Shown here: one piece after another, positions 1-56,881 of the stretch
How positions within the stretch are numbered: the stretch's first letter is position 1
Layout of the letters: each line of letters opens with the position of its first letter
Assembly (NCBI RefSeq): GCF_000003605.2
Contig: NW_003122411.1
Span: 638,633 to 695,513 of the forward strand
Direction of reading: 5' to 3'
Origin: Saccoglossus kowalevskii
Lineage: Eukaryota; Hemichordata; Enteropneusta; Harrimaniidae
DNA: 56,881 bases
The notes under the pieces: generated by a model
What the model saw: only the letters and a program-made list of their open reading frames with translations
Told to the model about the DNA's origin: nothing
The model's database searches: none
Program-made: the position numbers and the translations under genes

Positions 1-68
1 ACATCACCTACTGCGTCATAAATTATGATAATTACATCACATACTAGTACGTCATAAATTATGAGAAT
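1..68. repeat. imperfect tandem duplication at window edge
   Basis: Bases 1-33 and 34-68 are two imperfect copies of one unit. Each begins ACATCAC and contains CGTCATAAATTATGA followed by a short AATT end. The array may continue to the left of the window. Each unit carries a CRE/AP-1-like CGTCAT. No function can be assigned. Confidence 0.6.
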
Positions 69-2414
69 TGGTATAATAAATCTCATGACCTTCCCCGAAA
101 ACTTTAAAACCGTCACTATGGCGACTGAAGTGAAAGGAAGATCGTAGAACGAAGGGATAAGAGTACCGTGTTTGAAAGTCTCATAAACCATTCTACGTAT
201 CCTTGAGTGCAGAATAACTGGCGACCTACTATGTAAGATAACCGGCTTTCACCGATGATGGATGTTTATTTCATGTCTATTCCTTCCTTGAAACGAACAA
301 CTCTGCGATGGTATAATGATTGAGAGCAATGGAATGCTACCGAGCGCACTAACACGACGCGATCCCCCCCCCTACCTTAATGGACAATGAAATTGATAGG
401 CCGTGCACCTGCCAGTATCCCGTTGCACGGCTCTGAAAACGCATTAAAAATCAACCAAAATGGCCTGTATTTAGATTGATGCAGATAGTAAAAACAATAA
501 CTCACATTGCGTGTTGCTAAAATATCTGACATTATAGCTCGCGCGGGAGATTGTTATCAGGCGGAGCGATTCATACGGCCGGGTACTACCGAGCTGATCC
601 TGATGCGTAGATGAACCAAAACGAAACTGTCGGAAACTTTTCTGTATTCCGTATTTTATTAATACAGATATCACATTTAAATTTTCATTTATTCTATTTT
701 GTTCTAACTCGGGCTAATCCTCACTTCACGATTCATCCATGTATATATCTCTCTTGTTTTCTGGACTCGTTTTGTTTTTATTGTCGTCACTGAACCCATT
801 CCTTCTTCGTCGAATGTAACTAAAGGTTTCGGAATATCACAATCAACGCAAATATGGCGTAATCTTCAAAGGTCAAATTATGTTTGTTTAGTCGGCTTTC
901 CGATGAGTTTCCTCATTATTTCAGGAAGAATGTAAATGTGGTGGAAAGCAGCGAAAATCAAGTTTGATGTCGATTTAAAAAAATTATATTTCCGCGTTTC
1001 CGGACGATGTTCAACCGAGTACGCCACCAGTATTATGTATATTAAGAGTTTCGGTATAAAAAGTGAATAAGTGTGTCTCGTTGAAAGCGATTAAAAAAAA
1101 TGCAAAATGTTGAAGATAAGTACCAGCAAACAATAAATATCAAATATGACGTTTTCGATTACTTTGCCTTCGTTTTCATGTACATTTCCTCGCCGACGGG
1201 CTTGATTTAAAACATTTCGGACCATGGGTATATTGTCAGCGACCGACCATTCGAATCATTTGAAACTTCATTGGGGAATGTCGAACATGTTTAGTAATAA
1301 CAAGCAGCCCATCGAAGGCCCATTGTAATCGGAAACTAGACAAAAAGGGCAATCGAGAAATCGGCAGCGATTCAAATTCACGACAATTAACACTTTCCCC
1401 CATTTTTTAAAAATGAAGTGGCGTCCACTTCAAGAAGCGAGATTTTTAACTTGATACTGTACGCCACAGTCAGTACGCATCGTGGTCATTATGGGTTCCA
1501 AGCGAAGTATACAATGTATATCGAACTTCTTCGCACGGATCAGAAATTCCTGACACCGCCTCCCGCATTATTTTTTACTACTTAAAAAAATATCTTTAAA
1601 CATCGCCTGTCATATCTTTACCAGTACTTACAGTTTTGTCAAATATCGACGTGTACTAAACTCATATCTAGAGCTGGAAAACGCATTCAAGTACTCATAT
1701 GAAATAGACAAACCCCGAAATGCTCTTACAAACAAACCGTGTTTACACTATTCGCTAAATGCAGTAGAGTGTATTGATGTTTCTAGTGAATATATTTGCT
1801 GAAGACATATGCCCCATTATTATTTTTACAGTTGGTAAACAAGGTGTAGTAATATGTTTATTTATTAGTCGCACCGTACCTTAGACATATATTGCAACGT
1901 ATTGCAACGGGAAAGGGCACAATTTCAGATCGGTGCGTGTGGGTGGGGAGAAAACTCGTGGTAAATTTCAACATCCAAATTGATACTGACAACACGATAA
2001 TTTACATTATAATGAATGCAGCCGCGTTACCCCTTTAGTTGATGCGAACGCGAGAAGAACTAAAAATCTGCGGATGCGGAAATCATCGATTATTTTCTTG
2101 TGGAAATGCTACAGTCGCGAAATTGGCTGTTAAGATTTCAGTCGAGAAACGTCATTTCTGTTGCTGGTATCCATGTCAATTACCGTACAGTTACAGTTCC
2201 ATTGCTAATTTCGATGTTTGAGTGACAGGACTTTAATTCACTTTTATTTAGTTCACGATATCGATTGAGTCGACAGTGCATGGGCATTTTAAATGAACAC
2301 ATTTTTTTAATAACTGCAGCTCGTCGCTTTTTATAAAGAGTTTAATAGAAACTAAATTTCGCGCAGTTGTCGATTGAATAGGACACATTTAACTGTGCTG
2401 CAACAAGCTAGGAC

Positions 2415-2442
2415 ATGAGTTTTTTTTATATAAAAAACTCAT
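2415..2442. repeat. AT-rich hairpin
   Basis: ATGAGTTTTTT and AAAAAACTCAT are perfect inverted arms around a short TTATAT-type centre. No gene lies next to it. It could be a cruciform-prone or MITE-derived fragment, and its role is unknown. Confidence 0.5.
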
Positions 2443-2578
2443 TTCTAACATTCAGAAAAACATAATGAATCATCGCGACACAAAGAAATACAAGTGGGCA
2501 TTTACTGCATGTTTTGCAAACGAGGCAAAGAAAATTAGAAAAAATTAGACAATGAAATCTACACGAATATATTCTCAG

Positions 2579-2806
2579 TGTAACTAATAAATTAAACTAA
2601 TTATGTTTTTTTTATTTGAATAAAAACGGACAATTTTTCACTGATAGCAAACAAGATTTGACTAAATTAGTACGTGCAATATTTACGCATTGGTTTAAAT
2701 TACATATAATGATTTGTCTGAGCCTGAGTCCTTTGATTTTATAGCGGCGACATTTACAAAGCTTATTATAGCATTGCACCCGCTTGATTTCTGACTACTC
2801 GTTACA
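2579..2806 (+). mobile_element. LTR of a retrotransposon (remnant or solo 5' LTR)
   Basis: The 228-bp segment begins TGTAAC and ends GTTACA, the short inverted TG...CA termini typical of LTRs. It contains AATAAA-type signals. A 17-nt primer-binding site lies two bases beyond its end, which fixes the plus orientation. No gag/pol reading frame follows and no second LTR copy was found by eye, so this is a truncated element. Family is probably Ty3/gypsy-like, judged only from the primer-site type and short LTR. The 5' boundary is less certain than the 3' boundary. Confidence 0.6.
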
Positions 2807-2807
2807 T

Positions 2808-2824
2808 TGGTGGCAGCGGTGGGA
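2808..2824 (+). other. tRNA-Leu primer-binding site of LTR element
   Basis: TGGTGGCAGCGGTGGGA is the reverse complement of a tRNA 3' end reading TCCCACCGCTGCCA plus CCA. That is the acceptor/T-arm end of animal tRNA-Leu as I know it. All 17 positions match. A site of this kind sits immediately inside a 5' LTR and primes reverse transcription. The match stops at the next base. Confidence 0.72.
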
Positions 2825-3949
2825 CGGGATCAATGAACGTGGTAATCACGCGATGTACAACCAGTTTCATTCCCATGCGATCAATTACTGGCCTGAAACT
2901 GACATTCATTACGGAAATAGTACAACACAATAAGCTCCTGCATATTGGAAATCAAACCATAACAGATATTATTTCTTTTTGTATGTGATAGCATTTTTTT
3001 TCGCTTGAATTAATATACATATATTAAAATTTGGGAGCTTTGACATAGTTTTGATGATCGGCATGTGTCAACACCAGACTTGATGAAACAAATATGTAAT
3101 TTATCTATATCTGTTGTTCTTTTCATAATCACGACTTGTGGCACCACCGAATATCCTCTTCAATTGGCGCACGTTTTATCATTATTGCAAATTTCAACTT
3201 AACAATATGAATGAGCTGTAACCCGATGTCAAGTACTATAACCCACCAAATTATTACTTTAAACAAGGCTAGTTTTTTTTCATATATTTATTAAGAATGT
3301 CAATACTTCCATTCCATAAAATGACACATCCCATTAGAGTCCATTTAACCCCACTGTCGGTGGGCAATTAGTATTGGTGGTCCGTTCTTCGCCACGTCGC
3401 GCTTTCTCAATAGCATTTGACTTGTTCTACACAATGGAGAATACGCCGCGAATGCAATGGCAATATACCGAAGTTAATGAGGCGATATTACATACCCCGT
3501 TTACGTATTGAGCGAAATTAATTCAAGTCTCCATTTTTGAAAGGATCGCGTTATTATATACGAGTTTCGGGGAAGCGATTTCGAAAGCTATTTTTATTGA
3601 AATGCAAGTCGGTTCCTGCATTTATATATTTACATCTAATTGGAGTGTAACTCCAACGAAACACAGTTTGAGAAGGGGTAATGCTAACGTGGTTGGTCAA
3701 TATTGCCATGCATGTCAATCTCGGATGTTCTGCCTGACAACGCCGGGTTACTTTCGCCCTCGCCGACGGCCATAAATCAATGAGCGTGAAAGTTCGACGA
3801 TCGTGGAATTTCTTTATATATTAGTACTAAATTTACCACACATCGCAGAACTATTACGTCCAGTGAAAATTTTCTTCCATTTACTTCTAATTTCAGGTTG
3901 TTGAACTTGAAACGTAATACATAATGGATGGCGAGTATGGCTTGGGTTG

Positions 3950-4014
3950 GTTGTCTGAGGTTTAGAGGGTGCAACTAACCTCAGACAACTGATATTAGTT
4001 ATTAGTTGTCTGAG
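3950..4014. repeat. three-arm inverted repeat (alternative hairpins)
   Basis: GTTGTCTGAGGTT (3950-3962) pairs perfectly with AACCTCAGACAAC (3977-3989) across a 14-nt loop. The middle arm, read as CTCAGACAACT (3980-3990), also pairs with AGTTGTCTGAG (4004-4014) across 13 nt. Two mutually exclusive hairpins can therefore form. No open frame or known RNA family is attached to it. Confidence 0.6.
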
Positions 4015-7000
4015 AACTAAAATAACTAACTAACTAGCATTCCCAATTATTCTCTAGTGATTCCACGACGTGTCTTTAAATCTGATAAATTATTTACTTT
4101 AGTAACCGGTCAGTTCCTGGCGCCATGTTACTAGTATATATGTATATATGTACATGGCACACCTGCCTGAATAACGTTGGACACTGTGGTCCAATGTGCT
4201 TTGCCAAGTGTCGTCTCGTTTCATACTTGGTTGCCCGTGCATACTTCGTGTTTGGTAATTCTGTTTATACATACCGCCTCCGTTAGTATGCACAAAGGTG
4301 TCCAGTACGATGTGAATTGCTCACCGTGACCGTGTTTCTGTACACAAACACACACCTCGAGAGTGAAAATGCATAATATAGTTGACAATGTTATTAAAGT
4401 GTGTTGGGGGAAGTATAAGAGGCAGACAACAAATTTTACTATTTTTTTTTCCCAGAAAACCTCAGCCCGCCGCGAAGCTTGTCATCTGCACACCTCGCTC
4501 GCGTGAGCCCCAATCTTCACACATCTCTGGAATGTTGCCGGCATTGTGGTGCCGCTGCTGATTACTCGAGACGGCCAAGCAGATTATATTGGCGGCTTCT
4601 TTATAGGGCTTTGGGGGGATGCTAGTCGGATCCACGCCGTCCATTTCGTTACATGGCGCAAATACGTCCAACAAAAGGACAGGCACACCTACACGAAATT
4701 GACGAGGATAATCCTTATTATTATTAACAGGGAATTAAACCGAGTAGTTTAGCCTTTCTTATCTTTTATTATTTCGACACGTCGCCTTGGACCGTGTTTT
4801 TGCACCGTGGACCAAGGCTAGATACTAAATGTGCTCAAGTCTGCCAAGTACCTGGTTATAGACTCTCGTCCCACCGAGTATCACACACAGTAAACACTCT
4901 TCATTCAATTATGTTTGAAAATAATCCAGTCCCGGTAATCATTATTGTTACTCGGGTAGACATTGACTAAACGTTCAACTTGTTTCACGGTGAATCCTTC
5001 GTGATATCAACCGTATTGTTAAACGATTTTTTTTGAAAGCCGCAATGACTATCTCCGACGTTTATTTTTCTTCTGGAAATTTTTTTTTTTTTGACAATGC
5101 AAGATTAGTCCAGATTGGTTATATAACTCAGAATTCGGCGATGGCGCTAATGAAATCCAATGTTATAAACTCTTCCCGTTTTTTTTTCATTAAATGCTGT
5201 TAAATTAAACATTGTCTATAGCCTATTGCTTATGACTGAAAACATTGATCGAAGCATATGCACATGCACCCCTTGATCAGCGGCAACACTACCGAGGAAA
5301 ACAAACGTCACGTCAGTGTAAACAAAGAAGAATGGTACATTCAATAATAAAAAAGAAACAAGAAGCCAAATATACAAAACTGATATTCCTTTATCCAATT
5401 ACTTACCATGGCAGGGACATCGAAAATGGGATTGCACCGCAAGTTTGTTGCCATAGCGACACGTTCCCATTTCACCGTCGCCAAGCACGGGATTCCTGGC
5501 ATTGCTGACGGGTGCACGATGGTTTCCTAGTATTTTTAAAGAGTCAACATCGTTTTATTCAGCACTTCAGTTCCATATGTTGCCTTTTTCGTACCCTGTT
5601 TAACTTCGTATTTCTACAATTTATTGTTTTCTTTTTCTGGTCAAGAAGTCGCATTTGTTTTTCGTATATTATTATAAATCGTATATTTCTCAGCAAAGTG
5701 TTTTTTTTAATTATAATAAGTATTATGATTTGTTTTATAAGTGAGTAAAAGACAGCCACGTTTTTGTGCACGTTGGGTGTTGATTTCGAACGAACTTTAT
5801 CAAAGAGGCACGTAACAAAACTCAACAAAGGGCAATAAGTTCACTAGTTTGTTGTATTGGGCACCAGTGGGTCACACCTCATTTCCCAGTCAAATGCTGG
5901 AATCATTTTGGTTTGTCTGTTTAACGGCGGGTGGAATACCACCCCCTTAGGCCGGTAGTTTTAGAGCGCGCGGACGGACTCCATCAATTTATTCTGGCCT
6001 CTCGGCAATATATGAATATAAGAACTAAGCGAATACAATTAAAAAATATCTGGACCACTCGTAGTATCTGTTCCAACAACAATAACGCCAAGGAAGAATT
6101 GTATGAAACTAGAAAATCAAAAGCATCAAGCCAAAAAAATATAGATGACACAGGCTCTTCGGTTATTCTAACTTGTTTAAATAAGAAAAGAGTTGGAAAG
6201 CTTTGCCCAGCTGAAGTATTCGAAATATTATCACTTTCTTTTCGACCTGTTTTATCATCCTTGTGATATATTACACCACCAAGGCGCTTTAGACAAAAAA
6301 CTTGACGGACTTTTTATCAGAGAATTCGAGTGTGATATCTGCAAAAAAAATCGCTTCTTTTAATAGTCTAATGAGTGGGATGTTGAATACACTTGAGTTG
6401 AACATCTTTTAAGAATCATCTTTTTTTTGAAGCTAGGTGTAGTCGAAGCTTTTAGGAACTGGGACAGTTGGTCCCGATGCAACTGCAAATACAAAATGCC
6501 GATATTATTTAATTTGATGTAATCGAACAACATCGTATTAGTATAATAATATAATGAAATGTATCACACGCCCGGAGATGAAATGCAATCATCGGCGAAA
6601 TCCCGGCGCTTTGGGAAAACAAATGTGATATGAGAAAAAGCATTAGCCTCTGTGCTTTATTCACCGCATCCTTGAGTAACAATGAAAAAACATCACCAAC
6701 AAATTTGCCGCCCCGTGGAACAGCAATACAACCACAAGGAAATGAATTACCCATCATCAGTTTCATTAATTTGACGCTTCGGGTCACAAAGTGAATAGAC
6801 GAAATCAACATTTGCTCAATGGTGAATAAGGTGAAGAGGATATTCATATCGAGTCAAGACGTGAAATGCAGAGGTTGGCATCTACAGTTATAATGGAATA
6901 TTGTCAAATTAGGCTTGGAGCACGGACTGAAAGGGATGGTAAAACGTGTATATTAATTATAATCCAGAATATCCGTCGAAAAAAAATGAATTAAATAAGT

Positions 7001-9109
7001 GATTTGAATCGGCTTGGGCGGGTAGTTTCGGTACTGTGAGACAGGTTTCTCTCTAGCAACTATTCGTTTCCCGGGCAACGCGCGCATCCATGCAAACGCA
7101 ATGAGGAGGAGACGCGTGGCCCCCGATTACAGGGTTTACACGGGTGTAATTGGCGACAGACTGCACAGACACCGAACAGAAAGGAACAAGTTAAGGACAT
7201 CGATTGTTTTCCGGTATCGGGGGAATTCTCAGTGTTTTTCAATATTTAAGGTAATTTGACGGTTAAAGTGAGTTTACAACTATGACTGGTATTGGATGCT
7301 ATACGAGGGCTGCTCGCCGTGGACGACAGACTGAGCCTGCATCATGGTACTGGTCTGTATTTCCAAGTAAATTGTCCAATTTCCAGCAACAACATTGTGC
7401 GCATCTAAGAGAAATCTCCATCGAAGTTTTCAGTATCATCAGGGGTCACGGTGCACTTCTTGGTTCCTGGGCTTTAACGATAACTGTCTACAAAATGTCA
7501 GATTAAATAAAAACATTTTGACATTTGATAATAATTCGTAAAAGGAAATACATTATGCACATGTTTCAGCTTCAAATTGAAACCATAGTGATGTCGAGAG
7601 CACGGGGATCTATTTTTACTTACAGGACCAGAGCTACGTTGTAAGTGGTGTGTGAGGTGAAATAGTCCCAGTGCCAAGACGAGTGCAGTATATTTTTTAC
7701 AAACTAGAAATCCCGACACGATCACAAAAGTAATGCCTGGTTCATGCCCCTAACCCCACGTGTACACTCAGTGAATACATTTTTGTGTGTGTTATCGGTG
7801 ACCATATGGGAAGCCATTAGACCGATGTTTTGAGATTCTTTTTTAAGACAAATGCTTGAGGACAAATCCATGGGCGAGTCAATGAATGAATACCTCTATA
7901 TTGCTTCTATAATAACGCAGCTAAACCATTATTACCCTGGCAATTACAATTTCACTGCGTTTTTAGGTAATTTATGAGCACAGGGGTCATGCGTATTTTT
8001 CTCTCTCACATTTCGGTGAATTTGGTCGCATATGCATTGATTTTAATGCCCCCAATCTGGCGGTGATATAAATGCGACCTTTCGAATGTTTATCTGCAAC
8101 GAGAGTTATTTTGGGCCTAGAGATTCTATGGAACGTACGTCTTGGGGAGTGTAGAAAAAAAACACACCTTAGGAAACCCCCCCCCCCCTAGATGTGTACG
8201 AATTGCAATGTACAAAATGATATTTAAAGAAATCGGTTTTTTTTTATTTATATAATAAAATTGTGGTGGAAACCACTTTTTTCTGTGATATCGAGCCAAC
8301 CGCGACCAGTTTATTTCACACACAATGTCATATGTGGGTGCCTGTACTGACAGTGGCATTGGTGATGGCGTTAAACAGTACTTACATATCTCAACCGGCT
8401 AAAAGTTGAGGTCAACAAGCACATTGTTAAATCAGCGTACCTCGTCTGACCAAATACGACTTATTGGCCACTTGCAACTGATTTTTGTTCTGTGTTCAAA
8501 TTTAAATACTGTAAAATATATTATTTTAGCTGGAATTAATTTTCGCTGAAATTTGAAAAGACTTTTGTTTGGTGTTTTGTAGGGATTTTTTTTTTCATCG
8601 AATTTTGACGAGTTGAATGTAAAATATAGGGGAAAAGGGGAAATTCGCTGGGTTTAATTTTTTAATTTTCACTGTATCGATTGAGTACTTCTAAAACAGT
8701 GGGCATTCTGATAAACATGCAATACAACACCGAGGACGCTTACTTGTGTCAAGAATTCATCATTATTGCGATTTCCGCACTGAGTATTCCACGATTGCGG
8801 TAACCGCAATTCCTATAGCTGATTGTAGATGGACAGATTGCGAAACAACTGAAATCAGAGAAACGTATAAATAACAACTCGGACGGAGATAATAATAATA
8901 ATAATTCTCTAAGACAGACCGGAAACGGAAACGAGACAAAAACAAAAGATTTTTCAAGTTAGCGTGGGGGAAATAACGTTGCTAAGTATTATCGTCAGGG
9001 AAAGCTATTGTTTAAGCTAGTCTGTGATTGGTTGCTGGCAATATTTGGGGGATTTTGACCAGTTTGTGAAGTAGGCTTGTCTTAGAGAATAATAGAACTA
9101 TCTCCCGAC

Positions 9110-9290
9110 TTCTTAGCGGGTCGTTGACACGTCTTCCCAAGAACGCCGACCGTCTGACAGGCCACGTGATGGCCTCCTTGCTTTCCAATATTGGCCATTT
9201 CCGCTACACCTGTTGGGTCTCCGGCGACGTCGCGATGGGACGTAGCACACACATGTACCTGTTCGACTTCCGGACACGATGTCTAAAACA
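9110..9290. promoter_or_regulatory. candidate FoxA-upstream motif cluster (CArG, E-box)
   Basis: About 2.1 kb upstream of the FoxA start, this GC-richer stretch has a perfect palindromic CArG box CCAATATTGG (9185-9194), the consensus for SRF/MADS factors. A palindromic E-box CACGTG (9163-9168) sits 16 bp away. The motifs are seen directly, but an enhancer role is inference from position and clustering. Confidence 0.25.
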
Positions 9291-11053
9291 GTAACTTGGA
9301 AAATAATACAATGGCCATTCCGCTTGTATAGACGCTTGACTTAATAAGTGCGAAACGTTTTCACCCGCAATATATCGGGCGTCCTGTTTGTCTTTCCAAA
9401 TTTAGAAATCAAACAATCGTAGTCTCTGGGACGCCTTTTCGACCCTTGGAGTTTTTTTTAAGGCCATAAATAGCGTATGTGCCGAGTGTACACATTAAAA
9501 TAGTAAACGAAAAATACATAATCAGTGACTATTTGGTTTAATACAATACTTAATGATTGTGCTGCCACACAAAGTTCAATTGTAGGTATATTTGGCGAAC
9601 ATTTAGTAGGGTATACACGCAAACAAACCGTTAGAATCGCTGTGACGTCAGTGTGTTGTAACTAGTAGAGTGAGTTGCGTTTTTGCAGGTTGTTGCTGTG
9701 TAAAATGTGGTGTCAAGCTCTGCCTTGAATGTGAAAGAAAACTTATTTTCGTTTATTAATATGCCAATTATACCCCATATGAGTCAAGTTTCTCTGTGTA
9801 TTGGGGACAGTAGTTTTACGTGGCATCCAATAACTGTTAAGTTACGGGAATTTCAATCCCGCGTTCAAAATTTTCATTTGTTTCCACGAGACAAACGCAG
9901 GTGAAACGGTTCTCAGCTCGGAAAAAAAAAAACCCAGACAATTCTGCAGCATATTGAAACGTAGAACGGGGTATCGATTTAATACAATGTATACATACTC
10001 GTGTTCCCTTTCAAATCAAATTCATTAGCCACAGGAAAAAAAATATAGGAGGGCGCACTCCTTTCACTACATGATTTTTAGGCTGTTTGTTTCCTCTCAG
10101 AAGGGCGTGTCCACAAAATGCCGGCTCGTTAACGAACGCTGGTCAGACAAGTGAATAACAGACGTGGTGATAGACATGAAACAACTCCGCTCAATGTGTA
10201 TCGGAAATGATAAACCTGGCAGACACAGATGGGGGAAACCTGTTCTATACAATAACAAAACGGAGTGCTCTGTCTAAATTTGTCAAAAAAGTACGCCCCC
10301 AAAATGAGACGGACGATGCAGACATGTGGTTCACCGCACGCCACTGTGCATTTGCCCTTCGCTGGTAGGTACTGGCATGGAAATAAAAAGAGAATAATTT
10401 CTCAAATATACAAAAAATAAACAATATCCGATGTGCCGGTAAGATGGACCCTTTCTAGGAATATAGTTGAAGATGTTGAAAATAATTTTTACATGATACG
10501 AAAATTCAACATTTTTTTCTTATCTTTTTTTTAATATTTTACCCGCCACCCATCACCCAGTAACATTCGATTTAATGAAGAATTTCTGTCGGCCTGATAC
10601 GTGCCCAGGCATAAATGTACCGAAAACAATAGGGCTCCGTCCACTCTGACGTCATTATTATAATGAGTCATTTAGATGGAACATTGTGAAAAAAAACAGC
10701 AGAGACGGCTTTATTAAACCACGGATCTCTGTGATTAGACTTTGACACCCACTTGTCCATTTCCATTTTATGTCCGCTCATACTTATGTCGAATTTTTTA
10801 GTTGCTATTAAGCCAGGAAGTAGTAATTCTACAGTTGGATTTGTGAATTTGGCCACCACGAAGTAGTATGTAGCGAACAGCAAAAAATAAAATAAAAACA
10901 CGTTTCTATTTTTGTTTCCAGGTCTCCTCCCCTTGTACGTTTTCCTGCCCGTCACATCGAAATAATCGCATTTGTCTTCTCATGTTTGTTTGTACGTGCT
11001 AGGTGATAGACGGGGGTCTAAATTCAACGGGCTGCACACATGTCTCTCATCCT

Positions 11054-11142
11054 GGGGCGGGGCCTATCTGAAGCGTGTCAATGGCAACTCATAGAGCTAG
11101 TACCTGATTCGTCGAAACGTTACAATAGGGGGCGGGGCCTAT
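11054..11142 (+). promoter_or_regulatory. duplicated GC-box element in the FoxA proximal promoter
   Basis: The 14-mer GGGGCGGGGCCTAT occurs at 11054-11067 and again, identical, at 11129-11142. The spacing is 75 bp. The second copy lies 124 bp before the FoxA start codon. Both contain GGGGCGGGGC, a canonical Sp1/KLF binding site. A weak TATA-like CATATAGTG lies near 11178. The transcription start cannot be placed exactly. Confidence 0.5.
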
Positions 11143-11266
11143 TACTTACCTTATAGGTCAGGCTCTTATTTAGTCTCCCATATAGTGAGCGCAAGTTGGT
11201 GTCTCGTGACAGTTTTATCACTGTTGAGTAAAGCACAGAGCGACTACGACCGACTCGTTTATCAGT

Positions 11267-12481
11267 ATGATGCTCTCTCCAAAGGCCAGTTACCAGGCGG
11301 CTCCAGCGACCACGATGAGTACCATGGGCAGTATGGCGGCTATTAACCCATCGGTGCAGTATAGTTCTCAGATGCCTGGCAGTATGAACTCAATTAATTC
11401 CTACTCTATGTCTCCGATGAACAACATGGGTAGCATGAACATGAACGGCATGAACAGTATGAACGGTATGTCTCCAATGAACAGTATGAACATGAACACC
11501 ATGGGTACGATGAACCAGGTAATGTCTACTTCACCTGCCATGAACATGGAGCTAGCCCGTGCAAGTTCACTAGCAAATCAAATGAATGCGGTGAATCGCG
11601 TACGGACGGACAACAAGACCTATCGCCGATCGTACACGCACGCTAAACCACCGTATTCGTATATTTCGCTAATAACCATGGCCATACAAAGCTCACCGAA
11701 CAAAATGGTAACGCTTAGTGATATATATCAGTTCATCATGGACCTGTTTCCATTCTACAGACAGAATCAGCAACGGTGGCAAAATTCAATACGACATAGT
11801 CTGTCTTTTAACGATTGTTTCTTGAAAGTGCCACGCACACCCGACCGCCCGGGAAAAGGTAGCTTCTGGACGCTGCACCCAGACTCAGGCAATATGTTCG
11901 AGAACGGATGCTATCTTCGTCGCCAGAAACGTTTCAAATGTCCGAAGAGGGAAGCCCAAAGAGTAACGCAGAGAGACGGCAGGACGGACGAGCACGGCGA
12001 GGAGACGACAGGTAGCACAGGATCACCGCACATGACGGACACCACAACAGCTCAACAACAGCAAACGCAACAACAAATGCCACAACCAAAAGTGGAACCT
12101 CATACAATGTCACCTCCACCACCTAACAGCATCCAAAGCATCACCTCAATGTCGAACAACGTGCCGACGTCATTAGCAATGGCAAGACCAATCCCACAAC
12201 AGGCAGCGTACGTCTCAGGAATGGGAGCACACATGCTAGGGCCAGGTCAGCACCCTTCATTTAACCATCCTTTCTCCATTACCAACATAATGTCGCCGGC
12301 CGAGCATGGTAAAGCTTACGAAGCTATGGGCTACCCTGGCTACAATACCATGAGTCCCATTTCCAGCATGCCAAAGAGTTCCATGGAACAAACCGGTTAC
12401 ACCAATCTTACAACCAGCGAACCATCGTACAGTCAACTTGGTACACAACAAAATCCGATCCCAAACTCCATAGCTCACTGA
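11267..12481 (+). CDS. foxA: FoxA (HNF3-class) forkhead transcription factor, single exon
   Basis: Encodes 404 residues of a nuclear DNA-binding protein. The family acts as pioneer factors for endoderm, foregut/pharynx and axial mesoderm genes. The forkhead domain spans about residues 123-228, opening [11 protein letters not shown]. It includes the recognition helix [15 protein letters not shown] (173-187), wing 1 ([11 protein letters not shown]) and the FoxA signature [17 protein letters not shown] (209-225). The N-terminal third (33-95) is rich in Met, Asn and Ser. A Gln-rich run lies at 262-271 and Pro-rich MSPPPP at 281-286. The C-terminal FoxA region II is present as HPFSITNIM (334-342), an eh1-like Groucho/TLE-binding motif, followed by [11 protein letters not shown] as in vertebrate region II/III. 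Start choice: ATG ATG with A at -3 and an in-frame TGA at 11225-11227. The frame is uninterrupted. FoxA assignment is secure; the exact orthologue name is not. Confidence 0.97.
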
Positions 12482-13200
12482 ACGAACACTGATATTTGCA
12501 TGCATGTACGTGTAACAATAATCTTCCGTATCTTTTGTACTTTTATGGAAATGTAGGGGCCAGATTTTATTCAAGTGCACCAATGTATATATATAAATAT
12601 AAAACACCTTTCTTTTTCTTTGTAAATTTCTTCTTTATTTTAATAACTCGCTATTTTTTGTTGTTTGCCTCTGTTCATGGTAAAACTAGGGAACGGCTCA
12701 CTCGGAAACTTTAATGCGAACAAACGAACTGATCTATTTGTTTTTTTGGCTTTTACATTTCAGAGAGTTACTATGATCCACCTCTGCTCAGATGGTAGCT
12801 TCCAGATTCCAGAGAAAATTTATCCCTTTAAAAGACTATGTGTGAGACTGAACGAAACTGACATCTCGTCCACGGTGTTAAGTTTCAAATGTTTATTTCA
12901 AAACAGAGAGAGAGAGGAGAGAAAAAAAACATTGAAGCGTTAGTCGTTCCGGCGCTGTAGATATTTCAATTTTTTTCTACATTTTCTCCCGTCTCAGACA
13001 TGAAGACAATTTATTTGTTACACCCTTTTTACGGGAAAGTCGTCCTTCAGCCGATGTTTTTGTCTTTATTTATTTAATATTGTTATATTTTGTTAGTCTT
13101 TTAAACTTTTGTCTATATATATTTTAGATATAGTATGTTTAGCGATTGTGATTGGGAGGCGTCGATTGTACGTGTAAACAGTTCGTTTTCGCTAACTCAC
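12482..13200 (+). other. probable FoxA 3' untranslated region and flank
   Basis: AT-rich, T-run-rich DNA immediately after the FoxA stop, without coding potential. No clean AATAAA was seen close to the stop. Variant signals such as TATAAATATAAAA (about 12591-12603) and ATTTATTT-type AU-rich elements (about 13067-13078) are present. The true polyadenylation site cannot be fixed by eye. Confidence 0.35.
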
Positions 13201-16200
13201 GGTTCGTTCACACCACAACAAAACTCGCATGGTTTCTAGTCGGCGGCGACTCGCTAAATGCACATTGCTGATACTGATCTGTGGAGAACCCCACTATGTG
13301 CCATTCCAGTCAATCCATTATTGTATTTATTTTTTAAAAAAAAGTAATTTTGGCTGTTTTTTTATTTTTATTCAGTCAGTTCCGGGGCAATCAATACGTT
13401 TATTTTTACTGATTTTCAATTTTCTACCCTTTAAAAAATTTGGGCCAACCTCTCGATGTTAGTCATTTGAGTCTGCGCTTCGTGGTGGTTTTACGTTTTT
13501 ATAGAAAAAATAGAAAGGTGTATATTTCTCTTTTATCTTTGAACTTTTCGCAAAAAAGGGGTCTGTAAAAAAAATGTGCCAAATGTAGCCCAATTTCAGT
13601 TTTAAAGGCGACATACTTTTTAAAACAGTGTTGAAAAAAAATCGTCTTGTTCCTTTTAAACATCTTTGATAAATTAAAGTTTCACAGGTATCAACTTTTA
13701 TTTCTTTGCAACGTCTTGCTTGTGTGTGTGATTGTACGATGAATGTTGACTCACCCAGTTGAAATGTAACACACAATGTACCACATGCCCACCATCCTGA
13801 GATTTCGAAATTTACACAAAATACATGAGACGATGGCGGGAAACTACATCCCCCGCCCTCATATGAAATCATTTCTGGTACAGCATGAGTTTATGCTTTG
13901 TAATCCCTCCCCCATGTTTGTTTTAGTTGACATTTTCCCTCTGACAGCATTGATGAAAAGCGGTGACAATAATCCGTCTCCATCGACCGTTGCTAGGCAG
14001 GGTGGTGGTTACTGCGTATTCTTTATGATATCGTAGCTGATATCAACATTAATGATTAACTCGGGCCTGTAAAGACAAATCGCATTTCGCCATCTCAGAT
14101 CAGCCGATAAAATTAAGTGAGAACTGACCCCCCATAGCCTTCGGTGTGATGGTGAATGATAAGAACGACTGACGTCATGCCAATTTTGTCCACGAGGTGG
14201 TTGTGGCCGACCGATGTAGCGAGCAGGTTTATTTGAGTATATGTGTCCCCGCTGAAAAAAAGCTTAGCGATCGCTGTTTTCTAAATGAGGATTTCTTGCA
14301 CCTTTGTTAAGTGCTTCACGGTTCCGCGTATAATTCGACACGAGTTACCTTTTCAGGGGCCCATTCTCGCAACGAAAATGCAAACAAATTCAATCTTCGA
14401 GTGTAAATATATACAAATGTTGTACATGTACTTATTCAAGGGTCGGGGTGCTAGAATGGGAACCAGCCAAGCTAGGTATTATGGTTACACGAAAGCGGTG
14501 TGTTGTTTCAAATTCATCGATCTCGGAACAACGCCGTCGCGATGTAGTTTTAAAGACGTTCTCCGAATTGCTGCGCTTGGTATGATTTTTTCCCCTGTCC
14601 GTTTCCTTCCAGAGTACAAGTATTACACCCCGAATCTTCACAGTAATATAATTCTGGGAATCACAAATATGTATGTAGGTGTTCGTTCAAACACGGCCGT
14701 TGAACAGTTATTTTCTATTATTCAACGGTGTTGAACTGCAGGGGAACTCGCCAGGGATCGCGACGCTTATTGCCAAATAAAATAGGTTAATTGGGAAGAT
14801 ATTGGACTGAAAAACACGTCTTGGAATTTGCCAATATATACCGGCAAATTTGCCTTGCGGGAGAATACAATGAAATCCCGAGAATATAACTCTGAACGGA
14901 AACGACACAAATGAGAACTAATGTGTAATTTCCACACCGACTCGCATGGCGTGTTAGACTGCATATTCGGATGCAAAGTGTATGTTTTTAAACAGGTAGT
15001 CAGATATAGTAGAACCGAATACACGTCTATCGGTGCCTGTGATCACTAAGTCCGCATTTAAAAACACAAAATGCTGACAAATCGCCTTTTCCTGTCCTTG
15101 TAGTGTAAAATTACCCTCGGTCCTATTAAATGCACACCGCGGCATTTCCCACAAACAAAAGAGTACACAGTCGCTCGTTCATTGCCCCTTAATATTTCAA
15201 TAAAAACGGGGGATCTTGATGTCACTTGGCAGTGGTGTCAATTTCATGACGTACCCTATAGTAAAAAAAAACGACGAATAATCGAGTGAAAACAGGGTGT
15301 ATTTTAACCTGACCGGTATAACTGACAATTAAGTGTGTGTTTTTTTTTCTCAAAATATGGTAAATTTTCACGACAATTTCAATGGACTGAAATCAACAAA
15401 TGAAATCAACTCGCAATACTGAAAAAAAACTATGGGAATTACGCTTGCGAACACTATTTCTTTCTGCTATAAAAAAAACACTTGACTTGGTTTAAAATTA
15501 GCATAGAGGGAAACACATTGTAAATATTTGGTACGGCTATCAATAGGTCAAAGGTCGAACTCCATTCGTGTGTTCATTGCAATCGAACCATATTTCACAA
15601 GTAACGCAACACACCTGTGTAGAACACTTGATGACTTTAATTTCTTAATTTGTCAGAACCACGGTGACACGCTGTTTTACATACCTGGTCGATTTCAAAA
15701 CCACAACATGAAATAAGCCGTTTATTCTCTCTTCTTGCTCTCTGCAACTCACCGTACTTTCGACAAGAAGGAGAGGGGTGGGGCTCACTATCAACACGAC
15801 GGGGTGTACAGTACTCAAATCGCTTCAAATCGACTCTTTCCGTGTGGTCACCGAACCCGCCAAAAAAAGACGCAGTTGTTTGTACCGAGCAACTATATTA
15901 GTAAACGATGTCGTTGTCGTTATTATTATTATTTCTTTGTACCAATAAAACACTATATGCAAGAATATTATACACATACGATGCCCGTCGTTGGACTCCG
16001 TACACGGAACATAAATCGGCCCGGCCCGTCTCAGTTAGTCGTCGAGTATCTACGCTGCGTTGTAAACATTCATGCCGCGAAAGGGATAAACCATGCAACT
16101 TTGGCTCCGATCGTTGAGGTTGTAAATATGTATGAGGCGGATAATAGTATTTGCTACATGGCGTTAGCGTTTATTCCCATTGAGTTTATTGAATCTAAGG

Positions 16201-16272
16201 CTGATACGAATATAATGGCAGGCATGAAACCAGATTTTACGAAAACAAAACAAAATAACATTAAATAAAAAT

Positions 16273-16274
<2 letters not shown>

Positions 16275-16326
<52 letters not shown>
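16275..16326. repeat. (AT)n microsatellite
   Basis: Uninterrupted AT dinucleotide run of about 26 units. It starts a few bases after an AATAAA. Likely polymorphic. Confidence 0.95.
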
Positions 16327-16328
<2 letters not shown>

Positions 16329-17042
16329 TGTGTACTACTGCAACAGTTTCATTCAATTTCGTGCCTCATATGAATGTCTAACACTAATTTTGGATTCGAG
16401 TTTCAATCGCGACCGCACACATTTTGAAAATTGTACTGTTATGAAATTAACATCATACTTGCGAAAATTGGTAGGTCTAATTATAGGTGTTAATATTTTG
16501 CATGTACTGCGCAAGTCGGATCTGTTTCATATTGGGCGCTTGACAAAAATTATGCCCACTGAACTCGTATTAAATAAAACAATATTTATGTTTGCTTATT
16601 TCTCAAATTGTTTACATTCTAAATATATGTACATGTTGTTTAAATGTATAATATATACTATATATATACCTTGATGCGTGAGGTTTATTTAACGACGTGC
16701 ATTCTCTAACAACTCCAGTGCGTACTAATAGAATATTCCGGGGTATATGAGGTAATCATTAGCATAAATGTGTGTCGGCCCATGCCATCACTTATAATAG
16801 CACAGTAAATATCCCCGACAAGTTGTGTTTTTTTGTTATCGGAGACAAATAATCAAACTTCGCTATAAGTACGCTTTGAAGGACGGAGTCATCGGTATCG
16901 CACCTCGCTGTTTATCTACCGTGACTGTAGTGTTTCGGCAACCCCGCTGTTGTTTTTATTGGTGGGCGGCGGAGATGTCTTTATTCTAAAAAGTCGCGAA
17001 AAGTAAACTTACAAATTAGACGGTAAATGGCTCTCAATAAAA

Positions 17043-17063
17043 CAATTAGGGACTTCCTAATTG
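17043..17063. promoter_or_regulatory. inverted homeodomain-type sites
   Basis: CAATTAGG and CCTAATTG form perfect 8-bp inverted arms around a 5-bp spacer. Each arm holds the ATTA core bound by homeodomain proteins. Palindromic spacing of this kind suits a dimer, but there is no direct evidence of function. Confidence 0.25.
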
Positions 17064-18847
17064 TCCTTTTTCACGAATGCTCGGCCACCGACGTCGTCTT
17101 GACAGTCTAGAAACAATGGAGTTCTATAGAAAAAATGAACTGAAACCGCTATCTATTATTCTGAACACGTTGGACAACAATTGTTTTTTATGTCTGTGGT
17201 TTTTTTGGGACCACGGTGCTAAAGACTTGGCTATTATTCGTACACACCCAACTGTGACCTCCGTGATTTGAAAAAAAAAATCACTCGCGTGGCTATATCT
17301 GCCATTTTAAACTTGCATCAGTTAGACTTGAAACAAAAACTTCTTCTTGCAAATGAGCGCCGATAGAAGTTTTAATGATGACGTCCCGCAATTTATACTT
17401 TAGTACGTCCTAAAAAAGTTTGACAAACTATTACAAGACAAAATACATACAAAAAGAACGTTTCGTGGTTTATATAGTGGTGTTACATATCACATCCCGT
17501 CGATACTTTGGAACACCGCCATTGCCCTTGTATGCATGTTGGTGAATTGTTGTTTTCGATTTTTTTTAAGAATAAGGCGACCCCGGAAAAGAGCATGATA
17601 TACATCATCACGCGAGGCTTATGACACGGGCACATCTCAGTTGTTGTGTCGATGACCAGTATAACTACCCAATATTTTATTTGTGTTCGCTTCCCGATAA
17701 GCGACATATGCTAACTGTGGCTTATCGTCAACGTGACCTTTTCCACTAATTGTATTTGTTTTGTTCTTATAAATCGAGCAATATTGCCGATCTCCATCCC
17801 TGGAGCCTGAGAACCTATTCCGTACCCTGTCCTGCTGGGTCACCTGGCCAAGAAATACCTACCGCCTTTCATACGAGGTCCGTTGTATTTACGCGTATGG
17901 AGTGTATGCCCCCAATAAATTACCAGGTGTCCATTTTACTCCAGGGGGGCGTTCTACCTTCACATCACGTCAGTGCCAGTGATTTATCTGGCATCTGGCA
18001 CATTGCTGTACACTTCTTTATCCCCGTTAAAACAACCCCCTTTCGTCAAAAATATGCAGTACGACCCTTTTATGCGATGACTCATCGAAGTTCAATGAAC
18101 TCTAAAAGTATCCCCCCCTCCCCTCTCTCCTCTCATCACACTTCAAGTGGCTTGAGGAAATGACCATATGCGTTGTTTTTATTAGTACCGGTAGTATGGC
18201 TTTCAACGGTACACGCCGAAGTTCCGCCTTCCGTTTCAAAGCTCGCTAAGCGCATACGAAAAACGCCCACGGAAAGATGGAAGGAATCACTTGACAACCT
18301 GGGATATCCACACCATGACTGGGCGTATATCGGTGACAGGTGTATAGCGAGTGTATTGTGCGTCACCCGTGTTCGCACCCGTTGACAGGTTGTATCTGAA
18401 GCGACAAAGTTATGCCCTTCGTGATATCGGAGAGTAGCTACGGATAAACCGACCCAGTTGCCCCGTTCAGACACCGGTCACTGACTCTGAGAGTAGACGT
18501 TAAGAAAATAATACGGAGCTCATATTTATTGCCGTTTGGCTATGTTATAAAAACAAAACTTCACACATGTAATCGTTATCCATAGTTATCTATACACATA
18601 TAGGAAAAATAGAGTGGCGTTTAACATTTGTTGTTTGTGATCATCTTTTTCTAGTATTCCTAAACTGTGCGTGTTCGTATCACCTTTATCCCCCCCCCCC
18701 GTAAAGCGAACGCGAACAGCAACGATACCGTTAACATGTCCGTGAGAAAACATTGGATATGACGAATTTCACTATCGGGGTAACAACACACGATAACAAA
18801 CGAGATGAGTAAATAGATACGACAAGGTGTGTAAACTATGAGAGGCA

Positions 18848-18863
18848 GAGAGAGAGAGAGAGA
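18848..18863. repeat. (AG)n microsatellite
   Basis: Short AG dinucleotide run of about eight units. Confidence 0.85.
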
Positions 18864-21800
18864 AAAAAGTCACACATCGCGGCCCAGGTGTCATGCCAAC
18901 AAACTTGACCGAATATACCACATGAACGTGACAGAATAAGAAAGCCCTCATAATACAGAGAACCGAATTCCCAGGTAAAACGCTCGGGGTATTCAGCATC
19001 AGCAAACACGGGACAATCGAAAATACTTCGCGAACAATAAGTTCTACCGTACTGTATGCAAATTCTAAAGTGTCAAATGTCTCAAGTTACATCCAACAGT
19101 GCTCCGGCCTATCACTGACTCCCTACAAAGAACACACACGTTGTACCCGTGTCATCGAGGGGAGGGCAGTGACGTGATTCTGACAATAGATTCCCGACAA
19201 CGTTTTTTCCCCTTTATTGAAATGAACAATATTGAAATATACTCATGAACAGGGTTTTTTTCCAATACAGCCATCACGTACAGATGTTACTTTACAATCG
19301 CTATGTTTACTTTTGTTATCACAATATTAAAATGGAATAATTCACGATTTTATTGTTGGGGGGATGTCGGGTGGGGGTGGGGGTCAAAATATGAGATGAA
19401 AAAAAATCCCTCTGCCAACATTTTTAGACTTTTTAATTTTTAAATTCAATATAGTTGAATGTGTAATAACGATAATAGCATGTGTTCAGCTACCGGCCCC
19501 ATCTGATCTGTCTGTAAACCGCGCTTAAGTGGCTTCTCACAACGACAATTTCAGGCCGAATTTGCCTTCAGTGCAAATATTACATTTCTATCGGTGTTGT
19601 TTTTCAAACCCCCTCTATCAGGGTATTTTTCTTTCTTGACTAGCCACTCCAGAAGCCAGCTCAAATAGTCAAGCTTTTTTTTTCGTTGAGTAGGCGATGA
19701 GAAGTTTTATTTCGCAGCAAAGTCAACAGTATAAGACGGGAACTCAAATAAAAAATGTAATATATAACGAAGTGCCAGTTTCCATTTGTTTTAGACGCAA
19801 ACTTCAAATATTAGGTCGAAAGTGTTTATAGAACCGTCGGCGTTTGCACAGTTGCACCAGTCGCGCCCTGTAGTCGGCCGTGGAAAGAGCCGCTGCTCGT
19901 TCCAGGTTGTCAGAACGAGTATTTTTTTTGGTTATCGCCACGGAACCCGCCCGGTAAAAAAAAACTTCGAAGTACTGGTTGGCGTGGGGGAAGCGGTCTA
20001 TTGAGCTGCCTCGATCATCTGGTATGTTAAGAATGGTTACGTGCCCGATCTGCGTTGTTGTGTGATTCAAATGAACCAGCACTGACCAGCCTTATTTAGT
20101 TTCCCCTCTTCTCACGCCTATTCTCCGGCCATTCTTGACGAGGAGTTCACGGCCAGGCGCCTGTACGCTTGCCGCATCACTAAGAAAACTCAGTACAAGG
20201 TAGGGATACCATTGAAAGAGATGATTTTAGATTTTGATGGGGTTCGTGTATTCGCGTCTCAAAGTGGACAAAAGGGTTGCCTGCATGCCCGGGACACTCA
20301 CCTAATACACAACAAATTAAGATACAATACGTCTTTTCTGACACCGTAAAAATAATATAATTTTAACAGCGTCATAAGCAGGCCAACCAGCTATTAAAAA
20401 CAACCGCTAATTTGGGGCGCATTTGCTCATATGTGTTCATTCAATTCGTCGTCACCAACCGGTACATTTTTCGGTCGTCAAGTAAACGATGTGAACGACG
20501 TGCCGATCTAGTCCACACCATGGCGCCGTCTGCTATTTCCTGTACCAGGTCATCAACATCGGACCCCCTAAAAACATGTGTTTCTTTTTTTATATCACAA
20601 ATTCAAATTTATATATTCCAACCACATATATACGATATATTGGTTTGACTAAAGATCGGTATATTGCAATATTACAATACATTATTTTTCAAACTTATTA
20701 ATTTTTTCTGGATTGTACACGAAGAAAAAGGTGACATTGTTATTAAAAAACAACTTATCGCGCCAACAGCTACGACCAATCGCGTATTAATTGGTTGAAA
20801 ATCGCATAACGGATGTGACAGCGAGCAATAACCATCACACAACTCGGCGTCTGCTTGACAGCAATATTTAACATTAGACATGGAATTATATTCTGTAATT
20901 TTTTCATATATATAATTCGTTCACTCACAGTCATCCGGCAACGACCTTTGTTCCTAACAAACCGATAAATCATGAAAATTGTAATCGACAATCCATAAAC
21001 GAACTCCATAATTCACATGTAGATTTCTCTGCATTTAATGATATGTGTCATTCTGTCTGAGTTTCACGGCAGATATTTTTTTATTTATTTCTGACGCAAT
21101 CGTTATTCTGTTAATGGTAAAAGAAGTGACGAAACTTCGCCGTGAAGAATAATATTCGTTTTAAATTAAGCCGGATTATCGGTGACAATTTGTATCACGA
21201 GTTCAACTTAATTATACAAAAGAGAAACTTGATACAAACACCGATTTTTTAAAATGTCATAAAACACTAAGCTATAGGGGATGAAAACAAAAATGAGAAT
21301 AACACCCATATTTTCTCCCAATAAATTTTGTCAGCTAAAATAATTAATTTTCATTACATCTGTACAATAATTATACAATTTGTCAGTTGAGTTGGCATTC
21401 CAATCATTTTCTCGAATTAAACTCGGGGTAAAATAACTGGAAGGGGGAATAGAAGTGTCACAAAGATAGTCAGCTGAATAAATTACAGTAAAAAAATATA
21501 ATAACCGTTACAGACAACCGTCTTGACGATGAGGATACACATGCCTGGTGCGCTTAACGTCATATTAAGAATTCATAACTCCACAAATAAAATAGACGCC
21601 TCTGAATACATTTAAGACTAACAAATTAATCGAGTTTTAATACGGCTGTTATTTTCTAATGATAAACTGCGGCGGTGGGTACGGCTATGTACAATTGGAA
21701 GGACGGTCATAGATTCCACATTGGCGGGGTTCACTGTACCGGGCATTTGACCCAGTATGGAGCTTAAATAAGCTCAATAGGTCAGTCATCGATTTTGCAG

Positions 21801-24382
21801 ATAATTCGTTGTATTCACGCTGCAGGCTTGGACCATTGGGAGATCAATAAATTTGATAATTCCGTTAACCGTGTCCGTATTCGGCACTGTTCTATCATCG
21901 GGATTTGTTGTTTTTAGTTGTGAAGTTTTTCTGCCAATGTTACATCGGCTTTCGGGTGTGTGCTGGTTCCCTTTGGCATTGTTTTCCATTTGTTCGGATA
22001 ATTCTTCATTCCACTAAATACGTTCAGAGTGAGTTGGAAAGACGTTTTATTATATTCTCAGAGGGTGACTGTTCTCACACCAGTTTACTGTAACGTCATG
22101 GACAGCTGGCTGCCCGATTGTGCTCTTTGCAGACGAGAAAGAAAACAAGTGCATTTAGGACGAGTTTTTCTTCTTTCTTTTAAAAAAACAACAACCATGT
22201 CTGGAATGTCGAAACCTTTTAGAGTACTCTAAATTTTATTTTTTTTCTATGCATTAGAATGAAAACACAGGCAAAACAAAGCGCGAGTTTTTGAAAATGT
22301 ACTATCCGCCATCTTTGCTCAAAAAAGCAGTACACAATCGAACTCATTCAGCGGTGGGTTTGGGTGATGTTGTGGTGTGTAGAATTCTGCTAATTTCGAC
22401 TGAAGCAATATCGATCTAATAACTTTCAGTTCCCAGGAAAAAATACGTGCCCGAGGCGTTTTTTCCAAAGCCGTCTCATGTTCTATGCGGCCCGGCATAG
22501 GTGTGTGCGTCGTACGAACGAACGAAAAAGAGCGGAAAACACGAAGGTAAAACATGCATTTCACATATTTGCCAGGCGAACTAAACAAATTCTTGACCCA
22601 CTGCGAACAGGTTACGATATTAAAGAGCGATAAAATGTACAAAAATAAACCCAAATTACAATTTACATGATTTAGCCCGTTTCTAGCAAGTACGAGTGAA
22701 TACTCGTCCAGTATTTTGCTGAGCATCGGTTACAAAAACACGTCACCCGGTATAAATAATGGCTCGTGTTTTGAAACTGGCGTTCTAACTTTACGCTGTT
22801 CTTTCGGTTATTAAATTATTGCCCAGATTTTGTTATATAGAAATTTGTGATATTTGCCGATCATTGTGGGGACTTAATAAGATCTAAACTGATGAAACGG
22901 GTAGGGCTTTTAATAGAAGGAATTTTCTAAATGAAATTAAGACATTTTTAATAAGTGTATTACGGCGTACAACGTGTCTAATTCATGAGTCACCGATAAG
23001 CTGGGATTTTAGGTAATATTTGATCAAACCAAGATGGTGAGGAGATAAGGGAATTAGAGTTTGTGATCTAGTTAGAGAACAAAAATAGACGAATTGAATA
23101 TTTAATGTGACGAACACAGTCATGCTCATAACATGGCGACACGACGGGTTTCGGCTTCATGGCCAGTCCTTCATTGTGAGTATTTCGCCAAGGCGAAATT
23201 CCGCGACGATGACGACCTCCAGAAAAGACGTTTTTTGTGTCGGTTAGGTGTACCTCAAAGGGATAATTTTTTGTTAGCATCGACACGTGATTTGGATGAA
23301 GATAATCCACGCAATTAAAGCGTAAATACAGGTTGTTGTTTTTGGGGATAGGATTACGTTAATATGCATTGTTCGAACGTTTCTTAAAAATCAGGAGATA
23401 ATTATAAAATGTTTTGACTTTGAACAGATAAAATAGTAAAGTTTAAAATATATGTAATTACATTTAACGCCAAGATTTGAAACAACAACAACAAAAAAGG
23501 AACCCTACAACAACAAACAGAGCTATAACTTGATGTCTTGATAGGGAGATAATTTTACACCCCAAACAATCCAAGTTCGTGTGTTTGTTTGTTGTATGCA
23601 ATACTCGTCGTCTTATTATTAGAACCACTTCTTCTAGTAACCGTGTTAGAACGGTTTAAAAGCTAAGATATGTTTGTGGTGGTTCTGTAAGAATCAATTC
23701 GCGGAGAATGTGTACATTTCACGTTATTGACACGGAGGCTGCTGATATGAAATATACAAGGCAGTGTGGCAGTCGTGGATTTGTGTAAATTTACACCTGT
23801 TGTTTTCTGAAGCACAACATCAACAAAAACTTCACGTTAACCGTAACACGACCTCAAAAGTTACGGTTCAGTCGACAATTTCGTGTTGTAGAAAGGCGCT
23901 GTTATGTATAAACGCTATATACAACGAATAATGACAACGTAAAACAGTCTGAACAACGTCCACACGGTGAACAAGAAACCCAATCAACCGGTGCAGTGAA
24001 AACCCTTATATATTTTTCATCGATTTTTCAACATGGATGCGTTTAGTTTTTTAAAGCTCGCAGTTTCAGACAAGCGTTTTTTTGCAAGACACGTAGTGTG
24101 TGTTCTTTGCATTATTAACGCTCGAGCTACCGCGACAACAAAGCTAAGTAAGTACGGCCCGCGCTTCAACAGCCTCCATGTTCCGATGTCGTCCCACCAT
24201 TTACACTCGTGGACGGCATTTATATGTATAAAGGCAAACCCTGTCCTTGTTGTTTTAACAAAGGATATTTACACACCATCATTTGATTTAGAAATTCAGC
24301 CAATTCAACGAATTCGTGCCAAATCATGAGAAAAATGCGGACATGCTCAGGAGTGCACTGACATATTAATTTCCCAATGAAG

Positions 24383-24386
<4 letters not shown>

Positions 24387-24413
<27 letters not shown>
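24387..24413. repeat. poly(A) tract
   Basis: Run of 27 A. No upstream retroposed gene or SINE body with a target-site duplication was recognised beside it, so it is recorded only as a homopolymer. Confidence 0.9.
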
Positions 24414-26590
24414 CTGACCGGAAACACGCAGGAGAAAAAAATTCGACTTATACAGAAGGCCGAATTGACATATTCAATGATGACAATATCAGTTTTCTTC
24501 TTATTATTCTTCTAATAAGGGAGAAAAACCGTACCCACATGAGTCCGATATTTGTTTTCATATAATAAAAAAATATTATCTAAATATGTTCGCCAGCCGA
24601 AACAAATACTTGGCAGAAATTCCAGATCAAATGCAGATCTACTGAGATGTTTCACCACCTCACCAATACGATATCTGTACCAACAAACCAAACAAATAAA
24701 ATAAAATATAATTTACATCGTTTTCCCGGGACTGTCAAACCCCGTGAAGGCAACGATGACCTTTCTCGCAGCTATTTAGTTAGTAAACTCTTTCTTTTTT
24801 TTTATCAAAGACTAAAATACAAGATATTATAAACAACAAACATTTGTACTCATTATCATAGTAGGAAAAATATCAGATTCAATGTGAAAATGAATATCTA
24901 AAAGTTGCTCTCATTTATATTTTTCGTTTAATAACGATCATGACAATCACCCAGTAGTATACTTGGATATCAATTATTAGTTACAACATGCCTTGCTATG
25001 AAGTTTCTAGATTAATATCGCCCAAACCCCTCAAGCTGCTGTCAACGAATAAGTTTGTTTTGGTTCTTGAGGTATTTATTTTGTTTGCTTCAAGCAATCG
25101 TAAGGTTCTACTTCCGGTAAAAAATATATATATTACTTTGTACGCAGAATAAGAATAGAAATAAAAAAAAAAAACTTGCTGTGCAAATATATTAACAAAT
25201 TCGGGCTAAAGTCCGGGGAAACCTAGGGTTATATTGACAAACCTGATCGTTGTGTGTGTAAAAAAAAATCTTAATGTGTATAAACTTCTAAACAGTTTTA
25301 AATCAAGTGGATCAACCTGTGCCACATAGAAACGTTCTTCTCTATGTTCGTGAATTTTCGTTCGTAGGTATACCTTTATATATGCAATATAGACGTCTAT
25401 AACCACTGTCAAGCCGTGTGAAATACATTTCTAGAAGAAGTGTTGCATTTCGTGGGTATATCCCCTGCTTGCGTGCTTATCAGGAGAAAAACAAACATGC
25501 CGCTTGCAGACTGTGTATGCTCTGTTTCTTCACTGTATACACAGAGTTATTCATTCCTTGCTTGAAATGTACACACTCGTACGGTTAGCCTGCCATTAGA
25601 ATTCCGCCATTCGACGGACTAAGACCATGCTTTTACCTCGAGTTCTGCCAGTTTCGGGTAAGTTCTTCATCACGAATCTGATCGTTTTATTCTCAAGTTG
25701 TACGGGGGTTTCTCGGTAACGCGGTAGCGATGGGACACGTGCTCCGCGCTGTAACGGGCAGGTGCAGGGCTTCGCATTAAGCAAAAAAAGCAGGCAACGC
25801 CCGAAGCCTGCGTGTGCGTGGCCTGATCTGTATGTCTTCGACGAGGACCGATACGTAGATTTACCACTCAACACCAGGCCCAAAACCACCAGTTTGTCAA
25901 ATAAACATATTATGGCAAGTTTTCGATTAAGAAAAAAGCAGCAAAACTGCAATAAATAACGAGACTATGTTCGATGGAAGTGCGAAACGCTCCATTTACG
26001 TCACTGACTGATACAGGTGTGTCCATTTTTTTTTCTCACCACAAGCTCAACAAACGTCAACGAATTCCAGTTCGCGGTGTCCAATTTCAATTGGTTTTAG
26101 TTAGCATTTTCCTCGGCCTTAACCGCCAGTTTCCGCATCGGTGTATTTCGCCGGGCGTATACCCCAGTTTAAGTAAGTGAGACAATGCCATGTTTTCGAT
26201 GACCGCGTTACTGTATAGCATTTAAAACGAGTGCGGGGAGAAAACATGGCGGCTCTCTGGAAGGCAACTCGAACACATATCCACCCTACCCTGTCTTCTG
26301 TGTAAATAAGGAAAGAAAACAAAATCTAATACACCTTAAAAGAAGACGACAGAGCAGGCGTGTCAAGTTTAATTTCCTCTCCCGGTGTAGGATATGTTTA
26401 CCGTGTAATATCGAAGGGAAAATGAAGACGACCTGCCAGTCGGAGCATTTTTAAGACAGTCACGTAGTTTTCTAAGCAGGACACACAGGTGTTTCATTGA
26501 GAGCGGCAGCTTCAAACGAAAAAAACTGTCGTCTGTCAAACAAAGAACATTCTCAGTCTTCAGCGTGTTTGGTCTTAAATACAGAACTTC

Positions 26591-26684
26591 CAACGAACCC
26601 ACAGACAAACCGTATGCTGTATGGCCAAGCTAATTTCAACGAACCCACGGACAAACTGTATGCTGTATGGCCAAGCTAATTTTT
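26591..26684. repeat. 47-bp tandem duplication
   Basis: The unit starting CAACGAACCCAC and ending near GCCAAGCTAATTT is present twice, at 26591-26637 and 26638-26684, with two substitutions. High identity implies a recent local duplication. No gene is affected. Confidence 0.9.
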
Positions 26685-28615
26685 CCACCGCACATTTTTT
26701 TTGTGACGAACATACAATTTTTAAGCAGAACATTGCACCACCACTGAGAGATTATCAACAATAACAATAATACTAATATTAAATCTAACCAGGCATTTTC
26801 GCGGATAATTTTTCGTGTTTTGCTTTCTCTCTGAGAAAAATGCGGATTTGCAAATAATTTTGTATTAAAATATATTTTTTGGGGGGCAAATAATTTACTC
26901 CGCTCGTGGACATGTTTTGTGTCAGGGGCGACTGTGACGGAAAGCCCATTGGAATTCAACACACTTTGAGACAAATTGCGTGACAGCAACGCGCATAAAC
27001 TGAGATGAAACGTGCCAGGGTTCCCCTATGGTACCCCCGTCCACGGGCCATTGCCGATCAACATTAAAGCAACTTTGTGTGTTACTCCATGACCAGCTAA
27101 AAATAGCGACGTGTTTGGTTTGGGTGCTTGAAAACGCAAAAAATGCTTTCGATGGCAACAAACAAATTGGACGAAACTGAGGTAAAAACAGAAACGTACG
27201 TGTTTTGTCTGTTTTCTGTTTGTGGCCTGGTTTTAAAATACACACTCTTCTGTTGTTGCAATCACATCAGCGTTAGAAGCGTGTGCGTTTCCTGTACACT
27301 CTGAGATCGACCGAAATAATATAGAACTAATATAAAATTGAAAGAAAAATCGATGAACATACAAACCAGCTTTAAAAAAACCTAGCTAGAGCATAGTTTT
27401 TTTTATAATATTTTGCTGTATCTGACGATACCCGGAGATAATAATACGAAATACAATCCTGGTTAGTTTTGGGATACTATTGTTGACGCTATCGAAATAA
27501 TTGACATACAATGCTAGGTGTAGTAAAGATAGTGTCGCTAAACGAATTAGTGTCAATACCGAATGTCGCCTTTACTTACTCCGTCAAAACGCGCGAAGTC
27601 ATTCAACAAATTATACGACCCTTCCCAATTGCGTTCTTTCGGCTAAACAAACAAATACACAAGCAAAGCAGAACATAAACAAACACACGATGGATGGAAA
27701 CAAATTGTTCATACCAGAACCTTTTCGTTATATTTTGCTTCAGAAAAGGTAACTTTACAGTGAAAAAAAACACACACAACAACATTGCCATCAGTCTGAG
27801 TGTATTTCATTCAGCGCAAGTCGGAGTAACAACACTTGAAAACGTGTTTCCAACAATGATCCTTATAAGATAAAAGCAATATATAATCACAATTTGTTAA
27901 TTGCTTAATTGAGACTCAATTCATTTATACAAAAATCGCTCGAAAATATTGAATGACCGGTTTTTATCGTGGACGTTTTTTTTTTTTTTTTAATTTCGTC
28001 AGCAGAACTTCGCCGTTAAGGCTTTTATTGGAAACGGTATAAAAAGCAGAAAGCAACAATTTGACCGAATGTTTATCGCACATTTAGGAAGTCCCGTATT
28101 TGGTGCCAAATAATCAATAGATCGTGAATTGCCCGTGATCCTGTAAAAAGTCTCAGGATTACAGTGTAAAGTTATACAACAGGTGACGGTTAGTCCAACG
28201 CTGTGAAAAACTCATTAAACACAATTTTGCACTTTCGCTCGTTGCGCAGTGAAATATGACATTTTTAACCCCCGAAATAATTACACTCGAAATTTGTGTG
28301 TATTTGTTTTTTTTTACTAACGGTGCCAAACAACATTGTTATTAAGAAACGTACAACGGGGATAGATTCTCGTTTACATTTATATACAACTAAAATTATG
28401 ACTAAAATGATGTAGTCAGATTCTTTTACTAGACACTGTAAAATTGATGTTTAGGGTCATGTTTATAAAAAATATGTAATTTTTTTTATAAAATATTCGC
28501 GTTGGGCTGATGATATTGTCTTGATGTGCATCCTGAAATTAGTGTTGTTTCACTGGTAGTTTTGAAGCACATCGGTAGAAATAATTGTTTTGTTTCTCAG
28601 TGACTGACTGACTGG

Positions 28616-28638
28616 CTAACTAACTAACTAACTAACTA
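28616..28638. repeat. (CTAA)n microsatellite
   Basis: Five to six CTAA units, preceded by a short related run of GACT units. Simple repeat only. Confidence 0.85.
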
Positions 28639-31600
28639 GCGTATTTATTTCTTAGTTTGTAAGGCAGGAAAACACGAAACGGGACAAGCAAACCGACTAA
28701 AGCTTGAACCATGGGTTACACTCATCTCGCTCGCTTGTCACTCATCATGATTGACACCCATTGACATGCAGATTGATATTTGCCGATGCAAATACAAAAT
28801 TCAAATACGCCACTGTCATCTGGGCAATTTTCATAAAAAAACATATTTGCGACCAAATCAATAAGTACGCTTGAAAATGAAACAACGAATAAACTTTGCG
28901 AAAACATTTAAGGGCTTGTTATTAATTTTCAAGCGTAGCTTGACCAAGAGATGAAATTGATGATGAAGAAATGCACAATACTGTCTATTTCTGGATGTAA
29001 TAAAACATTTAATGAAATTAACAGCGGGTCAGTCGTGTTTTAGCGGATGAAATATATATTTGTTTTCCCCATCACATAAATCCAATAATGTTAACGGTTT
29101 TCAATGGGTCAATGGAACTCCGTCTTTTGTGTCTTGTCTTTATCAGAACGGTCGCCGTAGGCTAAAAATAATAGTTTTCTCTCCTTTTCTAAGATTTGTC
29201 AACACGAAATCCAAACATTCAAATCTGTGAGAAAAAAAAGTGCGAGTATCAAGTTTCCCGGCACTACATCTTTTCGCGATTTTCAGTATAGTAACGTTGG
29301 CCAGTGCCATGAATTAAACAAGTGGCCGTATTGCAGCCGCACATTGAGCAACGGTTTCCTTTCCACGTTGCATTAGCTTTCCGCGCATTGCCTCTTTAGT
29401 GCCAAGGGGGAAAGGGAACAACTGTGCATAGTGGATTTGTTTCGACATTTAACTTGACATTGAATTAACAACCACATCTCTCATTCACAAGTCACGCATA
29501 CGACAGGCACCGCCCAGGGAACACACTCGATATTTATTATTTCGTAGGTAAAATATGTTGTTGTTTGTTTTTTTTAGAATATCTTACACAACGCAGTCGA
29601 ATGGGCATTTATTGCGGGTGTCGTGCAATCCGTATTTTGATCTTAATCTACAACTACCACCGGAACATCACGCTGTCCATGGGTGTACTCGCAGGTCGCG
29701 GCGCGGTGTACACACCTCGTCATGTGACAAAACACTGTCGGATCGAAAACTCTTGTTTTTTCATGATAAACATTTGTGTTTGTTTCAAGTTAATATTTAC
29801 ACGTCACTATCTCTTCCTAGTCAAGTTTGGATTTATAGGTATCCTTGTCCATAATTAAAATTCGCGACCCCCGATACGCTCACGGTTGTATCACACAACC
29901 TTGGGGGATATTATTTAAGCCGCGAGTTTGTAAAAGCTCTACTTACGACTTTAATTTATGAGAAGGGAAACTTAGCTAAGACAGAGTTCCATTAAATAAA
30001 ATAAATGATATTCTCCTTTTCTTCGCAAGGGAAGAGGAATGGGGGGGGGTCAACATCCGGTAAGTTCAAAAGGTGAACCGGGTATGACGATTAGAGCTAG
30101 GGACAGCGAACGAGACCGTGTCATTCACATGTCAATTTCTTCCATTCAGAATCTGTCCTCGGGTATCAGATAAGAGTATGATTCATTGCAAGGCATATTG
30201 ATAAAGATATCAGCCTCAAATCCTAAGTACACCGCTGAGAGAACACCCTAGCATGGCAAGCGTACCTTTTTTTCTTTATTTACTGGGGAGGCGGATTTGA
30301 TGCACTTGGGTGGTTGAAAGTTGTCTCACAAAGTCCGGGTTCCCACGTGTATTCAGTTGATAGGATGAAAACATCCGTAATATTTGAACAAGATTACATT
30401 TTTTTCAAAAAACAAATATATTAAAAAGAAATGTTAATTTCCGTGAGTATTTGGCGTGAAACCAACAAATCGAAATCGACAGATGTGGTTCGAGTCGTTA
30501 GAATGATGAAAATCTAATCTAGCGTGTCTCTCGGACTAGATTTTGACGCCCATCTCACTCTCTACACATGTATGTGTGTTTATATACTATATACCGTATA
30601 CTATAAAACAAATGACCCTACCAATCTCCCGGAGGAATCACCGAGTTCATCTGCTATCGTTTAATGGACAAACAAGTTAACGGCAGGGGTCACTCGATAA
30701 ACAAACCCGAGTAAAATATCGCCCTCTCGAAAGCCATCTTTATGATTTCAACTTGTATCAATAACCAGAGGCCTGAATATACATAATTAGCGTCGAAGCC
30801 AAATATACTCAGTGATTCGATAGGTATAATAATTTGCACATCTACATAAACCCTGCAACGATTGAAGAAGTGTTTTAAATCCACTTTATTTTAATCATTC
30901 AGCGCTCGTTTTCAGATTAAAAACAAAACCAAAACAACTGAGAATATAAACGGAACAGAAATAACAATCTTTCTGCAATAAATGTACACGGCATTCGGAC
31001 TTGTTAGGACCTGTCGAGTATCCACATCCGCCATGCTAGGACGTGGGTGCAACCTTTTTTTCAATATAATTATTGTATTTTTTTTTATCCATTTATTTCA
31101 TTTCTGTTTGGTTTTATTTAAATGTGACACAATTGTTTATACTGTCTTTATTTTCAGAATACAAACACAGTTCCGATGTGTGAAAATTGTGTGTGAAAAC
31201 ATTGCAAGTTCTGAATGACGTGTTTTACAATTTCAAAATCTAAAGCGACCCACATTTCTTTGTCTGCTGAAATTGTGCGATGAAAAGAACTACTAGCACA
31301 AAATCGAGGACTGATACATGCAGAGACTGGAATATCAGTCAGTGTTATTGTGATATCGGAATTTGAAAATCTGTTTAGTAATCTGTGTAGTAGTCAGTTT
31401 TACAAATTAATTTTCACATCCAGTTAATTCGACACGAAGCAGTAACAATTTAATATGGTCTATCTGTATACCACTTCGCTTAAACTGTTTACCTGCAATT
31501 GTGACGATCCGTATTACTTTTTTCTGAAAGAAAGAAACTTAATAAATATTTATACTTAAACTAAAAAAACTAATATACTTAGTGTTGGCATGTTGGCACT

Positions 31601-32559
31601 GCAAGCTATCGTACATATACGCTCTGTTTGTGAAAACCTCAAGGTGTACGTTGACGTTGACGTTGGAGTAATTAATAACTATTATTTTATTTTCCGTTAT
31701 ACCCCTTTTTTAAAACTACCGCATCTTCAACTGACATAACTTTAAGTAGAGTGGGCGCTTCGAAACATTTTTTTTTTAAATGTAGCAATAACGTAAATAA
31801 CGCCCCAGATATCGTGAGACATAACACAATTCATATTCGTTCCTAAAAAACATAAAGACATTTCCAACAAATACTTAATGGGTACGAAATTTCACCGCAA
31901 TTTTCGTAATTTTATCATCTGATATTTTATTCAGTTGTTACGTAACAAAAACATTAGTTTTGTTGTGAAGTTTGAAGTATATATCATTCCCAATTCGCAC
32001 TCCAGGCAGGATGTGAAATTATAATTATTCAAGACATTTTAATTCCGCGACAATTCCATAATATGAATTCAGAGTACGATGATAGACACTAATAACGATA
32101 GTAACGACCAACGGCGCGTTCCGAATGACATTTAATGTCCCGTGTTTTGGTTACTATGGAAACCGGTGATTTTATTTTATTGCACCGCTCTTGCGGATTG
32201 ATTTCACCCTCTCTGTGGATAATTTACGGCGAGTATCAGATAATTTTATTTTATTACAAAAAATCGGATGTAAGATACAGTCGGGTAATGTTTATAGCGA
32301 TATTTCCCGTTTAAAACCTGGACTGATTATTGGCGTCGCCAGGTTTCGGGGGTCACTTCCAGTTTTGCGTTAGTTATTGGCCATCTCAAATTTTATTTCA
32401 GTTGGTAAGGTCGTGCAGATACTTTTCGTATGTGATATTCACAACAACGTAAATGCTTTGGCCTGCAAGGAGACGCGTACATACACGTAAATAATACGCC
32501 GGCTCTTTTTAATCACCGGAGAACAGTTGCTTATTTTGTCTGTCATTAAGCATCCTCGT

Positions 32560-33080
32560 CGTCTGACATATAAGTACATACACTCCGCTGATTAATGTGT
32601 TATGGCAAGAGTAAAGTGGAAACTAGTAACGCCTTAAGCCAGATCCACTGCAACGGTGATCACCGCCACAGTTAAGGGTATTCGCCGCCTTTCACTTTGC
32701 GTTCTTTTAAGATACGTGTCTCAGAAGCCCCGTTCTATTTCTATCCATTAAAACTGTCCGCCCAAGAGACTAGGGAATCTGAACTCTCCCTCGTTGTCGC
32801 ACTTTCATTTTTATATTTATGAAAACAAAAACGCCCGAGGTCTGACAGACCAAATTAGCTGGCCCTGCCTACGTTTTTCTCTTCTGTTGAGCTAAGGTCA
32901 CTGGCGTCCGGGAGGAGCGAGGGGAAAAGTGATCATCAATTCGAGGATAATTGATATAATTAGTGGAATCAAGAATCTGTAAAATTGGGCGATGAGTGCC
33001 GGGTTAACGGATGGGCACAATATCATTGAAATACGCATTGCATTGCCTGGGGGGCAATTATACGAAACTCAAATCAAGTG
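32560..33080. promoter_or_regulatory. candidate cis-regulatory stretch
   Basis: A high-complexity block that lacks the homopolymer runs of its surroundings. It contains the 12-bp palindrome CGGTGATCACCG (32655-32666), several ATTA/TAAT homeodomain cores (for example GATAATTGATATAATTAG near 32945) and a GGTTAACG half-site of HNF1 type near 33002. Position in the FoxA-MIPOL1 interval and the lack of low-complexity decay suggest constraint. This is inference and needs cross-species alignment. Confidence 0.2.
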
Positions 33081-35908
33081 TTTTGTTGTTGATTTTTAAA
33101 GGGGACCGGAGGCTACTGTAATACATTTATTCTCAGGGATGCGCACAAATCTACACTTTTCTTCCTTCCTAAAACCCCCATCCCCTCACCCGGTCAGAAG
33201 GAATAACTGAAGTTTTATTGCGCAAAACATGTAGTTACGTTATCACGTTAATGTGATACGTTTCACTGACGGACGAAATATACCAGTAATGAACGACAAG
33301 AAAAAACGAAACAGATTTGTTCGCATTTGTGGTTTATCTGTCTAAATTGCTCCTGTCCCAAATGGATTTAGCAATAACAAAGCGATTTTAAGCACAGACG
33401 CATATGGTGAAATGGACGACCTGCCGCCGATGTTGGTTTCTGACTTCCAATTTTGAAAAGAACACATAAAACATTTCATTTCCTCCCACCACGCCGCGCA
33501 GACGTATTAATTATCGTTAACGCCACGTTGTCACGGTGGGTTGAATCGCGAACGGCGAGAGCAGGAGAAGAAGAATCACCCTCATTGAGCGATTTTAAAT
33601 TTCCACCTCAGTTGAAGAAGTGAAAATTACAGTCGCTTTACATGTTGAGTGACGTATTGAGGCAATTCGCAATCTACTAGTAACTTACCAAATCGAAAAG
33701 GGTCCGTACCAGGATAATCATTGAATACTGAAACCGCAAGCAATAATTATAATTAGCATAATAATAACAACAATAACAACAACAATTTAAGAGTTTGACC
33801 ATGGAGGTTTAACTAACTGACGCGAATAATCCACACACCACCATAACCCCATCAAGGCAAATTTACATTGTCGAAACAAAAATCGAAATCAATCGATTTC
33901 GTTCTGAACTTGAAGTTCGCGAACATGACAATAATTTCACGTGGCCAGTGTGGTTTACTTTGCAATGCGCAAGACCACTCGTCGGATATGCGCATGAAAT
34001 ATACATAGGTGTCCGTCCACTTGAAGTGTGTATATATGTCTGAAATCGGATATTGTTTTATTTTTTCGCTGAAATACAAAGTATCCGACGATCAGGTTGC
34101 AGAAAAGCCAGCAATTTACACACACACACGCACGTATATCTAGGCTCGCACGTCATGCATTTCCTCTCTGTTGTAAATTTCAGGATCCTTTTTTTTTTAT
34201 TGAAGAGTCGTTTTTTTTAAAAAAAAAACCGGCGTCAGGTGTTCTGTTTCATTCATATAGATGTCGTCACGGGGAAAAAGTTGAAGATGCGCACGCCGGT
34301 GATGGTTATGATGGATGACTCTCCGAAATCATCCGAACGCATCCAATCTTGCGATTATCTTGGCAGGCAGTGTCCCTTCGCAAACAACAATATTTCTGTT
34401 TGTTGAGCTTTTCTCAAGCAACCGTTACTAATTCTAATTTGGACGAAAATGTGAGCGTGGTCGGCGAAGCAATGAGCCGTCATGTATACTAGTACTTTAT
34501 AGCAGTATAGGTGAAATATTATCGGGCTGTGACTGACACTTAGGAACAAGGGCACAAATATGAAATGAGACATGAGTGATTTGTGTGTAACGTTTGTGTG
34601 CCTATTTCACCTCGCGATTGATTCTGCGATATTTAAATTGAGAATAATTTTTTTCCCCCATTCTAAGTCGCACAATCGGCACAAATTCTGTCAAAACAAA
34701 CCGAGGATCAAGAATACCTACTCATATGTCTGACTAATAGTAAATACACGTGTATTTTTTATTAATGGTAGCAAGTGTTTGTCTTGAAGTTCGATTGGAC
34801 GCCAGCTCTGCGTTGGTGGTGTATAACAACTACCAAATACTGGGTCGTTTACACCGGGTACAGATAGTTAACGTAGATAAGAATGCGCCAAATTGAAATA
34901 ACCTAGAATGATATTAAAATTGTTTGGCAAATATTTAGGCAGAGGTCTATTTTGCCAAAGTAATTTACATTTATAATATTGAAACAGATCTGAGTAAAAA
35001 AAATGATCATGTAATACAGTAACTGAAAACCCGATGATGGTGATATCCAAAAGAGGATTTTTTTTTTAATATATCAATTTATAAAAATCGACTTCTCGTC
35101 CTCGTACGTCCAGACATCGAATGTTTATGTGTGTCTGATTTATTCTGACGTGCTTTTATAAATGTATCCTAAGTGCACCGAATTAGTCGCACATATGTTG
35201 CAATATGAAGGTGCGTCTTGTGGCGCGTTAAAAACTTAATGCAGCAACCAGCCCGAGTTAAAGATCAACCCCGTGAAAAAAAAAGTACGCTGGAGCTAGT
35301 GATGTGGAGTGACCCCCAATCATTCCATAAATCACTCTACCCTCTGCCACAAAATCAACATGGACCAATATTGAGTGCGGGACATTCGACGTCCACACAC
35401 GCGTTATACATTAACGCAGGTATGTTTCTTTTTAAAAACCACGTTTGATGCGGCGAAAGCAAAAAAATAAATAAATGAATTTGTGCATTCTTGAACGGTA
35501 TTCTGACAATGATTGAGAAACAATTTCTAATTAAAGCAGAAAATTGGATAATTCTGAGCAGGAAACTAGCTAACTTTAAGAACAGATGGGTTTTAAGTGA
35601 AACCTAACAGCTAGTGATTTTGTATTTTATTTCACTAACTAACCCCGCTGGCGGCTGAAAAAACCTCTCGACCGTAACCGGCGATTTCAAAAGATTCTCC
35701 CCGGTTCGACTCGTTTACAATTGCATAATAGATCACTATTTTAGGACGAAATAACGAGCTATTTTCTTTTTCTGGCTGCGAGAAATGGGAGGGAGAGGGA
35801 ATGAGATTGTTTCGCAGCCCCGGGTCGAAGTATCATTCTTTTCTATCCACTCGGTAATTCGTCAAAATAATCCACAAGGGTATGATTAATTGCTAGGCGT
35901 TTTTTTCC

Positions 35909-35931
35909 AAAAAAAAAAAAAAAAAAAAAAA
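35909..35931. repeat. poly(A) tract
   Basis: Run of 23 A directly after a short T run, so the pair can fold back. No associated element was recognised. Confidence 0.9.
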
Positions 35932-36249
35932 GCGAAAAGAACAAACGTTATTGTATCAAATGATTTCTAATACCCGTAAGCTCCGAAATCTAATTTTACA
36001 ATAACAGGGCGCGATACCGTAATAATACACCATGATCTTTTCTTTATGTATACGGCCTACGAAGGAGGAGCGTCTCCACGTGTCTTCGGGCTGATACAGT
36101 TGAGCGAGCTAATGCACCGGGGCTCCCCGTAATAGCCGCGCTCTGGCCTATGTGTAAATAAAAAGGGGGCTTGACAAAACCATGTAATTCCATGCCAAAA
36201 CTAAACAGTAAATTAAGGTCGCCCATTGAAAATGTGTTTTTCTGTATTT

Positions 36250-36900
36250 AACGGTGCCGGCAATTTGGATTCCCGTTGATAGGCCCGCTAAGACAGGGGC
36301 GGGGACGGCACGATTCGTTCAAAAGATAAGGCAGCATGCTTTCTGTACATTCAGATTTGCACCGCCAATGATACATGAAATTGTGACAATTAAGTTTCTA
36401 TAGAAAGTATATGGCCCGTGGAAATGGGGGATAATGGTAACCTAGGTTTGGGAACAACCAGGGAACAGATGCGACGCCAAAAGAAAGTCACTACAGCCAT
36501 CGGTCCTCATGGGGGCATAGCATGGCTTTGTTAGTGTCGGGTGGTTTAACCATGCTCTGGGCCACGTACGGTATCATCTCCATGTCGTTGAAATGAACAG
36601 ATTGAGAGGCTGAGAGCCTCGGAGACAACGATCGCCGGGGTATTACACCGTCACCATCGCGGACGGGGCATTGTGCTCAATATTGTATCAATTATTACTC
36701 CTAAAAAGGAAGATGGGTCTCGAAATGATTATCCATTTAGCGAACACAAAGGGCCCATTATCAGGAGATTTGTTCTAAAATACCCTCAGTGGCGTGTGTA
36801 ATTTACCAGGCAGACTGACAAGTAATCATCAAGCTATCTGGCTAGGTATTGATAAGATTTGACTCAAATTTCCGGCAAATGGAACAATACTGTTATTTTT
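36250..36900. promoter_or_regulatory. candidate cis-regulatory stretch with GATA sites
   Basis: A 650-bp high-complexity, CpG-retaining block with almost no homopolymers and no open frame. It holds an AGATAAGG site (36323-36330) and a TGATAAGA site (about 36850), both strong matches to the GATA-factor consensus, plus several ATTA cores and an AATTACTCC-type element. GATA factors regulate endoderm genes in deuterostomes, which would fit FoxA control. Only motif content and position support the call. Confidence 0.22.
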
Positions 36901-37293
36901 CTTTGTCAGTGTTTGTATTTGTGTAATAAATACATTTCACGTATACTGATGATATGTACAATTTCATTAACATGGACGGGGAGCGCTTACTAACTCCTGT
37001 CCAGGTCCATCGATAGTTCCCCTTCCATGATAAATACCCAAGAGAATTCATTTGGGAAACCGCAGGTGGTGCGCAGGATAAAGAGAGCCTTTCGCGATAC
37101 AGTGCAAGTCTCTCTCCTCATTTTCGGTAGTTTAGAGATGAATCATTGATTCACTCACTTTACACCATAATTTTTAGTTTAGAAGAAAGTGAGCTATGTC
37201 ACTCTTGCCTATCGTCCATCAGACGAGATTATGTTGCTGATATGACTTGTAGCAAAGTATGTGTGTCTTTTCTCGTTTTGCCGTTCTGTTGTC

Positions 37294-37317
37294 ATGATGA
37301 TGATGATGATGATGATG
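37294..37317. repeat. (ATG)n microsatellite
   Basis: Eight ATG trinucleotide units. Lies outside any recognised gene. Confidence 0.9.
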
Positions 37318-38919
37318 CCGGCATTTAGCGACGTGGAATCTATATATGCTTATAAAAAAACAACTAATCGCTCAAGCATCAAAAATGTCGTGCCAACTTT
37401 CTAATAATATGGGTCAGACATGAATTCCTTTATAAAGGGATCATAATAATATTACGTCTTTTTAAATCTTACAAAAAGTTCATCGATCGCGACGACAAAC
37501 TTTGGCGTAGAGTCGGTGATTTTGTGGACCATCGATGATTTTGTGGACCATCTCGATGTAGAGAAACAATCGACGTGTTTTATAGTTTGGAATGTTGAAA
37601 CCCCACTTATTCTCACATGAGGTGTTAGCAGATTTGCCATTTTTTTTTTACTTTTACGATTTATTTTTACTTTTACTATTTTCGTAGTCACGGTATTTTA
37701 AGATCATTTAGAAAACAAACTTAAATGCAGATATACATTTTGTGTTATACGCATCCCGTCGTGCTTTGCGCGATAACCCAATTCTAGTTATAGGTAGATT
37801 TCTGAATTATAACTTTTACTGGTAAGACTAACTATGATTCAACGGGGTATACCAGTAAAACTGCTAAACGACGGCGACGTAAAAACACGTCTATATATTG
37901 CCATCACGTAAATGTATTCAGGCGTATGTTCCAATACTGTTTCGATGTAAAAAAACAAACAAATGTCGAATACTTAGATGCATACTAATAAAGGATCGAT
38001 CACAAGTAAAGTATTAGTTAATTCGACCAATATCGGGATTTTCTTTGATTTTTTTTTTTAAATACTTAAATTAATATAATATACGGTCTGCCATCTCACA
38101 TATAACGTCATCTCGCCACCATCGAAAGGCGGATCTGGGCGATCACTACTATGTTAACATTAAAGCTCATTTGCCGGTGATGAACATCTGCACTCCGGCA
38201 AACTGTGGAACACTGCTAAGCGGACACACTTACAATCTTCGCTCTTCGGAAACGCGGGAAGGATATCGGGAGAGAGATAAAAAACAAACATGGTGGTTAC
38301 GATCATACGAGAAAACATCGGTGTTTCGGAGAATTAATTCAATCTATCGTCCGCGGTATGTTCTTATCGAATATGGTTGCCATGGTAGCCGTTAACCTGG
38401 AGCTCGTACCTCCAAAAACACCAAATATACCGGTGTCTATGTAGTATATGGCCATCATGACAAATTATATGTACGTTATGAGGCATTCATCTAGTTGTAC
38501 ATTTCATTTAAATAAAACTTCCTCCGCGTCACGTGATTTTCGATGAGAAAGAGCAGATTTATTGTATTGGAATTAGCATTTTTTTGTTATAAATATGATG
38601 CCTATGGTTGGTATCATACTGCGGACAGAGACTCGGCGGGAAGCTATGAAACCCGCAAAGTTTGCCTATGCTTGATTATGAAAGATTATAATATGTGGTT
38701 TCTATGGCAACGACCTCTCCGGCGGCTAGATTCCTATTCCAAGATCACCCCGCACAAAACGTCGCCCACTCCTAAAAACACCAACATTTGCAAAATAGAT
38801 TTTAATATATTTAACCTGCAATTCCTCACGCCGTAACCACAGTAATTTGTTTTTTTTCTTTCATCTCTCCGCAGTACCAGTAGCGAAGGTCAAAGTTGAA
38901 TCAATCAGCCGGAGAAGCA

Positions 38920-38953
38920 TATATAAAGGTCGGGGTTCAAGACGCAGTTTTCA
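38920..38953 (+). promoter_or_regulatory. candidate TATA-type core promoter
   Basis: TATATAAAGG (38920-38929) matches the TATA consensus well. A TCA initiator-like trinucleotide lies at 38951-38953, about 33 nt downstream, which is the normal TATA-to-start distance. A direct repeat of CAAGACGCA flanks the presumed start. What would be transcribed is unknown; see the candidate exons at 38953-39084 and 40291-40371. Confidence 0.3.
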
Positions 38954-39084
38954 AGACGCACTTGTTGTAGTATTTAGACACCAATGCCGTTGACAATGTT
39001 AAATATTGGGTACGGTTATTCATATGTTTAGTGCAATTATACAACAGGCGGTGTTGGAAAGCTAACAGTGCGTGCGTGTGTTTG
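38953..39084 (+). other. speculative non-coding first exon
   Basis: From the predicted start at 38953 to a consensus splice donor (TTTG|GTGAGT, GT at 39085). It contains only a 14-codon open frame (ATG at 38983). The model is built from promoter spacing and donor quality alone, and such donors occur by chance several times in a window this size. Confidence 0.18.
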
Positions 39085-40290
39085 GTGAGTAGAAGGATGA
39101 TTTGCCGAGAGTACATATGCTAAGTTTGTACATTTCTCATTGACATATATACTCTGGCAGGTTAGTTTGGCTTACTTGTCAATTTCAGATGAGAGAGTCT
39201 ACATGCTTGATGTCGGAAAGTGTATACATGTTAAAGAGTCATTAAACAGTAAATATTACGTCACAGATTAGTTAGGTCAATGCACTGTTATTAAATGCAA
39301 GCCTCTAGCTAGGCGACGCGTGTTTCGTTGTTGTTTTTTTTTAATTAATATATTATTTAAAACTTGGATTTTTTGCTCCTTTGAAAAAGCACTAGTTAGT
39401 CGAATTATATTTTGTTGTTATATTTTAATTATAATGGTGATTAAAGTACGGTGATTATGTTTTATCGACTTATTTATCTGTGTTTGGTATATTTTCATGA
39501 GTGGACTATGACTGTGTTGAATGGGTCACCACTTTCTGGTATCTGGAATATATACGTGTGCGGGTACACACTCATGTATTATAGTATGAAACACGTGGCA
39601 CGTACACAAATCTGGTCCCATGGCTTACGCTCTTAATAATTAACAGTATTTCTGGCCAATTTAATTTGGTTATCATGAGGAAGTTTGCATGTGTGTCGAC
39701 TGTAGTATTTGGTCTCGTCGGCGGCAGGGAGCGAATACACTGTCAATTTTCGGCGATTGTTATTAAATAATTAGCCATTGCCAAAAATCAGAAAAAATCG
39801 AGTCCTGAAACTTCTTCATATGTTTGAGTTCGAATGTCCAGCTCAATCGTTTTGACATTTACCACTCACCCCACCCGAGAAAGCTAGAGAAAGAAAGGAG
39901 AGGAGAGGAGAAAAGCGACAATCTACGGTACTATCGCTTGAAGGTTCGCATATTTGCAAAAGGAAATTTCTAAATTGTATACTATATTGAGACAATATAA
40001 GCAGTATTAGTTAGGTTCGACTCTTGATATCGTTACAGTCCCCGGTCGAGGCGGTTGTGATATTATAGACACCGAACTCGTTTCGACAGTGCTTACACAT
40101 GCTTCAATAATTACCCAAAACAAATTAAAATGTTCTTTTAGTGTGTGTTTGTAAAGACGCCTTTGTTGACACGTCTCATCGGTGCCATATACACTTACTA
40201 CTCCTTTTCTCTTCAACATTTACAATAATTAGTTCTGACAACAAGGAGTTTTGAACGTATTAATAACATCTACTGAAGAAGAACTTCAAC

Positions 40291-40371
40291 ATGGGAGACT
40301 TGGGCATGAATGGTGAAATAGACATACTCGTTTATGAGGAAACTCTACCATACCCGCTGAAAGTGGAATTG
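40291..40371 (+). CDS. speculative coding exon, 27 codons, unknown protein
   Basis: ATG at 40291 in good context (C-A-A-C before ATGG) opens 27 codons beginning MGDLGMNGEIDILVYEE. The segment ends in phase 0 at a good donor, TTG|GTAAGC. A pyrimidine-rich tract (40201-40215) and AG at 40231-40232 or 40244-40245 could serve as acceptor, and an in-frame stop lies 27 nt upstream of the ATG. The peptide is acidic, has no signal peptide and is not recognised. It lies about 1.3 kb after the TATA-type promoter at 38920, so the two could form one gene. If unspliced, the frame stops five codons later. No later exon is established. Could easily be chance. Confidence 0.2.
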
Positions 40372-41939
40372 GTAAGCCGAATCGCATGAATCTGGCTCCC
40401 TATTAAATAATAATAACATAATTTGGGAATATTCGTTCTTAAGTTTTAATGAATAGGTGATCTGCGTTACAAGAGGTTAAAATAGCACTAGCGAGAAATA
40501 CGTGTAAAACAATCCGCTGATTCATTTTCCCAGTGACAACATCTGGCCGCGTATAAAAATTGAAATCGGGTCTATTAAAAGTGTGCAGATTACTAATGTA
40601 CATTTCACGCGGAAATTAACAGCAACAATAAGGGGGAGTTATTGTGCGATGATTGGTTATCGACTAAAGACAACAATTTTATTAAAACAACAAACAAGTC
40701 ACAGTTTAAAACGGCTGATTAAAATAAACACTGCTCAATTTGAAGGCATGGAAAAGGGATGTGCTTTTGAATGTATGTATATATGCACACGGAAAGAAAA
40801 ACAAACCAAGTTTGCTGATTTTACATATATGACTAAATCAGGCGCTTAATAAAAAAATGCTTTTATTTAGTTATACAATCATTTAAAGTCACGGATGTTC
40901 CCAGAACTTCGCCGGGCTTCACCATATAATTAATTGGGATGGAGACAGCCCGGGTGCATTGTAAGTGCTGAGTACATATTTGTGCACTCAATAATACGTG
41001 AATCAGATACTTTTTAATATTGTTTCCCGGAGAGGAAGTTTTATTTTATCGTATTAACATTCTAGAAGCCGTGGTATTAAAATACTGTCCCTGTCTCACC
41101 AGATGATCGGGTGTACGTTGAAGGTGGGTGAAAATTTACGGTACTGTATTACAATACAAAAGTACCGCACCCGTTACATGTATATCATCGCCCCCTACTC
41201 GCCAGTCTGGGTAAATATCATTGCACGGAGAAGCATATGCAAGGGGACCGCTTTGATATGGGCTTTAACCAAACGCTGTCCGTGAAAAAGCCGGCACACA
41301 ATAGAGAATCGAAATGTTCCTAATTCCCCCTTTCTTTACTCTGCAAATACTGCAAGCTGTTGCTGTTTAGGTTTACTTGGACCTCCAATGAAAGTGCTAT
41401 ATTATAGCTTTTGATTTAATTACTCAATCATGAACGTGTTCGGCGATGATCTAAATTAACCGATGTGATTACGTCCCACGGTTTCGGGTCTCACGTGAAA
41501 CGTAAGCACACCTTTTAATGTATGACATTTTTGTGAAATCCCCGATGGAAGAAAGGGATAACAAATGCAGAAACAGACTGGAAATGTGATTGTTATTAAT
41601 AAATGAAACTACTAGTATATTCCTGTTTTATGACCACAAATCGCATATTTTCCATTAATTTAAAAGCATTTAGAGGATTTTGAAATACCTGTGTTCGATT
41701 TAGCATATATCGGCATGATGTATGTACGTTGAAGCGTGGTGGAGGGGGGGGGGGTCGTCACCTGCTCATGTGGCAGACGGCAATACCCATGAGCCTTTGC
41801 GTTTTTATCGTCGCTTGACACTCAAATACTGCGCAGATTACGACCCGACCGCTTTAAAACTCAGATCAGTAATAGTTCAATATTACTCTTCCCAGGTTGA
41901 AATTAGCATAGCAAGCATAAGATAGGAGAAAGAACTACA

Positions 41940-42060
41940 CGCATGCGCTGTAACTTCGAATTAGAAGTACGTACCAAGAATGCAAAGTGAATGGGAATGA
42001 GCTCGCCGCATGCGGCGGACGGGCACGAGTGAGGATTGGCGTTATTGCAGTTCACATGTG
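41940..42060. promoter_or_regulatory. CpG-dense patch with NRF1-like site
   Basis: Contains CGCATGCGC (about 41941-41949), close to the NRF1 palindrome GCGCATGCGC. It also has the palindrome CCGCATGCGG near 42008 and a GC-rich tract CAGCGGCGGGGTGGGAGGG. Sequences like this mark CpG-type promoters in animals. No exon with a convincing start could be linked to it on either strand. Confidence 0.2.
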
Positions 42061-42420
42061 CAGCGGCGGGGTGGGAGGGTTTCTGGGCGTCGATTGATAT
42101 ATTATATTATATTATCTGAGCATACAATCGATACTTCGTGACATTCAGCCGGTTTCGATTAGGTTTCTTCATTCAACCATTGTCTACCAAGCCCGCCCGG
42201 TATTCAGAATCGCTCATATTTCTCTCAATCCTCGGCAAACAGTGACAGGAGAAAGTTTCTCATCCGTATATTATCAAACACGTGCGCTTTACTGTGCAAT
42301 GTAATTACTGTTCATTTAGTGGTCTGCGAAAAAAACACAAAAAAACGACCGGATCATTGGCGGCTATACGTGACTAAAGTGATGTGAAATCGCTACATTC
42401 GCGGTTTTCTGACCCACGGA

Positions 42421-42440
42421 ATCAAATCAAATCAAATCAA
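42421..42440. repeat. (ATCAA)4 microsatellite
   Basis: Four perfect ATCAA units. Confidence 0.85.
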
Positions 42441-42837
42441 ATTTAATAAAGAAATAAGCAGGTAATTGTATTTAAAGTTTTTATTCTTCTGCCCCCACTT
42501 GCCGTTAATAACTTTAAATGAGCCCAGTGATTTAGTGTCACAACAAACATGGCTGTTGTTCTCATTCCTTGCGACGTTTCGAATCGAGAAATCTAAGAGA
42601 GCGCACAAAGGGGCTATAGTTTCGCCCTCCCGGTTCTGTAAGTTGTTTTCTCCTTTTATAGTTAGAAGAGAATAAGAGAGTTCAGTCCATTGAACGAGTC
42701 TTCTTGTTATACAAAACGGTGTCTGAATACAGCACCCATATTAAGTACAATTCATTCGACAAATTGCATTCATGTTCGGCATGTTTTTATTGTTCACGGC
42801 ATCCCCGGCCGATTCGCTTCGATGACTCCATCTCTTC

Positions 42838-42862
42838 AAAAAAAAAAAAAAAAAAAAAAAAA
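42838..42862. repeat. poly(A) tract
   Basis: Run of about 25 A. No retroposed body recognised beside it. Confidence 0.9.
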
Positions 42863-45657
42863 GCCGAAGTCGCATGAAACCACTTTACCGGCTCTCCGCT
42901 CCTATGAGGCTGCACAATTTCAAAGATGTCAGATTTAAATTGCTTATCTTTTTCTTCGGGAGTCAGCGTATACGACAGTTGAGCCGGAGCCCTCTAAGCT
43001 TACACCTTCTTTGAGACGCTTTCTTAAATACTGTGTGCGTAAACACTTAATATATTTGCCAGCACTGGCCATCCGTTGACCCCGCTGGCTAGTACATCGT
43101 TCCATGACCCTTCTCGCTTACCATGCACACACACTACTCTGCCACTCCATCCACTCGCCCTCTCCGAGTCTCTTATCGCATGAATGGGTGATTCTGTATA
43201 GCACACTTCATCGTGTAACACTACTACCCATAGCCCCCCCCTCCATCCCCCGGTCGGAGATCCAACAGGTGGTCGCGAGCAAGAGTTGTAAAAACACACA
43301 AGGAGAACCAATCCTGGCATTGATTGGCCGGCCATAACAAGATTTAGCCGCGAGGCATTCGATAGAAGAGACGACACTTAAAAACGGACGTCACAGGGAA
43401 GGATGAATTCCATTCTAAACCTTACAGTGCCCCCTTTTTTTCATTGAATCACGAGCAAAGATGCGTACGAACAACGCTTTGCTGTAAAGCATGGTCTGAA
43501 AAAACAACAACTTTGAAACAACATTCCCTCGGGGTGAAAGCATAGAAGCGAATTAACGCTCGAAAAACGCCAATTTCACGGCCATGCAAGCACAGTTTTT
43601 TGTCTAATTTGACTGGCATATTTACATTGAATGTCTCGTGAGGTCGACCAATTACGTCGGTGAAGTTTGACGATGAATGACTTGCTTTTTAAGCGCTCTT
43701 CACATGACAGTTTTCAGGCGATAAAACCAAGACTTGAATAACTCTTTTTGATTTAAAATATACACGATATCAAAATACGGTCCCGTTAACTAATTATAAA
43801 CAAAATCAGGTCTATATACTTTCATGATGCAAGAAGATGCAAGAAACCGCGAACTCGCATATATAAATGTCAAAGTTAAAAACAGAGTCTTTTTTGAATG
43901 CAATGAACCGATAAAACGAAATTCAAGTACCGATGTTTCATTGTATGTGTGTGCCCGTTCTAATCAAACGCTGTTAGCTCTAAGCGGCGTCGGATCATGC
44001 GGTGAGGATGGATCAAAGCGAGGCTCATTAGCATAAAGTTTAATTAAAGCGAGCACCCCTCGCTTCGTCTATGCGTGTGTAACGTTTCAATTCATCGTTG
44101 TATAAAAGATAAGTTTTATTTATAGTGTAGAAAATAAGTAAGCGAAAGCGTTTATTTTACGCAATTATTTCAGACTTGGCCGGTGTTCGAAATCGTGACA
44201 AAAACATTCATTAAAAGAATCCAATAACAGCAAAACTCATCAAAACTTATACGAGCATGCTTATTTCACCGATGATTATTTCTCTAATAAAAATAACATT
44301 ATAGCCATCTATAGGTGAACGGGTAACGGCTGAGTATTTGGCGAAACGCTCTAATAAAGAAAAGTCGAGATGATTACGCCAAAAAAGACGAAGAAGTCTC
44401 ACATAAAGAATACGTTTTGCATTACTTTAGAGAACCAACATGGTTGTCAGGGTTGACAACTCTATAAGTATTACCATTCCAAGAAAAGGGAATATTTTTT
44501 AAGAGAAACAAAAAGTAAACACGATATAAGAGGTTTAAGTTAACTGTATACACTGCTTCGGGGCATTCTGCTGTCTAAAGTTGCATTTCCCGGCCGAGTC
44601 TCCTCACTTATCGGGGTTCTGTGATTGAAATACCAGTACATTTATAATACTTGTGATCTATGCCTCATTTCAAATGACAAAGTTCCAGATCATCGGTTGA
44701 AAAAAAGTTACTTGTTCCAAAAACGATCGAAGACAAAGTATGAGACTAAGTTAGGAATGAACAAAATTGCATTCTGCACAACCGATACTCTCTAAGCAGC
44801 CATTTTGCAATTTACCTGACAATGCATGTCGCGTAAAATAATTTAATAACTGGAAAAGTTAGCCACATAGAATTAGCAAAATCGGAAAGAAAAAAACTTG
44901 AAAAGATTGACACCGATTGGATTTCCCAAAATAACTTGATAATGACACTCACCGCACGTATTTGCATTTAAATTAGGTTACGATGCCTACTATTACCAAG
45001 GAAACGAAAAGAAGACAAGTACACAAACAGACATGAGCAAGCAAACCTTAGATAAACACAAGGGAGGTGGATAATAGTTCAAGTCTGTAGCGAAGAAAAT
45101 TTTGCTCGATTAATTTGGTTGTATATGCTAGAACTGTCCCATAAAATGTTGTTGATAAAAAGTTTTGCTGTGAGTATTCAATCCATATCAGGACTACGAT
45201 GGAATTGGTGATACTACTGTCACGGAGTCACATGAGGTGGCATTTATCGCGATTGGAAATATCGATAACATCTTCGTGTGATTATTTACAGAATCTATCG
45301 ATTTTTTTGAAGTGATCGTAAAATCGAAAGACTATTTAAGACACGTTTTTTCATTGTTTCATCAATATTTTAATGACGTTAAAAAGTAAATTTTGTATTT
45401 CGTCAGTTTGTTCTACGCTCGTGTAAATACCGTAGAAATGGAAATCAAGTTCATGGAAAAAAACGCGAGGGAATCCTTGTGCGCGGGCTTCGCTGTACAG
45501 CGCAACAACACGACTTGCGAGTCTAAATACACAAACGCCCGGAAGTCGAACGATTTAGGGGGACAAATCTAGTGCGTTCGATCACTACTATTAGACGCAG
45601 GCACACATACAAATATACTGTATACATAAACAGGTCACTTGCTCAACAAATCGTCAT

Positions 45658-45707
45658 NNNNNNNNNNNNNNNNNNNNNNNNNNNNNNNNNNNNNNNNNNN
45701 NNNNNNN
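45658..45707. other. assembly gap (50 N)
   Basis: Exactly 50 N, a round number that usually denotes a scaffold gap of estimated or unknown size. Distances across it, including the FoxA-MIPOL1 spacing, are therefore approximate. Confidence 0.98.
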
Positions 45708-46644
45708 TATTTCTGAACAGAATATCAAATAATTAAAAACAAAACAAAACAAAGAAATGGACATAGCTAAAACCACTATTGTATATTACCCACAAATAAT
45801 CTTCTAAATTGCATAGCTGTATACTATTCGAAACGAAACGCGAAGACACACAAGTAGACAATACGTTATATGAAACTTGATCACACCCCAGCCAACTGTC
45901 CAAACGAATCGCAAAGAATCAGCGGATAACAGTTGTCATTATATTTTCAGTAAGCTGCTTTTATATATATATATTTCATTTTTTTAAATATATATTCGCC
46001 ACCATTCAAATTGAAGAGAATGTTTCTACCAATTTTTCCCAACGATGCTCAACATAAATAAACAAAGTTTGCGAACAAATTTAATGAAAGGTATTTAATA
46101 TTGAGAAACAAAACATCCCGTGCAGATCAAATTAAACTCGCAGCTTTTTCCCTCTTATCAATTTGGTGGCGAAATTGCAATATACAGCCTGGATTCAATA
46201 TTGTAGCTATATACATTGCATTCTCATATAACACTAAACAAACCAAGTCTCCATTGTGATGCGAGTAGTGACCGGGATGTCAGCTGTCGACGCTAATACG
46301 AAATGATGACATCTATTAAGCACGATAGCGAGATGAACATTTCATCAATTCAACAGGCACGTCTCGGCCCACGCTGTCGGATTTGTCCTTTATTTTCTCC
46401 TCCCTGTCAGTGTTTACCTGGCCGCGTATCAAGTTACAGGGTAATTATTAGATTGGGAAGACTTGAACTTCTTATGTGTCGCATCACAGCTGGAAATAAC
46501 AAAAGCTGAGATGAAATGCAAACAAGGCATTTAAATATTACCATATTCTAGTACAAATTAAAGTGAAAAGAAAAAAAAAAACTCGACCTTCCTCTCGGAT
46601 CCCATCCACTCCCTTGTGTGGTTTGACTTTATCTCTTACATTGA

Positions 46645-46678
46645 ATGACGCATGCGCACGTCATGTCAATATATAAAA
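46645..46678 (+). promoter_or_regulatory. candidate core promoter: CRE-like/NRF1-like palindrome plus TATA
   Basis: ATGACG (46645-46650) and CGTCAT (46659-46664) flank a CATGCGCA NRF1-like core, giving a near-palindrome. TATATAAAA follows at 46670-46678. A start would fall near 46700. About 75 nt later comes ATG-AAT directly followed by a perfect donor GTAAGT (46781-46786). The arrangement looks like a real promoter and short first exon whose first intron would contain the minisatellite. No second exon is established. Confidence 0.3.
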
Positions 46679-46910
46679 CTGTGTACACGGAACAATTCGA
46701 ATGTCATTTCTATTAAACTAGTCATATTTACATGCAGTCCACTGACTGTACGAGTAATAATTATTTAGACAATCATGAATGTAAGTGGCGACCATGTTTA
46801 TGGAATGAACGTTTAGTATAACATCACACCTTGGTATTGCACCTTGTGCCAGTGATGCCCCCAATCTGTCAGTATTTAGTGGGTAATACTATCTCACCGT
46901 AATGAGTGAT

Positions 46911-48007
46911 TATCCCATGTCTGTAGTAACCCAAGTGGGCGAGTATCCCATGTCTGTAGTAACCCAGGGGGGGGGGGTGAGTATCCCATGTCTGTAGTAA
47001 CCTAGGTGGGCGAGTATCCCATGTCTGTAGTAACCCAGGGGGGGGGTTAGTATCCCATGTCTGTAGTAACCTAGGTGGGCGAGTATCCCATGTCTGTAGT
47101 AACCCAGGTGGGCGAGTATCCCATGTCTGTAGTAACCTAGGTGGGCGATTATCCCATGTCTGTAGTAACCCAGGTGGGCGAGTATCCCATGTCTGTAGTA
47201 ACCTAGGTGGGCGAGTATCCCATGTCTGTAGTAACCCAGGTGGGCGAGTATCCCATGTCTGCAGTAACCCAGGTGGGCGAGTATCCCATGTCTGTAGTAA
47301 CCCAGGTGGGCGAGTATCCCATGTCTGTAGTAACCTAGGTGGGCGAGTATCCCATGTCTGTAGTAACCCAGGTGGGCGAGTATCCCTTGTCTGCAGTAAC
47401 CCAGGTGGGTGAGCATCTCATGTCTGTAGTGACCCTGGTTGGAGATTATCCCATGTCTGTAGTAACCCAGGTGGGCGAGTATCCCATGTCTGTAGTAACC
47501 CAGGTGGGCGAGTATCCCATGTCTGTAGTAACCTAGGTGGGCGAGTATCCCATGTCTGTAGTAACCCAGGTGGGCGAGTATCCCATGTCTGTAGTAACCC
47601 AGGTGGGCGAGTATCCCATGTCTGTAGTAACCTAGGTGGGCGAGTATCCCATGTCTGTAGTAACCCAGGTGGGCGAGTATCCCATGTCTGTAGTAACCCA
47701 GATGGGCGAGTATCCCATGTCTGTAGTAACCCAGGTGAGCGAGTATCCCATGTCTGTAGTAACCTAGGTGGGCGAGTATCCCATGTCTGTAGTAACCCAG
47801 GTGGGCGAGTATCCCATGTCTGCAGTAACCCAGGTGGGCGAGTATCCCATGTCTGTAGTAACCCAGGTGGGCGAGTATCCCATGTCTGTAGTAACCTAGG
47901 TGGGCGAGTATCCCATGTCTGTAGTAACCCAGGTGGGCGAGTATCCCATGTCTGCAGTAACCCAGGTGGGTGAGCATCTCATGTCTGTAGTGACCCTGGT
48001 TGGAGAT
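46911..48007. repeat. 33-bp minisatellite, about 33 units
   Basis: Tandem array of a 33-bp unit reading TATCCCATGTCTGTAGTAAC followed by CCAGGTGGGCGAG. Units start at 46911, 46944, then every 33 bp from 47084 onward. Two units near the left end are lengthened to 38 and 36 bp by G-run expansion. About nine units carry CCTAGG instead of CCCAGG, four carry CTGCAG instead of CTGTAG, and two divergent units (47414 and 47975) share the same set of changes. Because 33 is a multiple of three, long open frames run through it on the minus strand with an 11-residue period. That is a by-product of the period, not evidence of a gene. Confidence 0.97.
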
Positions 48008-48240
48008 TATCCCATGTCATGGTAGCCCTGGTGGGTGATTATCCCAGGCAAGTAGTGGCCCTGGTTGGTGATTATCCATGTCTGTAGTGACTCTGCTGGG
48101 TGATTATCCAATGCCAGTCATTAACTTTTGTGCTATGGTGTTAGTAGTGACCAAAACGGTGGGTGTTTATCCCATATTAGTGGTGACCTTGGTGGGTGTT
48201 CAACCCACGCCAGTCAGTGACCTCAACGGTGGGTGTTTGG
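48008..48240. repeat. degenerate tail of the minisatellite
   Basis: About seven decayed units with the same TATCC...GTGACC...GGTGGGTG skeleton but many substitutions and length changes (31-40 bp). They look older than the homogeneous array to their left. This suggests the array started here and expanded leftward. Confidence 0.8.
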
Positions 48241-50590
48241 AATATAGTGATAGCTAGTTTTTCTGTATTCACCTAAGAATTCACATAGTTGGTATATCTT
48301 TAATACATTTGTTAGATATTTCAGTCAAATACAAACTGTAGCATGAAATGCATCAACTTTCTTTACCACCCATGGAAATCAATATAAAACATTGATAATA
48401 ATAGTTGGTAAAATGGAAAAAAAAGTGTGTCTTACTTTTTCCTGGACCAAAACTACTACATTAGGTAAGTGCAGGAATAAATTCAACATTTCATACATTA
48501 AAAGGCACACTCACTTTTCTTGTGAATTGATGATTTTTGAGTTGTGCATATCCAAAATTACGTTATTTCCAATGGAAGTTCGTCGTGACTCACATCAATG
48601 ATTTCACACATGTTCTAAGAATGTTCGTATCAGTGTATGGCAAATCCATCCCTCTTGTCACACGCAATGGCAGGAATGTTCTAATTGGTCAGAAAGAGCT
48701 ATTAATATTTTAGATATCTGTGCTGATAGGATAGCATCACAGTCATTGCTTAGAGCTCGTTTGCATTTTACGTAAATGAACAATGTATTTCTTCTATACA
48801 GTGACTAAGTTGCACTGGACCCCTATTGAACAGAAGGTTGATGTGCGATGACTTCAGCACTACCGGTACAATGGAAATATGGTACATTTTTGGGGAAATT
48901 ATTATATTTCACACTTTTATTACAAATTTACAGAAATATTTTTTTTTCAAGGTATTACAAATTTTTCTTGTTGGGGCATTTCACTCGGACACAAACAAAT
49001 ATCGACAAGTACATATAATGGATTGAAAAATATACCATGATGTCTAACTATGCAATACAGGACATGTAAAGTCCCTTCTGGCATTGAACTTGAGCATGAT
49101 GAAAAAAAAAGCCATTTATATTGAAATGGGAACGTTTTTTGGTAGAGAAAAGGACAGATGTACTGGACTTATCAGGTCATCGTAATAAAAAAATGTGCGT
49201 TCTTCTTTAATTCTTGAGAGGTAGACATGGAAACACATTTTTTTTAAAGGGCAGTGATCATTGCAATGTTTATCATAGGTTCATAATTTTTTCTCCCAAA
49301 ATTTGAGTGCAAAAATTATGCTTATTTTTATGAGTTTTTCCGTGATTACTTATTGGCTGAGATCTTGATTAAAATTTGGGAAGCAATATGAAAATTGAAA
49401 CGTGTGTTTTATTTAGTGAAAGGTGACAAATGGTACCTTTGGGTTTTGGACATATTTAGTGGGAACATTTTGAAAAACTCTCTGCTTATGTACAAAAAAC
49501 TGCAGTGAAATTCACGCTACAAACAAATTTCATCCCATTCCTCTCTCCCAAAAAAAGTATTAAAAAACAAAACAAATAAACAATTCTAAATAAGGTAATG
49601 TTTTTTTTTTAGTTTCCATGATTGTAAAAATTTGTTGATGTACAAAATATTTCAATTAATGTACAAAGGTGATTCTTTACAGTGTTTATACAAAAACACT
49701 GCAATAACTTACAAATCAAAAATAGTTACATAATTTGGTTATTAGCATTAGATTAGCATACCAGAATAAATACGCACAGTATAAAAACAAGTCGACTTTA
49801 CAGACATAATTCGTCACACCCCCCCCCCCCTAAAAAAATCTGTTTCAAATCACACGAACCAGGCTGCTCTGCTCCAATCACTCGTCAGCGGTATATGCTA
49901 CAATCAACGATATCAGTTTGTTTCATTACGACCGTAACTTCAGCTATTAAATCGGATGCTATGTAGAAACATACACATCTGAATAAATATCAGTATTATT
50001 TGATTATTTCAATGCTTAATACACTGGCATATCAATTTTCAAACAGTGACATTTAATATACTTCCGCAACCCGCCCTCCAATACTGTTAAATAATTAAAA
50101 TATATGTGTAATTTATCCATATTCATAAAAAAAGAATATTACTAAGCACCTTGTATTGCAATCATTGCAATGACATTGCATTTACCATAGTTTTCATGCC
50201 AAATACCCCATTAAAAAAGAAATTAAAATATGTATGAATGAAAAAATGTTATGTATCTTGTTGGCAGATATTTTTTGCTATTTCTGAAAGGTTTAATAAG
50301 TTAATAACACACATAGTGTGGTGGTATATATATTCAGATGTTGATAAAAATCTGAACAAGTTTGAGTCATTTTTCCATAATAAGGTTTCCAATATTCAAC
50401 AATTATTTAAAAAAAAAAACAAATAAAAAATTAATGATAAAAAAAAATGATGCTGTTAAAAAAAAAATAATGATGAGGAAATAATAGTCATTAGATTCAT
50501 GATTATATTAATATCATTACATAAATTTAAAATGCTGTTGAAATTTAAAATGCTGTTTCCTGAATAACTTTAATATTGAAAGGAACTCAC
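48241..50590. other. AT-rich, CpG-poor region downstream of MIPOL1
   Basis: Low-complexity AT-rich sequence with few CpGs (about eight between 49021 and 49800). It may include MIPOL1 3' untranslated or read-through sequence. A locally CpG-richer minus-strand patch at 49880-49960 has a short open frame following an AG, but its splice phase does not fit the neighbouring exons. Nothing was identified with confidence. Confidence 0.45.
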
Positions 50591-50734
50591 GCTGGTATTT
50601 TCTACTACTTCACCCACATGATTGATGCATAACATGATTCCACCCGAGGTTTTCCCCGTGCCAGGTGAGATTCTCTGGACATCGAATCTGCTAATCGTTC
50701 TGCCATCAGCAACATCGAAAAAGGCACTGCTCAT
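50591..50734 (-). CDS. speculative exon of 48 codons, unknown protein
   Basis: Minus-strand ATG at 50734 opens 48 codons (MSSAFFDVADGRTISRFDVQ at the start). They end in phase 0 at a consensus donor, AGC|GTGAGT. The frame would otherwise close six codons later. The block keeps several CpGs in CpG-poor surroundings, as constrained exons do. It begins 28 nt beyond the MIPOL1 stop, too close for an ordinary independent promoter. It may be a downstream ORF in the MIPOL1 3' UTR, an alternative MIPOL1 end or chance. The plus strand has a competing short frame (ATG 50633, donor CCAG|GTGAGA at 50673). The protein is not recognised. Confidence 0.25.
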
Positions 50735-50740
50735 TTTTTT

Positions 50741-50746
50741 TTTATT
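50741..50746 (-). terminator. possible MIPOL1 polyadenylation signal
   Basis: AATAAA on the minus strand, 16 nt beyond the MIPOL1 stop. It is followed by an A run, so it may be fortuitous. If used, the 3' UTR would be extremely short. Confidence 0.25.
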
Positions 50747-50762
50747 TGAATCAGCATCATCT

Positions 50763-50829
50763 TCAGCTTACAATCTTTGGAGTTCCTTCAGCTAGCTTCT
50801 TTCGTAGTACATTAACAAGTCTTTCCAAT
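50763..50829 (-). CDS. mipol1: MIPOL1 last coding exon
   Basis: A strong acceptor (long TTTTCTTTTCTTTTTTTT tract, then ACAG) precedes a 67-nt coding stretch. Joined to the AA left by the upstream exon, it reads K, then LERLVNVLRKK, LAEGTPKIVS and stop. Vertebrate MIPOL1 ends, as I know it, with LERLVDVLRKK, a short Gly/Thr-rich linker and a stop at the same place. Phase and length agree exactly with the upstream exon (56159-56389). The heptad Leu/Val pattern continues the coiled coil. This marks the 3' coding end, about 38 kb beyond FoxA and pointing toward it. Confidence 0.93.
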
Positions 50830-52730
50830 CTGTCATTTAAGAAGACAAAAAAAAGAAAAGAAAAAAACTTACAATGGAAGTAGTGCTAAGGTTAGAGTTC
50901 ACATCGAAGGGCTGTTACACCCAGTGTCAACACCATTATACTCTGTCATAAAAAAAAAAAGTGAATTGGTTGTCAGGGCCATTGTTATGCCAAAGTGGTG
51001 TCAGAGTGCTTCAAGTACCAACGTCATTACGTGCCTAGAGCGACAAGTATCAATAAATAAAATTAACTACAGTATTGTCATTAAATAGAAAGTCAAATAA
51101 CACATTAATACGTTAGCCCTGCAGTAATTGTGAGCATAACTGTAACTTTTTTTTTTTTTATGAATGAAAGATAAAATTTGAGGGAGATTAGTTTTAAAAC
51201 ACTTAATGGGGAGGAGTTTCGGATTAATTCTGTGTACACCATGATTAGTGGCTTGATTGATACCGACAACACATTTTCCGTTGAGAATTGTTGGGAAATT
51301 GGAGCAACGAGTTGAAAAGACGTGCAATAATTGGCAAAATTAACTATGATTGAAAACTTCTCTGAGTTTCTTCAGACTTGGATGTCTATTAACACCCACA
51401 ATGGACTGAGTCGCAGAGATTTCTCATGGGTTTAAAACAGTTGACAGGACACAAGCAATGGTTATGGCTAAAGTTCACGTGTTTGCTGCAGGCAGGACTA
51501 CAACACATCACTGGATTTAAATGCTATAAAAGGACACTAAGTTCTTAAGCAAAGAATTTTATTCTAAAACAAATTAGGGTTGGGACGGCGAGTGAAGCTC
51601 GCTCAACTGTGACTATTTCTGTGGGTAGTTCATTTTGTTAGAAGCACGGTAACAACAAACACGCCATAATTTACACAACGTACTACACATCTCTGCTGCA
51701 AAGGTACTGGTACATGTAACAGCAGAGTCGTGTTTTATTTCCATTCATCCACCGGGGCTTGCGAGGCCGTCAAGATGGAATTTCACAACATCTGTGAATT
51801 TACCTTTACACAACGGAAAGGGAGTGCACGATAGAGAAGGTGGTATTTTGTAATGAATGGCTAGTCGGTGTTATATCGGTCTTACGTTACACGACTTTTC
51901 TGGTACACATAAATATTATTTTTTTTTTCAAAGCAAGGTTTGTAAGAATCAGGAGTTAAACCTGAATGAATTTACAATGTTTTTGTTGGACATACATCGT
52001 CAGGCGGCTTTTCATGAGATGCAGGATTATCGGATCTGTTATTACAAGCTGCTTATTCATATCTCCTGCGTAAAAATACACTTAGAGCATAGCTTGGGGG
52101 TAGATGGGACGGGAAAATCATACAATACAAGCCGACAATCCGTACGACAAGCTGACGTAAGACAACAGCATTAGTGACTGCACTGATGAATACAGATGCA
52201 ATTAGCCGGCCATACTCTCGGATGATGTTACCTTTATCTCGTACACACTTAATACAAGCGTGAAACTTGATACATCACATGCAACAGTAACGTGGGCCAG
52301 GCCCCTCGCCCAGAAATTAGACAACGTATGTTAAAACGTGTACAGTCACACATAATTAAACTCGTTCGGATCACACAACAATTTGTTAATCATCGGGAAT
52401 TGTCACCTGAAAAGTGGACTATGTTTAAGTAGTCAATTAATTAACTAATTGATATGCAATTGAAAATTCAACAAGGTCTGCATTACTTTGAAGCACGGTC
52501 TCAAGATGGGCTATAATTGTTTAATTAATAATCAAATGAGCTAATTATTATGCAAGGATATGCAACCAAACATGATTTTTTTTTTATTGCTACTGTAGTT
52601 TCTGTCAAATAACGCCTTTAGTGTAAACGCATGAGTGAATGATATTTAACTATCCTGCAAATTACCTCACAACATAGATTGACTGCCGGCATGAATTACG
52701 CTATTCTTTTTGACAAAAAGATTGTTTACA

Positions 52731-52933
52731 TCACACAATGTACAACAGTTCATCATGTCCAAACAGGTGGTAGGGCAGCCAAGCAATTTAAGAGCATAAA
52801 AACAGAGAATCGTGATCACCAACAACCAGTATCACACAATGTACAACAGTTCATCATGTCGCAAACAGGTGGTAGGGCAGCCAAACAATTTAAGAGCATA
52901 AAAACAGAGAATCGTGATCACCAACAACCAGTA
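52731..52933. repeat. 101/102-bp tandem duplication
   Basis: Two near-identical copies (52731-52831 and 52832-52933), beginning TCACACAATG and ending CAACAACCAGTA. They differ by one inserted base and a few substitutions, so the event is recent. An open frame of 93 codons runs across both copies but only because the unit lacks stops. It is not a gene. Confidence 0.93.
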
Positions 52934-54194
52934 TCTTTGTGCTATTCTAGTGTTCTATGAAAAAAACTCTTCAAGCAAAACACAAAAACTGTAATCTATA
53001 GCATTTTTTTTTTTTACACTGGTTCACAAAGAAAAGAATAAACAAAAAAGTGTTGTGTATCAACCACAAATAGGTAATCATGTTTGTTTTTTTTCAGCAA
53101 GTTTTTTTTTTTTTTGTATGAAAGCAAGTTTCTGGTTGTAGTAGTGCTGGTATATCTGGCAAGGGACATCAAATATTGGTCATGATTAATACTTATCAGC
53201 ATGAAGGATAATTAACATAAAAGTCAAGAATAATTTGCAAATGAATGTTACACATCATTAGCATATCAATAAACTCCATGGTTGGAAGAATCTATCCAAG
53301 TTCTTATAAAAGTTTATAAATTTATTTATGTTTATAAACAAAATTCTGTAGATCTGAAAAAGTTAAGCAAATTTACTGGATGTCACTTACGCCATAGAAA
53401 TAAAGTTTTAGTTCCACACTCACGCCTAATAAACAATACTGTTGGAAGACAGGTGTACCAATATATAGGGATGTAAGATGTAATTCATCTGACAATGAAG
53501 ACAGTTTGCATTATAAAATGCATGCATGATGAACTGACTGCGAGTCCTTGTGATAGAAACCAATGAATCAATTCAATTTGAGAGAAAAAAAATTAGATGA
53601 GCATTTAAAAAAACATTAGATGAGCCGTCAACTCAAAAAATATACCAATCCCAAATTGAGTCGAACGTTGGCAATGATTTAGAAGAAGAGGGTTGGCAAC
53701 TTTCATAACCATGTACAGTGATAATATGTGATGTAGATTTCACGAAATGCAAACTCTTGCAATTTGCCAATATTCTAAAGCAATTCCATTCCATGTGCGT
53801 CAATCGGATACAGTTCTCACCAATTGTCTCACCAAACGAATATTACATGCTTTGCAATTAATTGGGGACACTATCAATAATGATCTTGCGACTTTGTGAA
53901 TCATATTGCTATTTGGGTGATTTTATTTTTAATTCGCTTGTGATCATTATACCTTATTAAACCCTTGCATACCCTCACATATTATAAATCCGTGACATTA
54001 GTATATATTATAAGTCAGAACAGTAACATGAAAAGTTAAATATATCCCATATGACGCTATATATATTAGAAATATTTAAAATTAATTAAAAATTAAAATT
54101 AACCTATAGCATTTTTCTGAAACAACATCAAATTTTCGTTTAAATAAGTTGAATCGTATCTTGCTCAAGAGCTTAGGATACCTTCAACATGATA

Positions 54195-54898
54195 GTTGCG
54201 TTCACGTACAGCTCCTTAGCACGGGCTAAGAGGTCAAATTCCTTAGCCCGTGCTAAGCAAACGTGCGTGAACGCTTAGCACGGGCTAAGGAATGCTAAGT
54301 ACGGGTCTGATCCGAATTTAAGACGCAGTCTAGACCCTTAGCACAAGCTAACGAAGTGTGCGCGAACGCTTAGCCCTGGGCTAAGTGCCCTCTGCAGCGA
54401 CCTTTGGGTGTGAACATTATGCATGTGATCAAATATATCCAACTTTCTCATTCCCAAAATGGCAACCGAGCTCAGTTTACATGCTTCCACACTGATCAGG
54501 TCGCTGTAGTAGAGCGTACAGCAGCTCCAATCGTAGACAAAATAAATTTGGTTCGCTGTCTACGACATGCATTAATAAAACTCTGTATTCTGTTACCCCG
54601 TTGTATACTGTTTCTGTGCATCCAAATAAGTTGGGTCCGTCTTCTCTCGCATTCCTGTGCACGTCCCTTCAAAATTAGAATATAGAAAATAGAAATAGAA
54701 CCTCGCGCGTGTCATCCATTTTTTGTTCGTAAATAGCGGCTTGCCAAAGGTCACCAACTGATGGTGCCGCTTAGCCCGTACTGACGACTGGCCCTCCCTG
54801 TGCGTGGACGCAATTGGATCTAGCCGAAATGCAAATATGCTAGATAAGCCTAAATCAGCTTAAATCTTAGCCCGTACTTCGTGTAACGTGAACACAAC
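54195..54898. mobile_element. foldback / MITE-like non-autonomous DNA transposon
   Basis: A 704-bp segment whose ends are inverted copies over about 35 bp: GTTGCGTTCACGT...GGGCTAAG on the left, and the complement of GTTGTGTTCACGT...GGGCTAAG on the right. A TA dinucleotide flanks each side (54193-54194 and 54899-54900), compatible with a TA target duplication. Inside the left part the palindromic 16-mer CTTAGCACGGGCTAAG recurs at 54215 and 54274, with its exact complement at 54242. Diverged copies occur at 54337 and 54369. No transposase was recognised. The element is CpG-rich inside a CpG-poor intron, which suggests recent insertion. The superfamily is unresolved; Tc1/mariner-like by TA only. 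Confidence 0.75.
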
Positions 54899-56158
54899 TA
54901 ATAATTCAGTATGCAAATGAGAGCATTAAGTCTAAAATAAACATTGAAGCCAATAACAATCCCCATCCAGTTTTTTAATGACTGTCATTATTAGTGCCAA
55001 ATAAGTATTAACACACTATTTTTTTTTTTTTATTTATTAATGCATAAGTTGCATGGAAATGATGATCAGCCAATTTGTATCAGATTCAGAAACAGATGCA
55101 TGTTTAAATGATACTACATGGTGTATTTGTAAAATTTGATCAGTCCAGCTCAGCTATATTAGCAATATAGCTCTAAAGTTAGCAATCATTGAAAACAAAA
55201 TGGCCATCAGTCAGCCATTTTGAAACAAATCAGGGAAAAAATTATAAGCATCAAGGACCCTTTATCTTTAATGGACATACAAGTTTGAATGAAATATGTC
55301 CATATATGACCGAGATCAAATTCCGTCAATGGCAAGAATGCTTGATTTTGATAAATTCTTAGCAGTAAAAGAGTATCAGAAGAGGCAAAATTAGAGAATT
55401 GGGCATGAAAAAAAGTTTAGATCTTTCAAGATTGAAGAGATATTACAATACAAAATATTTAACTGATGTTGTTCATAAAGAGAAAACAATTACAAAAGGT
55501 TTCATACTGATATCATGACTGAGAGATGGAAAATACTGGTACCAGCAAGAAAAAATTCAATACAAGATCAATTGATGTGCTACAATGAGCTACCCGGGTG
55601 AAGTTCGAATGAAAAGCTGCATCAAAGTTCATCCATCCCCTCAAGCTATTTTGGCAAAAATATAAATTTGTTGTTACCTGTGAAAATTGTTTTTCCAACA
55701 ATCTGGAATTAATTCTATTTTTTTTAAGAGTGCAGAACTGAATGATGCTTTCTATGTTCTACTTCAATCAGCATGTTTTTGAGAGAAGTGTGTAAAACGA
55801 TGCACTCGTTTAGATTGACAAATTCGTCTCTAGTTTTGGAAATTCACAGAAATGTAAAAATAGGTTAAGTACAATAAATAATGATAAATTCTGGTTGAAG
55901 GGGACAAGAGGTGAAAACAAATTAAATACTGTGACACAGAAGACAAAAAAGTACCCGGCAGAGAAAAACTAATTAATTACCACACTACCAGCACAAAACA
56001 GTCTCAACAATGAAGTAGCCATGGATACCATACTCTAACAATCAAAATAACAAAATAAATAGAACATCTGTGAATTCTTTTTTCAAGGTCAATCACAGGT
56101 CGAATCACAAAAAAAAGAAAGAAAAAAGTGTGTGCTTTATTATTAAAATTCAACTCAC

Positions 56159-56389
56159 TTTTCAGTTTTTCCCGCAGCTTCTTTCTGAGACTGGAGGGAC
56201 TGTTGATACTGTGTCATTAATGCATTTCTTTCAGCCAGGGCCTGCTGGAGATGCGCAGCCAGATCGTTTTGGTCCTTCTGTGATTTCACTAAAAACTCGT
56301 CTCTGACTTTGATCTCATCTTCAAAACTTCCTAATGTGTTGTTGAACTGATCTCGTAGACTCTGCTCCTGGGACAACGACTTGTGAAGA
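56159..56389 (-). CDS. mipol1: MIPOL1 penultimate coding exon (231 nt)
   Basis: Encodes 76 full codons of coiled coil, starting LHKSLSQEQSLRDQFNNTL and containing LAAHLQQALAERNAL before the end AGKTE. Vertebrate MIPOL1 has, at the corresponding place, LHKSLSQE, DQFN-TL and ATQLQQALTER, so identity is clear. The acceptor is ACAG (AG at 56391-56390) after a T-rich tract, entering in phase 2 with T completing a Ser codon. The donor is GAAAA|GTGAGT. MIPOL1 is a largely helical cytoplasmic/nuclear protein of poorly defined molecular role, known from a human mirror-image polydactyly breakpoint. There is no frameshift or stop. The gene runs off the right edge of the window. Confidence 0.95.
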
Positions 56390-56875
56390 CTGTAGAAGAA
56401 AAGTTTTAAAAAAAATATTATTTTATTGCATTCAAAAACGACATTATGACCCCCTCCCCCCTCCTGTCAACTAATTTTATTTACATTAATCAAATTAATT
56501 AAACCACTGTTGTAAGTTTCAGTTGATTGGAAATAGATTTATGCTATCAATGAATGATTTTATATAATTTCTAGAGGTAAACAAACAAACAAGCAGCCTC
56601 TCGGCTGAGATAGCTCCGCTGTTAGCAATGCACATTTCAGTTAAAGAACAGAAGATATCATTAGAAAATGAACAATATGCATAGTATCAATGCAATGGGA
56701 CTTGCTGTTTTCAACAAGAATTCAAAAATATCATTTTTCACCATAAATGATTGTGGTTTTTAACAAGAAGAAAATATCACTTTTTACCAGAAATGACAAA
56801 AATATTCACCAAAATTAGAGAATTAAAGATATCATTACAAAATGAATAAATCTGAGAGAGGTCCACATGTAGTAC

Positions 56876-56881
56876 CTATAT
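56876..56881 (-). CDS. mipol1: MIPOL1 upstream exon, last 6 nt (truncated by window edge)
   Basis: The window's last bases read ATATAG|GTACTA on the minus strand. Joined to the next exon they give Tyr-Ser-LHKS, matching the YS-LHKS junction of vertebrate MIPOL1 in both residues and phase. The intervening intron would be 486 bp (56390-56875). The donor is only moderate and six bases are little evidence, so this rests on the phase and residue match. Confidence 0.6.
   Translation of the reverse strand: M

Follow-up and report, generated by a model that had tools for sequence, protein, structure and literature searches.

Introduction

The pharyngeal gene cluster has been described with the gene order xrn2, nkx2.1, nkx2.2, msx, cnga, pax1/9, slc25a21, mipol1, foxa and egln3 (PMC11175523). 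In that account, mipol1–foxa and pax1/9–slc25a21 are presented as pairs of bilaterian extent, with the deuterostomes joining both blocks, while the sea urchin cluster is given as lying in three parts. The FoxA–MIPOL1 pair has also been recorded in protostomes (PMC11175523, PMC7978419), and one of these studies argues that the pharyngeal cluster itself may be bilaterian (PMC7978419). Other studies place Foxa, Egln, Mipol1 and Slc25a21 in a single region in Xenoturbella (PMC11521371) and report an altered order of the cluster in a sea cucumber (PMC5638244). Since the FoxA–MIPOL1 pair is reported in protostomes, that pair alone is no marker of the deuterostome cluster; the MIPOL1–slc25A21 junction is the better one.

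On the regulatory side, published work indicates that: (i) introns of slc25A21 and mipol1 house Pax1/9 and FoxA elements in other species (PMC5882950); (ii) echinoderm TADs contain the Foxa and Pax1/9 blocks, with sea urchin foxa elements having been tested (PMC13317027); (iii) FOXA1 elements fall in a TAD common to MIPOL1 and TTC6 (PMC6978390); and (iv) a FOXMIND enhancer has been described (PMC7815845). Both the linkage and its proposed regulatory reason are already in print.

Against this backdrop, we analyzed a stretch of 56,881 nucleotides of the Saccoglossus kowalevskii genome (hereafter the window), which corresponds to C1493:638633-695513 on a contig of 759,085 bp. We read it, with a probability of roughly 0.9, as the FoxA end of a known pharyngeal-type neighborhood, in which FoxA on the forward strand is followed by MIPOL1 on the reverse strand and then by slc25A21 in tandem on the forward strand (Table 1). 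Membership in this neighborhood has strong support for FoxA, MIPOL1 and slc25A21; Pax1/9 is a possible member, and a single compact cluster is doubtful. The locus is ordinary and largely expected, the slc25A21 duplication aside. With it, one more genome is seen to keep the three genes in their published order, and the published picture is unchanged.

Results

FoxA and MIPOL1 as a Convergent Pair

The FoxA gene lies in a forward open frame spanning 11228-12481, which from its first ATG onward runs without an intron break for 404 codons plus the stop. The translated product matches the Forkhead (E=2.6e-37) and Forkhead_N (9.2e-14) families, both above the Pfam cut-off, with HNF_C falling below it (20.7 bits vs 25); among solved structures, HNF3-beta and HNF3-alpha are the closest. 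By its forkhead domain, the predicted protein is thus assigned to the FoxA (HNF3) transcription factors.

The two MIPOL1 exons in the window display acceptor and donor sites and compatible phases. When joined, they encode a C-terminus of 99 aa that aligns without gaps across 98 aa with human MIPOL1, yielding a score of 225 vs a maximum of 78 for shuffled sequences (n=1000) and 50 for the reversed sequence. To either side of these exons, we searched C1493:539601-759085 (219 kb, reaching the right end of the contig) by tblastn with four human proteins and by a codon-usage scan. Human MIPOL1 recovered seven matches on C1493, all on the reverse strand and collinear. Six of these, at 689.4, 694.8-695.0, 708.0, 723.6, 724.7 and 725.7 kb, were kept: three are significant (E 8.6e-14, 2.2e-8, 6.4e-8) and three weak (E 0.068, 0.090, 0.11), the latter with splice signals visible by eye; the exon at 708.0 kb apparently uses a GC donor. 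The conserved coiled-coil C-terminus and the collinear upstream exons confirm the predicted gene as MIPOL1, which runs past the right edge of the window to at least 725.7 kb. In the codon-usage scan, the first MIPOL1-like exon reaches 726.2 kb and a putative extra exon appears at 733.0-733.2 kb. The seventh match, at C1493:754327-754386 (E 0.32), was discarded, as its flanks are without convincing splice sites; if accepted, it would have put slc25A21 nested within MIPOL1.

Table 1. Features of the FoxA–MIPOL1–slc25A21 locus. Positions are those of the window unless the contig is named.
Feature	Position	Strand	Basis or remark
FoxA coding sequence	11267..12481	+	single open frame including stop
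Forkhead DNA-binding domain	11645..11902 (C1493:650277-650534)	+	Pfam
Interval between FoxA and MIPOL1 stops	12482..50762	.	38,281 bp; no domain over Pfam cut-off
Gap of 50 N (probable scaffold gap)	45658..45707	.	sequence
Minisatellite, 33-bp unit, 36 copies	46911..48113	.	sequence
MIPOL1 last coding exon with stop	50763..50829	-	splice site, phase, alignment
MIPOL1 penultimate coding exon	56159..56389	-	splice sites, phase, alignment
slc25A21 copy A	C1493:741290-745981	+	tblastn, seven exon matches
slc25A21 copy B	C1493:748885-753110	+	tblastn, seven exon matches

The forkhead domain and the MIPOL1 alignment thus bear out the initial annotation in its placement of a forward FoxA and a reverse MIPOL1 as converging genes with about 38 kb between their stops. 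Its statement that no secure gene lies between them is upheld at the level of Pfam domains: six-frame scans of 1-9999 and 12401-52099, in which stops were translated as X and matches were accepted to E 0.1, returned no family over the cut-off. Of 52100-56881, which is mostly MIPOL1 intron, one exon was scanned. Rows for CFAP95, CMC4 and a Mucin-like family within the interval are sub-threshold, with the last of these sitting inside the minisatellite, and were set aside. A tRNA search using the bacterial code found none, and no Rfam family attained its gathering score.

The link between the two genes crosses the 50-N gap. Seven runs of N occur in the 219 kb searched, one of which, of 5281 N, begins at the right edge of the window; two others are of exactly 50 N, and hence the gap between FoxA and MIPOL1 is probably a fixed-size scaffold gap. 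The FoxA–MIPOL1 join therefore rests on scaffolding across it, and one could suppose that the pairing is an artifact of assembly, with the sole link over the gap being an erroneous join. We hold this to be very improbable: the order and orientation match the published pair, which would hardly be expected of a random join, and slc25A21 then follows as predicted. The gene order in this genome is accordingly established to the extent that the assembly joins, here and across the run of N at contig 695514-700794, are sound.

Tandem slc25A21 Genes Follow MIPOL1

The next gene recognized past MIPOL1 is slc25A21, which stands head to head with it in two tandem copies on the forward strand. Its presence beyond the right edge had been predicted from the raw sequence of the window, and that prediction is confirmed. 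Its orientation relative to MIPOL1 is likewise that expected from the human locus. Identity of the exons to human SLC25A21 rises to 81% in the first copy and 84% in the second; residues 1-23 of the human protein found no tblastn match in either. A usual donor or acceptor could be recognized by eye next to 13 of the 14 exon cores, with the boundaries not all fixed. A few weak SLC25A21 matches stem from the internally repeated structure of carrier proteins.

When the two copies are compared, their seven exon pieces show 81-88% DNA identity and none of their introns align. This combination indicates that the duplication is not recent. Further, the sequence at 746.1-746.4 kb, past the end of copy A, is similar to that at 755.3-755.5 kb, past the end of copy B (74-89% identity). 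The tandem arrangement is the sole detail of this locus for which we met no counterpart in the literature, in a limited search that does not establish it as unreported.

Other Members of the Cluster

Pax1/9 was not reached from slc25A21 because the contig stops 6 kb past the latter; matches of PAX9 on C1493 (E 0.73, 3.3) are taken as chance. To locate the other members, we searched the genome to which the window belongs (572 Mb, 4830 contigs). The paired-box search yielded 17 matches; C1493 and C4338 had none of them, and the seven strongest are spread over five contigs. Pax1/9 itself was found at C2045:36281-36649 (92% to PAX9), on a contig of only 50,086 bp, where the upstream region C2045:17001-35000 displays no clear coding signal. 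The expectation that Pax1/9 lies beyond the right edge is thus not demonstrated, the gene being on a contig separate from C1493; the walk toward it was halted by a contig end and not by foreign genes.

Among the 150 of 209 candidates that were scored, the homeodomain search gave 95 matches, none of which fell on C1493 or C2045. Of the 20 of these stretches that we read, 19 contained a readable homeodomain, and two are of the NK2 type, both on C4338 (221162, 268884). By sequence comparison, we take these to be nkx2.1 and nkx2.2; a third homeodomain on the same contig (155360) is probably msxlx. These three genes follow the published order on one contig. The outward search proposed for nkx2 genes hence led away from C1493, to C4338. 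No paired-box match was obtained on C4338, including the 155 kb beyond the probable msxlx. This speaks against a tight cluster, and the genes are not shown to form one compact unit. All five XRN_N matches are on C3161 and none on C4338; these do not distinguish xrn1 from xrn2, and short exons can escape such a search.

To the left of FoxA, a human EGLN3 query found no match in C1493:539601-638632 (99 kb, of which about 37 kb is N). Two weak EGLN3 matches outside this flank (708106-708276, E 0.034; 674377-674481, E 0.70) are taken as chance. In the left flank, the codon-usage scan picked out lysine-rich coding sequence (548-564 kb) and a subtilase-like exon (589.5 kb), both named by eye. The proposal that the window holds the FoxA end of the cluster stands with respect to the observed FoxA–MIPOL1–slc25A21 order, but egln3, published as the ancestral end gene, gave no match in these 99 kb with their share of N.

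This distribution bears on whether the FoxA–MIPOL1–slc25A21 piece was kept while the larger pharyngeal cluster dispersed in this genome, as in the sea urchin. Such dispersal would account for Pax1/9 and the nkx2 genes being on other contigs and for the stretch past msxlx on C4338; it would also be in keeping with the occurrence of the FoxA–MIPOL1 pair by itself in various protostomes and with the three parts of the sea urchin cluster, as described in the literature. However, slc25A21 after MIPOL1 links two blocks that are described as separate in protostomes (PMC11175523), and on the Pax1/9 side it was the end of a contig that stopped the walk. Hence, dispersal is a possible but rather doubtful account, and we favor reading the locus as the FoxA end of the pharyngeal-type neighborhood.

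Discussion

Why the Genes May Have Stayed Together

Briefly, the following mechanism might explain the kept linkage. Enhancers of FoxA would be situated within the 38-kb interval, the MIPOL1 introns or both, and those of Pax1/9 within or near slc25A21. A broken order would then part the promoters from their enhancers, with the result that the genes are kept together. From published work on other animals, we consider such a shared-enhancer reason fairly probable.

A scan of the window for clusters of Fox, Tcf, GATA, Bra and Otx motifs, with five resampled sequences as the control, gave clusters that do not rise above the shuffles (best window 8 vs maxima of 6, 6, 9, 7 and 7). Within the interval, the Fox motif is slightly over-represented (29 vs 19.4, z 2.2) and the Otx motif under-represented (z -3.1). 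No regulatory signal is established from this single sequence, which would suit a passive linkage, arising by chance or through low rearrangement with no shared regulation. Nevertheless, the conservation across phyla and the published enhancers and TADs around foxa speak against passive linkage, which we regard as unlikely.

The tandem slc25A21 copies could offer a natural experiment for locating the regulatory DNA within the bystander gene. More speculatively, and with a low likelihood in our judgment, an old duplication at this site could have copied the regulatory landscape of Pax1/9, or split it, while leaving the block intact; the block would, in that case, tolerate duplication and not separation.

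Comparison with Known Systems

In the human FOXA1–MIPOL1–SLC25A21–PAX9 locus, FOXA1 and MIPOL1 are tail to tail and MIPOL1 and SLC25A21 head to head. Both orientations are common to it and Saccoglossus kowalevskii. The two loci differ in their extent: the stretch from the FoxA start through the second slc25A21 copy measures about 103 kb here, whereas the human span is longer. A further point of difference is the FoxA frame, which no intron interrupts here after its ATG.

Three members of the published deuterostome pharyngeal gene cluster, FoxA, MIPOL1 and slc25A21, keep their order here. In contrast to it, slc25A21 is in tandem in this genome, and Pax1/9 and the nkx2.1–nkx2.2–msxlx group are on separate contigs, leaving full contiguity unproven. 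The sea urchin foxa locus is described as having regulatory modules in its flanking intergenic regions (PMC13317027), a feature that the present locus may share. Finally, while the sea urchin block of foxa and pax1/9 is reported as split, in Saccoglossus kowalevskii MIPOL1 is still adjoined by slc25A21.

Tandem Repeats and Apparently Amplified Genes

The FoxA–MIPOL1 interval includes a minisatellite (Table) whose period leaves several reading frames open; it does not look like a gene. The last MIPOL1 intron contains a 102-bp direct duplication (52730–52935). Beyond MIPOL1 on the same contig, slc25A21 is present as two tandem copies with similar exons, the introns of which do not align with each other.

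Table. Tandem features within and to the right of the window
Feature	Position	Unit (bp)	Copies
Minisatellite	46911–48113	33	36
slc25A21 copy 1	C1493:741290–745981		
slc25A21 copy 2	C1493:748885–753110		

Elsewhere in this genome, four homeodomain matches lie within 2.4 kb (C4455:13120–15526); three of the four sit in open frames 1098 aa long.

Among the tabulated forkhead matches in the same genome, 87 of 119 fall on six contigs (C3072, C112, C4502, C2214, C434 and C3756), many at a regular spacing of ~1.94 kb; some of the matches are fragments of a single copy. In the 4.6 kb that were read (C3072:12801–17400), the repeat units share 96.7–97.8% identity, and their forkhead ORFs are 265 and 227 aa long. 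The closest solved structure is FOXL2. These repeats have the appearance of a transcription-factor gene multiplied into dozens of copies; PMC12828049 puts the record number of FoxQ2 genes at 13.
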